From: Diploptera punctata
Taxonomy: Eukaryota; Arthropoda; Insecta; Blattodea; Blaberidae
Length of the DNA stretch: 64,000 nt
Reading direction: 5' to 3'
Assembly: GCA_030220185.1 (NCBI GenBank)
Contig: JASPKZ010001230.1
Span: 1,123,001 to 1,187,000 of the forward strand
Part shown: piece after piece, positions 1 through 64,000 of the stretch
Layout of the letters: each line of letters starts with the position of its first letter
How positions within the stretch are numbered: the stretch's first letter is position 1
The notes under the pieces: model-generated
Seen by the model: the letters and a program-made list of their open reading frames with translations, nothing else
The model's database searches: none
Told to the model about the DNA's origin: nothing
Position numbers and translations under genes: made by a program

Positions 1-630
1 TTTTCTTGACTCTCAGGAATCTCATATATCTTGGAAAAATGGGCTACTTAAATACTGGCCTTTTACGATTGTACATATTTCGTATATTATTTTTATCCAT
101 TCATGATGTTTCGTTCAATGACATGGAAAAATACTACCGTTTGTTTCCCTATGAACGGTGACATAGGGGTTGAAAGTTGTGATAAATGATGTTTGTGTTG
201 TTTTTTACATATGTTATGCAAAAAGATAAAGTTCAAGCAATTAAAACATAATAATAAAGTGATGTAAATTTTGAGAGTTGACAAGTTGAGATGATGACAG
301 TTTTATCTGCTGAGTAGATAATTCGCTGGTAAATTGACTATTAATGCAAATCTGTTATGGTTTTATTGCTGTAAATTGATAGAAACGCGATGACGAAATA
401 ACAATTTCAGTTGCATAAAACATTAGAAGTGTTATTCTGAGTATTGCCATAATTATATAATATTCAAATCTTTATCGTAATATCGGTGGAACAATTGTAC
501 AGAGTCTCGGAGTTCACTGAAAAACTATAAATGGTTTTGGCGCAGGAGGGATTACATTTGTATAATAAGATTCGGCTGGTGGCTGCAATAAAATGGGATT
601 TTTATGTTTATGAAACAAGTTACAACGGAA
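1..630. other. No recognised feature
   Basis: AT-rich, non-coding appearance, no clear repeat. Confidence 0.5.
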
Positions 631-631
631 G

Positions 632-712
632 GGGACCTAACCTGCTAACCACATGTCACCACTATACTGGGTTGATGAAAAATGTGGATGTGAGTCCAGC
701 AGTCGGCAAGTA
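632..712 (+). mobile_element. SINE-A 3' fragment
   Basis: CTGCTAACCACATGTCACC and ATGTGGATGTGAGTCCAGCA identify about 80 bp of the body. Confidence 0.7.
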
Positions 713-1389
713 GTCCAGGGACCTTCTATTACTCGACCGCGTTAACTTTTTAGCCGGTGAGGGGAAGCAAAGGCGCGAGTGGTGAAAATGAAGAAAGTGA
801 CTCCTTCCACCGTTGGTATAAATTAATGACTGGACAAATGATATAATCAGTGGCAAAATGTAGTGGTAGTCCAACTTGAAATGGGATAATTTTACGTACA
901 GAGAAATTAAATCAGGACTGATTTCCAGCTACTGTCTGTCAGACTTAAATGTTTATATACTGTGAATATAGTGTCTAACTTTCGCACTTGACATTGTCAC
1001 TAGTAACTGACTATACACGACTAAGGAAAATAAATACTGTCGCTGCAATCTAAGATAAGGGTCTACCTCAGAGCACTCGAATAGAGGGAAAACTGAGTAC
1101 AGTGACATCTAAAAAATTTCGGTCGTTCATGATAAACTACAATGAGCAAACTACAATGGTAGCGCTGTTTCGTAGTAATAGAATACGTAACTAAATAAAA
1201 CAAATGCAAGGCACATGGCGTGTTCACTCGGGATTATGGGAAATTAGCCATTTTGTAAATTTAAATTTTAATTGCTATCCTTTCGTTATGTAGACGGTAA
1301 TGTAAAAATTATGTATTATCGAAAGTTAAAAATCATTACTTAGATTTTGTTTTACTCTAATTTGTAAGTAAATTCAAACTTGTTTACTT

Positions 1390-2180
1390 TTTTTAATGTG
1401 AATCTATTTTCAAAGACTATTTAACTCATGCCACAAATACTACTCAATGACCAATCACGTTTCAATGAATGTTGTTTTACAACCAATGACAGTCGTGTTT
1501 CACCTCGCTCTTTATCAGCTCCTGCTTTTGTGATAAAGAAAGCTCCTTTTTAATGTTCTGAACAGGTCAAAGTATTATTTTTCTCCAACAAATGCAGTCG
1601 CAAATGGTAGTCAATGACCAATCACGTTTCAATTAATTCTGTTTTACACCAATGACAGTCGTGTTTCACCTCGCTCTTTATCGATTTCTCTTTATCAGCT
1701 CCTGCTTTTGTGACAAAGAAAGCTCCTCCTTTTTTAATATTCTGAACAGGTTAGACCATTATTTTTCTCCAACAAATACATTGAATATAGCAAATAATGA
1801 ATAGATTCAGTGATTTTACTGAGTTGTTTATTCAAAATATAAATGATTAACCTATAATGTTGTTTATAATAGTTTGATGTGTTTAATTATTTCTCCACTA
1901 GAGTGCATTCTTACAATATTGCGATCCATTTGGCAATAAATAATATGATCGAGTTGCAGTGAATATACATAACCTCACATTTCTAATTTGTTTCCAAACA
2001 TCGCCGTTTAAATTAAGTATATAAATATTTTAAAACACCGATAATTATATTCAAATTATTCTTTTTTAGTAAAGAGCTTAATTTTATTCGTTAATAGTTC
2101 TAACAAATGTCACTCTTGATTTCCAAATTCTCTAGATAAATTGGAAATCACTAGTGGCATTACTTATGATAAAGATAAAC
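1390..2180. repeat. Dispersed ~750-bp repeat, copy 1, with internal tandem duplication
   Basis: Related to 13,470-14,165. Within it a roughly 170-bp unit occurs twice (about 1,435-1,605 and 1,610-1,790; CAATGACCAATCACGTTTCA, TTATCAGCTCCTGCTTTTGTGA). It ends with an imperfect hairpin (2,105-2,165) around GATTTCCAAATT...AATTGGAAATC. Confidence 0.75.
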
Positions 2181-3172
2181 CTACTAGAAGTGATAAAATT
2201 CTAAGATTTGTTAGGTTAGGAATAGTGATGTTAGTGTACAGCCATTTCTAATAAACATTTTAAAAATGTGACTTTATAATGGATTTCAGATGTACGACAT
2301 GGCTAAGGTTCTTTAATAGATAGTGTATAAAATATGTATGTGAGAATAAGGGGGTAGGTCAATTGTACATACTCGTATTTAATAAAATAACTCATAATGC
2401 ACGTTTTTAAATTTTAATAAACGAAAATAAATTAACATGTTAAAATTTTTTTTAAAAAATCTTTAGGTCTGAGAGGCTGGGTACAAATAATCCCATAATT
2501 TAAGATTAATTAATGTTATTTATTCCTATAAAAGTTCAATACCATGATTATTCACCAGATCGTGTTGTATAATTATAATTCATAATTTTACCACCAGACG
2601 GTGCTGAATTTCATATTAGTACCAGAAAAAAATCGAAAAAAATTAGATGCCGTTACTTGTTCTACACTAGCGCCGCTTGTGGCATGTACGCGAAACTTGT
2701 CAACTTTCTTCTCTGGTACTCTGTGAGGGTCTACTACCTCCAATCCCTACTCAAACTCGCCATATTCTTTTTAGATCCCAATTTTTTCCGCATAGAAAGT
2801 TAATGTGGTCGAGTAATAGGCTTGTCACTCCATGGAGTTCAGTTTGTACAGGGTAGAATAGAACTCTACCGACAAACTTTGAGTAACAGGTTTTTCAACG
2901 ATGTTGGCTGAATGTTTTCATACCCACGGTTTTCGATGACTTATTATTGTTATTATACACACTAAAGATGTTGTAGACATAAGTCCTCTGAACTGTGATA
3001 AGATGGGTTTCAATAGATACTAAAAGAGAAAAAATCAACTGATCGTTAGCTGAAGTAGGTAATGTAGAAAGAATCATAAACCGCAATACAAACAATATGA
3101 AAATTACCTGAGTAATTAAACCATGTACAAAAACCATCCTGCATCCTGTTTGTTAAACACTGCACCATCCCA
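2181..3172. other. No gene; one short foldback-family tail relic
   Basis: About 2,519-2,545 matches the TTATTCCTATAAAAGTTCAA tail of the 48-kb foldback. Nothing else recognised. Confidence 0.5.
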
Positions 3173-3272
3173 TTCTGTGAGACTTAACTGTTCTTATTGC
3201 ATGTGGTTTTCCATAAAGACCATGTAGCTCATTGTTACATTCGCCTGTCTGTTCGTTCAAAAATTTCATAAG
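3173..3272 (-). mobile_element. LINE fragment abutting SINE-B
   Basis: About 100 bp matching the LHNELHGLYRKP region of the TAAG-tail LINE on the minus strand. It directly joins a SINE-B copy. Confidence 0.7.
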
Positions 3273-3279
3273 ATTTTTT

Positions 3280-3655
3280 TTTTCCCCAAATGCCCCAGGT
3301 TGTCATTTTCGACATTTCTGGCGTTCTCTCCTGGCATGGTGTACTTGTAACCCATTTCTGAGGTTTGGGGCGCCTGGAAGGCGGGGTTACGTTGCCGCGA
3401 TCATATGAGAGTTGATGATGATGGCAATGATGCGCCAGGAGAGGCCTTAAACTAAACTTAAGCTAAATAGGCGAATATGATATTGATGCCAGATGGTGTT
3501 CGGGGACCGTTTGGGCCTTAAAATTTCCTGACATTTATCTTGCAGGTGAGGAAAAACCCCGGAAAAGACCCTCACCCAGGAAACTTGTCTTGACCGGGGA
3601 TCGAACCTATGACAAAACAGCACGCTACCTCGAGACCACAGCGGTTGACATTTTC
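3280..3655 (-). mobile_element. SINE-B with tail type 1
   Basis: Same head and body as the 32.7-kb copy, but the distal part is the GGCGCCAGGAGAGGCC / TCTCCTGGCATGGTGTAC tail. The two tails differ completely, showing modular exchange. Confidence 0.88.
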
Positions 3656-5311
3656 CTAAGAGCCTTTGGCATGGATTCACTGAAGTATTTCCCTCCAGAG
3701 ATCCGAAATAAATCAGTAAACACTTAAGCCTACAGTTGTATTGATTTATTATTAATTTGTCAATTGTTTATTGATTACTTAATTAAATAATCATATTTTT
3801 ACACTTTACATCTTACTTTGTAAAAAAGAAACGAAATGACACACATAATAGAACTCTCTTTTATGAACATGTCTGGATTTTGCTCCTCGAATTTCCTTGA
3901 TACTGCCTTTGTCTCTCATTTTCTTTCTCTCTCAGCATTACATTATAACTTTTTATACTTTACAATGTATAATATAATATTGTTATAGTAAGCTACAATC
4001 CTAATATTTCTTGGTGGCGAAATAGGGTTTCAAAATATTTGGAGATTCAATAATAATAATAATATTAATTTTATTTTGACAAGTTTTTCTCAACCTCATT
4101 CACATATTATTTTGGACTTTTTCATGATTTAACTTGACTTTCTGAATTACAGATTCCCGTAAACTATTAATAGAATTATTGTTATTGTTTTTTTTTATTA
4201 AATTTATACTTGCTTAAAATTATGTCACAACATTTCATTTTATAAATTCTGGTAAACATAATTTGATTTTTCTATTTAAATAAATTTTGAATTATTTTAA
4301 TAGAAGAAAGTACTTGCCAGACAGATGTAGAAAACTAACAACTAGCCCCAGGAATTATTTAAAATTTAATGTTTTAAGCTATTAGAGAGCACTGAGACAA
4401 AGTATCTTTACATTTTATGATGTGTAGAATCAAATAAGACCAAGAAATCATATTTCATATTGTTTTATTTTTAATTACATTTCTAGGAATTAGTTAAAAA
4501 CACATTTGAAGTGACTGTACTTCTGAATTTTTTGACAATGTAATATAGGCTAGTAGAAAATGAAAATTCCTCAGTATCCCATCCAGAACAGAATGAACAG
4601 TTTTAATAAAAACAGACCAATTGGATGATGCGATAGGGAATAACAGAGTAAAGGCTTTTGTCCGAAATTTCAGAACAAGAACAGTAACTACCTATTCTTC
4701 TGTAATCAGGTAGCAACCGGTTAATTTTTACTACCTTGAGGGCACTCCTTGCTTTGTGAGTGGATCACAGCATTTAAATGTAGAAAAGACGGCTGCTGCT
4801 ACTGCTAAACTTGAAGCTGTTCTGAAAAATAAAGCCTTACTTCACACTTATATAGACGTTATAATTTACTATAAAAACATGTATAAAAAGCTCTTAGCTG
4901 TGTATTACGGACAGAATTATTACTTGGATTGTACAAAGACCATTTGATGAAAAACCTAATGTTAAAATAATTATAAGTAAATTTCACCATGTTCATAGTT
5001 TAAGATTAAATCTAACTGTAGTTGTAAAGAGAGTTTTGAAACACTCCTAGAATTATTTGTGGATTAGCCATTTTTAACATCTGGTTTCTCCAAATATGAC
5101 ACAGGTTACTGGTCTTGATCTACTTGTGCTCTGAACCATCCAAATTAATGATATTGCTACATGTGCATCAATTGGTGTTATGTAAGGTAAAAAGCAATAA
5201 TACAAATTGTACCCACTCCAAATTTTGTCAGTGCTATATTTCATGGAAGCCTGTTTGTTTTGGTTACTATATGTTTGGATTTCGTAAATAAATATAATTG
5301 GATAAATTGAT
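3656..5311. other. No recognised feature
   Basis: AT-rich sequence; a 63-codon frame at 4,756 shows no domain and is probably chance. Confidence 0.5.
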
Positions 5312-5335
5312 TATATATATATATATATATATATA

Positions 5336-5387
<52 letters not shown>

Positions 5388-5390
5388 CGT
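5312..5390. repeat. (TA)n(TG)n microsatellite
   Basis: Simple repeat joined to a truncated tRNA-like element. Confidence 0.97.
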
Positions 5391-5442
5391 GTCATGAAAA
5401 GAAAAATTAATGCTTGAACCGGGATTTTGACCCGGGACCTCT
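5390..5442 (-). mobile_element. Truncated tRNA-like element
   Basis: About 50 bp (GAAAAGAAAAATTAATGCTT, GAACCGGGATTTTGACCCGG) matching the 3' end of the 59.2-kb element, cut by an AT microsatellite. Confidence 0.6.
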
Positions 5443-5454
5443 AATATATATATA

Positions 5455-5752
5455 TACTCCCAGTATTCATTTATTAAGGTCTATAGGCTTGGAAGCTTTT
5501 GGGGGGTAGTGGGATGTTAAGGCTCCTATCTTTCTGGACAATCGCCATAAGATGTCCGCTGGGTTATCAGCCTCCTTTGCCCCCAGAACATGCGCCTGGT
5601 ACTCATTTTCATTAAGAGCTGAGACGACTGTAGGGCCATGATGCCTTCTGAAAGTTTGGTTCAGTTGAAAATCCTGATACCATCGAGACTCGAACCCATG
5701 ACCTTTCAGCTTGTAACGTGATTCCTCAAAGAACTACGCTACAACGTGAGCC
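5455..5752 (-). mobile_element. SINE-C
   Basis: Inverse copy: GTAGTGGGATGTTAAGGCTC, CTGGACAATCGCCATAAG, CTCGAACCCATGACC, GAACTACGCTACAACG. Confidence 0.85.
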
Positions 5753-5930
5753 ATTAAAATCATGAACATGGTATTTCTATTGGGTCGGAATTAATGAATA
5801 AGTAATTAAAATGGAAATACAGTGAAAATCTTGATTTGTTGAGCTACAAAAGAGGTCTGCTTGTCCCATTTATGTGGTAGTATGTACATAAGGTAGTAGA
5901 TTCATAATATTTTGTATCATATTTTTGTAT

Positions 5931-7298
5931 ATCGTACCAATTTATAAGAAAGGAGATAAAACTGATGGCAACAACTACAGGGCATCTCAATACTTTCAAC
6001 TTCGTACAAAATTCTAACAAATATATTAGTCAGCAGACTTACTCCCTATATTGATGACATTCTAGGGGATCATCAATGTGCATTTAGAAGAAACAGGTCT
6101 ACAACAGATCAGATTTTTAGTATAAGATAGATTTTAGAAAATGAATGGGAATATAATGGTACTGTACATCAACTATACGTAGACTTCAAAAAACATATGA
6201 TTCAATTAAGAGGGAGACGTTATATAGTATCCTGCTGGAGTTCGGAATTCCTAAAAAGTTAGTTAGACTTATACGAATGTGTCTAAATGGCACAAAGAGT
6301 AGGGTACGTGTAGGCAAACAGTTTTCGGACACTTTTGAAATCCAGAATGGGTTTAAGCAAGGAGATGCACTATCTCCTCTACTATTTAATTTTGTACTAG
6401 AACATGTCAATAAATCTTTAGAGAATGAGGAAGGCTTACAACAGAATGGTATTAATAAGCTGTTAGTTTATGCTGATTATGTAGTACTATTGGCGCCGAT
6501 AGCGAGGAGATACTAAAGGACAACACGCACACACTATTGAGTAACACTAAGAAATTAGGACTGGAAGTAAATATCAATAAAACTAAATATATGGTCACAC
6601 GTAGAAATACATTATATAATGGAAATGGACAGCTAATGACAAATGAGGGAAATTTTGAGGAAGTGGCTGAATTCAAATACCTAGGAACAATTAATCACAA
6701 ATAGGATTGAGATGCACAAAGAAATTAAACATAGGCTCAATTCTGGAAATGCATGCTATTATGCATTGCAGAGACTCTTGATGTCCCACCTTCTTTCAAA
6801 AAACGTTAAACTGAAAATATATAAAATTATTATTCTACCAGTTATATTATATGGGTGCGAAACATGGACTCTTTCTTTAAGGGAGGAAAGGAGATTACAA
6901 GTATTTGAGAATAAAGTACTTAGGAACATTTTTGGACCAAAGAGAGATGAACAGATAGGTGGATGGAGAAGACTACATAACAATGAACTACATGGTCTTT
7001 ATAGGAAGCCAGATATAATAAGAACAATTAAGTCTCGTAGACTGCGATGGGCAGGGCATGTTGCGCGTATGGGGAATGAAAGACTTGCATGGAAGCTTCT
7101 TGTAGGAAAGCCAGAGGGAAAACTCCCAGTTGGTAGACCAAGAATGAGGTGGGAGAATAACATTAACTATGATTTGAGGGAAGTAGATTATACAGGGAAT
7201 GATTGGAAAGCATTAGCTCAGGATAGGGATGTATGGAGAGCTTATGTCCGCGCGGCCGTGAACCTACGGGTTCGATAGGACCAGTGAGTAAGTAAGTA
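5931..7298 (+). mobile_element. LINE (non-LTR retrotransposon) copy, 5'-truncated and mutated
   Basis: Reverse transcriptase-like sequence in three frames: VPIYKKGDKTDGNNYR at the 5' end, then a region reading like FRRNRSTTDQIF and VDFKK-YDS, then KQGDALSPLLFNFVLEH, YADYVVLL (the YADD box, here altered and followed by a frameshift). A 188-codon stretch (6,712-7,278) covers the C-terminal CETWTL ... RRLRWAGHVARMGNER ... GRPRMRWENNI part. The 3' end is a TAAG-type microsatellite tail (about 7,284-7,298). A 10-bp direct repeat ATTTTTGTAT (5,921-5,930 and 7,299-7,308) is a likely target-site duplication. The endonuclease and N-terminal RT are missing. Same family as the copy at 18.7-19.8 kb. I do not assign a superfamily. 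Confidence 0.9.
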
Positions 7299-7330
7299 AT
7301 TTTTGTATTTTTCATATTTTGTTATTATGA

Positions 7331-7585
7331 ATGTTTATATTTAGTATAACTTTCTTCATATAGGCTACCTGTAATTCCTAGCATTCTTGGAAAACCTAAA
7401 TCACTTCATCATAGAAATGCAGTCTTTTGTTTATGTTGTTGTACCCATGTTTATGTTTAGTGTAACTTTCTTCATATAGGCTACCTGTAATTCCTGTCTC
7501 TACTAATAGCATTCTTGGAAAACCTAAATCACTTCTACAACATCATAGAAATTCAGTCTTTTGTTTATGTTGTTGTACCCAGGTA
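7331..7585 (+). repeat. Tandem duplication, ~125-bp unit
   Basis: Two copies of AACTTTCTTCATATAGGCTA ... ATTCAGTCTTTTGTTTATGT; the second has an extra GTCTCTACTAAT. Confidence 0.88.
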
Positions 7586-7773
7586 TAAACATTTCCTGAT
7601 ATATTGCCTGATATTTGTCTTGTTTGGATTTTCTTTTCAGGCACCGACATTGGGGATACATTTTAAAAGTTATTATTTTCCGTGAATAGTTATTTCGCAC
7701 TTTTCACAAAATTAGTATATTTCGCTTCAAATAGAACTTTTCGCATTAATTCGCATAATTAATATCCATGTTT

Positions 7774-8122
7774 GTCCCGCGCCGTAGCCGAGCGGTTAAG
7801 GCAGGAAGCCTTGGCGCAGAGCTACGGGACTTGCGCTGGTTCGAGACTCCATGGGGAAGAAATTTTCTCATGGTATTTCGGCCAGTATGGGACCGGTGCC
7901 CACCCAGCATCGTGAGGCAATTGGGTAGCTACAATAAGTAGCGGCTCCAGGTTGAAGAACCAGCTATAACGGCTGGGGGACTCGACATGCTAACCACATG
8001 TCACCCCTACACTGGCTGTTGATCATCTACCTCTGTGATTGACACATGTGGATGTGAAGGGCCAGCAGCCGGCTGGTAAAAGGGCAACCGCTGAAAAGTG
8101 GAAAGACCCTCAATCGGATCGG
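7774..8122 (+). mobile_element. SINE-A, full length, 13-bp TSD
   Basis: tRNA-derived head GCCGTAGCCGAGCGGTTAAG ... GGTTCGAGACTCC, then a body with TGGGACCGGTGCCCACCCAG, ATGCTAACCACATGTCACCC and CACATGTGGATGTGA. TSD AATATCCATGTTT (7,761-7,773; 8,123-8,135). Confidence 0.92.
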
Positions 8123-8804
8123 AATATCCATGTTTACTAACCACAATCACGTGGATTCATCATGATACCTTTAAATCGCTATATTATTGTTGTTTTTATC
8201 ATTTATACGAAAAAAAAGAGTGCCTTTACATGACGTATATAGAACGTTTAAAAGTATACATTTTATAGATGATAGAGAAGGTCAAGATAAAAATAAAAAA
8301 TGTACATGTCAAAACGTTTTATATTCACATTTTTCCTATTGCTACAGTAAACATAAATGTCACAAAATATGAATTCACATGTTCATATACATTCAATGCT
8401 TAAAGTGTCCACTATTAGTCCATTATAATTAGATATTGCATTTGTATACCAGCGAATGTTTGGCACTTTGAAATATGCAGGATTTCCGGAGAAGACCAGT
8501 GAAGCTGTAGATATTCGTTTTAATACATCTACAGTGGACAGACCCCGAAGATGAAGTATAATGTTCCAATACCTTTATGATTAGTTGAAAATAATCACCG
8601 TTTCAAGTAGTAGAATGGCTGAGGATTAGGTGAAAGATTGTAAATCTTTTAAGGAGATAAAACTCTTCTACTAGAAAAGTTCTATATGGTGGTTCCCTAA
8701 CAAAGTCATTAAATATGTCATACCATAAGAAAATATGTACATAAAATTGGACAAATCAGATATTGTAGAAATTATCACCCTACACACATACACATATATA
8801 AAAA

Positions 8805-9139
8805 CTCCTGGCGCGACAGACCTACAAGGTCCTTAGCCTACCAGCCGGCTGCTGGCCTCACATCCACATGTGTCAATCACAGAGGTAGATGATAATCAGC
8901 CAGTGTAGGGGTGACATGTGGTCAGCATGTCGAGTCCCCCGCCGTTATAGCTGGTTTTCTCAACCTGGAGCCGCTACTTATTGTAGCTACCCAAATGCAT
9001 CACGATGCTGGGTGGGCACCGGTCCCATACTGGCCGAAACACCATGAGAAAATTTCTTCCCCCATGGAGACTCGAACCAGCGCAAGTCTCGTAGCTCTGC
9101 GCCAAGGCTTCCTGCCTTAACCACTCTCGGTTACGGCGC

Positions 9140-9143
<4 letters not shown>
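8805..9143 (-). mobile_element. SINE-A, full length
   Basis: Inverse copy including the complete 3' end (ACTCCTGGCGCGACAGACC on the plus strand) and the tRNA-like head at 9,060-9,143. It abuts an (AC)n(AT)n tract. Confidence 0.9.

Positions 9144-9200
<57 letters not shown>
9143..9200. repeat. (AC)n(AT)n microsatellite
   Basis: Between two SINE-A copies. Confidence 0.97.
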
Positions 9201-9202
<2 letters not shown>

Positions 9203-9206
<4 letters not shown>

Positions 9207-9523
9207 GTCCGCGTTAGCCCAGCTGTTCAAGGGGTCATGTCTTGGTGTAGAGCCAGAAAACTTGCAATGGTTCGAGTCCTCATGGGGAAGAGAAATTTTC
9301 TCATGGAATAACGGCCTCTATTCGACCGGTTCCCACCCATAATAATAGTGAGGAATTTTGTTAGCTACATTACGTTGCGGCTTCATGTTAAAAAAAAAAC
9401 AGCTATAATGACAGAGTTGCCCGACGTGCCGACCGCATGTCACTCCTATACTGGCTGGATGATCATCCAACTCTGTGATTAACACATGTGGATGTGAGGA
9501 AACCAGCCGGCTGTTTGGCAAAT
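9203..9523 (+). mobile_element. SINE-A, diverged
   Basis: Recognisable head (GCGTTAGCCCAGCTGTTCAA, GGTTCGAGTCC) and body (GACCGGTTCCCACCC, CACATGTGGATGTGAGGA) with many substitutions. Confidence 0.85.
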
Positions 9524-9574
9524 GATCTTTCTATGCCTGGGCTCCATGGAGTTTAGTGTTAAAAAGATGGGGGG

Positions 9575-10110
9575 GATAGTATATTACGATGCGAGGTTAG
9601 GAAGTGGTTTTTACAGAATCGAGGAAATATGTCCGAGATTCTGTAAAACACAAACGTGCATTGTACATTATTTTTTGCGCGATGGTGTTATCAATATAAT
9701 ACATAATAGTAAAATAATATCTTTGTTGGAAATATTTGCGTTCATTGTAAACAATTGACTAACGTTAACAGTGTGGGCGGTGTTCAACAGGAGGCCGTGA
9801 GACCAATTTAGTGATAAAATGGTGGCAAGTACGTATTTGTTTTAAATAAAATCCAGTTTATTTAAATTGCAGTGATTTTTTTCTTATAATGTATATTAAC
9901 ACTACCTTTTAGATATTTTTTGTATGTATGATGTATGTAGTATAATACAGGACATTTTATTTCCCACGCGCGTGTTTGTAATATGTAATATTACAGTATA
10001 GTTATTTTTATTACAGTATAGTTATTTAGGTTGCAATCCCGAAATGTAGGAAGTTGAACTTACAATCATGGTCGCCATTGCTGTAAGTGCGGCAAAACAC
10101 ACATTCGCAA
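9575..10110 (+). mobile_element. MITE-like repeat, copy 1
   Basis: Opposite orientation to the 33.4-kb copy; includes TATATTACGATGCGAGGTTA, GCGCGATGGTGTT, AGGAGGCCGTGAGACCAATT and CATGGTCGCCATTGCTGTAA. Confidence 0.8.
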
Positions 10111-10697
10111 AAAGAAAAAAAATGCTTTTAGCACATAAAATGATTGTCCATTATTACTTCCTGTCTCATCTTTCAGTATATATTAAAACACTACACTATC
10201 GGAATCTTTGTTTTAATGACCAAACAGAGGATAACTCCCCCCCCTTTTTAGATAGGTCTCGTTAAATTTGTAATGAAATATGTGTGAAATTAATATTAAA
10301 GTTAATAAGACATTTTCGGAATTCCGATAATGAAGGTTTTTCTGATTGAAGATTAGAATGCAGTAAGGAATTATCAGTGAGAATTGAGTAGATAAGAAGA
10401 GAGATCGGGTATAGCGTATGTCTAATAGACTTGAGAGCTTTACGCAACCATATAAGTGAGGCGGAGACACAAAGGTCGTTGAGACAGAAAGTTAAGGCAG
10501 TCCGTGGATATCACGTGTGACAGTCGTATGTAGCTACTTAGTCTGGACGGATGTGCTGTCGGAATGAGATCAATTACTTCAGTATATTTGGCAAATCCTT
10601 GCACAGGATTACTTGTCACGCTAGACGTCCATCGTAGTTCATATTCCTTTCGGTAACATAACTTCGTACTAGTGCAGTTTGAATATATTTGTGCAAA

Positions 10698-10790
10698 ATG
10701 CATTTAGAACACGGTTCAGTTACAGCACATGCAGCAGGCTGCGAAGTGTGTCGAAATGTATATATTTTACTCCGAAAACTTCTGGCGAAG
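10698..10790 (+). CDS. Putative first coding exon, unknown gene or distal SCaMC start
   Basis: ATG followed by 31 codons (MHLEHGSVTAHAAGCEVCRN, then a VYILLRKLLAK end) and a good donor GTAAGAG. The donor is in phase 0. The preceding 200 bp (about 10,490-10,697) is CpG-rich and non-repetitive, like a 5' UTR or promoter. The peptide is not one I recognise. Because it ends in phase 0 on the same strand as SCaMC, it could be a distal first exon of that gene, with EF-hand exons in between that I failed to see. It could equally belong to another gene. Confidence 0.35.
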
Positions 10791-11005
10791 GTAAGAGCTA
10801 ATACATAATTTCAATTATTATTATAAAAAGCCAAAAATTTTCTAAAATATATAGCAATTTAGGTAAAGCTAATTAAATCAGTTTATAGAATATAATTTTG
10901 CATAATTTTACCCTTTAAGCAATAATTATCATCAATGGTACGACACCCCATGTGGGTCTTAGAAGTCTTTAACAATCTCCTTTATTCAAAATCACTGTTC
11001 TCTAA

Positions 11006-11352
11006 CTAACTCACTGGCACTATCGAACCCGTAGGTGCATGGCCGCGCGAAGATAAGCTCTCCACACATCCCTATCCTGAGCCATGCTTCGCAATCATTC
11101 CCTGTATAATCTACTTCCCTCAAATCATAGTTAATGTTATTCTCCCACCTCATTCTTGGTCTACCAACTGGGCGCTTTCCCTCTGGTTTTCCTACAAGAA
11201 GCTTCCATGCACATCTTTCATTCCCCATTCATGCCACATGTCCGGCCCATCGCAGTCTACGAGACTTAACTGTTCTTATTATATCTGGCTTGCTATAAAG
11301 ACCATGTGGTTCACTGTTATGTAGTCTTCTCCATTCACCTGTCTGTTCATAG
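11006..11352 (-). mobile_element. LINE 3' fragment with TSD
   Basis: C-terminal 80 or so codons of the same LINE family (GNERCAWKLLVGKPEGKRPV..., WENNINYDLREVDYTGND) followed by the family 3' end. A 14-bp duplication TCACTGTTCTCTAA (10,992-11,005 and 11,353-11,366) brackets the insert. The ORF is frameshifted near its end. Confidence 0.9.
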
Positions 11353-11479
11353 TCACTGTTCTCTAATATTAAAATTATAATATAAATTACGTACCTTGTA
11401 GGTCCGTCTCCTCAACTTTTTATTAATGTTGACACTATTCTCTAGTTAACTGCAAATATGCAGTGTCATTCAATATACA

Positions 11480-11639
11480 GTCCTCCCATCTCAATCTTGG
11501 TCTATCAATTTTTCTTCTTCCTTCTGATTTTGATTTAAAAATTTTCTTAACTGTTCTCGTATCACTCACTCTCTGTAAATGTCCAGTCCATTCCAACCTT
11601 TTCTTAATTTTAACAATATCTGGTTTATTATATAATTTG
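11480..11639 (-). mobile_element. Fragment of a second LINE family (RT C-terminus)
   Basis: Minus-strand translation gives KPDIVKIKKRLEWTGHLQRV, then TRTVKKIFKSKSEGRRKIDR-PRLRWEDC, the typical C-terminal arginine-rich region of insect non-LTR RT ORFs. It is a different family from the TAAG-tailed LINE and was the target of the insertion at 11,640. Confidence 0.75.
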
Positions 11640-11756
11640 AGGGAAGTAGATTATATAGAAAATGAGTGGAAAACATTAGCTCAGGATAGGGATGTATGGA
11701 GAGCTTATGTCCGCACGGCCATGAACCTTCGGGTTCGATAGTGCCAGTGAGTTAGT
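11640..11756 (+). mobile_element. Nested 117-bp LINE 3' end
   Basis: Very short 5'-truncated copy of the TAAG-tail LINE (LREVDYIENEWKTLAQDRDVW ... NLRVR). It sits between duplicated target TCTGGTTTATTATATAATTTG at 11,619-11,639 and 11,757-11,779 (the right copy has one extra TA). The insertion is nested in another LINE fragment. Confidence 0.88.
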
Positions 11757-11779
11757 TCTGGTTTATTATATATAATTTG

Positions 11780-13469
11780 TACAGTTCACAGTTATAATAC
11801 ATCTATTTCCATACTCTGTTTCTCTTAATTGGACAAAAAATATACTGTTTTATAAAATGTATTTATTTCCCCCTTTTATTTTGAGACTCTTAAAAATCTG
11901 GTCATATCATGTTCAAGTTCTAGGCTTATAGATATACCTTAAATATAGACTACTATTGTATATCTGGCTTAACTTGGCAAAGAGAGAGATATGGAGATAT
12001 AAGGGTTGATCCTTGACCGCTTTCGCCCGGTAACAAAAGAAAGAACCCACCCTGTTGTCAGTTTTCGTCTCCCCCCCCCTACTCCTATTAACATCTACTG
12101 AAGAAAATCCGACAACATTGGTGCGATGAGAGAGGAGATTACAGCTGTATTTTCTCCAAATCTCTTGTGAAGTTAAGCCCGACGAACTATAATTACGGTA
12201 CTTGCGTTATGTATAGTAACATTTATGATTTCAAATTCATTACTCTTTATTTTTAATTAAAAATGTAATTTTATGATTAAAGATAAATGGGTCGTGGTAT
12301 CAAAATTCTAAACCAGCACATGCCTCTATTATTATGGAAAACTATGAAAAAATCGTATTGAGTTAATAGGGACGGTGATTTGAATTCAGGTATATAGTTC
12401 GAGTCATAAACGCTATTGTCTGAATCAACTGAGACTGCCCCTTTGAATTTATTGTAAACATTTTTTTTTCTCGTTCTTTCATACAGTGGAATGAGTGAAA
12501 TAGACTTCGATCGGAAATGGTCACGAGAAGTACCGGTACTTGCTTAATGTCTCAAGTCCAGTATAATAGTTAGATGTGATTAGTGAAAATTACATTGTTT
12601 ATTAATAAGTAAGTGTAATTGATAATGAATAACACTGTGTGGTAAATTATTATCAATATATTCAATCGGAAATATCCATCAACTAAAATCCTAGTTGACA
12701 ACGAAGAAGATGGTCTTCCAAAAAATCTCCAGGCAAGAATTATGTGAGGTGAGTTGTATATTTTCCGTCTAATCTCTGGATAGTATTTATATAAAATCAA
12801 TTTTTTGACAATTCTAGGACATAAAAATCCTACCCTGCACAACTATTATCTTATCACAAAAAAGTTTTTTCAGTAAGTTTTTTTTTTAATATTTCCTAGT
12901 GATTGTAAGTCATTCAATCTCACTGGCCGTACTGATCTTACCTTTAGCTGTAATTAGTATTTTTTTGTGTTATTTACATTTTTGTTATAATTTCAGTCAT
13001 TATGCACGAACTTAAATATGAATACCGATTGGAATTTCAGAAATTTAAATTAAGTAGGAAAATAAGTTTAACTTACAAAAAAATCTGTAGGTTTTGGAAT
13101 GAAACTAAATATGCTGTAATTTTTTAGATTATAGTTAAATAAGGAATCACAATAATGGTTTATAGTTCCCTGAAGTTCGTGTTAACAAAGAAATTGTGAG
13201 TTGTCTGTGCATTTATATGAGCAACGGTTTTTAGTTTACCGACAAGTTGTCCTTGGGAGTTCAGCGACAGGTTCCAACGGTGCAGGGTGAAGGTCAATTT
13301 CCAGATTTGTTATAGATATTTTTAATATGTTCTAGGCTTATTACATTTGAATTTAATTTTTAGAGACAATAGGCTTCATTTAAATTGAATCGCTGACTTG
13401 AAAAAGGAAAAAAACTCCTAAGTACCCTAATTTTGAGAAAATCTTAAACTACATGACTTCTTATAGCTT
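11780..13469. other. No recognised feature
   Basis: AT-rich, unique-looking; no convincing exon seen. Confidence 0.45.
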
Positions 13470-14165
13470 ATTCTGACTATTTAACTCATGCCCCAAACGG
13501 GAGTCAATGACCAATCACAATCGTGTTTCACCTAGAATTTACCAACTAAAGTTTATCATAATAAAGAAAGCATTTTTTAACATTCTGAATAGGTCATAGC
13601 ATTATTTTGCAGTGATACTAACTCTCCAAGAAATACGGCTACCAGATTGTATATATAGTGCATGAATGTCAACACAGCGCATGCAGGAGTTAATATAAAA
13701 ACATTTGCAGCAATTGATTATACCACCAAAAAAAGAAACCACTGTTTGCACTTTCTTAAATGTATTTTTTCCCCAGGTAATAACATTCCAGAAAAAAAAA
13801 TATAATTGTCATAGCACATGAGAAATGAATTAATATACAGTTTGATGTGTTTCATTTTTTCTCCACTAGAGTGCATTCTTACAATATTCCATTCCTTTGG
13901 CAATAAATAATATGATCTGGTTGCAGTGATGAACAAAAGAAGCAGATGAAGCGTACCAATCTTTTCTCATTTGTTTTCAAACATCGCCGTTTACATTAAA
14001 TATATAAATATTTAAAAATAACTATAGTTAAATAATGATTTGTGAGTAAACAGCTTAATTTTATTCGTTAAATAGTCCTAACAAATGCCACGAGTGATTT
14101 CCAATTTATCTAGAGAATTTGGAAATCACTCGTGGCATTACTTATGACAAATTGTTTACCAATTA
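13470..14165. repeat. Dispersed ~750-bp repeat, copy 2, ending in a perfect hairpin
   Basis: Shares GACTATTTAACTCATGCC, CTCCACTAGAGTGCATTCTT and GGCAATAAATAATATGATC with copy 1. The 3' end (14,085-14,140) is a perfect stem with 22-bp arms (AATGCCACGAGTGATTTCCA / inverse). Family not recognised. Confidence 0.75.
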
Positions 14166-14655
14166 CAATAATGATCCTCTGCATACAGGGAATTATAATA
14201 CACAGGAATTCATAATTTCTGTAGTACATACGTGTTTTATCGCTCTTCGAAGGCAATGGAGTTTCTTCCTTTTTTAAATCATCCAAAAATTAATTTAGCA
14301 TTATTGCATAAATAAACTTTAATAGTAATTATAGGGCAAGAAAACTACATTCAAAACCTCAAATACATCAAGAAACACATTTTTAGGTATTACTTGCCAT
14401 CCTTTGGAAAATGTTTGTTAACCATAAGTGATGTTAAATGAACGATATTTTATCACTTTTTGCGTAAAAAGCAGAGGACCGATATTGCAATTGGTCAAAA
14501 ATTTATCAGAGTAAGCTATAAGATGTTACGTAGTTTTTAAGGGTTTCTCAAAAATAAGGTATTTGGAGTTTCTTCCCCGATTCAATTGTAAATATGTAGA
14601 ATGGGGTGGAATCTGTTTGTCAGATTGATGATACATATTTCACTTATTACGGTAA

Positions 14656-14967
14656 ATGTATTGTAAAAGTAAAGTAAAGTGATCCCACAACAGGCCCGGA
14701 AGCCCTTGGGGTAGTGGGAGGTTAAGGCTCCCACTTTTTCTAGACAATCGGCACTTTATGTCAGCCGGGTTGGGTTGTCAGCCCTGCGAGACGGCCGCCT
14801 TTACCCCCAGAACAAGCGTCTGGTACTCATTTTCAGTTAGAGGCTGAGTCGACCCCAGGGCCATAGTGCCGCCAGAGGGTTTGGGTCAGTTTAAAAATCC
14901 TGACCCCAACGGGACTTGAACCCTCGACCCTCCGGCTTGTAGCTCAGTGCCTTAACCACTACGCTAC
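14656..14967 (-). mobile_element. SINE-C, full length
   Basis: Minus strand: CGTAGCGTAGTGGTTAAGGC (A box), GGGTTCAAGTCCCG (B box), then TAAAACTGACCC..., CAGACGCTTGTTCTGGGGG, ending GGGAGCCTTAACCTCCCACTA. 14,656-14,680 is the 3' end (AAAGTAAAGTGATCCC). Confidence 0.88.
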
Positions 14968-15100
14968 GAAAATTAGATTTTCGTTTTCAAACATGCATAT
15001 TAGGATTTTATACTTACAAATTGCATACTATTTATGGCTGATTAGTATAGACTCTTTCAATGTTTATTTCTATAATAAGGATTTTCAGTTTTTTCGTACT

Positions 15101-15310
15101 TTTTTCTTTCTTTACATTTTACACTATATACAACATATTCTGAACACTAGACTTTCTTTCTTTACATTTTACACTATATACAACATATTCTGAACACTAG
15201 ACTTTCTTTCTTTTTTCTTTCTTTACATTTTACACTATATACAACATATTCTGAACACTAGCCTTTCTTTCTTTGCATTTTACACTATATACATTTTATT
15301 CTGGACACTG
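15101..15310 (+). repeat. Minisatellite, 50-bp unit, ~4 copies
   Basis: Unit ACTTTCTTTCTTTACATTTT...TGAACACTAG; a 10-bp insertion before copy 3; the last copy is partial and diverged. Confidence 0.9.
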
Positions 15311-15424
15311 AACTTATAAATGAAATGCATCTTTATCTTAGGTAAACTTAAGTTTTCTTTCTGATAAGAGACTTCAGAGTTTTATTTGCCCTAAATTTCT
15401 TAACTTGTGGTTGAATCTAAATGC

Positions 15425-15875
15425 TTATACATAACTAATTCACTGGTACTGTAGAAGCTGTAGGCTTACGGCCGTGCGGACGTAATCTCTCCATATATCC
15501 GTATCCTGATCCAATATTTGCCAATCATTACCTGTATAATCTATATAGCCTACCTCAAATCATGGTTAATGTCCCCATTCGTGCCACATGCCCATCGCAA
15601 TCTACGAGACTTAACTCCTTGAATAATGGTTAAAGTCATTCCCCCACCTCATTTTTAGCCTTTCTATTGGGCACTTTCCCTCCATTCCCTTCTTTCATTC
15701 CCCATTCGTGCCACAAGTCCTGCCCATCGCAATATGAGACTTAACTGTTATTTTATATGGTTTCCAATAAAGATCACGTAGATCACTGTTACGTGGTGTT
15801 CTCCATCCGCCAGTCTATTCACTTCTCTTTCGACCAAAAAGTTTCCTATGATTTTTTTTTCTCAAGTACTTATAA
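15425..15875 (-). mobile_element. Degenerate LINE 3' fragment with internal duplication
   Basis: Matches the 3' coding end of the TAAG-tail LINE, heavily mutated. The GHxARMGNE-coding segment (CCCCATTCGTGCCACA...) appears twice (about 15,570 and 15,700), so the copy is rearranged. Confidence 0.8.
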
Positions 15876-15924
15876 ATCGTTATACATATTGTTTCAAAAT
15901 ATTGTAAGAACATCTTACTATTGT

Positions 15925-16225
15925 TGAATGCAGGCTTTCACGGCCGGTAATCATAATGTTGAGTGATTCCGGGTTCTGTGGCCGAGGTCCATAGTTGGTG
16001 TTGATACCAGACGTTTCGCCCTCAACTGCGGAGGGCATCTTCAGTGGCGAGTGCTTCTAGGCGTGTTTCCTGGTCGGAAGCTCTACTTAGAGTGTAGAGC
16101 TTCCGACCAGGAAACACGCCTAGAAGCACTCGCCACTGAAGATGCCCTCCGCAGTTGAGGGCGAAACGTCTGGTATCAACACCAACTATGGACCACGGCC
16201 ACAGAACCCGGAATCACTCAACATT
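15925..16225. mobile_element. Foldback element with perfect HHR-like cores, 13-bp TSD
   Basis: Near-perfect palindrome: arms about 15,954-16,090 and 16,095-16,225 with a tiny loop around TTAGAG. TSD ATCTTACTATTGT (15,912-15,924; 16,226-16,238) lies outside. Each arm contains CTGAAGA, a 6-bp stem GCCCTC/GAGGGC, then GAAACGTC (plus strand 16,136-16,170; minus strand 16,044-16,010). The left end carries an extra 29 bp (TGAATGCAGGCTTTCACGG...) absent on the right, so one end is longer. Little divergence between arms suggests a recent event. Confidence 0.9.
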
Positions 16226-16422
16226 ATCTTACTATTGTCTTTGGCAAGTTTTATTGATCTTACCCTTTCATAGAATTAACAAGTCAATTTCCATTAGGGA
16301 ATAGGAAAATATAGGATTTGTGCAAAGTAAATTCCAATATATAATTCACCTCCTCAAGAAACGCCGGCACCGAGAATGAGCAGATTTCTCCATAATACGT
16401 GATTTATCAAAGTACCGCACCG

Positions 16423-16464
16423 ATATATATATATATATATATATAATATATATATATATATATA
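16423..16464. repeat. (AT)n microsatellite
   Basis: Simple dinucleotide repeat. Confidence 0.95.
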
Positions 16465-16839
16465 CATAACATAACATTATAGATAAATAATTTTCTAGGA
16501 TTATATTTGCGAATGTTAAAATAAGTAATTTACGAGAAAATCTTTATTCGTGTAATAAAATGTCAACAATCCTGGGTCTATGCCAGAAGATTATCAGTTT
16601 CGATTTTAAAATTGTAATATTCTCTCAAATGAGCTGTTCCTTTGAGTAAATTCTTTTAATTGCATTTTTTAAATTCCCATTTATAGAAGTCTAGGATTTT
16701 CAGATATATCTAGTAGGCTGTATGTCTCTGTCTGTGCTCTCAAGTATGTTTAGTAGGCTGCATATTTCTATTTTTTGTTCATGTGTTTTCTGACTGAGAT
16801 TACCGATTTAATTTTCTTAATTTTATTGTGAAATGCTGA

Positions 16840-16990
16840 TGATTAAATGGATACTGATAATGAAATTTCAACTCAGCATTTGCCTTGACGACAGAGGAAA
16901 ACCACCAAAAACCTGTCAGTTTGGTCTGAACCGAAGATTTCCCTAATATGATTTTCAAACGCTACCTCCTAAGCCAACTCGCTCGCCTTT
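16840..16990 (-). mobile_element. SINE-E
   Basis: CAACTCAGCATTTGCCTTGA ... CGCTACCTCCTAAGCCAACTCGCTCG. Confidence 0.72.
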
Positions 16991-17673
16991 AACTGTAAAT
17001 TTTAAAATTAAATTCGTACAATTTCACAAAAACTTCATTATATTAAGTTTTTTTTTATGTGATATTGGTCTACGGTGATTTCCTTTTGACAGTTTTCATA
17101 ATATAGGTGTATTCGTATTTTTCTGGGAAGTCTGAGCTAGTCCAGACTCCAAGAACGATATTATAACAGTCGTTAAAGTAGCAAACCTTGGAGTGTTGGC
17201 TATCGCTTAGCAACTGATGCTAAACTCTTCCCCTACAGGATTTTTTTTTACTGATCTGGAGTATTCAAAACTCACGCTTGCTCTCGAGGAATTAGATACT
17301 ACAGGATGCACAACACTTTTGTTTATATCACTAACAGTCTCTTCGCCTCTTAGTCTATTTAAAAAAGTATTAAAACATTGTTAAATAGCTTGTTTATATA
17401 TTAAGTATCACAGTATAATTGCAGATTTAAAATTTTAGTATTATGGACATATTACTTTATAGTTTTAAATCTAAGCTTTAATGATTACCTACATATGTAT
17501 TACACATCCAAGTTAACTGTTCACGGGCGGAGGGGAAGAGTTTTAGCGCTAGTGTCGCCGATCTACTGAATCTGTGGAAGGGATTAGGAGAAAACTGTAC
17601 ATCCGATCACGTATTGAAATTTTTCAACTTCAAATGTGGGGGGAGAATCCCTAAACACGTGTGAAAGATCTTA

Positions 17674-18005
17674 ACATGGTTGTCAAATTAGTCATTTAAG
17701 CACTGAGCGCTCAAGCGGTCGGATCATTTAAAATCACAGTATTTGTCGTCTCTCCATTACCAGCCTGACAATAAATCACAAGTGACAACATGCAATGAGA
17801 AGGGCGAGGAAGGGACAGCTCATTCCTAGACGTAACCCCAAAAGTAACAGGGTTGTCAAGTTAGTCATTCTGCCACTGACCACGCAGAATGACGGATCAT
17901 TAAAATACATTGTATTTGTCAGCTCTATACCTGCCAATCAAACAATATAATTCAAAGGACAGGAAGTGGCAATATAGTAAGGAATAGAAAGAGAAGGACA
18001 GTTTG
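17674..18005 (+). repeat. Diverged tandem duplication, ~165-bp unit
   Basis: GGTTGTCAAATTAGTCATTT and GGTTGTCAAGTTAGTCATTC begin each unit; both contain CGGATCATT, TATTTGTC and GAAGGGCGAGGAAGGGACAG-like ends. Confidence 0.7.
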
Positions 18006-18681
18006 TTAGTTAACATATTTTCCGCCTGCACAAAATACTTGGATGGGTAATACGTATGCTATTGCTTTGGCATAGTGATGAAAATGACTTTTTTTTGGAA
18101 GTGATTGTTTTAACCAATTGTACTAATTCATCTGATATTGAGTGGACCTATGTGAATTAGAATATAATTTTAATAATTTATTAATAAATAAAATCTTGTT
18201 CCCTCGCAATTACATAATTCAATTGCTGACTTTGATTTTTACGTGTTATGATAAACGTAGGAATGTAATATAACATTTAAAAAAATAATCAGAACATTTC
18301 ATAAAACCAATACCTGAAATTCGTGAAAGCTGCCAAATTTTAACTTGAAATTAATTAAATTTCTATGATCGTTTGATTTGCACTAATTTCCAGAAGGAGA
18401 AGTAATTTTCAGATCGTCAATAAATTGTGAAAATTTCTACATAAATAAATTTCCTTGAGAACCGTTAGAGTTTAGTTTATGCAACATATAGGCCTAATAT
18501 GTATATCTATTTGTTCCTTGTGTAATCACAATTAGCCTAGGTTTTACTTTTAGCTTCTACGATATTTTTTTATATACAAAAATACCTGACAAAATCATTT
18601 CCATTAAGCGAGTTTTCTCATGCGGTAGCATTTGAGCATCGAATTTTGGAGGTCCCTAATTCGAATCCCATGATGGACTAA

Positions 18682-19833
18682 CTTACTTACTTACTTACTC
18701 ACTGGCACTATCGAACCCGTAGGTTCATGGCCGCACGGACATAAGCTCTCCATACATCCCTATCCTCAGCTAATGCTTTCCAATCATTCCCTGTATAATC
18801 TACTTCCCTCAAATCATAGTTAATGTTGTTCTCCCACCTCATTCTTGGTCTACCAACTGGGCGTTTTCCTTCTGGCTTTCCTACAAGAAGTTTCCATGCA
18901 CGTCTTTCATTCCCCATACGCGCTACATGTCCTGCCCATCGCAGTCTACGGGACTTAACTGTTCTTATTATATCTGGCTTCCTATAAAGAGCATGTAGTT
19001 CATTGTTATGTAGTCTTCTCCATTCACCTGTCTGTTCATCTCTCTTTGGTCCAAAAATTTTCCTAAGAACTTTATTCTCAAATACTCGTAATCTCCTTTC
19101 CTCCCTTAAAGTAAGAGTCCATGTTTCACACCCATATAATATAACTGGTAGAATAATAGTTTTATATATTTTCAGCTTAACGTTTTTTGAAAGGAGTTGG
19201 GACATCAAAAGTCTCTGCAATGCATAATAGCATGCATTTCCAGAATTGAGCCTATGTTTAATTTCTTTGTGCATCTCATTCCTGTTTGTGATTATTGTTC
19301 CTAGGTATTTGAATTCAGCCAATTCCTCAAAATTTCCCTCATTTGTCATTAGCTGTCCATTTCCATTATATAATGTATTTCTACGTGTGACCATATATTT
19401 AGTTTTACTGATATTTACTTCCAGTCCTAATTTCTTAGTGTTACTCAATAGTGTGTGCGTGTTGGCCTTTAGTATCTCCTCGCTATCGGCCAGTAGTACT
19501 ACATCATCAGCATAAACTAACAGCTTATTAATACCATTCAGTTGTAAGCCTTCCTCATTCTCTAAAGATTTAATGGCATGCTCTAGTACAAAATTAAATA
19601 GTAGAGGAGATAGTGCATCTCCTTGCTTCAACCCATTCTGGATTTCAAAAGTGTCTGAAAACTGTTTGCCTACACGCACCCTACTCGTTGAGCCATTTAG
19701 ACACAATCGTATAAGTCTAACTAACTTTTTAGGAATTCCGAACTCCAGCAGGATACTATATAACTTCTCCCTCTTAATTGAATCATATGCTTTTTTGAAG
19801 TCTACATATAGTTGATGTACAGTACCATTATAT
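18682..19833 (-). mobile_element. LINE copy, 5'-truncated but with long intact ORF
   Basis: Minus-strand copy of the same LINE as at 5.9 kb, with an uninterrupted 332-codon frame (19,706 to 18,708). It contains KQGDALSPLLFNF, the intact catalytic YADDVVLLADS box, a CETWTLTLREERRLRVFENK segment, RRLRWAGHVARMGNE and a terminus NLRVR. The 3' end has the TAAG-type tail. It is flanked by a perfect 16-bp target-site duplication starting TCCCATGATGG (18,666-18,681 and 19,834-19,849), so the 1,152-bp insert is a clean 5'-truncated retrotransposition. The intact ORF and perfect TSD imply a young insertion, but it lacks palm motifs upstream and the endonuclease. Confidence 0.95.
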
Positions 19834-19849
19834 TCCCATGATGGACTAA

Positions 19850-21334
19850 ACTAACTGGAATATTTACCAGTTTTCCTCAGTTGTTAAAACAAATATTTGA
19901 TCGTAATTTGAGTATTGAGAGTATCCATTTCACAATATCATTAACATTAAATCATTGATATGTTTCATGTCGATAGAATCACACAGTATATTATTGGATA
20001 CGTCTGAAGATCCTATTTGCGATATAATCTTCCCCTATGATGTGTTAAAAGTGCGTGTTTTGTAATAAGAAACTGGGAGGAAAGTCATTCCGTTCATTTT
20101 GAATGAATCTAGACGCAAAAAACTTTGGTTGAACTTCGGTTAAATGAAAACTTTTCTGTCTTAATACGGTATCATCGTAACTGTTCTCGAATATTCTTGC
20201 CATTGAAAACTTTTCGCAAATTGCTGTTCTTGTAAGCAGTTTTGTTTAAGATTGCGGTTACTGCATTTAGCAGGATTAGCATAGAGTTTAGTAAGGTGAC
20301 TTGCAAATGTTGTAGTTTCTTCACTGTTGTCTAGTCATATTCTTACAATTAGGTCTCTAGTTTATACACATGAAACAAAACTCATGGACACGCATTGAAC
20401 GTCTGATTCTCCTTCTGTTTATCTTATAAATTTTGGCTATGTTACATGATTTTCATCGTAATAGAGAATAGTGAGTAAAATATCAGCCAGTGCTATAGTC
20501 TTAATATTATAAAATATTAAAATAAGTACCTGGCAAATGCCATCGTCCTCAGCTAGAATAAAATATTTTAAAATTAAAGGACTTTCAGAAACCTGCTTCC
20601 ATCTTCATCAGAAGGATATGAGCTAATGTAATAAGTAGAGCGAGAAATTATATGAAGAAAATTATACGAAAATATGAAATCGTAAAGACAAAATATGAAA
20701 ATTATGACACAAAAATATTATGAAGCGACTATTTTCTAAACTTTTTATATATAGGCCTACTTATATGCATAGGCCCACTATAACTTATAACAATAAGCTT
20801 TAATTAATTGTGTAACTGAATGATTGCGATATTAGCTCGTAAAATAAAATTTGTTGATTAAAATGTTTATGAGAAATTTTCAGTAAGACTTTCGTGGCTG
20901 AAGGGCCATCACATTGGTCAAGAAATTATTTGAAGTGTCTCTAGGGGTTTTCACTAGAAAATAATATTGATCTTATGGAACAATTCTTTACAGTAAAGGT
21001 GCCCTTTTATCTGGTATAGATTGAAATAAATAATTTGGATAAATAGTTTCACCTACAAATTTTCCAAGAATGTAGGTGCCCGATTTATGGTAAAATATAA
21101 TTATGGAACGTATAACTTTCACCAACATATTTAATAAAGTTAATGCGTGAACTCAAATCCGGAACAGCGGGCTGGCGGAGATACCATTTAACAATGCTCT
21201 TTCAACGAAACTTGGAGATAGGGCCTAATTATATTTTCCACATTGTCACTCAGTTTGCGGCGTCAAGTGACAACAACGTTACCATAAGAGCAATACTATT
21301 TTTTGACATGAAAAACCTTATAGGTGCATATGAA
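19850..21334. other. No gene seen
   Basis: Only an isolated hammerhead-like core at about 20.6 kb. Confidence 0.45.
20583..20611 (-). ncRNA. Isolated hammerhead-like core (PLE relic)
   Basis: Minus strand reads CTGATGA, short stem GAAGC/GTTTC, then GAAAG. No palindrome or coding sequence is recognisable around it. Motif only; activity not implied. Confidence 0.35.
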
Positions 21335-21672
21335 CCATCCATCCATAGTAATTCTGCCCGAAGGCAGGTCCTTCACTGCAATCATAGCATTTTCATGCTA
21401 TGCTTGCAGTTTTACTAGTGAATTGTAAGTGTAGTAGCTTCCCGTTGCTTTCCACACCGGTGAAGGATGATGGTGATGATGATAATGATACGGATGATGG
21501 CCATATGATTTCGGGGACCGTTTGGGCCTTAAAGTTTTCCTGACATTTGTCTTGCAGGCGAGGAAAAACCCCGATAAAAACCTCACCCAGGATAACTGCC
21601 CCTACCGGGGATCAAACCCAGGCCCGCTGCGTGACAAGGCAGCATGCTACCTCGAGACCACAGCGGTGGACA
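21335..21672 (-). mobile_element. SINE-B with tail type 2
   Basis: Inverse copy; GGGGACCGTTTGGGCCTTAA, CACCCAGG, CCTACCGGGGATCAAACCC, CTCGAGACCACAGCGG; tail ATAGCATTTTCATGCTATG. Confidence 0.88.
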
Positions 21673-22297
21673 TATGAACCCTACTTCTAGGGAAACTTAG
21701 AGTAATATATTTTCCCAGAAAGTTTATCAAATTGATTCGTAGAATAAAAAGCTAATGACATGAATTATAATAAATTTTCGGAAACTTGTTCGGATGCCAA
21801 ATATATTGTGATTATGATTTTTTTTAGTTTGTTTTAAAAAGTTCTCTTGAATAAATATTGAAGCTGATATCGAACCAGTTAGATCACAAACACGTATTTT
21901 CATTACAGTAGTGGTCCGCTGTCAAAACGTAATTGCACTGGTCTGATGGCATTTGTTTCCAAAGATTCCTCAATCGGAATGAATAATGATCTGATGTGGA
22001 AGTGATATGACACTAGTTAGTGTATTATGCTATTCATTGAGAAATCATTAAAATATCGGTATATGGTGTACTAATTACTGAAATCCAGTTTTCTTAACAG
22101 ATATAACTGCTTTTAAATATAAATAAGCAAACTGCTGACATTAAACAGGCTTTTATTTAAGATGTTTTATTAAAATTATATTTAGGCCTACCATATAGGA
22201 AGATTTAGCTATCGACACAGTTTCTACTTTTTTATGTTTCTATTATGCGGTCATTAGGGTTATAACTTTTTGGACTTTTGTAAAATAAAATATTTTC

Positions 22298-22495
22298 TGT
22301 GCTATGAATGGGTGAACTTTTGATTAAAACAATTGAAAAGGGCCTTCATTTCACTGAGCTTCAAGAAAAGGTCACCCCCAAATCAATATTAAATATTGAT
22401 TTATAAATATATTTGGGGTGACGTTTTCTTAAAGCTCAGTGAAATGAAGGCCTTTTTCAATGGTTTTAAATAAAAGTTCATCTATCCATAGCACA
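22298..22495. repeat. Inverted repeat, 86-bp arms
   Basis: Arms 22,298-22,384 and 22,411-22,495 (CTTCATTTCACTGAGCTT / inverse, AGGTCACCCCCAAAT / ATTTGGGGTGACG). Several mismatches at the outer ends. Confidence 0.85.
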
Positions 22496-22834
22496 CGAAA
22501 TATATATGGCATAAAATGGATTTTTCAAGGAAGCACTTTCTTTTTCAAGAACATGCATTATATCTTACGAGATACCAAGAAACATGTTTATAACTCGGAA
22601 AATCTTCTGTTACTAACTTCTTCACAGTCAGCAGAAGGCCTAGAAGATAATTACAGTAATACACTTAACTCATTGTAGTTATTTTCGACTAAATTATTCC
22701 CTGAGACCATATCTATAACAAAATACAACAATTGCAATAATTGGACTATAGATAATATTCATAAGTAAAAACCCAACTATTCTGTAGAGAATTTCTCTTC
22801 ATTTCTGAATAATGAAGGCTAAACTCTATATCTT

Positions 22835-23072
22835 TATAAATGCTATGCTTTGCAGCTTTACTAAGGTGCGGTAGCTTCCCGTTGTTTTCCACACCGGTGT
22901 AGGATGATGATAATGAAGATGCCCGGATGATTTTCGGGGACCGTTGGGCCCTAAGCTTCCTGACATTTGTCTTACAGGTAAGGAAAAACCCCGAAAAAAA
23001 ATACCTCGCCCAGGAGCCTGTCCCGACCGGGAATCGAACACGGGCCCGCTGCGAGACCAGAGCTGCGGACTG
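22835..23072 (-). mobile_element. SINE-B with tail type 2, shortened
   Basis: As above with a deletion in the head (GCGAGACCAGAGCTGCGG). Confidence 0.85.
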
Positions 23073-25117
23073 TTGTATATTTAATAAAAATTAGAAGAAT
23101 TTTCGTAGCATATGATATTGTGAAAAATTCTTCCAGAAAGGGATGCACATAGTACGACTAAAATAATAATTACGGTTACTAAAATAATGTGCAAATATTT
23201 TATCATTTAAAAATATTAAAATTTTGATATATTTAGTGAAATAAAAATTTACACAATTGCTCCATAATTTTAAATTATTCAAAACATGTTTTTTAAACAT
23301 TTCAGAGGAAATTTAAATATATTGGAAGTGTTACATAAATTATTGTGTTCCTTCTAAACTCATTCAGTATTTTCTGTCGTCAGAGACTGGGTATTGCCTT
23401 AGAAATCTTGAGAAATATGAGTGAAAGTCTACATTATGTAGCGCATTACAGTTAGAGCATAGCATTCAGTTTGAAAGCCATATTACGTCTAGGCTGTAAA
23501 TGAGTGGCGTTCGTAGTGTATCTCAAATCACGACGTGTCATTTTTAAAAGCGGGAGATGTGATTTGCAGAGGATGTAGTTGTACTCATTTTCCAATTGTT
23601 AAAACGGCAATCATCTATTCATTCATTAGTTTGTGTCTACGCCACATCTCAAAGAGTGACACTAACGGTATAGAACATAGCCTATATGACGTAGATCTCA
23701 TCGAGGTTGTGCTTTTAAATTTGTAGCTACCTCGTGATACCTGTCTATTTATACTCAGTGTGGATTGAATCGTGTGCTGGAAGCTTAATTCAACCCTTCA
23801 TGGGAATTTGTGCTCTAATGGATATTCTAGACTCGGATTTTTACGTCGATTTTTATGTGAAGGTAATTTGTTGTCGATATGTCGAGTAGTGTAGTAACTG
23901 CAGTTGTGGATGTCTTGGACTGGGATTTGCACTTCGATTTTTATGCACAGGTAAATTGTTTTATTGTCATTTAATTTTACATCCATTCAAACATTTGATA
24001 ATGTTCCACGATAGGAGACGTGTTGCAGTTAGAAATATTGACAGTAAGTTTAATTTCTTACGGGGGGAAAAAAGTATAATCTTCAATAATAGGATACGTA
24101 TCTGGACTTGATTTGAATTTTTAATATTTTTGATAATTTTTGGAAGGTCTAAAAACTTTAAAATAAATTCTGAAGTATTGATTTTGTACGAAAAGCTTTT
24201 TTTTTTTCAATATAAAATAAAAAAGTTAGAGTTCATTAAATAATGCTCAATTTATTATACATTTCACGTTTCTATATGATCGGGTTTGTACCATAATTTC
24301 TCTAGAAAAACAACAGTTAATTTGTGATTAAATAGGTAATTTTCACCCGGCACTAAAAAAATCGTTTATATTTTTTTCTTCATCATAGTTTCAACGACGA
24401 AAAAAAAACATGCTTTGCATTTGTTTCGATTTTAAGGAACCATTAGGAAGACGGGGACTTATTGTGTACAGTGTTTGATTTTGGATACATCACATGTAGA
24501 ATCTTTGAACGCCTTGTTAAGTAGGCTGTTATATATATTATGCGAAGCAATTTAATTTAGCTTTTATTTTATTTTTCTGAAAAATTTCTTTCCGGTTTTC
24601 AACATGATTCTTAATCAGAATATGAAATTGTTGACATGGACACATAACTCAAAATAAATCCCTCTGTTTGTGCTAATAAAAAATATTGATACGTTATGTA
24701 TATGTTATAAAAGCATATATCAAGTAGATCTACTAAGTATTGAATTTAAAAATCTCAGTATGTTTAACAGAATCAAATAAAAAACATGTATTTCTTTAAT
24801 AATGTAATTGAATTTGATGATTTCAAAATTATGCATTTTGTGTGTACAGCGATTTTTTTAAATATAGTGCGACTAGAGTGTGTTCATTGCTTAAAAATAT
24901 TAGCTTAAAAAAATGGTAACATTTTTTCTAATTCTATTATTAATTCCAATTGAATTGTGTCCTTAAGTCAATTATATATTTTTGAATTTATGTCAATCTT
25001 AAATTCTAAACCCAATTGAATTTAATTTACACGAAAAAATTAATAATAAACTTTATAAATATGATTCATGTTGAACAATGTTACCATATTGTGCAATTAA
25101 AATGTTTCGAATGAATG

Positions 25118-25119
<2 letters not shown>
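23073..25119. other. No gene seen
   Basis: 23.4-24.0 kb is less AT-rich and contains the exon-like repeat pair; the rest is AT-rich. Confidence 0.45.
23817..23960 (+). repeat. Pair of exon-like direct repeats
   Basis: TGGATATTCTAGACTCGG...TTTTTATGTGAAGGTAATTT and TGGATGTCTTGGACTGGG...TTTTTATGCACAGGTAAATT, about 55 bp each with a GTAA donor-like end. No flanking ORF; function unknown. Confidence 0.5.
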
Positions 25120-25209
<90 letters not shown>

Positions 25210-25242
25210 TGCTGCTGCTGCTGCTGCTACTGCTGCTACTAC
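25120..25242. repeat. (TTA)n(CTG)n microsatellite
   Basis: About 30 TTA units followed by CTG units; open frames over it are artefacts. Confidence 0.97.
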
Positions 25243-25384
25243 TTAACATCTAAGGATCTTAGAATATCCAGTAGGGTATTTTTCAATAAATCAACTTCTT
25301 TTAATTTTGATGGTATTTTATATGAATTAATTGTATTTAAAGTGTCCAGCATTAAATAAATAATTTTAATTATAGGCCTACTAT

Positions 25385-25540
25385 GAAATGGGTCCCGGTA
25401 ATTAAATTCAAACTCAGTGTTTGCATTGACGATTTAGTAAAACCAAACTCCAATCAAATTACTCGGCATCAAAGTTTGAACTTGGAACCTCCCAAATGAG
25501 TCTAAAAAACATTATTGCCTGAGCCAGCTCGCTCGTCGAA
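25385..25540 (-). mobile_element. SINE-E
   Basis: CAAACTCAGTGTTTGCATTG, GTTTGAACTTGGAACCTC, CTGAGCCAGCTCGCTCG. Related copies at 16,840-16,990 (-) and 28,748-28,920 (+). Confidence 0.72.
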
Positions 25541-25889
25541 TGAAATAAATTATCGTGTACATTTTCGTTCAAAGATTGTGTTTTCTCCGTTTGCGAATTA
25601 CGGAACTGTCCAAAATTTTCCTATTTTTAGAAATGTTAGATTTAATTTAGATTTGTTCACACAAGTTATTCAATTGTGAACGAGTGAAAGTATGTTCGAT
25701 GCTGACTTCGTATAGCAGTAGAATTATAATTAATCAGTAACAAGAGTTTATCTGCATGTGGACTGGGCAAAGTATACTTGAATGATAAAATAAGGTTAGA
25801 GCGAGCATAAGAGTTTGATGCTTGGGATCAGGGTTTCATTTAAACCAATTATGTTAGCAAACAAAACCGTCTTGTTTTATATTATAGCC

Positions 25890-25891
25890 TA

Positions 25892-25957
<66 letters not shown>
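25890..25957. repeat. (ATT)n microsatellite
   Basis: Precedes a SINE-B copy. Confidence 0.97.
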
Positions 25958-25961
25958 CATC

Positions 25962-26275
25962 CTCGAGGTAACATCGATGTCTCGTACACAGCGAGCCCGG
26001 GTTCAATCCCCAGTCGGGACAAATTTCCTTGGTGAAGGTATTTTTCAGGGGGTTTCCTCACCTATGAGGCACATAACAGGAAACTTTAAGGCCAAAACGG
26101 TCCACGAACATAATCTGAACATGATAATCGTTTATATCATAATTCACCTTGTTTATATAAATGTGTGAATGAATGAGGTGTGTTAAATGTTTGTGTTGTC
26201 TCGGAAGTTGCCATGTCATTGATCTGATCGCTCATCCTGAAGGCCCTCCATGTCATGGTATGGTTAAAAAAGTTA
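25962..26275 (+). mobile_element. SINE-B, diverged
   Basis: CTCGAGGTAACATCG, GGGTTCAATCCCCAGTCGGG, AGGAAACTTTAAGGCC; follows an (ATT)n tract. The distal part only weakly matches. Confidence 0.78.
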
Positions 26276-26297
26276 CCTTAAACTAAAGTAAAGGGAG

Positions 26298-26334
<37 letters not shown>

Positions 26335-26336
<2 letters not shown>

Positions 26337-26600
26337 GCTGTAAAACGAACCCTTAAGAGTCCCCTAGGATAGTAGGAGATTAAGGTTCCAACCCTTTCTA
26401 GACAATCGGCACGAAATGTCAGTCCTGCGTGACGACCATTTTTACTCCCGGAACAAACGCATGTTTCTCATCTCCGTTGAAGGCTGAATCGACACCAGGG
26501 CCATAGTGCCGCTAGAAGCTTTAGGCCAGTTTAAAAATCCTTACTTCACCGGAATTCGAACCCGTATATTTCTTTGACCAATTACGCTATGGCATACCCC
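26335..26600 (-). mobile_element. SINE-C
   Basis: Same order of motifs (GGAGATTAAGGTTCCAACCC, AGACAATCGGCACGAAATG, CGAACCCG, ATTACGCTATGGC). It follows a (TTA)n tract. Confidence 0.83.
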
Positions 26601-27494
26601 TTTAATTTACTCAATTAGCCATTTTGGAATAATTAGGTTTGTTGATAGAATAAATATCAACATATCAAATAAAATTGATGATACATTTTTATTATTTATA
26701 TTCTTGGTACTCTTCCCATAATTCTCTACTTTTCTAGGGACTAAAGGTAGGCCGAGGAGACAATAAAAAAAATGTCCTACGATACCTCTTCATGATTCAT
26801 ATCGCCTTTCTCCAGATTTAACATAGGCCTATTGTATATTCATAAAAATTGATATTTAAGTGATAGGTCTCATTTATGATACAATATAGTCTACGTACAG
26901 TTCCTTAACAAATGTTATTTGTTTTGTACTTGTGAATCTTTGTTTATTTTGGGAGTCTTTAATAGAATTTCTTTTAAAATAAGCAATTGCAATAGCGTTC
27001 CTGAAAATTGTAAAGGCATTATTATCAGAAAGTAACTGTTTTTGCGCCAATAAAGATATTTATTCAGGACATTCTCAGTTTAACAAAAATACCCCTATTT
27101 ACAAATTAAAAAATAAGATAGATTTAGATTTAAGATATTGTTGATAATATAAACAATCACGAGAGACTGACCAACTTGTTCTTTCGTAGTTTTCCTCATT
27201 CCCAATGCAAATGTAGAGTTAGAATGTTATATTATGTTACTAATTTCATAACTCATTAAAATCAATGTGAATACATATGAATGTAACATAAAAATAGAAT
27301 TACCGAATATGTTGAAGCATCTCAAAAAAGCTCACATTTTAATTTTTTTAAGATGTTGGTCTATGAAGGTAACACGAGACTTTTGTGTGGAAATTGTCAC
27401 TTGGTTTGATTGTAGTGCTGGTTCAGTTGTATTTCTGCACGATCATACAGTAGAAGAGAGTGCTTGTCTGAGCGTTCCTGGAAGTACCTTAGTT

Positions 27495-28006
27495 TCACTC
27501 TACTGGCGGTGACGTTTCTGGTACAAATACAGTCCTGTCTGGAGTATCCTGATCAGACTGTGGTGGTATATCTTCTTGTGTAGAACTTTCTGGAGTAGGG
27601 TTACTGTGACCTGACTCTGATATTCCTGTCATAGACTGTTCAGGAGTGATAGCTGGCAATGGTTTTGGATATATTGAAGAAATAGATTTTTTTGGGATCT
27701 CCGTCAATCCTGGACTTGGGCCTTCTGGATTAACTATTTTTGTCAGCTGAACCAGTGGATCAGTTCGTGGATTCTCACATTTCTCAATTTCTTTCATATT
27801 AGTTGAATTTTCGGGTTCTGAACTCTTCCATTTTCCATACATCCAATAAAAATAAAAGAGCTACTAACAATTCCCGTTCCTATTAGATATTTTCCAATTC
27901 CAGGATGCAACTTTTTTCTATCTTCATAGCTGTTGTGTTTAGCGTATTTCCTAATTGCATAGTTCAACATTTGCCTGCCAATAAACTCTGTTCTATTACG
28001 AAACAT
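27495..28006 (-). pseudogene. Unrecognised intronless ORF, probably frameshifted
   Basis: Two overlapping minus-strand frames look like one broken coding sequence. The first starts MFRNRTEFIGRQMLNYAIRK at 28,006 and runs through KYLIGTGIVSSSFIF, a short hydrophobic segment. Near 27,845 the frame closes a few residues later, while the other frame continues FYWMYGKWKSSEPENS and is Pro/Ser/Glu-rich to a TGA at 27,495. Joining them needs a one-base indel around 27,845. The product would have a basic N-terminus, one membrane segment, then a low-complexity acidic tail of about 110 residues: a small anchored protein, possibly mitochondrial. I do not recognise the family. It may be a real lineage-specific gene with a sequencing indel, or a decaying retrocopy. 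No poly-A tract follows the stop. Confidence 0.45.
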
Positions 28007-28747
28007 TATTTTTCAGTTTTAAAATAATGTTTTGTTCACTCACATATATATAAAACAAAATTCAGATGTTATCAAGTAGTAAGATGATTATTGTCAAAAT
28101 TTGCCCGATTTTTTAAAAATTACAATAAACTCCAAGCATTTGCTTGCCGATAAAACCCATATTTTCATTAACAAAATACTTTCTTGGTATATATTTCGAA
28201 TATTGTCTCCAGTGTTTCAACTACGATAAACCTTATATTTTAATTAAGATTCATTCAATAATATAGGGTTTCCTTTTAGCCATGGGCACAAATCTACTAG
28301 TTCATAATGTAGGCCGGTAATTTACTAGAAGAGGTCACACATTTATGCGTTTTGGTCTGACATACAAACCTCCATTTAGTTAAGCTCAGAATGATAGTGA
28401 TTATTCTTATAAAATATAATATATCCTTATAAAAAGTAATAATAATTACTCACCCTAACCTTATATTTGGCCTAAGTCATTAGCTCGGTCACATTTCGGT
28501 TAGTTATAAATCTTCTAGTAAAATTAGGCGTGAATTTATTTGGTAAAAGAGAAAAATGTAATCTCTATGAGGAACTTCACCATGTTATATCGATAATCGT
28601 GACATTAAATATGCCTAAAATTTCCGAAGAAGGCGATGACCATTGTTACAGTAGTTCATGCCATCACGGCCCACTTGATAACAGAATCCTTGTTTCTTTA
28701 TGGTCTCAGCGTCGTGAGAACCGCTTATCAGTCAACTGTTTTTATCA

Positions 28748-28920
28748 ACTTGAACAACGCCGAGCGAGTTGATTCAAGCGGCAATGTTTGGGACTCATAT
28801 TCGGGCCCGGGTTAAAAACTGACCAGCCTGACAGAATTTTTCTTGGTGTCTCTCAATCGCCAAGGCAATGCTGGGTTGGGATTTATTACCAGAACTCATT
28901 CCATTCTCCATTTCACAATA
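28748..28920 (+). mobile_element. SINE-E
   Basis: CGAGCGAGTTGATTCAAGCG ... GGCCCGGGTTAAAAACTG ... AGGCAATGCTGGGTTGGGAT. Confidence 0.75.
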
Positions 28921-29084
28921 ACATATAAAGAATATAAATAAAAATACAAACAAATTAAATAAATACCGGTAAACGTTATATGGCCCTGATGTTAACCAAC
29001 AATAAAGTGAAAGTTAGCGTTAGACTCCTTCCTAACTATTAAATTAATACTGCTGCCAAGGTTCCCATTGCTTGAAATTTTGTT

Positions 29085-29350
29085 TGAAATCCACATGTGT
29101 TCACGGATGTAGACTATCATCTAGCCAGTGTATGGGTGACATGTGGTCAGCATATCGGGTCCCCCAGTTATTATAGCTGGTCTTCTCAACCTGGAGTCGC
29201 TACATACTGTAGCTACCAAATGCCTCACGATGCTGGGTGGGCACCGGTCCCATACTGGCCAAAATTCCATGAAAAAATGTCTTCTCCCATGGGGACTCGA
29301 ACCAGCGCAAGTCCCGTAGCTCTGCGCCAAGGCTTCTTGCCTTAATAACG
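29085..29350 (-). mobile_element. SINE-A, slightly truncated
   Basis: Inverse of CACATGTG...GGTGACATGTGG..., GGGTGGGCACCGGTCCCATAC, ending in the head GCGCCAAGGC... The 3' end is clipped. Confidence 0.88.
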
Positions 29351-29397
29351 TTTCAACTATTTTTGTCAAAATAAATTTGTTTGCCGACATACTCCTT

Positions 29398-29580
29398 TTA
29401 GAAAAACCAGAGGCAAATCTCCCAGTAGGTAGAATAAAGCTGGAGTGGGAGAATAATATTAACCATGATTTATAAATTATACAGGCGATGACTCGAAAAC
29501 GTTACTTCAGGATAAGGATGTATGGGGAGCTTATGTCCGCGCGGCCATGAATTTCCGGTCTCGATGGTACCAGTAAGTTA
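29398..29580 (+). mobile_element. LINE 3' fragment
   Basis: Reads like the LLxKPEANLPVGR-KLEWENNIN...QDKDVWGAYVRAAMNFR terminus of the TAAG-tail LINE with small deletions; ends in ACCAGTAAGTTA. Confidence 0.8.
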
Positions 29581-29782
29581 GACATTGGCATTAGTGGCAG
29601 AGATTAAGGAGATAATGGACTACTAGTTTTATTGTCACGAAATCTAATGGGTTTAGTAGATATGCAACTCGGTGGCAAATTTGTTGAAACATAAAAAAAA
29701 AAACAAAGGTGTGTTATCAAGTGAACCGAGACACCATCTTTTTCACAATCCGTTTACCTTACACATACAGTATTTGATAAAG

Positions 29783-30105
29783 TGATGCAGCAGGCCCTAG
29801 TTCGATCCTCGGTCAGGACAAGTTTCCTGGGTGAGGTATTTTTTCGGGATTTTTCATTGTCTGTAAGACAAATGTCAGGAAACTTTAAGGCCCAAACGGT
29901 TTCCGAACACCATCTGGCCATCACTATAATATTCGGCTCATTAGATTAATTTTAAATTAAGGCCTCTCCTGGCGCACCATTAACATCACCTATCATGTAT
30001 CATCGGTGCAGCGTAACTCCACCTTTCAGGCGCTCCAACCTCAGAAGTGGGTTTAATGTACGCCCTGCCAGGAGAGAATACCAGAAAAGTCGTAATGAAT
30101 GCTGG
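29783..30105 (+). mobile_element. SINE-B with tail type 1
   Basis: Truncated head (TAGTTCGATCCTCGGTCAGG), then body and GCCTCTCCTGGCGCACC ... GCCCTGCCAGGAGAGAATAC tail. Confidence 0.85.
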
Positions 30106-30304
30106 TGGCATTGATTAAACAATTAAGTTGCAGGTTATAAAATGCACCCATTGGGTTTAATTCCTCTAAAAAAATAAACTAAACAATGGGAAATGTAAAT
30201 ATAAATTATATCAACATACGATTTATATGATGAAGACTGTGATAATTATTTTGTTGTTCATGTGCAATATTTTTTTTTTATTTCTGACTGTTAATTATGT
30301 AAGG

Positions 30305-30413
<109 letters not shown>

Positions 30414-31279
30414 TTTCTGACATATTATTCATTGAACTACCATTGAATAATGGGTTTAAAATTTTTCTCTAAAACTGAGAGTAAATGGGAATAAATAAGT
30501 GGAAGTTTTGACAGAAGTTCATTAAAACATTCTTTGAGGTATAAGGTTAGTTTTCAAATACAACCGATCTTCCTAAAATTCTCATCATATGAACAATGCA
30601 TACTAATAGAGTACTTAGCCTATTTGATGATAGGGACAACGTAACACCTTTCTCAGCTTAAATTTATACAATTATTGTTCTTTCAATTGTAAGGATTAAT
30701 TCTGTAAGGACATAAAAAGAAAAGTACACATGTTAATAATAAAATGCAATATTGAGTTTTTTTTCTCCTGATTTTCCTCAAAGCAAATATTTGGTTGGAA
30801 TTTCATTACCACGACCCATTTCATTAGATTCACCATCTCATGGTATCGTAATAAGTAAATATAACTGAAGCTGTATGACACTTAGTTGTACAAAGTGTCT
30901 AGAAATAAAATATATATTATTAAAAAAAATTGAGGCACAAATAGGCTGAACAAAGTATGAATGAAGTTATTCAGATTTTGTTTAAATATTTACTGCTGTG
31001 AATCACACCAAAAGTCTTGTTATCGTTGTAGAAGCTTGAAGCACAAGGAAGTTTAATAAATGACTCATGAAGTAATTAGAATTCGGAAGACAATGCATAG
31101 ATAAAATATCATATGTGATATTTACCCATATATAGTAGAAATTCAACTTAAAACGTACGTCATAGGTACATTTGGAAAGATAAATTTCCAAATTAATTTA
31201 ATAATTTCAAAGTAAAGTGATAAGTTACACCTGTGTTCTACAGTAATTAAGTAATTTCTGTTTGCAGTAATCTGCATTT

Positions 31280-31570
31280 TTTATGAAACGTGCCTTACTG
31301 GGCTAGTGGTCAGCATTTCTGACTACATTTCATGAGGTCCTGGGTTTGATTCACGTTGACGGTCAGAACATAGGAATTTTTCCTGAGGTTGCCCATGTAC
31401 TGGAATTTAGGATACGTTTAGGTTAAGGACTGTCCTGGCACTTTATTATCATTTATCACTCATCATATCATCGGGGTAACATAACTCCGCCTTCCAGGTG
31501 TGCCAACCCAAGAAATGGATTACAATTCCTCCATTGCCAGGGAAGAAAGCCAGAAATGTCATAAAAGACA
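31280..31570 (+). mobile_element. SINE-F (other head, tail type 1)
   Basis: tRNA-like start TACTGGGCTAGTGGTCAGCA ... CTGGGTTTGATTC, then a body that ends with the same CGGGGTAACATAACTCCGCC ... GCCAGGGAAGAAAGCCAGAA tail type as SINE-B tail 1. Confidence 0.75.
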
Positions 31571-31595
31571 ACCTGGCGATATTGGGGGGGGGGGG

Positions 31596-31920
31596 ATCTA
31601 TGTAACGGAATCTTTCAACGCGATTTTCACCCACTTAGAAACATTGGATCGACTTGAAACTTTGTATACTTGTAGAGGAACCGTGACAATACAATAATTT
31701 CATATTTATTATCTAAAATCCTGGCCATAATCATCAGAAAATAAAAAAAAAAGTGTTTTTGTATCAATGTAACGGAATCTTTCAACGCGATTTTCACCCA
31801 CTTAGAAACATTGGATCGACTTGAAACTTTGTATACGTGTAGAGGACCCGTGACAATACAATAATTTCATATTTTGTTTCTAAAATCCTGGCCAGAATCA
31901 TCCGAAAATCAAAAAAATGA
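31596..31920 (+). repeat. Tandem duplication, two ~172-bp units
   Basis: 31,596-31,755 and 31,765-31,920 share GTAACGGAATCTTTCAACGC, GATCGACTTGAAACTTTGTA and ATCCTGGCCA(T/G)AATCATC. They directly precede the tRNA-Tyr-like sequence and the 32.2-kb inverted repeat. Confidence 0.88.
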
Positions 31921-31961
31921 AAACTGGTATAATAGGTTGCGGACTTGTCGAGTTTTTAGTC

Positions 31962-32060
31962 AATCATTGTAAGAGCTCAGTTGGTAGAGCAGTGAACTCT
32001 TAGTGGTATATAATTTCAGTAATCCATACGTCGCTGGTTCAAATCCGGCTGGGAGAGTTT
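31962..32060 (+). pseudogene. tRNA-Tyr-like pseudogene or SINE head
   Basis: GAGCTCAGTTGGTAGAGC...(about 30-nt insert)...GTCGCTGGTTCAAATCCGGC followed by TTTTTTT. A and B boxes match pol III promoters, and the insert position resembles an intron-bearing tRNA-Tyr, but the acceptor stem does not pair and the anticodon region is altered. Confidence 0.6.
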
Positions 32061-32168
32061 TTTTATAGAAGAGTATTACTTTTAGCTCATACTACAATAG
32101 TATCGAATTTAAAGATATTTACATTTTTATCTTATTCTGTAAAATATTAAAACTAAAAAATAAAAAGT

Positions 32169-32632
32169 AAATAATAGTTTTAAAAAACTAAAAGAACACG
32201 CTTTATTAGAAAACTAAAAAATGAAAAATAATTTTAACTTCCATTACGCTTCGGATTAAATAAAGTGGTCAACAAAAAAATCATCTCCAACACATATAGA
32301 ATAAAATTATAGTTATCAACAAAAAGAAAATAATTTTACCATCAAAAGCGTGGGGTGCTCAATATCAATTAACATATTTGATAATAAACAGATATTGGTA
32401 AAAGTAAGCTCTCTAAGAAGAAAATGTAAAAATCATAAAAATCACCCCACGCTTTTGATGGTAAAATTATTTTATTTTTGTTGATAACTATAATTTTATT
32501 CTATATGTGTTGGAGATGATTTTTTTGTTGACCACTTTATTTTATCCCAAGCGTAATGGAAGTTAAAATTATTTTTCATTTTTTAGTTTTCTAATAAAGC
32601 GTGTTCTTTTAGTTTTTTTAAAACTATTATTT
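32169..32632. repeat. Long inverted repeat, 190-bp arms
   Basis: Arms 32,169-32,357 and 32,443-32,632 nearly identical, 85-bp AT-rich spacer. Arms carry AACACGCTTTATTAGAAAAC and CATCAAAAGCGTGGGGTG. No HHR-like core and no coding. Terminal TSD not convincing. Confidence 0.88.
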
Positions 32633-32716
32633 ATTTCGTCTCTAGTTTATTTGGAAGATGAAGCTTTTCAATATGCGATTTAAAATACTGTATTTACGTA
32701 GTCATATATATGTCAA

Positions 32717-33010
32717 CCGCTGTGGTCTCGAGGTAGCGTGCTGCCTTGTCATGCAGCGGGCCCGGGTTCGATCCCCGATCGGGACAGGCTCCTGGGTGAG
32801 GTTTTTTCGGAGTTTTTCCTTACCTGTAAGACAAATGTCAGGACGCTTAGGGCCCAACGGTCCCCGAAAACCATCCGGCCATCAACTTTCACCGGTGTGG
32901 AAAGCAACAAGAAGCTACCACACCTATAATTCCCTAGGAGAGCTGTAAAGCATAGCATGAAAATGCTATGATTGCAGTGAAAGACCTGCTCTCGGGCAGA
33001 ATTACTATGA
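32717..33010 (+). mobile_element. SINE-B with tail type 2
   Basis: Head CCGCTGTGGTCTCGAGGTAG, B box GGGTTCGATCCCCG, body GTAAGACAAATGTCAGGA, GGGCCCAACGGTCCCCG. The tail includes ACCGGTGTGGAAAGCAAC and an imperfect palindrome AGCATAGCATGAAAATGCTA. Confidence 0.9.
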
Positions 33011-33044
33011 ATGATGTGTGTGGGTTTGTGTGTGTGCGCGTGCC

Positions 33045-33345
33045 ATACTTTCCCGTGTGAGGATTGGTGGGAGTATAGTGATATGGGATCGGCGTGTAGC
33101 CTCAGTGATTACTTGGATGGATAACGTTCGGTAAATTTTATACAGAGACCACTTTATTCAGGCTTGCTGTTTTTTACGAGTCTAAAAATCTTCATACCAC
33201 GGCTTAAAGTCCCTCCCGAAGGACTTGTCTCTTGGATTTATCCATTCTAAAATTCGATCTTGGCCCAGCTTGAACTCGCGTCCCTCGGAACTAGAGGCAA
33301 GAAACGTAACTTCCATAACTTCAGCCCACCGCGACCGACAAGGCA
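33045..33345 (-). mobile_element. SINE-D
   Basis: ACGGCTTAAAGTCCCTCCCG, TTGAACTCGCGTCCCTCGG, ACTAGAGGCAAGAAACG; ends in a CGCGACC box. Confidence 0.8.
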
Positions 33346-33420
33346 GTCGTAAAAATAATTGTTTCGCGGATTATCGTATTTCGAATAGTAGCTTATATCT
33401 AATTCTCTATTAGAATAAAA

Positions 33421-33995
33421 ATATTTTTTGCGCGATAATGCGTTTTGTCGTACTTACAGCAATGGCGACCATGATTGAAAGTTCAACTTCCTACATTTCA
33501 GGGTTTCCAACCTAAATAACTGTACTGTAATAAAATAACTATACTGTAATATTACATATTACAAACACACGTGTGGGAAGTAAAATCACTGCCCTCTATG
33601 TATGTGTACAAAAAATATCCAAAAGGTAGTGTTAATATACATTATACGAAACAAATCGCTGCATTTTAAATGAATTGAACTTTATTTGAAACAATAAAAA
33701 ACAATAAGTACGTACTTGCCGCCATTTTATCACTAATTGGTCTCACGGCCTCCTGTTGTTTCAACTAACAAACATTGCCCACACTGTTAAACGTTAGTCA
33801 ATTGTTTCTAATGAACACAAACATTTCCAACAAATATATTATTTTACTATTTTAAGAACACCATCGCGCAAAAAAGAATGCACAACGCACGTTTGTGAAG
33901 TGTTTTACAGATTCTCGAAAATTAAAAACCTCGTTATCGCTCGGTTTTAAAAACATTTTCCTCGTTTCTGTAAAAACCACTTCCAACCTCGCATC
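33421..33995 (-). mobile_element. MITE-like repeat, copy 2 (best preserved)
   Basis: Three copies in the window. Inverted ends ATTTTTTGCGCGAT... (33,421) and ...ATCGCGCAAAAAA (33,877-33,890) bound about 460 bp; similarity continues another 100 bp to CGCATCGTAATATACTATT. Contains AGCAATGGCGACCATGATTG and GGCCTCCTGTTG. Confidence 0.8.
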
Positions 33996-34409
33996 GTAAT
34001 ATACTATTTAAATGCTTATACTCGTCTGATTGGCCCAAGCAATTCTCACAGTTCTAATAAATAGCTTATGAGCTTAATTAATGTAATGTTCTATTATTAT
34101 ATTTTTCGCAATATTTCCATGGTAACGAATGTTTATGAGATATCTAGTTAATGCGGTACGATTATATTAGAAGACTGAATATTAATTCCATTACATTTTA
34201 TCCCATATTAAGATCTGGAAATTGATGAGAAGAGGATAATGGGAGCTGATGTGAGGAAAATCAAAGTTCACTTTAGACCGTAGAGCTCTGAAGACAAATT
34301 TCTTGTCTTAATATTCCTTGATCTAGTTCCAGTTGGACATCCTCGATAGTTGTTCTTAGCTGGTTTTATCCAGCTATTACTGTAGTGAGAGCCACTTTTT
34401 TTTATGGCA

Positions 34410-34590
34410 CATGAAGGCGGGGTATGTAGAAGCTGTTCCTTCAAGAAAGTACCATTTTAATTTATTTCTTGCATCTCTTACATACCAGGCATCACCAATG
34501 TCGTGATATTTAGTGTATATATGGTGTAAGAAATCCATTAAAGTGGTACTTTCTAGAAGAAACGGCTTCACCATAGCCCGCTTTCATATG
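34410..34590. repeat. Imperfect inverted repeat, ~52-bp arms
   Basis: 34,410-34,465 (CATGAAGGCGGGGTATGTAG) and 34,537-34,588 (CCATAGCCCGCTTTCATATG) pair with about 80% identity. It lies 210 bp upstream of the previous one. Confidence 0.7.
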
Positions 34591-34713
34591 AATTAAACCG
34601 TGGCACTCGCTATAACTGTCTATAACTGTTATTGCTGCATTTGCAGACTTTGACAGGTGTTCTTAACAGTAAATTCATGATCGTCACATTTATTACGATA
34701 TATCCATCAGATG

Positions 34714-34715
<2 letters not shown>

Positions 34716-34768
<53 letters not shown>
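34716..34768. repeat. (TTA)n microsatellite
   Basis: Between the two inverted repeats at 34.4 and 34.8 kb. Confidence 0.96.
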
Positions 34769-34796
34769 TTAAGTTAATTTTGGTAACCGATATAAA

Positions 34797-35031
34797 CAAT
34801 TGAGGGGTCTAGTGAGACAGGGAGCTATGCCACTTTGAGAAGAAATGGAAATAATCAGTGCTATTTATATTAAAATTTATATTTGTCGGTTTGCATAGTT
34901 TACATAACAGTAAGTTAAAGACCACACATACCCATTTATAATTTCGTAATATAATACTTTAAAAACCCAATTTATTTCCATTTCTTCTCGAAGTGGCATA
35001 GCTCCATCTCTCACTACACCCCTCAATTGTT
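34797..35031. repeat. MITE-like inverted repeat
   Basis: 57-bp arms (34,798-34,854; 34,973-35,029) beginning CAATTGAGGGGTCTAGTGAG and its inverse; 118-bp spacer without coding. Confidence 0.82.
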
Positions 35032-35249
35032 GGATAAATATTAACATTTTGTCGTATTCCATTGCTTTTTTAAGAAGAAAGGTAAAAGTCAGATTTATAT
35101 TAATTAAATAACGGGATGTCAAATTGTAGGACTATAGAGAGATTTTGAAGTAAATTGCATTCTTTGAAGCTTATAATTTTGTCCAATTAAGATTTTATTC
35201 TTAGCCTCTGTAGATACAGATTGTTTTCATAATTTAACTTATGACAGTA

Positions 35250-35264
35250 TTATTATTAGTATTA

Positions 35265-35305
<41 letters not shown>

Positions 35306-35385
35306 ATAGTTAATTGTCGGAATGTTTGTAATATATATATATTATATATATATATATATATATTTATTTATTTATTTATTTATTG
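35250..35385. repeat. (TTA)n, (AT)n and (TTTA)n simple repeats
   Basis: Three adjacent low-complexity tracts. Confidence 0.95.
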
Positions 35386-35854
35386 ATTTTATAACTGCAA
35401 TTGTTAGAGTGGATCGATTAGTCTTTAATCATGTCAAATGACTTATGAGTTGTGCAAAATTGAAATTTTATTGGCTTGGTTGAACCCGGTGCGTCTTGGA
35501 ACATGAGTGATTTCTTGGGGAGGAGTTTCTTAACCAGACTAATTTAGTTACGCTTATTTCCCTCAGTGAGTGACATGTGATTAGCAGATCGTCTCAAGGA
35601 GACATCTAGTAAAAAACTAAAGTAATTAAAAATTAGTTTTAATACTTGGTCCTTTCGTACTAAAGTACAATAAAATTTAATATATAGAAACCAACCTGGC
35701 TCACGCCGGGGCGTAAGGTTCTTTTAGGATTAAAGTTGTCAATACTATAATTAGGATTATGAATCCAAAATCATATTTAGTGAAAAAGTAAGGGTGGAAT
35801 GGGATCTTGTCAATGTTTCTATTGAAGATACTATGGTGATTATATGATCCTTAA

Positions 35855-36092
35855 ATAAATTTATGATTGAAGATCAATATTTGGAGAAGACCATTTAAAT
35901 TTTGCTCGGAAGCACTTTGTAAGGCTTGAAGTACTTTTACGAACCCGAAAATCGTGAGTAATGACTTGGGTGGGACATACGGCTTAAAGTCCCTCCCGGA
36001 AGACTTGTCCCTTGGATTTTTCCATCCTAAAAATACTTGATACTAGAAGCAAGGAACGTAATCACTAGACCACCGAGTTCGACACTTTTATT
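35855..36092 (-). mobile_element. SINE-D
   Basis: Shared block CGGCTTAAAGTCCCTCCCGG, ACTTGTCCCTTGGATTTTTC, CTAGAAGCAAGGAACGTAAT; inverse of a tRNA-like head. Confidence 0.8.
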
Positions 36093-36612
36093 AGAGACAC
36101 GAGGAAATTTATTCGTTTAATGATATTTATACCTATATTTATTATAGTGTATTTTAATGATTGTTGTAGTTTATTGTGAAATGTTGACAGTTAAAGTGGT
36201 CGTAAGCTGTCTCATTTATTTCTTCCATTAAGTCCATTAAGATAACCCTATGAAATTAAATCTCGAGTTTCAAATTAAGCAACATTTGAGAGTAGTTTCC
36301 ATCTCGTTCAGAAATATTTAAGAGACGTTATATTTTTATAGGGATGGACAGTACGCATTGGACATTGTTCTGTAACGATGTGATGTCGAGATACATGCTA
36401 TAGGCATTATTTTCAGTTCGTTCATCTTACTAAAGGCACTAATGTGACATGAGTAATGACGTATGTTCTTAGAAGCTGACACAGTTTTAATTTCCACTCA
36501 GATAAACGTCGAGTGTTTTACGCTATTTCAACTGTAAGGTTAAGGTCATATTGCATCCGGATTTGTCCGATCTCTTGTACTGACGTAAACGTAATTCGAG
36601 TTCTCCCGAGCG

Positions 36613-36654
36613 ATGGGGTTGCAGATTCTCGCGAATGCGTTGTTTCGCTATAAC
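36613..36654 (+). CDS. Putative alternative first exon (14 codons) of SCaMC
   Basis: ATG opens a 42-nt stretch reading MGLQILANALFRYN, followed by GTAAAA as a possible (weak) splice donor. The exon would end in phase 0, exactly what exon A at 37,897 needs, and it lies only 1.2 kb upstream. The surrounding 36,520-36,660 is strikingly CpG-rich for this AT-rich window (about 15 CpG in 150 bp), as expected of a promoter-proximal region or an old unmethylated exon. It would give an isoform lacking EF-hands. This is inference: no transcript evidence, weak donor, short ORF. Confidence 0.3.
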
Positions 36655-36879
36655 GTAAAAAAATGTCTTTGTATGATTCAAATTATTTGAGCATTAATGT
36701 TATAAAACATTTGTCGATAAAAAAGTCAATATGATATTAAATAAATGTACTTTCCCAGCATTATCGAATGAATGGAATAAAAGTCTATTGTGTTACGTAG
36801 TTTGTTGTGGGTCTTTCTTCTGTCTACATATCAAGTACTGCATTCATGATTAATGTCCTCTTTTTTTTTTGTTAATCCC

Positions 36880-37265
36880 ATGGCCGCGAGGAGAGACTAT
36901 AACCCTCCAGTTGGCACCTATTTGCCCCCTAGGTTGATACTCAGGCTCAGAGTCATGAGGACCCTATTAGATTCCCATAACTACATATTCTCAACACCTA
37001 TAGTTTGTCAAACTAAACTATTTTTACCTAACAAGAATAAGGTGATGAGTGATATGAAATGAGTGATTGAGAAATGAAATGACATGAAGAGGGAGGGAAG
37101 GGATTGGTGGGATGAAATTTGAGGAAACAGGAAAACCCCATAAAAACCCGAAAAATCGTGATATGACCCACCACCAATACCCATCTGGAACTGACAGGAT
37201 TCAAACCTGGAATAGTAGTCAGGGCAGACACACATGCTAGCCATGTGTCCACAGGATGGCAAAAT
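36880..37265 (-). mobile_element. SINE-G
   Basis: Ends in an inverse tRNA-like head (plus strand GGATTCAAACCTGGAATAG ... CATGCTAGCCATGTGTCC). Body contains CCCATAAAAACCCGAAAAAT and CCTCCAGTTGGCACC. Only this copy seen in the window, so the full extent is uncertain. Confidence 0.6.
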
Positions 37266-37479
37266 AGGCATTTCTTAGTTTTTCAGTTAAATTTTGTATC
37301 TGTAAGTTGATGTGGTTTAGTAGTTTACATGGATTATGGATGGATTAATGACATAGCCCATTGTTGAGCCATAGCCTCTCCTTTGTCAGTAGTTAATAGA
37401 CCAAGTTCATTTTAGTTACTTTACTTGCCACAAAGATGTCGTGGCCAACACACTGACTCAATGAGACATCTACCAGGAT

Positions 37480-37690
37480 GTTTGAGATCTGTATACATTT
37501 TGCTTAGAGGCCTCTTTGTTCAAGCTTAAGGATCTTTAACAAGGCTGAAAATCTTCAGTCTTGGGACCTATGGCTTAAAGTCTCTCCTGGATGACTTGCT
37601 CCTTGGATTTTCCATCTTAAGAAAAATCCGACCGCGGCCAGGTTTCAATCCGCGACCCTCGGGACCAGAGGCAAGGAGTATTTTACCTAG
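37480..37690 (-). mobile_element. SINE-D, 200 bp before SCaMC exon A
   Basis: TGGCTTAAAGTCTCTCCTGG, GGTTTCAATCCGCGACCCTC, GGACCAGAGGCAAGGAG. Confidence 0.8.
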
Positions 37691-37896
37691 TTTAATATAT
37701 ATACCTGTCTACATTTATATATTCTAAAAGATAGTTCTCTAGTTCACAACCAGTAAATCTATGAAATTTTATTGGATTAATACTTGCATATCTCTTATGA
37801 AGTTTGAAAATGTGATTTAATTATTTCATTCTGTGATTCTGTTTCAATTATATATTAAAATTGCAGCAACAAATTCATATTTTATTTGATTTTCAG

Positions 37897-38055
37897 TATC
37901 TTGATATCGGAGAAGATCTGAATGTGCCCGATGATTTCACACCATCAGAGATAGCATCGGGTCAATGGTGGAGACATCTCATGGCTGGTGGAATTGCTGG
38001 AGCTGTTTCCAGAACATGCACTGCCCCTTTGGATAGGCTAAAAGTTTATCTACAG
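37897..38055 (+). CDS. SCaMC: SCaMC mitochondrial carrier, exon A (start of carrier domain)
   Basis: Internal coding exon of a calcium-dependent mitochondrial ATP-Mg/phosphate carrier (SLC25A23/24/25 family, inner mitochondrial membrane). It encodes 53 codons, beginning [14 protein letters not shown] and ending [10 protein letters not shown]. The text [27 protein letters not shown] holds transmembrane helix 1 and the first carrier signature PxDxxK. The acceptor is tttcag and the donor is GTAAGA; both boundaries are phase 0. In this family the upstream protein carries EF-hands and ends in a W-R/K-H-S-T linker just before this exon. I did not find those exons upstream in the window, so they are further away, short and missed, or skipped in some isoform. 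Family assignment is very secure; exact subfamily naming rests on resemblance to insect SCaMC. Confidence 0.95.
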
Positions 38056-38084
38056 GTAAGAATTTATTAATTATAACTCAATGG

Positions 38085-38332
38085 CATGACAGGCTACTGG
38101 AGGTCTCACATCCACATGTGTTGATCACAAAGGTTGATCATCCATTCAGTACTGGATGACCTGCTACTCATTTTAGCTACCTAAATTCCTCATGATGCTG
38201 GGTGGGCACCAGTCCCATACTGACTGGAATTTCATGAGAAAATTTCTTCCCACATGAGGACTCAAATCAACTTAAGTCCCATAGCTCGGCAGCAAGGCAT
38301 AATGCCTAAACCACTCAGCTAAGGTATGGGAA
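38085..38332 (-). mobile_element. SINE-A, diverged, in SCaMC intron A-B
   Basis: Starts 30 bp after the exon A donor; GCACCAGTCCCATACTG and CTCACATCCACATGTG identify it; the head is degenerate. Confidence 0.85.
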
Positions 38333-38353
38333 AATTTATTAATTAGACTTAAT

Positions 38354-38905
38354 TTTTATTTTTGCGCAATAGTGCGCTTTGTTCAGCAGTGGCGACCATG
38401 ATTGAAAGTTCAACTTCCTACATTTCTGGGTTGCCAACCTTAATAAAATAACTATACTGTAATATTACATATTACAAACCACATGTGGGAAGTAAAACCA
38501 CTGCCCTCTATATGTATACTACATATCAATGTATATACAAGAAAATTTCCAAAAGGTAGTATTAATATACATTATACGAAACAAATCACTGCATTTTAAA
38601 TGGACTGAACTTTATTTGAAATAATATAAAACAATAAATACATACTTGCTGCCATTTTGTCACTAATTGGTGTCACAGCCTCCTGTAGTTTGAACTAATA
38701 AACATTGCCCACACTGTTAATGTTAGTCAGTTGTTTATAATGAACGCAAATATTTCCAACAAAGATGTTATTATTTTACTATTATTTATTATTTTGAAAA
38801 CACCATTGTGAAGAAAAAAATGTACAATGCACGTTTGTGAAGTGTTTTACAGAATCTTGGAAATTAAAAAACACTACCCAACCTCGCATCGTAATATACT
38901 ATTAC
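38354..38905 (-). mobile_element. MITE-like repeat, copy 3, SCaMC intron A-B
   Basis: Diverged copy in the same orientation as copy 2 (GCGCAATAGTGCGCTTTG ... ACCATTGTGAAG ... CTCGCATCGTAATATACTAT). Confidence 0.78.
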
Positions 38906-38937
38906 AATAGACTTATACTATAAGTGACTGGTATTTA

Positions 38938-38939
<2 letters not shown>

Positions 38940-38974
<35 letters not shown>
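38940..38974. repeat. (AT)n microsatellite
   Basis: In SCaMC intron A-B. Confidence 0.95.
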
Positions 38975-38980
<6 letters not shown>

Positions 38981-39943
38981 AGACACAACATTTCTTTGAA
39001 TGGCTTCCACAATTCTAACACACTTTACCAAATTCTTTTATTTGGAACCAGTCATATTATTTCAATTATAAGAAAACATGTTTCACTTATTCACTTCATA
39101 TCTGTTCTACAAATAGTACATACATCAAATATACATTATATAAATAAGGAAACTTTCTTGTTAGCTTTAAGAGTTTACTTAGATATGATGATTAGTTAGT
39201 TAATTCTAAAGGAATACAGGCCTAGCTATTGATGTTGTACCTATGAAAAAGTTTTTAAAAAATAGTTGAAACATTCATCTACTAGGAGAAAAAAATTATC
39301 ATGAAAAAATGTATATGCAAGTCTACTTACTTTCTAGTGACCACAATTGTTGATTTGGAACGAAACTTGACTTATAAAAATTGAGTTGGGAAAATAAAAT
39401 CTAGTACATTAACCAGAAAAATCAGATAATTAGGAGTGAGGATTAATCTAAACCGAAAATTAAAAAAATCACTCTAGTGGCTGCAATTCCAGGTTTTTTT
39501 TTCTATGAAACTCATAACCTCATTGAAATATAACAAGAAAGCTCTTCTCCAAAAATTATGTAATTGGACCATTAGGACCATAAAACAGAAATTTAAAAAT
39601 CATTCAAAGAGCCAGCATTTTTTTTTCAATGAAATTCGACAGTAACATTTGAATAACCTGATCAAGTTTGTTAATTAGTAAAATCAGATCAGTAGGAGTG
39701 AAGGGGGGTTAACCTGAAAAATGAAATTTTAGCAGGAACATTTTCCAAGTATAGGACCTTATAGGGGATGTTTATAAATATAATATTCATTTATAATGTA
39801 AAGGTAATAAGTTCATGACATGAAGCTCAAAGAATTAAAGCCCTGACAGTTAGTTACATGGTTAACATCATATAGTCCCTCGACTCTAATTTCTGTTCTC
39901 TTACATGGATTTTGCTAATTAGATGCTCGTTTATTTTCACATA

Positions 39944-40312
39944 ATCAACTTTTATAAGATTCATGATGTGTTCCGTTGAGGTATTATTCAAAATTAAAAT
40001 ATAAAATTATGGAATATTCACCTGAAAGTTCTGTCTCCTCAACTTAATTAATTATTTAACTGTAGCGCTTTCAGGACTTGTCCCATCATCGGCAGGATTC
40101 AAAACTGGTGAAATCATGAAAGCAGCTCACAACAATGACAATCTGATAAACGAAAACGAACCCAATACATGTAACCCCCTCTACCAGATCTTCAGTGAAA
40201 CACCAGTTTTGAATCCTGCCGATGATTGGACAAGTCCCAAAAGCACTAGAGTTAAATAATTTATTAAGTTGAGGAGACAGACCTTTCAGATGAATATTCC
40301 ATAATTTTATAT
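39944..40312. mobile_element. Foldback element in SCaMC intron A-B, 14-bp TSD
   Basis: Arms 39,995-40,110 and 40,201-40,317, 90-bp spacer. TSD TTTATTTTCACATA (39,930-39,943; 40,313-40,326). The minus strand of the left arm shows CCGATGA, stem GGGAC/GTCC, GAAAGCGC (40,092-40,069), a near-hammerhead core; the right arm has CAAAAGC in place of GAAA. The left side has about 50 bp extra outside the palindrome. Confidence 0.88.
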
Positions 40313-40811
40313 TTTATTTTCACATAGCTGAACAGATGCCATACCAGACCCTATATTCAGAGAAAATTGTGTATGGTACATGCTGAAACTGAACTTGGTA
40401 CCATCGAGATGTTAGTCAGACATGCTGTTATAAACAGGCACTTCTTCTTTGATCCTGTGGGCCTTTGAGTTTAACCTTGGCTTCCATAATCACCTCCATT
40501 AATTCTTGCCTGTATTGAGCATTCATTCTCCATCTTCCAATACAGACTTGCCTGATGTAATTTTACACATCATCCATCGTAGTTATGAAGATAATTAAAA
40601 ATGGATTTTAATCATTCAGTATCAATTTTGTTTTTTTGTGACATTGTACTAAAAGCTTGGAAAATAATTTTAAGTGAACCATGACAGTTGTTATTTTTGT
40701 CCCTACAAGCCAAAACGAGCCATCATCATCTTAATAGTTCTTTTCCAGCTTGCACTGTTCATTAATTGCTTCTACTTTGTGAAATGATCACAATTAATAT
40801 TGTTTTTGTAG

Positions 40812-41069
40812 GTACATGGCTCTAAACAGGTGGGCGTGAAGTCATGCTTAAAGCATCTCCTCAAAGAAGGAGGAGTATGGAGTTTGTGGCGAGGCAACGG
40901 TATGAATGTTGTAAAGATAGCCCCAGAATCAGCCATTAAATTTATGGCTTATGAACAAGCAAAGAAACTAATTAGAGGAAACAATACAAGAGACTTGAGT
41001 ATTTATGAGAGATTTGTAGCTGGATCTCTTGCCGGTGGGATAAGTCAGACTGTAATTTATCCTCTTGAG
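40812..41069 (+). CDS. SCaMC: SCaMC mitochondrial carrier, exon B
   Basis: 86 codons, phase 0 at both ends; acceptor ttttgtag, donor GTATGT. It begins VHGSKQVG and continues from the first signature into matrix helix and helix 2 (EGGVWSLWRGNGMNVVKIAPESA), the conserved WRGNG and P-E-x-A segments of carriers. It ends with helix 3 and the first half of the second signature, PLE. PLE is completed by VMK at the start of the next exon, so the second PxExxK motif spans an intron. The 2.8-kb upstream intron (38,056-40,811) holds a SINE-A copy, a MITE-like copy, an AT run and a foldback element. Confidence 0.96.
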
Positions 41070-41461
41070 GTATGTATAACAAAGGATTCCTGATTATTTT
41101 GTTAAGGTTAGGTGGTAGAAATGTATAAATTGTAAACATTTGTACAAAGCTTCTGTGTCATAAAATGATAACATCTAATCATATCTTGATGTTATGTAAA
41201 TGGGTTTATAAAAGGGGAAGGATAAAAGAGGAGCTCACTCTGGCCAACTGAACAAATGTTAAGATATTAGATCATGTGTTTTATAATCCAGTATGGCTGC
41301 TTTCATCTCTAAAAAGATGAAATTTTTCATTACTAGGCCTATTTGATTTTCTAATTATATTCAATGATTTTTCAGCTATAAGTGATTTTCAGTATAAAAA
41401 CTTTTGCTTGCTTACCTTTAATGTTAATAATACAAGTAATAAGATTAATAAGACAATTTCA

Positions 41462-41664
41462 TTTTAAAATACAATAGGAAGTAATATTAAGAGTTTGTTT
41501 AATAATTGAAACATTTTGTCTGTTCATTCTTACCTCTTAGAGTTGTTTTTTTCGAACATATGTTTGTCTGTAATTGCTGATGTTGGGGCTAAGAAGCTCT
41601 GAAACATATGTTCGACAAAAACAACTCTTAAGAGGTAACAATGAACCGACAAAATGTTTTAATT
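41462..41664. mobile_element. Foldback element in SCaMC intron B-C, 14-bp TSD
   Basis: Arms 41,501-41,565 and 41,602-41,666; TSD ATAAGACAATTTCA (41,448-41,461; 41,665-41,678). The loop itself holds the hammerhead-like motif CTGATGT, stem GGGGCT/AGCTCT, GAAAC (41,577-41,605), and GAAAC is the first part of the right arm. Confidence 0.88.
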
Positions 41665-41875
41665 ATAAGACAATTTCAGCTATTTTTATAGCATTTTACA
41701 AATTATCTTTAAAAATCTTATCATTTATTGATATTATGTACAATATTTTATTTTTAATAACCACATGCATGCACACACACTTACATACACACAAATGCAC
41801 ATACATTCAAAAGTTAGGTATTCATCAACAGTATGTGGCAAATGAGAAATTAAGCTATGTTTTAACTGTAATATA

Positions 41876-42433
41876 GGGCTATTCAGAAAGAAGGAACAGA
41901 CTTCAAACATTTTATTTCTTCCAAACTACAAAAAATGCACAATCCAACGTTTCTGTAAAGAGAAAAGTTTGAAGTTCTGATCACAGCCGCATTGACACTG
42001 TTGCTTGTCATGTTGATTGTTGGTATTGAAATGGCGACACAACGGGACGTTGGATTGGAAGAGGAGGAGCAGAAGATCAACTTCATCACTGGTGGCCTCC
42101 CAAGTCACCCAACGTATCTCCATGTTATTTTTATCTGTGGGGTTACGTAAAAGAGCATGTTTTTATCCTCCCTATGCCTGACACTCTTGAAAATCTGCGA
42201 CATCAAATTGTTGAAGCTGTGAATTTGTTAACTAGAGACTAGATGATTTGTGCATGGCAAGAAATAAGCCACCATTTTGATATTTGTCATGGAACACATG
42301 GTGCTCATATTGAATGCATAAAATAGCGAAATTTGAACTTTTCTCTTTCCAGGAACGTTGGAATTGTGTTTATATGTTTTGTAGTTTGGAATAAATAAAT
42401 GTTTGAAGTCTGTTCCTTCTTTCTGAATAGCCC
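41876..42433 (+). mobile_element. Deleted Tc1/mariner-type transposon with ~100-bp TIRs
   Basis: Bounded by AGGGCTATTCAGAAAGAAGG and its inverse; inverted similarity runs about 100 bp into each end. TA dinucleotides flank it (41,874-75; 42,434-35). The core (42,078-42,325) encodes a decayed transposase C-terminus on the + strand: WPPKSPNVSPCYFYLWGYVK, PMPDTLENLRHQIVEAVN, then HHFDICHGTHGAHIE after a stop. The PxSPxxxPxxFxLWGY block with a GAHIE end is typical of IS630-Tc1-mariner relatives. Helix-turn-helix and most of the catalytic domain are deleted, so it is non-autonomous. Located in the SCaMC intron between exons B and C. Confidence 0.9.
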
Positions 42434-42541
42434 TATATTTTGTTCATTGTGAAGATAATTCTGATATTAATTGATTTTGGATTTTCATGGTAACTTAAGT
42501 GTGTTTACATACATAATTTGTTATGTGTATATGTGTGTAAT

Positions 42542-42886
42542 GTCCCGCGCCGTAGCCGAGTGGTTAAGGCAGGAAGCCTTGGCGCAGAGTTACGGGACTT
42601 GCGCTGGTTCGAGTCTCCATGGGGGAAGAAATTTTCTCATGGTATTTTGGCCAGTATGGGACCGGTGCCCACCCAGCATCGTGATGCATTTTGGGTAGCT
42701 ACAATAAGTAGCGGCTCCAGGTTGAGAAAACCAGCTATAACGGCTGGGGGACTCGACATGCTGACCACATGCCACCCCTACACTGGCTGATTATCATCTA
42801 CCTCTGTGATTAACACATGTGGATGTGAGGCCAGCAGCCGGCTGGTAGGCTAAGGGCCTTGTAGGCCTGTCGTGCCAGGAGTTTTT
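42542..42886 (+). mobile_element. SINE-A, full length and near-consensus, in SCaMC intron B-C
   Basis: Complete from CCCGCGCCGTAGCCGAGTGG to TCGTGCCAGGAGTTTTTATA; flanks TATATGTG(TG)TAAT are duplicated, a probable TSD. Confidence 0.9.
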
Positions 42887-43166
42887 ATATATGTGTAATA
42901 TATATTAATAATATGCTTAATTATTTAAACATCTGTTACTATCATGATTCCATAAAATAAAGTGATATAGTTGATAGTAGTAATATCCTGAGGAAAGAAG
43001 TTAGAGACTGAAAGAGCATGTCAGTCAGTAAAAAGTGATCAACATGATGGAAAATAGGAAAATAGCCTAACAGCCCAAAAGATAGTGCTTATTTTATTGA
43101 CTCTGATCGTTCAAACAAGACATTTTATAATTTTTATTTGTTAGTATAGTCTATGTATTTTTTTAG

Positions 43167-43334
43167 GTTATGAAAACAAGACTTGCTTTAAGGAAAACAG
43201 GAGAATACTCGAGTATTTTAGATGCAGCAACCAAAATGTATAGGAAAGGAGGATGGAGAACCTTCTATAAGGGATATGTACCAAACCTCTTAGGAATAAT
43301 TCCTTATGCTGGAATAGATTTGGCTGTTTATGAG
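43167..43334 (+). CDS. SCaMC: SCaMC mitochondrial carrier, exon C
   Basis: 56 codons, phase 0 both ends; polypyrimidine tract plus tttttag acceptor, donor GTAATG. It encodes [18 protein letters not shown] and then [26 protein letters not shown]. That is the matrix helix, helix 4 and the strongly conserved [23 protein letters not shown] block of ATP-Mg/Pi carriers. An open frame runs on past the donor to a TAA at about 43,365, but its last residues do not match the family; the match resumes in exon D, so the donor at 43,335 is preferred. The upstream intron contains a foldback element (41.46-41.66 kb), a deleted mariner-type transposon and a SINE-A copy. Confidence 0.95.
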
Positions 43335-44208
43335 GTAATGTATAAAAAATTTAATATTTGGCATTAATGAATTAAAACTCCCTTGAATAAAAATAAAACC
43401 ATAAATTACTATAAAAATTATGTCCAAGTTTAAAATGAATATCGCCAACAATTAATTTGCATACTCGTTTAAGGGAGGTTTTTTAAGGTTTTTAATTTCA
43501 CAATTTATGTTCTTATACATGTTCAGTTGATAAATAATTTAAGGAATGCAGTGAAATCTCTTTAAGTTGATCAGGCAATAATCATAAGTTCCTTTTTTTA
43601 AAGGGTTCATCTTCTTAAATGGGAAGTGAAATAATTAGCTTAATAGGCCTAAAACACTAGACTAGTACTGCTTCTGCTGATGTATATTGTACATCACACT
43701 TACTCTGTGATTAAATACAATGATTTGAAATGAAATCTGAAATAATTAATGTTTTCTGCATGATTATAGAAATTTAATGAATAGTTTTACTTGTAACACA
43801 CATAATCTATGTGAATACAAAAGAACCAAAATTTGTATGTCTTAAAGTAATGCACTATTGGCATTTGAGATTTTTTCAGTTACTTAGCCACTACATTTTC
43901 ATAGTATTTTGTATATTTTTGAGATTAAATAACAAATATATAAGTTTTTGATTTCTGAGCTCACAAGCTAGAGACTTTCAACATTTTCCAGTGCCTTGTT
44001 AAATGAGATTGATGGTAATGTCAAGGATGCCATCTTTGTCATTATCATTTTTGTATTCATTATATTTAAAAACAGGATTAATTTCAGTAGTTTGTATGTT
44101 CCAGTGTTCCCCATCTAAGAAATAGGAATTATTAAATTAATATTATGAAACTAAAGTTGTTACTATGATTGAAATAAGTAAATTAATGTACACAACTAAA
44201 TTATGGTA

Positions 44209-44422
44209 ATCAATGGTAAAGAGAAAAGTTTTTGCTTGAACTGGTAATCGAACCCCGAACCTTCAGCTTTCTGTGCTGATGCTCATGATCACTCATCTAA
44301 TTCAGGCTTGGATGGGAATGAAGCCTGAATTAGCTTAGTAGTCAGAGCATCAGCACGGAAAGCTGAAGGTTTGGGATTTGATTCCCGGTTTAGGCAAAAT
44401 CTTTCTCTTTTTACCATTGATT
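44209..44422. mobile_element. Palindromic head-to-head dimer of the tRNA-like element
   Basis: Two inverse arms of about 101 bp (44,209-44,309; 44,321-44,422), 11-bp loop. Each arm is a tRNA-like module (right arm, plus: TAGCTTAGTAGTCAGAGCAT ... GGATTTGATTCCCGGTTTAGGC) with the family terminus TTTCTCTTTTTACCATTGATT. In intron C-D of SCaMC. Confidence 0.82.
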
Positions 44423-45126
44423 AAAATAGGAATTAATTTGAATGCCTGTAATAATACACGGTTAAGGCTCAGTTTGCTAACATCTTCATTACAATATTCA
44501 TGAATCTATTTTCTCAGATGATCTTAAAACCAGAACCAATGAAGCACTTCTTTATTGCTTCAGCTTTCATTTCTTTCCAGACACTTTTAATCCAATTCAT
44601 AGTATCAACTATTGTCACAGATTTTGCTTAATTCATGAAAAGTCATAACATTTAATGACCATGTGAATTTCTTTTGATACATCACTTTGAATGAATGAAT
44701 GAATGAATGAATTATGCCTTGCAAACAAGTCATCGTGTCGGAAGGAACAAATTCTATTTCTACATAAGATAAGTTTTTGTTACAATGACAATGAAGCTTA
44801 TCAACAGGAAGAGAATGTTTTTTTCTATTTTGTTAATGCATTTTGTCATGTAGTTTTCTAAGCTAGACACATAAAATTTCACGTCATGTGCCTTCTTACA
44901 GCATGACAGTAAGGGTCGAATGTTTGAACGCATTAGACAGTAAAAGGCGTTCTCTGCTGATTAAGTTTTATTCAAACACATTTTTCTTACTCAGAAATCT
45001 ATTCACGCGGTAATAATTGTAAAGCTACCTGACAAGGTACCTTAAGATCGTAGCTCAAGATATAAACTTATGTGAAAATCCCAAAGGGAACCAATGGTAA
45101 CCGATGTAGTTTGAAACTTATCCAAG

Positions 45127-45318
45127 ATGTCGGACCTTGAAGACTTCGATCATGTTTTCGGTATACGCAGAGAAGAGGAATTTGATAGAGTCTACCAAAG
45201 AATTCAACTGGAAGAACAGGAGAATCGGCGTAATATTGCGCGTCGCAGACGTGTTTGTATACGGTATTATTTGCAGGATGCAAGCATAAATCCATTCCTC
45301 TATAGCAGACGAAAATAA
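45127..45318 (+). CDS. Small charged ORF in SCaMC intron, unknown
   Basis: A 63-codon ORF (MSDLEDFDHVFGIRREEEFD... ending NPFLYSRRK) inside a CpG-rich island (about 45,000-45,420) in the intron between SCaMC exons C and D. Composition is strongly Glu/Arg and unlike the surrounding AT-rich noise. The N-terminal charge pattern is loosely reminiscent of the start of PIF/Harbinger-derived nucleases, but no catalytic region follows. It could be a transposon remnant, or a first exon of a nested gene (no donor recognised). Confidence 0.3.
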   Translation: MSDLEDFDHVFGIRREEEFDRVYQRIQLEEQENRRNIARRRRVCIRYYLQDASINPFLYSRRK

Positions 45319-45757
45319 CGGAAGTGGTTTTATCGCTGAGAATTCTGGGTAATTCGTTGCCAATATTACGAAAACGTCAACATTCATGCATGACCGGTTA
45401 AGGCGGCCGTTAATTCGATCTCAGCTCACCAGTGATTGGAAGTAATTTGAGTAGAGAGTAATGTATTTGCATACGACCCTAAGTGTTTCTGAAGCATTTC
45501 CAACATGATGTGAGAATAACCAATAATTCTCCTTTATAGAAAAATATGTTGTTAAGGGGAGGTTTAATAGGAGGTTACTGCAAATAGCAGTAAAAAACAA
45601 TATATTTACAACTATTAATTTTACTGCATTATGTAAAAAAATATATTAAATACAGTTTCTTTATTAAATTAAATTAATTTGTATTCTTGTTATTAATTTT
45701 TTAAAAATGAAGCTATGAAAACTTGGGTTACATAAAACTTTTTTTTTATGTTTACAG

Positions 45758-45905
45758 ACCATCAAAAACTCGTATTTAAGGCAGCACAATAATGGAGAAA
45801 CACCAAGTGTGTTTTTGCTTTTAGCGTGTGGAACTGTATCAAGCACATGTGGTCAGGTGTGCAGCTACCCATTAGCTCTCGTGAGAACTAGGCTACAGGC
45901 TCAAG
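45758..45905 (+). CDS. SCaMC: SCaMC mitochondrial carrier, exon D
   Basis: 148 nt: 49 codons plus one base (phase 1 donor GTAAAG). Acceptor is tttacag. It encodes [17 protein letters not shown] followed by [32 protein letters not shown], i.e. helix 5 and the third signature PLALVR. The third repeat follows the usual tripartite SLC25 organisation. The linker before helix 5 is short and polar, as in other insect members. Upstream lies a 2.4-kb intron with a palindromic tRNA-like dimer and an unexplained 63-codon ORF. Confidence 0.95.
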
Positions 45906-45965
45906 GTAAAGAATCTCTAAATACAATAAATATTATTGATAATTTCTAGGAAATAATACTATGAT

Positions 45966-46477
45966 TGAATATGTGTGGGAAATGACATTATAAGGTTTAT
46001 TTTAATTATATTTGAGTTGTGTTTTTTGACTCACCTCATATTTCTTGATTTTTATGCAGACCGGTTTCGTTGATATCTGTGCAACATTCTCGATGCATCA
46101 CAACTGTTTTTCCGCAGTTGTCCCTCCTGCAAATTGATTTCTGCGCCCTCTGTTGGCTGACCGATGAACTTCCAAATCAAACCTCTCTCTCCCTTTCACT
46201 GGGAATTTCAAAATTCATAGTTTTCTTTTTATTATTTTAATTTAATTAAGAATACAAAGAAAACCATGAATTTTTAAATTCCCAGTGAAAGGGAGAGGGG
46301 TTTTATTTGGAAGTTCATCGGTCAGCCAACAGAGGGCACAGAAATCAATTTGCAGGAGGGACAACTGCGGGAAAACAATTGTGATGCATTGAGAATGTTG
46401 CACAGATAGCAACGAAACTGATCTGCATAAAAATCGAGAAATATGAGGTGAGTCAAAAAACACAACTAAAATTTAAT
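45966..46477. mobile_element. Foldback element in last SCaMC intron
   Basis: Arms 46,002-46,229 and 46,255-46,480, about 25-bp loop. Termini GACTCACCTCATAT / ATATGAGGTGAGTC. Probable 12-bp TSD TAATACTATGAT / TAATGCTATGAT (45,954-45,965; 46,478-46,489, one mismatch). Arms include a stem GTTGC/GCAAC followed by GAAAC, but the CTGANGA half is degraded. The inner sequence resembles the 3' coding end of the PLE copies (the segment after GIY-YIG), so these are PLE-derived. Confidence 0.82.
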
Positions 46478-46501
46478 TAATGCTATGATGTTTATTTAAT
46501 A

Positions 46502-46712
46502 TCATTAAAAGGAGTCGGAATTTACACCTAACCTCATATTTTGTTGATTCTTGAGGATCGGTTTTGAAAGTTACACTGCTTCCATTCTCAACTAGAGTTG
46601 TAATGAAACAGTCGGATCCTAATTGAGAATGGAAGCAGTTTAACTTCCTAAACTGGTCCTCCAGAATCAACGAAATATGAGGTAAGGTGTGAATTCTGAC
46701 TCCTTTTAATGA
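46502..46712. mobile_element. Foldback element, adjacent to the previous one
   Basis: Arms 46,502-46,591 and 46,621-46,712, 29-bp loop. Termini again CACCTAACCTCATATTTTG / inverse. No clear hammerhead core and no convincing TSD. Confidence 0.82.
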
Positions 46713-47062
46713 CAATGAATATTATTTCATTCGTTCGTAGACTAACACTGGTTTAAATATATTTTAGTTACCTGAATTCAACATGAGATTTTTTCCTCAA
46801 GTTTTACATTTAGAAAAAGATCTAATCATAAATTCATATTATTTAAAAAATATTTGATTTATTATAAATACACCTTGGATTTTGTAAACTCTATAAGATC
46901 TAGATTTAGTCACCTAAAATAGGCCTTAGAAATGTAAAATAGGTTCTAAAAATACTACATTTAGCCTTTCAAAAATGTGTAGTATCATATAATATTTAAG
47001 AACAAAATGGATGTAAGAATTATGAAATTAATAAAAGAACTAGCGATTCCTTGGCTCTAAGA

Positions 47063-47238
47063 TTAATTCAAGCTCTAAAGTAAATGAGTACCAGATGATT
47101 GTTCTGGGGGTAAAGTTAGGCATCATGCAGGACTGACAACCTGACTAATATTTTGTGTCGATTGTATAGAAAGATGGGAGCCTTAAGCTCCTACTACCCA
47201 TAGGGCCTCCTAAGACCTATAGTGAGCTCACTTTACTT
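47063..47238 (+). mobile_element. SINE-C, partial
   Basis: Body and 3' end on the plus strand (GAGTACCAGATGATTGTTCT, GGAGCCTTAAGCTCCTACTA, CTCACTTTACTTT); the tRNA head is missing. Confidence 0.78.
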
Positions 47239-47553
47239 TTGAAATAAAGTTAGTTAACTACTCTAACTTATTTATTGACTGCAAAGAAAATTTACAACTT
47301 TTTCTTGTGTTATTTCACTGTCATGAAAATGTTATGAATATGTCAGGAATTGTCTTGAGATTTAGCAGCACTGAACTGGGGCAAATTATATGATTTAAAT
47401 TTTAAAAAAGGCAGTTTTACCACCAAAAGGTAGGAAATGGGTACTAATGGATAAAAATTTGTATGCTAGGCACAATTATTAGTCTTCTGAAATCTGTATC
47501 ATCATAATGGTTTTTATTTATCCACTCAGGGGGGGAAAATAGGGATAAAACCT

Positions 47554-47738
47554 AATTAATAGTGAGTGGAGAACATATTTTTATCGACTCACCTCATATG
47601 ATTTCAAATATCTTTGATACCGACGGTGGAAGCCATGACTGAAGAGGGACATGATATTGTCTGAAACCGTCGGTATCAAAGATATTTGAAATCATATGAG
47701 GTGAGTCGATAAAAATATGTTCTCCACTCACTATTAAT
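47554..47738. mobile_element. Foldback element with HHR-like core in its loop
   Basis: Perfect 73-bp arms (47,554-47,626; 47,666-47,738). The 39-bp loop carries CTGAAGA, stem GGACA/TGTCT, GAAAC (47,639-47,667). Arm termini carry ATATGAGGTGAGTC. Confidence 0.87.
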
Positions 47739-48169
47739 GATAAACCTCATAATGTTTACTTCCCAATATTAATTTAAATTTAAAACCTAATATCTGATTA
47801 ATTTAATCATAGAATAACCATACTCTAGACTTGCACAGAAATCAAAACATAGATAATTTATTCCTAAATATATCTAGCATAATTCTGAGAATTTAAATTC
47901 ATTGAAGAAATTTGTTTTTTGAAAACTCATCTCGTAAATTTCATGCTTTTCACGAAACCATGGTTTTGGGCAAAGTCTCACCCATCTTCAGTCAAAACTC
48001 CGAATGTTTACTTCCCAACATTAATATCAATATAATTTTGAGAACTCATTTTAAAGGAAGTTAAGTGGGCATGAGGACTATCTGAATATAAATAAGTGGA
48101 TCCTTCCCACTATCCAGGATTAGATACAGAGTTGATGCTCATCTGTGGTTCTTTAGTTCCTGGATTTAA

Positions 48170-48527
48170 GATAAAATCAAATGTTTCATACCTCTCCTCG
48201 TAATTAATCTTCTAAGTAGATCACGATTTCAAGACCATTGTGGTCCCATCCTCAGTACCTTCTTGATGACTGATGTTATGTCGATTGGAAGAACCACTTC
48301 TTATTCTTCCCTCTATTGGTGGACCAATAAACCTCTGGATCAGAGGGAAGAAGAAGAAGTGGTTCTTCCGATCGACATAACATCAGTCGTCAAGTTGGTA
48401 CTGAGGATGGGAGTGCAATGGTCTTGAAATTGCCATCTACTTACAAGATTAATATGAGGATAGGCATGAAACATTTAATTTTATCTTAAATTAAACATCA
48501 TAGTGATTTATTCCTATGAAAGTTTAA
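48170..48527. mobile_element. Foldback element, 12-bp TSD, with 3' tail
   Basis: Arms 48,164-48,314 and 48,342-48,491. TSD TCCTGGATTTAA (48,158-48,169; 48,528-48,539). After the right arm comes a tail ending ...GATTTATTCCTATGAAAGTTTAA; close relatives of this tail occur at about 2,519-2,545 and 55,727-55,752, probably relics of the same family. HHR-like cores: plus CTGAGGA...GAAAT (48,401-48,430) and its inverse (48,226-48,255). Confidence 0.87.
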
Positions 48528-48884
48528 TCCTGGATTTAAACCTAGCTGGGGTCAATGGATTTTATCAGAGCTTAAGTCTTCCTTCAGAAGAAAAGTAAAC
48601 CCATTTGTCCCATGTAGAGAACCACAAGACTGAAATCTGAGATCCCTGAAAAAGTTTGTTGACACCTAAAATGAATTCCAACGTTAATAGCCAGGCAAAT
48701 GATTACAACACAGATAGTGTGTATTATTTGTTGTGTGTGGGACTAAGACAAGACAGTCATATGTCTTACTACTCATTATACTATGTTGAAATCTTCAACT
48801 TCAGGTCAATATAAAAATCTATTCCCTGCTAATGACCAAAGTTATTAGTGTCATTAAATTTATTTTCTTTCAGGATTGTTACTG

Positions 48885-49445
48885 TTATTTACACAGGTAT
48901 CCTCAATCAAAATATAAAATTTTTCTTCCACACTTCCTGGTCTTGCGTGTCTGCTTCTGTCATATTTCTCTTCTTTCTGTTGTCTTTAATTTCCTTTATC
49001 CACGTTGGCTTTGGTCTACCATGTTTCCCTTTTCCAGGAGGTATCCATTTCAATACCTCTGTTTGTCTCTCTTCTCATTTGACCATACCATCTTAGTTGG
49101 ATTTCTTCAATCTCTTGTGCAATATCCTTTTCTACTTTCATTATTTCTCTTATTGAATTATTTTTTATTTTGTCTAATTTTGATATTCTTGCTGATCTTC
49201 TTAAGAAGTCCATTTCTGTAACTAATAATTTATTTCTGTATTTTTGCTTCAACGTCCATGTTTCTGCACCATATAATAAAATTCTCTTCACAATTGTGTT
49301 ATATATTAATAATTTAGTCCTCTTGATTATATTCCTATTCCATAAAATATAATTTAATATGCCAATAACTTTCTTTGTCACTTATTCTTTTTTCAATGTC
49401 AAATTCAGACGATCCATCTTTTTGAATTATTGAGCCCAAATATTT
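48885..49445 (-). mobile_element. LINE fragment, third family (RT C-terminus)
   Basis: A 121-codon minus frame (49,381-49,016) reads YNTIVKRILLYGAETWTLKQ, KYRNKLLVTEMDFLRRSARI, EEIQLRWYGQMRR: the post-RT region of a non-LTR retrotransposon unlike the TAAG-tail family. A frameshift leads to further matching sequence down to about 48,885. It lies in the last SCaMC intron. Confidence 0.88.
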
Positions 49446-49486
49446 AAAATATAGTGTCATTAAATAAAATACTATTATTCAAACCT

Positions 49487-49765
49487 GGCATTTGATAGTG
49501 TAGTTGGTTAAAGCAATATGCTACAAACCAGAAGTGCTTAGCTTGATTCTTGATGAGTTGGAATTTTGAACTGGCTTAACCCTTCTGACAAAAACATGGC
49601 CCTGCACCGTCCTCATCCTCTAACTCTAATATGTATTAGATCTGGGTAAACAGGCAACTGTTATATAGATCAGTCTGGTGACATCTCATCAAACAGTGGG
49701 AACATAACCTCCTACAACACTAAGAGCCCCATAAGACATGTAGACGAAATCACTTTACCATTTAC
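49487..49765 (+). mobile_element. SINE-C, old
   Basis: GATAGTGTAGTTGGTTAAAG head, then ACATGGCCCTGCACCGTC and TAAGAGCCCCATAAGAC; strongly diverged. Confidence 0.72.
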
Positions 49766-50059
49766 TATCCAAACCTTTAATCGGTTAAATTGGTGGCTGA
49801 CGTATCTGACCAACATGTATTTTATATCCTGAACTCAAATTGCATTTTTAAACTAAAAGCATCATGTGAAGTAGAATTCAGGATGGATTGAGTTCCAAGG
49901 TCATTCTGGAAAAATACAGGATAGTATTCCAGTTCTGTTAAATTCTTTATTACTTCAATATTTTTGGCATATTGCGAAAGAGTGTCTGCCATGTTTGTCT
50001 GTTCATCATTGCATTTTCTTTCTCTTAAGCTTTATTTTATAACTGCTCTGAAATCCAAA

Positions 50060-50290
50060 ACTTTCTAATTTTTTAGGCATTAAGTTCCTTGCCCCTCTGA
50101 TCTCGAAGGGTTGCAGGTTGAAATCCGATTGGGATAGATGATTTTTTTAGGATAGAGAAATCCAAGGGAAAGATTTTAAGCTGTAGGTTCCCAGTCTGAA
50201 GATTTTCAGGTTCATGAAAGAATATAAAGTCTAGAACCTCTGAGCAAAATTTATAGGTTTTCCATCCAAGTAATATCTTACTTAATAATT
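50060..50290 (+). mobile_element. SINE-D
   Basis: Plus orientation: head GATCTCGAAGGGTTGCAGG...TTGAAATCC; then AAATCCAAGGGAAAGATTTT and CAGTCTGAAGATTTTCAGG. Confidence 0.75.
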
Positions 50291-50809
50291 GAGTTAGAAT
50301 TTGACTGGTTTCAATACTTATGTGTATCATCTTCAGCTCTCTCTAACTGTTTACATATCACTTCTTGTAAATAATAATTAATATCTTAGTTACCTTCTAG
50401 ATGTCTCTTTGAGGTGAAGACTTGTACATTTGTCACTTGCTGACATTTGTAAAGACAGAAAATTATAATACTTACATTATAAAAAAAAAGTACCATGTTA
50501 AAATTGGATGGTGTTATGCATCAACCAGTTATGTGCTATTATGTAAGTTTTGAGAGAGAAAATGTTTAAAGTTTAAGTCAATCTTCAAAATTTATTGTAG
50601 TGCCAAACTAATTGTATTGGATATAGAAAGTTATTTTCCTTGACGATTTTATTATTAATTTAACACTTCTCATTGTTCAATGAACAATGGCTATAAAGTA
50701 GTGTTAAATTCCCAATAAATGTCTTCTTAACTAAGAAGCCGCCATTTGCAAAGATAGAAGCTATGGTTTCAAGCATTTGGCGCGAGGGAATTACAACGTA
50801 CATAAGAGA

Positions 50810-50933
50810 AAAATTTGCGTCTAGATCGTAACTCGCCTCGGTAGCTCAGTTGGTAGAGCACTTGGCCCGGAAAGCCAAGGGTCCCGGGTTCGAGTCCCGG
50901 TCTAGGCGAACATTTTTCTCTTCAAATATAATT
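50810..50933 (+). mobile_element. tRNA-like element with inverted ends
   Basis: Core GCCTCGGTAGCTCAGTTGG ... GGGTTCGAGTCCCGG ... TCTAGGC (50,833-50,906): A box, B box, near-complete acceptor stem, 9-nt anticodon loop (CCCGGAAAG between CTTGG and CCAAG). Bounded by AAGAGAAAAATTTGCG and the inverse CGAACATTTTTCTCTT. Same family as 59.2 kb. A functional tRNA is unlikely because of the loop and TIRs. Confidence 0.78.
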
Positions 50934-51283
50934 TATTTTCCTTGTTTGACAGTTATGCATCGACAATCTAAAAGCAGGAACATTTGGCACTTAGCTGCAT
51001 GATGCAAAATTTAGATTAGCGTTTATGAAGATCTGGTTTCATAGCTGTTTCTTGCAAAACAAAAAAACCTCTGATTTGACAAATTGTGTTTACATTTTTC
51101 TTTAATAATAAGACTATGTTTAAAGATTTGGCACTAAAAGTGCGCATACTCTTATTTCATGAGCCAGTGCAGCAGATGACATCAAAATCTCATTTTTTTT
51201 AAAAAAGGCACTTAGCCAGTTGATGCATAACATCGTCCAATTCAGAAATGTAAATAGAAAATTTATAATGCCTTACAATTTAA

Positions 51284-51725
51284 TATAATAAATTTGGGAA
51301 TTTTTACATGTTTTCTTAATAAGAATCAAATGAATCTTGAATTTTTCTTACCTCATACATGTTTTTTAACACAGAACTGCAATATCAGAAAAAACATCTT
51401 TTCCATCTTCAGCTGTTTTCACGACTCAATTTTTTTTTCTCTTTTGCCATTAATTTTCTAAACTGCCATCTGGTGTACTTCTGAAGAAGTAATTTTTTTT
51501 TTCTCTTTTGCCAGTAATTTTCTAAACTGCCATCTGGTGTACTTTAGAAGATTACTTCTTCAAAAGTACACCAGATGGCAGTTTAGAAAAATTACTGGCA
51601 AAAGAGAAAAAAAAAATGACAGTTGTGAAAACAGCTGAAGATTGAAAAGATGTTTTTTCTGATATTGCAGTTCTATGTTAAAAAAAATAGATGTATGAGG
51701 TAAGAAGAATTCACAATTAATTTGA
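51284..51725. mobile_element. Foldback element just before last SCaMC exon, 14-bp TSD
   Basis: TSD GCCTTACAATTTAA (51,270-51,283; 51,726-51,739). Right arm about 51,555-51,710; left arm about 51,344-51,480, followed by a roughly 52-bp segment duplicated directly (51,430-51,480 and 51,493-51,544, coding text CTCTTTTGCCA...CATCTGGTGTAC). Termini CTTACCTCATAC / GTATGAGGTAAG. The core CTGAAGA is kept (51,635-51,641) but GAAAC has become GATAT. Confidence 0.85.
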
Positions 51726-51777
51726 GCCTTACAATTTAACTGTACTTGATATTCATTGTATTATTATTTTTTTGCAG

Positions 51778-51971
51778 TAGTCACAAATGTTGGGCAGCCT
51801 CAAGAAATGTGTAGTATGATGGGAATAATTCGAAATATAATTCAGAGAGATGGTTTATTGGGACTTTACCGAGGCATTACTCCAAACTTCATGAAGGTTG
51901 CACCTGCCGTTAGCATTAGCTATGTTGTTTATGAAAGATGCCGCCAGACTTTGGGTGTAAATATGACGTGA
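51778..51971 (+). CDS. SCaMC: SCaMC mitochondrial carrier, exon E (last coding exon, with stop)
   Basis: Acceptor tttttttgcag; the first two bases complete a split codon (G|TA, Val) from exon D, then 63 sense codons and TGA at 51,969-51,971. It encodes [19 protein letters not shown], then the matrix helix and helix 6: [25 protein letters not shown], ending TLGVNMT. The [24 protein letters not shown] block is diagnostic for SCaMC. The five exons give 308 residues, against roughly 470-580 for full-length family members; the missing part is the N-terminal EF-hand half. A foldback insertion ends only 38 bp upstream of the splice acceptor. The 3' UTR must start at 51,972; its end is not clear. Confidence 0.96.
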
Positions 51972-52475
51972 TGACGGAATCACGTTAGGAAAGTACACAA
52001 GCTGCACTCTGCCCAGCGGCACGAAGATCTTAGCCTACTAGTATATCTTTGTGTCGCTATTTCTGTATTTATTCATAATGAAGAAGATTATCTACAGGCA
52101 TTTGAGACAAGTTTACATGGAACAGAGTTTTACATGATTTACGTCTAATATTTTAAGTATTGATTTCTAGGATCTAATATAATTTGATGTAAGTATTTTA
52201 TTTGTTTGTGAAACATTGAATTATATTTTATACCTTATATACATATGTTCTTCAGACATGGGCATTAATATTCAGTGGGGACTTTGAGGTAGTGACTGAA
52301 ATACAAAAGTGCTCTTTTCCCAGAAATGCATTTAAAAATATAAAAGAAACAACTACCTTAATACCAGGGAACATTCAAAGATTCTTGAAGTGCAGCTCAT
52401 ATGGAGATGAAAGTTATTCCTTACAAAATTTAAGGATTTTTTCTTAATGTAAAAGCTTATGTTATATAAAATATA

Positions 52476-53395
52476 CAGTGGACACTTTTTAATTCAAACT
52501 CAAGGGGGAATTTTTTAAAAATTCAAATTATCGAAACTTCGAATTAACAAAAGACACTATATTTTTGCTTTAAAATTTTTAACGCCCAACTTTTCTGCAA
52601 TACTTCGGCTTTGACACGCACTAATGGGCTATTCAATGGTACGTTACGAACACGCGATTGTTTGAACTTTTTGAACACACACACATCAACTTCAGGAAAT
52701 TCACCTCCTCTCGTGTGTTTCTTACTTCCACCACTTCTTAGGTTCCAAACTCTCCGTTATTTTTTCTTTATTCTTTAAGCAGGTGAATAAAGTGTTCGGC
52801 AGAATTCCGTATTCCTTGGCAATATCACACTTCTTCTTTGTTCCTTTTTCTACTTCCCTGAGCACTTCAAACTTTTTTTGCTAATGTTAAACTGGTGTAC
52901 ACTCCGTGTTTTGACATTGTGAATCGAGTCACTTAACACATTCGTTCTGAGTAAGTTTTTTAACTATACTATACTGTGCGTGTACATGTACCTGTACTGT
53001 AAAAGTAAGGGAGGATACATGCATTATTCTCAGTTTTTGGGCTATGAGCGAGGGTTGGGTGTCTGTACTGTACCCGACGTCACAAAGCGCTGGACAATGC
53101 GGTCCATTTCGCTTGCCATCTAACAGGATTTTAACAATAAGCTACTAGGAATATGGGCACTAGACGAATTCTTGGAATTTTCAACCATATTCAAACTTTT
53201 ATAGAATTCAGATACTTTTTTCATTATCAATAAATTGAATTATGGCTTTGAATTATCCAAATGTTGGCTTCAAAACGTCAAATTAAACATGGATTTTTAA
53301 CATTATTTTAAATAGGAGTTTCAAGTGGATTGTAGTTACATTCAAATTACCCAATTATTCAAATTATCGAACGTCGAATTAACCGGTGTCCACTG
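52476..53395 (-). mobile_element. pogo/Tigger-type DNA transposon, internally deleted
   Basis: Ends CAGTGGACAC... with an inverse at the right; TA flanks. Inner termini contain repeated TTCGAATTA-like inverted motifs. The minus strand encodes an N-terminal CENP-B-like helix-turn-helix: MSKHGVYTSLTLAKK, one extra A (frameshift), then FEVLREVEKGTKKKCDIAKE and YGILPNTLFTCLKNKEKIT. Upstream-frame text resembling FPEVDVCVFKKFKQSRVRNV is the second DNA-binding half. The DDE catalytic part is missing. It lies in the SCaMC 3' flank, 0.5 kb after the stop codon, perhaps within the 3' UTR. Confidence 0.9.
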
Positions 53396-54432
53396 TATTA
53401 TCTTCCAATATTATTTTGTGTAACTGAAATTTGAGCTTGCATTAAGACTTACTTAAGTTCAAAAAGAGGAATAATGTCATAGCAGACATGGGGAATGTTG
53501 AACCAGCAAAGATTTCAAAATTTGGGGAATTAGAACTGTGTGCTCTGGAAAAAGGACTCTATAATCAATGTTTGCCTACTGCCTACTGTTTTCATGATCA
53601 GCTATATTATTATTTTATACTGACATAAAATTTGTTTTACATTAGTTGCTATAATTTATATGTACTTTATATACACAAGTTCACAAACTTCTTCATCGAA
53701 GAGAAATTTTATGTATAATTTTTATTTAAGAATATTGGAAATGTTAAAAAAGATGGAAATTAAATAACAGAAGTAAAATCTACACTTCACCGACAAACTA
53801 GTTGCATGGCAACTTCAGATATTTTGAGAACACATTAATGGTGATGCACGATACTTCACATTTTTTATAAGAAGTTAAACAATATAGAAAAAATAATTAA
53901 ATATTTATATGCTTAAATCATATACAATTATGAATTCTCAGAATGATAGGAAGTAATAATATGAGGTGAGATGTAAATTATCAATTCAATCTCTAGACAA
54001 TTGTGGATATCTTAAAAATGTTGATGTTTTAAGCATTTGATTTTGAAAAATGTGCAGTTCTTCCAAATTTAATTTAATTAATATCTGACAATTTATAATT
54101 TGATTTCCAGACACATCTCAAAGCAGTGAACAGAAGAATAATTGTATTTTTTCTAAATTTCAAAGTGAAATTGTATATATAAAAATTAAATATTGTTACA
54201 CACTGGTATAAGTAAAAAAAATAAAGTACTTTTATTGCATATTGATGTTGAGAGTGAACCACGTGCTTTTAATGAATGCAAAATTCTAACAATTGCATAA
54301 CCTGCAATTTTGAAATTTTTAGTAGATAACTGTAATTCGTAGTCCAAATGTATCAGTCTCAGTTAAAATGTTACTTATGTGATTTTCATACTCAAGAAAT
54401 CCAATGCACTGTTGAATTTACTTAGAATATGT
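53396..54432. other. SCaMC 3' flank or UTR, no coding feature
   Basis: Contains possible poly-A signals (AATAAA near 54,219). The 3' UTR end cannot be fixed by eye. Confidence 0.4.
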
Positions 54433-54443
54433 TATAATTAATT

Positions 54444-54571
54444 AATATTTAATTTTAGGAGGTGATTTTTTAGGTTATTTTAATTAAATTATTTTCAATC
54501 TGATCATCTTACTTCAAGAAACAATCAACATTAATATTGAGGCAAGATGATCAGACTGAAAATAATTAAAT
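54444..54571. mobile_element. Minimal foldback element, TSD
   Basis: Arms of 30 bp (54,481-54,510; 54,544-54,573) around a loop with ATTAATATTGAGG. TSD TATAATTAATT (54,433-54,443; 54,572-54,582). The left extension TATTTAATTTTAGGAGG... is shared with the 61.4-kb element. Confidence 0.78.
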
Positions 54572-54929
54572 TATAATTAATTGTTGCAGCATGTTTTTAT
54601 CTGTGGAATAATGAATGTATTCAGAAGGTAGTAATAGTATTATTGCTGCTTTCTTTCAAAGCTCTATTGTGGAGAAACAATTTCATTGCATAGAAATGTG
54701 TATCTAATTTCAAAATACCAGAACATACTGCATTTAACATTTCAATATTGGAATATGTAAATACCATAGAGGTAAAATTGAATAAAATAATGTCTTTCTT
54801 CTTATCTGAAGTATATCCAAATCTTCAAGAATTCATAGTTACAGACAAAATTGTCGAGATATTCTTCTAGTACTGACATCTTTAGTGATCATCTGCTTTG
54901 GTCCTTGTATTTTCATTCATGCCATTCGT

Positions 54930-55130
54930 CATCTTCTTCTTCCTTTCATGTGATAGACAGAGTAGTTTGTTATGATCTCAATCCAATGTTTGAAGGGTCT
55001 GCCCAAAGATCTCTTGCCTGGTGGCTGGTAATTTAAGATTTGACGTATTCTTGTTCTGCTCATTCTTCTTATGTGAGATTTCCAGTTGTTTCTATATTTT
55101 TGTACATATTCCATGATTGATTCTGTTTGT
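54930..55130 (-). mobile_element. LINE fragment (C-terminal)
   Basis: 61-codon minus frame with YVQKYRNNWKSHIRRMSRTR, then NYQPPGKRSLGRPFKHW, a familiar LINE RT C-terminal pattern (N-W-x-x-H-x-x-R-M-x-x-x-R). Short and truncated. Confidence 0.75.
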
Positions 55131-55619
55131 AATTCTTTGAGAATTCATCTTAATCATGCCATTCAGAGCTTCTTCCTTCTGGTTTACATGGAGGTAATTT
55201 GTTTTCTCATGTTTTTTTAACATATCCTACCCATCTGTCTTGATATTATAATGACTATTATAAAATTTTTGGTATTTATACAGATGATACAGTTCTTCCT
55301 TTTTCCTCTGCTGGCCAGAGATTTTTCATAATCTCATCCTTTCAGATATATTTAAACATGATATATCTCCCTGCGATGAAGTCCAAATTCCCTACTTTAG
55401 ATAAGACATGATTAAAAATAATGTTTAACCATAAATCGTATCTTAAAGTACATAGTCTAGTTATATGATATAATTATTAAAGTCAATCTTGAATTATTTG
55501 TGCTTCAATTTAATTGTTGTTTAATGACTTGTTATATTAAGTTACTGTGATTTGAAATGAATACCATAAATTGCCAAACAGCAAAACTAACATTAAATTC
55601 ATGATTAAATTAAAATGCT

Positions 55620-55755
55620 TCATACCTCTCCTCATATCCAGTCTTCTAAGTAGATTGCAATTTTAAAGCCTTGGTCACTTCATCTTCAGTACTTTCTTGT
55701 CGACTGATGTTATGTCAATCAGAAGTGATTTATTCCTATAAAAGTTCAACATTAA
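55620..55755 (-). mobile_element. Single-arm relic of the 48.2-kb foldback family
   Basis: Matches one arm of the 48.17-48.53-kb foldback: CATACCTCTCCTCATATCC, CTTCTAAGTAGAT, TCTTCAGTAC and CGACTGATGTTATGTC, then the tail TTATTCCTATAAAAGTTCAA. No opposite arm. Confidence 0.7.
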
Positions 55756-57100
55756 ATTCTTTTAACTGAGGCTGGTGCACTGGGAAGATTTAGTCACCTT
55801 ATTCAGAAATGCAAGTCGGATAATATTAATATATAAAAATTATGTTTACAGAATAATAGTAATGTAACAATTTTGCTTTCATTAAATTATTTTGATTGTG
55901 TGTTATTAACTTATATTATTTTTTGTACTACATAACTTCTTATTTTCTTTTGTCTTCGTAACTAAGAGTTCAGTTACTATGTTATGTTTATGTTATCCGT
56001 GTGTATTTATTTGATGTAACTGTCTTTATGCTAAGTTCTTTTATCAATATGATTACAGGAACACCTGAACTGAAACGTGTTCTTTAATGTAAACATATAC
56101 AAACTAATAAAAGGGAGAACTTTTATATGCAATCAGTGTGAAGGTAAATAATCTGTTCTCTCTAAGATATCACCATAAAAATCTCTCTATAAAACAGTAT
56201 TTTTAATAATAAGTATTGTATTTAACTCTAAATGTACCAATTAATGATGTGTAATACAAATTTTAAACTGTTCCATGTCTTTTGTGCCAAAGCCTAGGTA
56301 CAAGGTAAAAAGTGGACAAATCTTCTTCTCAGAATATTTTCTCTGTGATGAAATGAATCTTAGGCTTTAGCTACACACAAATTTTCTTCTCATCAGATAA
56401 TATTGTGGATAAGCTGTGATTTAGTAATGGACGTATCTGGTACAGATAATGATGCATTTAAAAACTACTTCACTTTTCTTGCTTGGGTAGCCAACTATAC
56501 TAGAAAGCAACATTTTCTTCATCCCATCGTGAATGAATTTATTATCTTGCCAAGTGTAACTTCATATTGCAGGTTTATAGCATAAGAATGGACATATTAT
56601 GAACAAAAATTGTATTTAAATTTAACACATACAGTTGCTAGTGTATTATTCAGATTGTTTATATTTAAGTCTTTTAAAAAAAGCTGCAGCATTGTGGGGG
56701 GAAAAAATGTGATAAATTATTTGTACAAAGAATGGAGAGATGTTATATTTTACACTTCATCAAATAATTCATTAATATATGAAATTGTGATAAAATCAGT
56801 GCTTTAGTTGGAGAACAATATTTGGGAAGACTCATCTTTATAGGAGCTTCCATGAAGAAGCTGTTATACTTTATGTAGTATGACCATTTTTAATGACTTT
56901 TGACCAAAAAAAAAAACTTCCAGCACAATTGCTATAATAAATTATAAGGGAATGAACTTAAAAAATCCACCTCAAATATTTGGGGCCCCATATTCCCCTC
57001 TCCTAACTGAAGCACTGGATAAAGTGTTATAAAAATGGGAAGATTGTGTAATGTTACTGAAACTTGGAATGTCTTTTCTCTTGATACTATGTTATTAAAA
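55756..57100. other. No recognised feature
   Basis: AT-rich; short frames only. Confidence 0.45.
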
Positions 57101-57114
57101 ATGTATTACCTTTA

Positions 57115-57306
57115 ATTAAATTATTTTTAGTCTATTTTTGATCTTACCTCAGTATTAATGTTGATTTGTTCTTGAACATATTTTGATTATGATATAATTG
57201 AAACATGTTCCAGAACAAATCAACATTAATATTGAGGTAAGATGAAAAACAGACTAAAAATAATTTAATTAAAATAACCTCAAAATATTACTTCCTAAAA
57301 TGAAAT
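57115..57306. mobile_element. Foldback element, 14-bp TSD
   Basis: Arms 57,111-57,179 and 57,205-57,273; 25-bp loop. TSD ATGTATTACCTTTA (57,101-57,114; 57,307-57,320). Same terminal sequence as the 61.4-kb PLE unit (TTGATTTGTTCTTG... / inverse) but no coding core. The loop side shows ATTA-TGATA-TAAT then TGAAAC, a decayed hammerhead-like hairpin. Confidence 0.86.
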
Positions 57307-57531
57307 ATGTATTACCTTTATTCAATCTGAGGACAAGAATTATAGCATAATTGGATTAATGGATACACAAAGCAATTCATTGTTTGTAGAGGCCAACAGA
57401 ATATCAAGAGAAGACACCTGAGTTTTGGTGATTGAATAATGTGAATGGTACTGTAAAGAATAAGGGCAATGATTACCATACCTTTCAGAAAATTTTCCCT
57501 GCGTCTTTTCCAAACTGAAGCATTCATTATA

Positions 57532-58174
57532 CAGGGTTATTCATTTATAAGCTAATGGGCGCACAGTGTTTTGCCTCTCCCGAGCTCTTGCTAGATTCCA
57601 CCACTACGGCTGCCTTTGAGCATGTGCATCTACATCTACTATCATTGGCACTTGACAGTACTGTATTGTCTAGCAATATGAACAAGCGATTGAATCTAGA
57701 GCAATGTATTTTTGTGTGCAAAAATTATTTTCATTGTGAGTCACCAAGCCATGTTTGCACAGAGTATATTCAAAAGTTCCCTGGTGAAGTGCCTCCTTCC
57801 AAATTTACAATTCACATGATTGTGAAGAAATTTGAAACCACTGGTACAGATTTAACAGCGGAAAAGTCAGACAAAATAAGCACAAGTTTTGAACGTACAC
57901 CAACAAAATCCATACCAAAAATTAGCCTAACAGGTGGGAATTTCAGAGTCTTCCACACATAGAGCAACTAAATTTTTAAAACTAAAACCTTACAAGTGTA
58001 CACATGTCCATTGTTTAAAACAAGGTGATGATATTTTCAGCATCTTCTATAAGGTAAGATTTTTATACATGCTTTACACACGGAGTTTATATAGGAGCAA
58101 ATCTGGCTGTGGCACACCCAAGTGTGCACGGGCAAAATTACGTGTGCCCATTAGGTTATAAATGAAGAACCCTG
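57532..58174 (+). mobile_element. Deleted Tc1/mariner-type transposon (N-terminal HTH kept)
   Basis: Inverted ends CAGGGTTATTCATTTATAAG and its near-inverse, about 30 bp with the right copy slightly diverged; TA on both sides. An ATG at 57,678 opens MNKRLNLEQCIFVCKNYFHC, ...KFPGEVPPSKFTIHMIVKKF: the first helix-turn-helix of a mariner-like transposase. A frameshift near 57,937 continues into THRATKFLKLKPYKCTHVHC, the second HTH. The DDE catalytic domain is deleted. TIR and TA target are intact enough to date it as moderately old. Confidence 0.9.
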
Positions 58175-59161
58175 TATATACAAAGACTTTATTGATTATT
58201 ATTTGTTCTTCCCACAAATATGTAGACTGCAACAGTCTATCTATCACTGAAGCTTGGAATCATTATCAGACTATAGTCAATTTAATTTTCTTCATGTCCC
58301 TTTTAGGAGGGTTGAATATGCTATTAGTCTTAATTTTCCAATATGACTTCGCTCCATTTCCATTAATTCTCATTATTTTACAAACCTAACTAATTGAATT
58401 GAAATAAAAAAAACTTGTAATAAAAAAAAATTATGCTTAATGTGACGTTAATAAATTATAGCATCCACTTAATACATGTTTAAATGGAAACCACTCTCGC
58501 AGTATGGCGACAGGAGCCTTCATTAGATGTCATTCTTTAAGATAGGACATTGCCAGTCTATCTCTTTGTATATTATTCTTTTCCAGTTGAACAAGTGTAC
58601 ATATAAACATTGGTATTGTACTTAGAACTATTTCTGTAACTACAGTAAGCAAAACCCTTATTCTTCAGTCATAGTTAGTAATAATATATTAAACTAATTT
58701 TTCTAAAAAAACACTCAATAAATAAAAATGCCCATAATTATGAAATATTTCCAACCAAATGCCAGAAACTGGGATTAGCTTTATTAAATCAAGATAATAT
58801 TGCCCCATCTTGGAATTTCTTCTTCCCCTATACTCCGATTAAGAATAGAGTAATTTTATTATTGTAAGTTTTCTTAGCCAGTGTCATTCGTGGCACATTC
58901 CAGATGTGGAGGGCATGAATGTTTTGGCTATTTGTGCAGTCTGTATATATACAGAAATCTCTTCATAATAGAATTCAACACCATAAGTTACTTACTGCAG
59001 TAATAGCCAAAATGTCCAGTAATGTTAACTACATGCCATGAATATTTAAAAATACACTTTTCTCTATTATTTCTATGATAAAAATATACTTTTCTTTCTT
59101 TCTTTCCCCCCTTTTATTTTCCTTCAACTTCTTTTCTCTCACTGTTTTAGGAAGGATAAAG
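58175..59161. other. No recognised feature
   Basis: AT-rich intergenic-like sequence. Confidence 0.45.
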
Positions 59162-59175
59162 TAGTTCTACGTTAT

Positions 59176-59335
59176 ATTTAAAGAGAAAAATTATATGCTC
59201 AGACCGGGACTTGAAACCGGGACCCTTGGTTTTCTAGTCCAAGTGCTCTACCATTTGAGCTACCTGAGCAAGTAATTTTTCTCTTTAAATATGATTTATC
59301 CATCATTGAGATGTATGAAATTAATAATAAGAACA
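59176..59335 (-). mobile_element. tRNA-like element with TIRs and 14-bp TSD
   Basis: The minus strand gives a cloverleaf-like core GCTCAGGTAGCTCAAATGG...TTTCAAGTCCCGG...TCTGAGC (7-bp acceptor stem, D arm, T arm) but a 9-nt anticodon loop, so not a normal tRNA gene. It is enclosed by about 27-bp inverted ends of the type ATTTAAAGAGAAAAATTA. A near-perfect duplication TAGTTCTAC(G/A)TTAT (59,162-59,175; 59,336-59,349) brackets the unit including an AT-rich tail, indicating retro-insertion. Confidence 0.8.
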
Positions 59336-59514
59336 TAGTTCTACATTATTTAATCTGATGCTCTGTGATCATAGAAACAGAATAAATTCCTTTAATGGCA
59401 GTTCATAATCACACTTCAATTACATAGAATCGATGTCTTTAATATATTTATTTTAGACTTTTAATAAAGGCATTGGAAAATTTAAGAAAAAAAAATGTAC
59501 TGCCTCATCTCATT

Positions 59515-60120
59515 TTTGTCTTCTATCTAGACTGGTTTCAGAACCTAATTGGTTCCATCTTCAGTATTTTCATGACCATTGTTCTGTCATATTGATGAAC
59601 TGCTTCTTCCTTCTTCTGTTCATAGATTGTTTAACCTCCAAATCAAATCACATTCCCCGAGAATTTCAAAATTCTTTAATTTCTCCTTGTTTTTGTTGAC
59701 TTTTTTCCCAAAATGGTTTTTCTATTTGTTTTATTAACATAGCCTTTCTTACAATTTGATCTTTTCCTGACCAAGTGTGAGCGCTACTGCAGAATTCTCT
59801 ACTTCCCCGTTTTTGACATGCCTAAGCTGTTCCTTCACACTGGTTTTCATTTTTTTTCTATGTAGATTTTATCACAATCCCTGCATTTTATCTGATAAAT
59901 CCCTGATTTTTCTTCAATTTTCTCATTTTGTTGGATCTGATTAATCTATTGAGGCTGCAGTCATTTTTCAGTACCAATCTTATGTTTAATTTTTAAATAT
60001 TTTGAAACTTACGGTGTTTAAATGGATGATTTGTAAATTTCTTAAATTTTATAAGACAACAATCATGAAAATACTGAAGATTGAACCAATTAGTGTCTGA
60101 AACTGGTCTAAATAAGTATT
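59515..60120 (-). mobile_element. Decayed Penelope-like fragment with HHR-like inverted ends
   Basis: Minus-strand text between about 59,960 and 59,650 reads KSGIYQIKCRDCDKIY (GIY-YIG start) and GECDLIWR further on, with several stops. The left end has a minus-strand core CTGAAGA, 5-6-bp stem GGAACC/GGTTC(T), GAAAC (59,535-59,564). The right end has a plus-strand core CTGAAGA...GAAAC (60,074-60,103). The same architecture as 61.4-62.0 kb, older. Confidence 0.78.
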
Positions 60121-61399
60121 AATATTAATTACTGACTTACAGTGAGAGTTCCTCTAGGGGGAAAAATCCCTGATTTCAAGATTTTCATCATAAGCAATAA
60201 GAAGTAAACGCATTTCATTACAGTGTATATATAATTTAATGCTATTTTAATATACATTACTTTAACCATGTTAGGAAATCTAAACAAATGTTCCTGTATA
60301 GTTATTAGTTTTTTCTCATTCCTGTGATTAAGAATGTGCCAAGGAAATAATGTGTGTCCCAGTTTATAATTGATATATTTTTTTTTATTTTGAGGATCAT
60401 AATAATTCTACAGTTTCTTAGATTAAATAAATTATTGTGAAACTTTATTTATGCATTTAATAAATTTTGAGCAGGATAATAGTTCTAGTATTTGTGAAAA
60501 GCAGGAGTACTTCAAATAAATTTAAATATAAAAAGAAATTATGTTTTATGATTAGAGTAACCAGATGTCTACTTATACATTATGATCAAAAGTGTTGAGA
60601 CGCTTAACAATAACTCATAGCTTTTTTTTTTTTTTTTTTCCCTTGACTTGCACTTATGAGATGGTCTACCCTTTCGTCTTTGACAGACTTAACTCAGGCA
60701 GGAAAACTTTCCAGAAGGTTAAACTGTTATAGGAGTCTGAACTTTTATGGAGACAGGTCATTCTTCTTTTAGAGAAGTTAATGACATGGGTCATTGGAAT
60801 CTGGAGTAAAGACTATGTTCTAATTTATCTTACAGCTGTTAGAGTGGATTAAGGTCAGAGCTCTGGACCAGCCAGTCCTTCCTTAACTTTTTGTCTCAAA
60901 ACCACTTCCCTATAGACTTAGCTTTAATGTAAAGAATTATCATACTCACACGAACAATTCTCATTAGCAAACTTGTCGTCTATGATAGTACAAATTCATT
61001 CAGAATTAATAATTTTTAATTAAATTTAAATTCATTCAGAATGTCTTTTTTAACCTCTGACATTCTAATTGGTATTTGTTTTACAAAGGACCAAGCTTGT
61101 TAAACGAGAAACAGCCCCACACTATAATGCTATCTCTTCAAATTTCATTGTGGTATAATACAGGCTTCTAAACTACCATTTTAAATTAAAGTATATTTTT
61201 AGTAACATTTACTAATATCATATCTTTTATCTTGCTATTATACTTTTCCTTTATATTGTAATAATTCATTTAACTTCATATTTTGTTGAACAATGAATTA
61301 GATTACAATGAACAAATTATTTTCTCAAATCATTTATCATAGCTGACATACAGAACTACTGGTGATGCTGATGATGAACTCAGTTTTATGGAAGTTAAT
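60121..61399. other. No recognised feature
   Basis: AT-rich, one poly-T run near 60,620. Confidence 0.45.
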
Positions 61400-61411
61400 A
61401 CATTTATCCTT

Positions 61412-62025
61412 AATATTTAATTTTAGGAAGTTATATTTTGAGGTTATTTTAATTATATTATTTTTGGACTGGACATCTTACCTCAATATTAATGTTGATT
61501 TGTTCTTGGACATGTTTCAAAACAATTCTGTTTTATCGTTAGCTTTTTGATAAAAATAAAAAGTCAGGAATATATCAAATTGATGCATGGGTTGTGAAAA
61601 GATATATATAGGGAAAACAAAAAGAAACCTAAAAATTAGAACCAAAGAACACATAAGAAATATTAAAAATGGAGAAATTGAAAAATCTGCAGTTGCTGCT
61701 CATGTTTGGTCTGAAAAACATAATATAAATTCAGACACTAAATTATTAAAACAGTTAGAAAATACAAAAGAGCTGAATATTTGGGAAAAAATTTATATTC
61801 AGAAGAACAGAAACAGAGTTATGAATTTTGATATTCCGATGGAGGGTGACCTTGTTTGGAGGTTCTTTGGCCAACCACAGGATGGAGCTGACATCGACAT
61901 AGGTGGTGCAACATAAATAAAACCAGTCTGGGAAAGCTGATGATAAAACAGAATTGTTTTGAAACATGTCCAAGAACAAATCAACATTAATATTGAGGTA
62001 AGATGTCCAGACCAAAAATAATATA
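61412..62025 (+). mobile_element. Palindrome-ended Penelope-like unit with GIY-YIG ORF
   Basis: A 614-bp insertion with a perfect 12-bp TSD ACATTTATCCTT (61,400-61,411; 62,026-62,037). Inverted arms about 95 bp (61,452-61,547; 61,934-62,027) enclose one ORF. The right arm carries a textbook hammerhead-like core: CTGATGA (61,937-61,943), a 6-bp stem AAAACA/TGTTTT, then GAAAC (61,961-61,965). The left arm has the same but degraded (CTAACGA). Arms end in TTGAGGTAAGATGTCC. The unit looks like a 5'-truncated Penelope-like element in which the HHR-bearing end is present twice in inverted orientation. Confidence 0.88.
61587..61916 (+). CDS. GIY-YIG endonuclease domain of a Penelope-like element (truncated)
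   Basis: 109 codons beginning MGCEKIYIGKTKRNLKIRTK. The KIYIGKTKR-N-L--R-KEH motif and the downstream AAHVWSEKHNI segment are the GIY-YIG nuclease half typical of Penelope-like retroelements (YIG plus the R and H residues visible). The usual upstream cysteine/histidine (GIYQINC-DC) piece is mostly missing and the reverse transcriptase is absent. It ends at TAA at 61,914, just before the inverted end. Presumably non-functional alone. Same family as copies at 63.1 and 63.6 kb. Confidence 0.9.
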   Translation: MGCEKIYIGKTKRNLKIRTKEHIRNIKNGEIEKSAVAAHVWSEKHNINSDTKLLKQLENTKELNIWEKIYIQKNRNRVMNFDIPMEGDLVWRFFGQPQDGADIDIGGAT

Positions 62026-62037
62026 ACATTTATCCTT

Positions 62038-62928
62038 TTTTAGTTCTTTGCAAGAAACTGTGTGATTCATAAAAAATTAACCATACAAATAATTATAGAC
62101 ACTTTAAATACATATTATAATAAAGTTAATGGATATTAAAATAGAACACTGCTATGATGAGTGTTGGGAATTAAAAAATAAGTAATTGTTTTTAGTTCTA
62201 GATGTTATAATGAAATAATGATAATATTCATTTGGGTAATTGAGTAAAGAGAGATTTTATCTACCAGCAGACAATGAATGCATACAATGTTTCCATTTTT
62301 AACATCTGGCTCACCCATTCGCCATTAACTTACATTCTGGATTAAATGAAAATTAAATATTTACCTATATTAGTCTTTTGTGGTGGCTTCATGTAATTCC
62401 AGAACACCATAATCTTTGTAGGTTACGTACATATTAGAAAAAAAAACCCTATAACATATTGCCAAAAAAATGGTACTCTTTTATGTTTTACAACATTATA
62501 GTTTTCTTGTGAAGATCATATTGGAACGGGGCATTCCTTAACATCATTCCCAGAAAAAATGTCTTATATGAAGGTGCATTCTATTGGAGTAAAAGTTAAA
62601 TACATAATTTTACAATTATAATGTATTGAAATAAAAATTGTAATTACAAGCAATTTAACAACAGACCATTAATATTCTTATGACATGAATGTTAAAAAAT
62701 TAAGTTATTGGCAATAACATAGAGAAATATTTTGTTTTTAAATTATCTCTGTTAACAGTAATGATTTTTCAACAACAGTTTTTATGCTAACCCAAGTATG
62801 AAAATAAATGTTTTCCTAAGCCTGCACATTAGATGTGATTTTATCTTCAAAACTCACCTCTTCATAGTTAAATATGTGAAATAACATTGAGGTTCTTAAT
62901 TCGTAAATTAATGAGTCATTTTCTACAT
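62038..62928. other. No recognised feature
   Basis: AT-rich between two Penelope-like units. Confidence 0.45.
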
Positions 62929-63117
62929 CTTACCTCATATTTCCTGTTTTCTTTAAACACGGGAACTAGTTTTCAAGAGAAAAATCTCTCTCGTTTTCAA
63001 CCGACATTATGACTACTGAATTTTTGTTGGAATTTCCATCAATAAGGTTGCCATCTGGTTGGTTTGATGAACTTCGAGATGAGGTCACATTCATCAGGAA
63101 TCTCGAAATTCATGGAT

Positions 63118-63396
63118 CTAAACTTGTTCTTCTGAATATATATCTTCTCCCAAATTGTCAATTCTAAAGGTTTTTCCAAATGTTTTAAAAGTTAGGCATC
63201 TTTTTTCAAATTTATGATTCTCCAACAAACTATGTGCTGCAATAGCTGATTTTTTAATTTCACCATTTTTAATATTTCTAAAATGTTCCTTTGTGCTAGT
63301 GTCCAAATTCCTTTTTGTTTTTCCTATGTATACTTTATTACAGTCTTTACAATTAATTTGATAAATTCCAGATTTTTTGCTATCTGGGGTGTTCAA
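63118..63396 (-). CDS. GIY-YIG endonuclease fragment, left arm of the inverted dimer
   Basis: 92 codons: MNTPDSKKSGIYQINCKDCN, KVYIGKTKRNLDTSTKEHFR. The complete GIYQINC-DC-K-YIGKTKR signature of PLE GIY-YIG domains is present, with AAHSLLENH downstream; the frame is lost before the C-terminus (DNLGEDIYSEEQV). Confidence 0.9.
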   Translation of the reverse strand: MNTPDSKKSGIYQINCKDCNKVYIGKTKRNLDTSTKEHFRNIKNGEIKKSAIAAHSLLENHKFEKRCLTFKTFGKTFRIDNLGEDIYSEEQV

Positions 63397-63540
63397 TTTT
63401 CTAATTAGTTATTAATAGATTACCCAGGCTAAATTTATTTATCGGTGCCAATGTAAATTTTTAAAAAATTTCAAGAAATTCAATATTACATTGGCACCAA
63501 TAAATAAATTTAGCCTTGGTAATCTATTAAAAACTAATGA

Positions 63541-63850
63541 GAAATTGAACACACCAGATAGCAAAAAAAATCTGGAATTTATCAAATTAATTGTAAAGAC
63601 TGTATTTAAGTATACATAGGAAAAACAAAAAGGAATTTGGACACTCGCACAAAGGAACAGTTTAGAAATATTAAAAATGGTGAAAAGAAAAATCAGCTAT
63701 TGCAGCACATAGTTTGTTGGAGAATCATAAAATTGAAAGAGGCCCAACTTTTAAAACATTTTGAAAAACCTTTAGAATTGACAATTTGGGAGAAGATATA
63801 TATTTAGAAGAACAAATTTAGATCCATTTGAGATTCCTGATGAACATGAC
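63541..63850 (+). pseudogene. GIY-YIG fragment, right arm, decayed
   Basis: Inverse copy of 63,118-63,396 with stops (for example TTTAAGTATACATAGG where the YIG motif lies) and frameshifts. It reads SKKNLEFIKLIVKTV*VYIGK-KRNLDTRTKEQF in pieces. Confidence 0.85.
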
Positions 63851-64000
63851 CTCATCTCGAAGTTCATCAAATCAACACCAGATGGCAACGTTATTGATGG
63901 AGATTCCAACGAAAAGCCAATAGTCATGTCAGTTGAAAATGAGATTTTTCTCTTGAAAACTAGTTCCCCTGTTTAAAGAAAACATGAAATATGAGGTAAG

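Follow-up and report, generated by a model that had tools for sequence, protein, structure and literature searches.

Penelope-like elements (PLEs) of the Penelope/Poseidon type are known from Adineta vaga (PMC3846280) and Anolis (PMC11167929), and their inverted pLTRs, tails and target duplications have already been published. As far as the cited parts of these papers describe them, they resemble the palindromic insertions of the cockroach Diploptera punctata in their GIY-YIG endonuclease, reverse transcriptase and hammerhead motif, and also in head-to-head pLTRs, a tail at one of them and target duplications. The cockroach insertions differ in a near-rule of one tail per insertion (24/25), in arms of mixed source and in many coding-free pairs, which were not found stated in those parts. 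A literature search likewise returned no statement of a one-tail rule, of two-template evidence or of a PLE-linked SINE, and the 2024 in vitro paper leaves the second-strand steps of PLEs for validation (PMC11167929). Two other systems are relevant: metazoan non-LTR retrozymes, for which the cited part of PMC7761336 proposes PLE dependence, and tRNA-derived SINEs, which are said in the cited part of PMC8969392 to rely on LINEs.

The window, a 64,000-nucleotide stretch of contig JASPKZ010001230.1, contains 49 inverted-repeat pairs (inverted-repeat search; 25 of the 49 listed). A duplication search covering 22 palindromic loci, with 4,000 random intervals as the null, revealed exact 11–14 bp repeats adjoining the palindrome at ten of them (chance per single locus 0.005–0.02) and nothing significant next to the palindrome at the other 12. 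Two of these 12 nevertheless have a duplication, with one mismatch each: 45,966–46,477 (11/12 bases) and 45,938–46,712 (13/14; copies at 45,924–45,937 and 46,713–46,726), the latter being visible once the nested 45,966–46,477 insertion has been removed together with one of its two duplication copies. A thirteenth insertion, 62,866–64,022, runs 22 bases beyond the window edge and has a duplication matching at 11/12 bases. In total, 13 palindromes lie inside 11–14 bp target duplications, ten exact and three with one mismatch; the loci at 7,769, 8,826, 11,004, 14,075, 22,290, 32,165, 34,408, 34,795, 41,870 and 59,524 have no significant duplication and were left out. Eight duplications read in the original prediction all proved exact in the search, as did those at 44,132 and 47,557, and the single mismatch it reported in the 12-bp duplication of a ninth locus, 45,966–46,477, was recovered. 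The features are as follows (no strand assigned unless given; hammerhead cores are predicted).

15925..16225, PLE-type palindrome; exact 13-bp duplication, 30-nt tail left, hammerhead core in both arms
39944..40312, PLE-type palindrome; exact 14-bp duplication, 55-nt extension left, hammerhead-like core (CCGATGA form)
41462..41664, PLE-type palindrome; exact 14-bp duplication, 42-nt tail left
44132..44423, tRNA-like SINE, head-to-head pair; exact 12-bp duplication, 75-nt extension left, many genome copies
45938..46712, older PLE-type palindrome; left tail interrupted by nested 45,966–46,477, 14-bp duplication with one mismatch
45966..46477, PLE-type palindrome nested in its neighbour's tail; 12-bp duplication with one mismatch, 39-nt tail left
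47557..47780, short non-autonomous PLE palindrome; exact 11-bp duplication, 44-nt tail right, hammerhead core in right copy
48170..48527, PLE-type palindrome; exact 12-bp duplication, 42-nt tail right, hammerhead core in both arms
48473..48484, empty target site; on contig C10065 it is occupied by a PLE insertion of 1,218 bp (L068:5424-6641)
51284..51725, PLE-type palindrome; exact 14-bp duplication, 42-nt tail left
54444..54570, very short palindrome of 61,412 type; exact 12-bp duplication, 40-nt tail left
57115..57306, short palindrome of 61,412 type; exact 14-bp duplication, 37-nt tail right
61412..62025, PLE insertion; exact 12-bp duplication, short left arm tailed, longer right copy without tail
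61584..61916, plus strand, GIY-YIG endonuclease frame, C-terminal part; Pfam match at 61,584–61,913 weak (0.0083, below cut-off)
62866..64000 (window part), PLE insertion with two inverted GIY-YIG-bearing copies; 12-bp duplication with one mismatch, tail left
63121..63408, minus strand, PLE frame for a GIY-YIG endonuclease; Pfam 4.7e-6, above cut-off

Judged from their sequence, the palindromes are insertions of Penelope-like elements. The Penelope derivation put forward in the original prediction is borne out by the GIY-YIG frames, by reverse transcriptase in genomic copies and by ribozyme cores. The right copy of 61,412–62,025 holds the end of the GIY-YIG frame together with a hammerhead core, and a scan of IMG/VR returned no relative of the GIY-YIG frame. 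Reverse transcriptase was not found in the truncated copies of the window; in the 61,412 family it is carried by copy L026 (RVT_1 4.9e-8, YVDD motif). Nine strict hammerhead cores are predicted in the window, whereas 200 shuffles gave a mean of 0.24 and a maximum of 2; five of the palindromes hold seven of the nine, and a core is also present in 59,524–60,114, a palindrome without significant duplication. Rfam models detected no hammerhead, and a looser ribozyme scan was set aside as it gave more matches outside palindromes than inside. Rfam microRNA matches scored below the family gathering scores and were read as chance matches to long hairpins.

The original prediction had proposed retro-insertion with target duplication and an empty-site comparison. 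Another contig covering this region, C10065, bears one additional such insertion, for which the window provides the empty site; palindrome and duplication are missing together there. Retro-insertion with a target duplication is likewise supported.

In 13/13 window insertions the symmetric core touches the duplication on one side and is separated from it by a 30–75 nt extension on the other, so that the one-sided extension which had been described as frequent is found throughout. Searches of the 3.12 Gb D. punctata genome extended this to the 61,412 family, in which 24 of 25 duplication-confirmed insertions are tailed at one end and not at the other (chance 8e-7 if the ends were independent), the exception being L018 (761-3090), which is tailed at both. 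Five pairs lack a confirmed duplication; of these, L011 is tailed at both ends and L016 at neither. Duplications in this family measure 9–16 bp, 16 being the upper limit of the search. Arrangement was viewed within genomic stretches of 3.5–6.5 kb, in which inverted pairs were seen; 9 of 38 loci had no inverted partner within the stretch examined. Like the exceptions L018, L011 and L016, these nine weigh against the two-transcript reading given below.

The two arms are usually unequal. In the 61,412 family the no-tail copy is longer in 16 of 24 insertions (by >50 nt in 13), the tailed copy in seven, and one pair is near-equal; this count excludes the first 540 bases of the element reference, which began inside an inverted arm. 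A longer no-tail copy is not proposed as a rule; the 47,557 family shows the reverse, in a sample chosen by tail side. A tailed shorter arm cannot have been copied from the longer arm, because an arm without the tail offers no template for it. Together with the single tail, the mixed-source arms described below and the empty-site case, this leads us to conclude, with a probability of roughly 0.8, that the insertions are two separate, separately truncated PLE reverse transcripts joined head to head. At the sequence level, the support consists of the duplications, the existence of two classes of end, the inequality of the arms, the novelty of most junctions, a few mixed-source insertions and one empty site.

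Self-priming, in which a single reverse transcript would snap back and serve as its own template, so that the palindrome exists from birth, has been suggested on an antisense template for Adineta PLEs (in part of PMC3846280). It could also give the closed palindrome L014, the near-equal L015, L032 and L034 (copy lengths within 25 nt), and the window palindromes at 15,925 and 47,557, whose arms are 99–100% identical. As an account of the insertions in general we consider it unlikely, since the tail of the shorter arm lacks a template in the longer arm in 16/24 insertions and fillers occur at several junctions. Arm divergence also exceeds that of the window's duplications, which show three mismatches versus 12.3 predicted from it (13 loci, P 0.001; 1 versus 9.7 in an 11-locus version, P 4e-4). 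Moreover, at least three insertions, including the window's own, combine arms of different source elements. In L012 one arm is identical to eight other arms and its partner differs at 17/481 sites, although this odd arm has mostly private differences and groups with weak support (84/82); in L032 and the window's 61,412 insertion the arms are different alleles. General agreement in source between arms fits self-priming: 3 of 19 arm pairs (one by a gap) are discordant at the ribozyme position, versus 10.9 expected, and therefore free template mixing is not the rule. In many insertions the two arms also disagree in the 10-nt TGCAACATAA length difference, which is probably slippage and was left out of the template-mixing count. 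Self-priming is thus contradicted where arms differ in source and could account for a minority of insertions.

The original prediction held instead that a PLE mobilises a non-autonomous foldback element whose palindrome is already complete, each palindrome entering as a unit. Entry as a unit is mostly not borne out, because the junctions are mostly new: the inner junction varies between insertions of the 61,412 family, and in the 47,557 family about 14 different junctions occur among 17 copies (the window copy and 16 further). A genome search with the 61,412 insertion gave full-length matches only to the insertion itself and to its C10065 counterpart, which has the same flanks. One junction is common to four of the 17 copies, for which propagation as a unit is possible, and several 44,132-family copies have a common junction type; as a general explanation, copying of ready palindromes is very improbable. 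The proposed non-autonomous class survives in two forms, the 47,557 short RNA and the 44,132 SINE; short coding-free palindromes are otherwise one end of a truncation continuum, being strongly truncated products or, in two families, products of short non-autonomous RNAs.

An origin in two insertions, one after the other, or in a DNA transposon of Foldback/MITE type is extremely unlikely. DNA transposons, too, have inverted ends and target duplications, and nesting does occur (45,966–46,477 inside its neighbour), but a single duplication brackets both arms, its length varies (9–16), an unpaired tail stands at one end in 24/25, and the elements enclose frames for reverse transcriptase and GIY-YIG.

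On its sequence features, the 47,557 family is a short non-autonomous PLE RNA with a recurrent 5' end and a predicted ribozyme. Metazoan non-LTR retrozymes are similarly short, coding-free and hammerhead-bearing in the cited part of PMC7761336, but are described there as tandem repeats with circular RNAs, whereas the 17 copies compared are arranged inverted, and no tandem array was seen within the genomic stretches examined.

The 44,132 family has a tRNA-like head (44,324–44,395; Rfam tRNA match 38.5 bits, cut-off 29), a high copy number and target duplications in part of its copies, all of which it shares with tRNA-derived SINEs. It differs from these in its head-to-head pairs and possibly in a 3' terminus that is PLE-like rather than LINE-like. 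Of the last 20 bases of the SINE, 17 agree with the end of the tail in the 47,557 PLE family (eleven tails compared; 99.9th percentile 15 and maximum 17 in 20,000 shuffles). The SINE may use PLE machinery.

The simplest mechanism for two separately truncated transcripts would be that each nicked target strand primes one transcript of element RNA, one starting at an inner site to give the no-tail end and the other about 30–55 nt further downstream to give the tail end. The two cDNAs would usually stop at different upstream points and be end-joined head to head, either at a few bases common to both or with a short filler between them, and repair of the staggered cut would create the target duplication of 11–16 bp. 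A hairpin of GAGGT (arm) with ACCTC (tail) at the start region is plausible: duplexes formed within a family exceed 300 shuffles in stability, although they do no better than cross-family pairs (p 0.20), and an anchored three-position test gives 0.016 with nine rows and 0.03–0.12 without related rows. GAGGTRAG may be a splice donor of a PLE intron. The in vitro work on a PLE protein (PMC11167929) favours the mechanism in that both strands are cut and extended and in that synthesis begins at two sites, which border the tail; it counts against the mechanism in that no difference of start site was seen between the strands. We give even odds to the broader proposal that PLE integration is normally two-ended, each strand priming its own RNA, one at the inner and the other at the outer start site, and the cDNAs being joined, and that RNAs acquiring the PLE start region, including the tRNA-like SINE, enter likewise as a PLE-driven SINE class.

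These insertions bear on how PLEs complete insertion and on why inverted pLTRs and optional tails remain, and the palindromes hint at the DNA entry route of a poorly understood class of jumping genes. For most insertions, the copies argue against self-priming as it has been published, and one tail per insertion is a sharp rule that is testable in any PLE-rich genome. If true, a PLE-moved SINE would add a partner class for SINEs.

Exact duplications of 11–14 bp abut the palindrome at 10 of the 22 palindromic loci in the window, with a single-locus chance of 0.005–0.02 each. The original prediction had also listed 45,966-46,477 with a 12-bp duplication carrying one mismatch, and this held up (11 of 12 bases match). 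That insertion is nested within the tail, the extra sequence on one side of the palindrome, of its neighbour 45,938-46,712; excising it together with one duplication copy restores a continuous tail and reveals a 13/14 duplication around the neighbour. The palindrome at the right edge, once extended by the next 22 contig bases, has an 11/12 duplication. In all 13 window insertions the symmetric core meets the duplication at one side (the no-tail end) and a 30–75 nt extension lies at the other, a count that excludes 10 palindromic loci lacking a duplication and a one-sided extension. The 13 duplications contain 3 mismatches versus 12.3 predicted from arm divergence (P 0.001), on the assumption that arms and flanks mutate equally. 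An earlier run of this comparison with 11 loci gave 1 versus 9.7 (P 4e-4), and the ten exact duplications alone gave 1.6e-4 under a conservative length model. Mitochondrial-carrier domains occur in exon-like frames at 40,812, 43,167, 45,719 and 51,750 (span 40,812-51,968), suggesting a single carrier gene with several of the palindromes in its introns.

Two other inverted structures were seen. The pair at 7,769-9,149 consists of another tRNA-like repeat, with 94% identical arms, 760 nt between them and no significant duplication; an additional copy of this repeat lies near 42,541. The AT-rich inverted repeat at 32,165-32,636 (193-nt arms, 98% identical over the aligned part) displayed neither a duplication nor a motif of Penelope-like elements (PLEs) and is a foldback of a different kind.

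The following protein frames and predicted ribozyme cores bear on the PLE identity of the insertions.

63,121-63,408, GIY-YIG frame, above the Pfam cut-off
61,584-61,913, GIY-YIG frame, weak Pfam match
59,564, minus strand, hammerhead core inside the palindrome 59,524-60,114
50,336, minus strand, hammerhead core not within a palindrome

The stronger GIY-YIG frame has 36 database relatives, of which the only two carrying an organism's name come from the cockroach Diploptera punctata, and one genomic copy of the 61,412 family (the PLE named after its window locus) contains a reverse transcriptase frame (RVT_1 4.9e-8). Putative hammerheads, scored as a strict core with stem II, number nine in the window versus a mean of 0.24 in 200 shuffles, and seven of the nine fall within five palindromes (15,925; 39,944; 47,557; 48,170; 61,412). 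The palindrome 59,524-60,114 is a decayed inverted pair with 487 nt between its arms, for which a search for a duplication found none, while the core at 50,336 is possibly a solitary PLE remnant. Rfam models recognised none of the window's cores; PMC7761336 characterises the hammerheads of PLEs as minimal forms. For Adineta PLEs, PMC3846280 describes inverted terminal repeat copies (pLTRs), one of them with a 31-bp tail, as well as 8–10 bp duplications. In an Anolis PLE, the tail corresponds to the sequence separating two reverse-transcription start sites, and the element's protein both cuts and extends the two strands (PMC11167929).

The 61,412 family was searched across 3.12 Gb in 10,165 contigs, where 40 of 1,854 candidates were scored and 38 loci fetched. 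At least one head-to-head pair was present in 29 of the 38, and the other nine had no inverted partner within the stretch examined. Duplication scores of at least 8.2 were obtained for 27 rows, a limit chosen after the scores were known (the script flag was 8.5; the lower limit brings in L013) and read against 150 random intervals with a 99th percentile of 7.65 and a highest value of 12.1. Two rows repeat others on different contigs (L021 repeats L017; L043 repeats L042), leaving 25 insertions; L009 represents the window's own, with common flanks (95.6% over 5.5 kb). All but one of these 25 have one tail end and one no-tail end, the exception being L018 (761-3090) with two tails. Five more pairs lack a confirmed duplication: L011 has two tails, L016 none, and L020 (second pair), L037 and L040 one each. 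If ends were independent, the probability of at least 24 of 25 would be 8e-7, and of at least 27 of 30, 4e-6.

The two copies within a 61,412-family insertion mostly end upstream at different points, and they meet at junctions with either a short run of shared bases or a filler only a few bases long. The no-tail copy exceeds its partner by over 10 nt in 16 of the 24 one-tail insertions, and by over 50 nt in 13; in seven the tail copy is the longer, and in one the lengths are nearly equal. A no-tail copy that is the longer of the two offers no template for its partner's tail, so in those insertions both arms derive from RNA. A 10-nt tandem unit (TGCAACATAA) occurs once or twice in genome copies and often differs between arms of one insertion, which could perhaps reflect slippage in reverse transcription. 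The arms of L012 differ at 17 of 481 sites within a 16/16 duplication: one matches eight others exactly, two of them from allelic contigs, and the second groups with an older subfamily (support 84/82), sharing three variants well with it and a further four with just one or two of its members; its remaining variants are private. In L032 and the window insertion the arms carry different alleles at a variable position in the core of the ribozyme; L010, L032-left and window-right form a supported group (97/89) that one of these alleles marks. Discordance at this position affects only 3 of 19 arm pairs (one by a gap) versus 10.9 expected; this agreement argues against free mixing, so the two templates of one insertion normally share a single source.

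Looking for empty sites had been proposed with the original prediction, and one was recovered on contig C10065, a second copy of the window region, allelic or duplicated. C10065 carries a 1,218-bp PLE insertion absent from the window, whose positions 48,473-48,484 are the empty counterpart. This insertion lies within a 12-bp duplication and has one tail in all, its 53-nt inverted arm being tail-free; its right copy is about 70% similar to the 61,412 family across the RT and GIY-YIG part, and a hammerhead core and a YVDD motif were read by eye. No empty site was seen for the window palindromes at 43,137-48,484, because the compared C10065 stretch contains them as well. C10065 also holds (L068:7899-8489) a 591-bp non-palindromic insertion at window 49,714-49,724, absent from the window, which resembles window 44,914-45,473 (87%); its duplication is not clean.

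A short non-autonomous PLE, the 47,557 family, was searched with 47,557-47,780; 40 of 435 candidates were scored and 16 fetched, giving 17 with the window copy. In 13 of the 17 the repeat at the expected place exceeds that of any of 60 shuffles (maximum 9), a few of these being low-complexity; three have a repeat of 8–9 (L089, L094, L099) and L096 has none there. All 17, a sample picked by similarity to such a copy, share one type of no-tail end at one side and one type of tail end at the opposite side. Left copies end at varied points, 12 of the 17 right copies start within 3 bases of one point directly upstream of the hammerhead, and about 14 different junctions occur, one of them common to four copies. 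The pattern resembles that of a short RNA whose 5′ end recurs and which is newly paired in most insertions.

Inverted pLTRs, tails and PLE ribozymes are already published, as is the proposal that retrozymes need PLEs (PMC7761336 and PMC8969392); PMC12910113 contributed nothing further. Our searches of the open-licence literature yielded no description of a one-tail rule, of separately templated arms or of a tRNA SINE that a PLE drives.

The 44,132 family consists of a tRNA-like SINE paired head to head, with junctions of several kinds. A search with 44,132-44,423 scored 40 of 2,537 candidates, of which 14 were fetched. Five of 14 tested copies, the window's included, have 12–13 bp duplications above all 60 shuffles (maximum 10); duplications are within chance in L074 (12 with a mismatch), L075 (9), L072, L073, L076 and L080, and none was found in L070, L077 and L079. 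L082, a single copy, is outside this test. Six copies extend past the tail end, five at one side and one at both, so the end classes are only partly defined. Several copies (L072-L088) run past the tail end into a further common stretch, pointing to a longer form of the SINE. At its 3′ terminus the SINE agrees with the tail end of the 47,557 family at 17 of 20 bases. We infer that a PLE may move the SINE.
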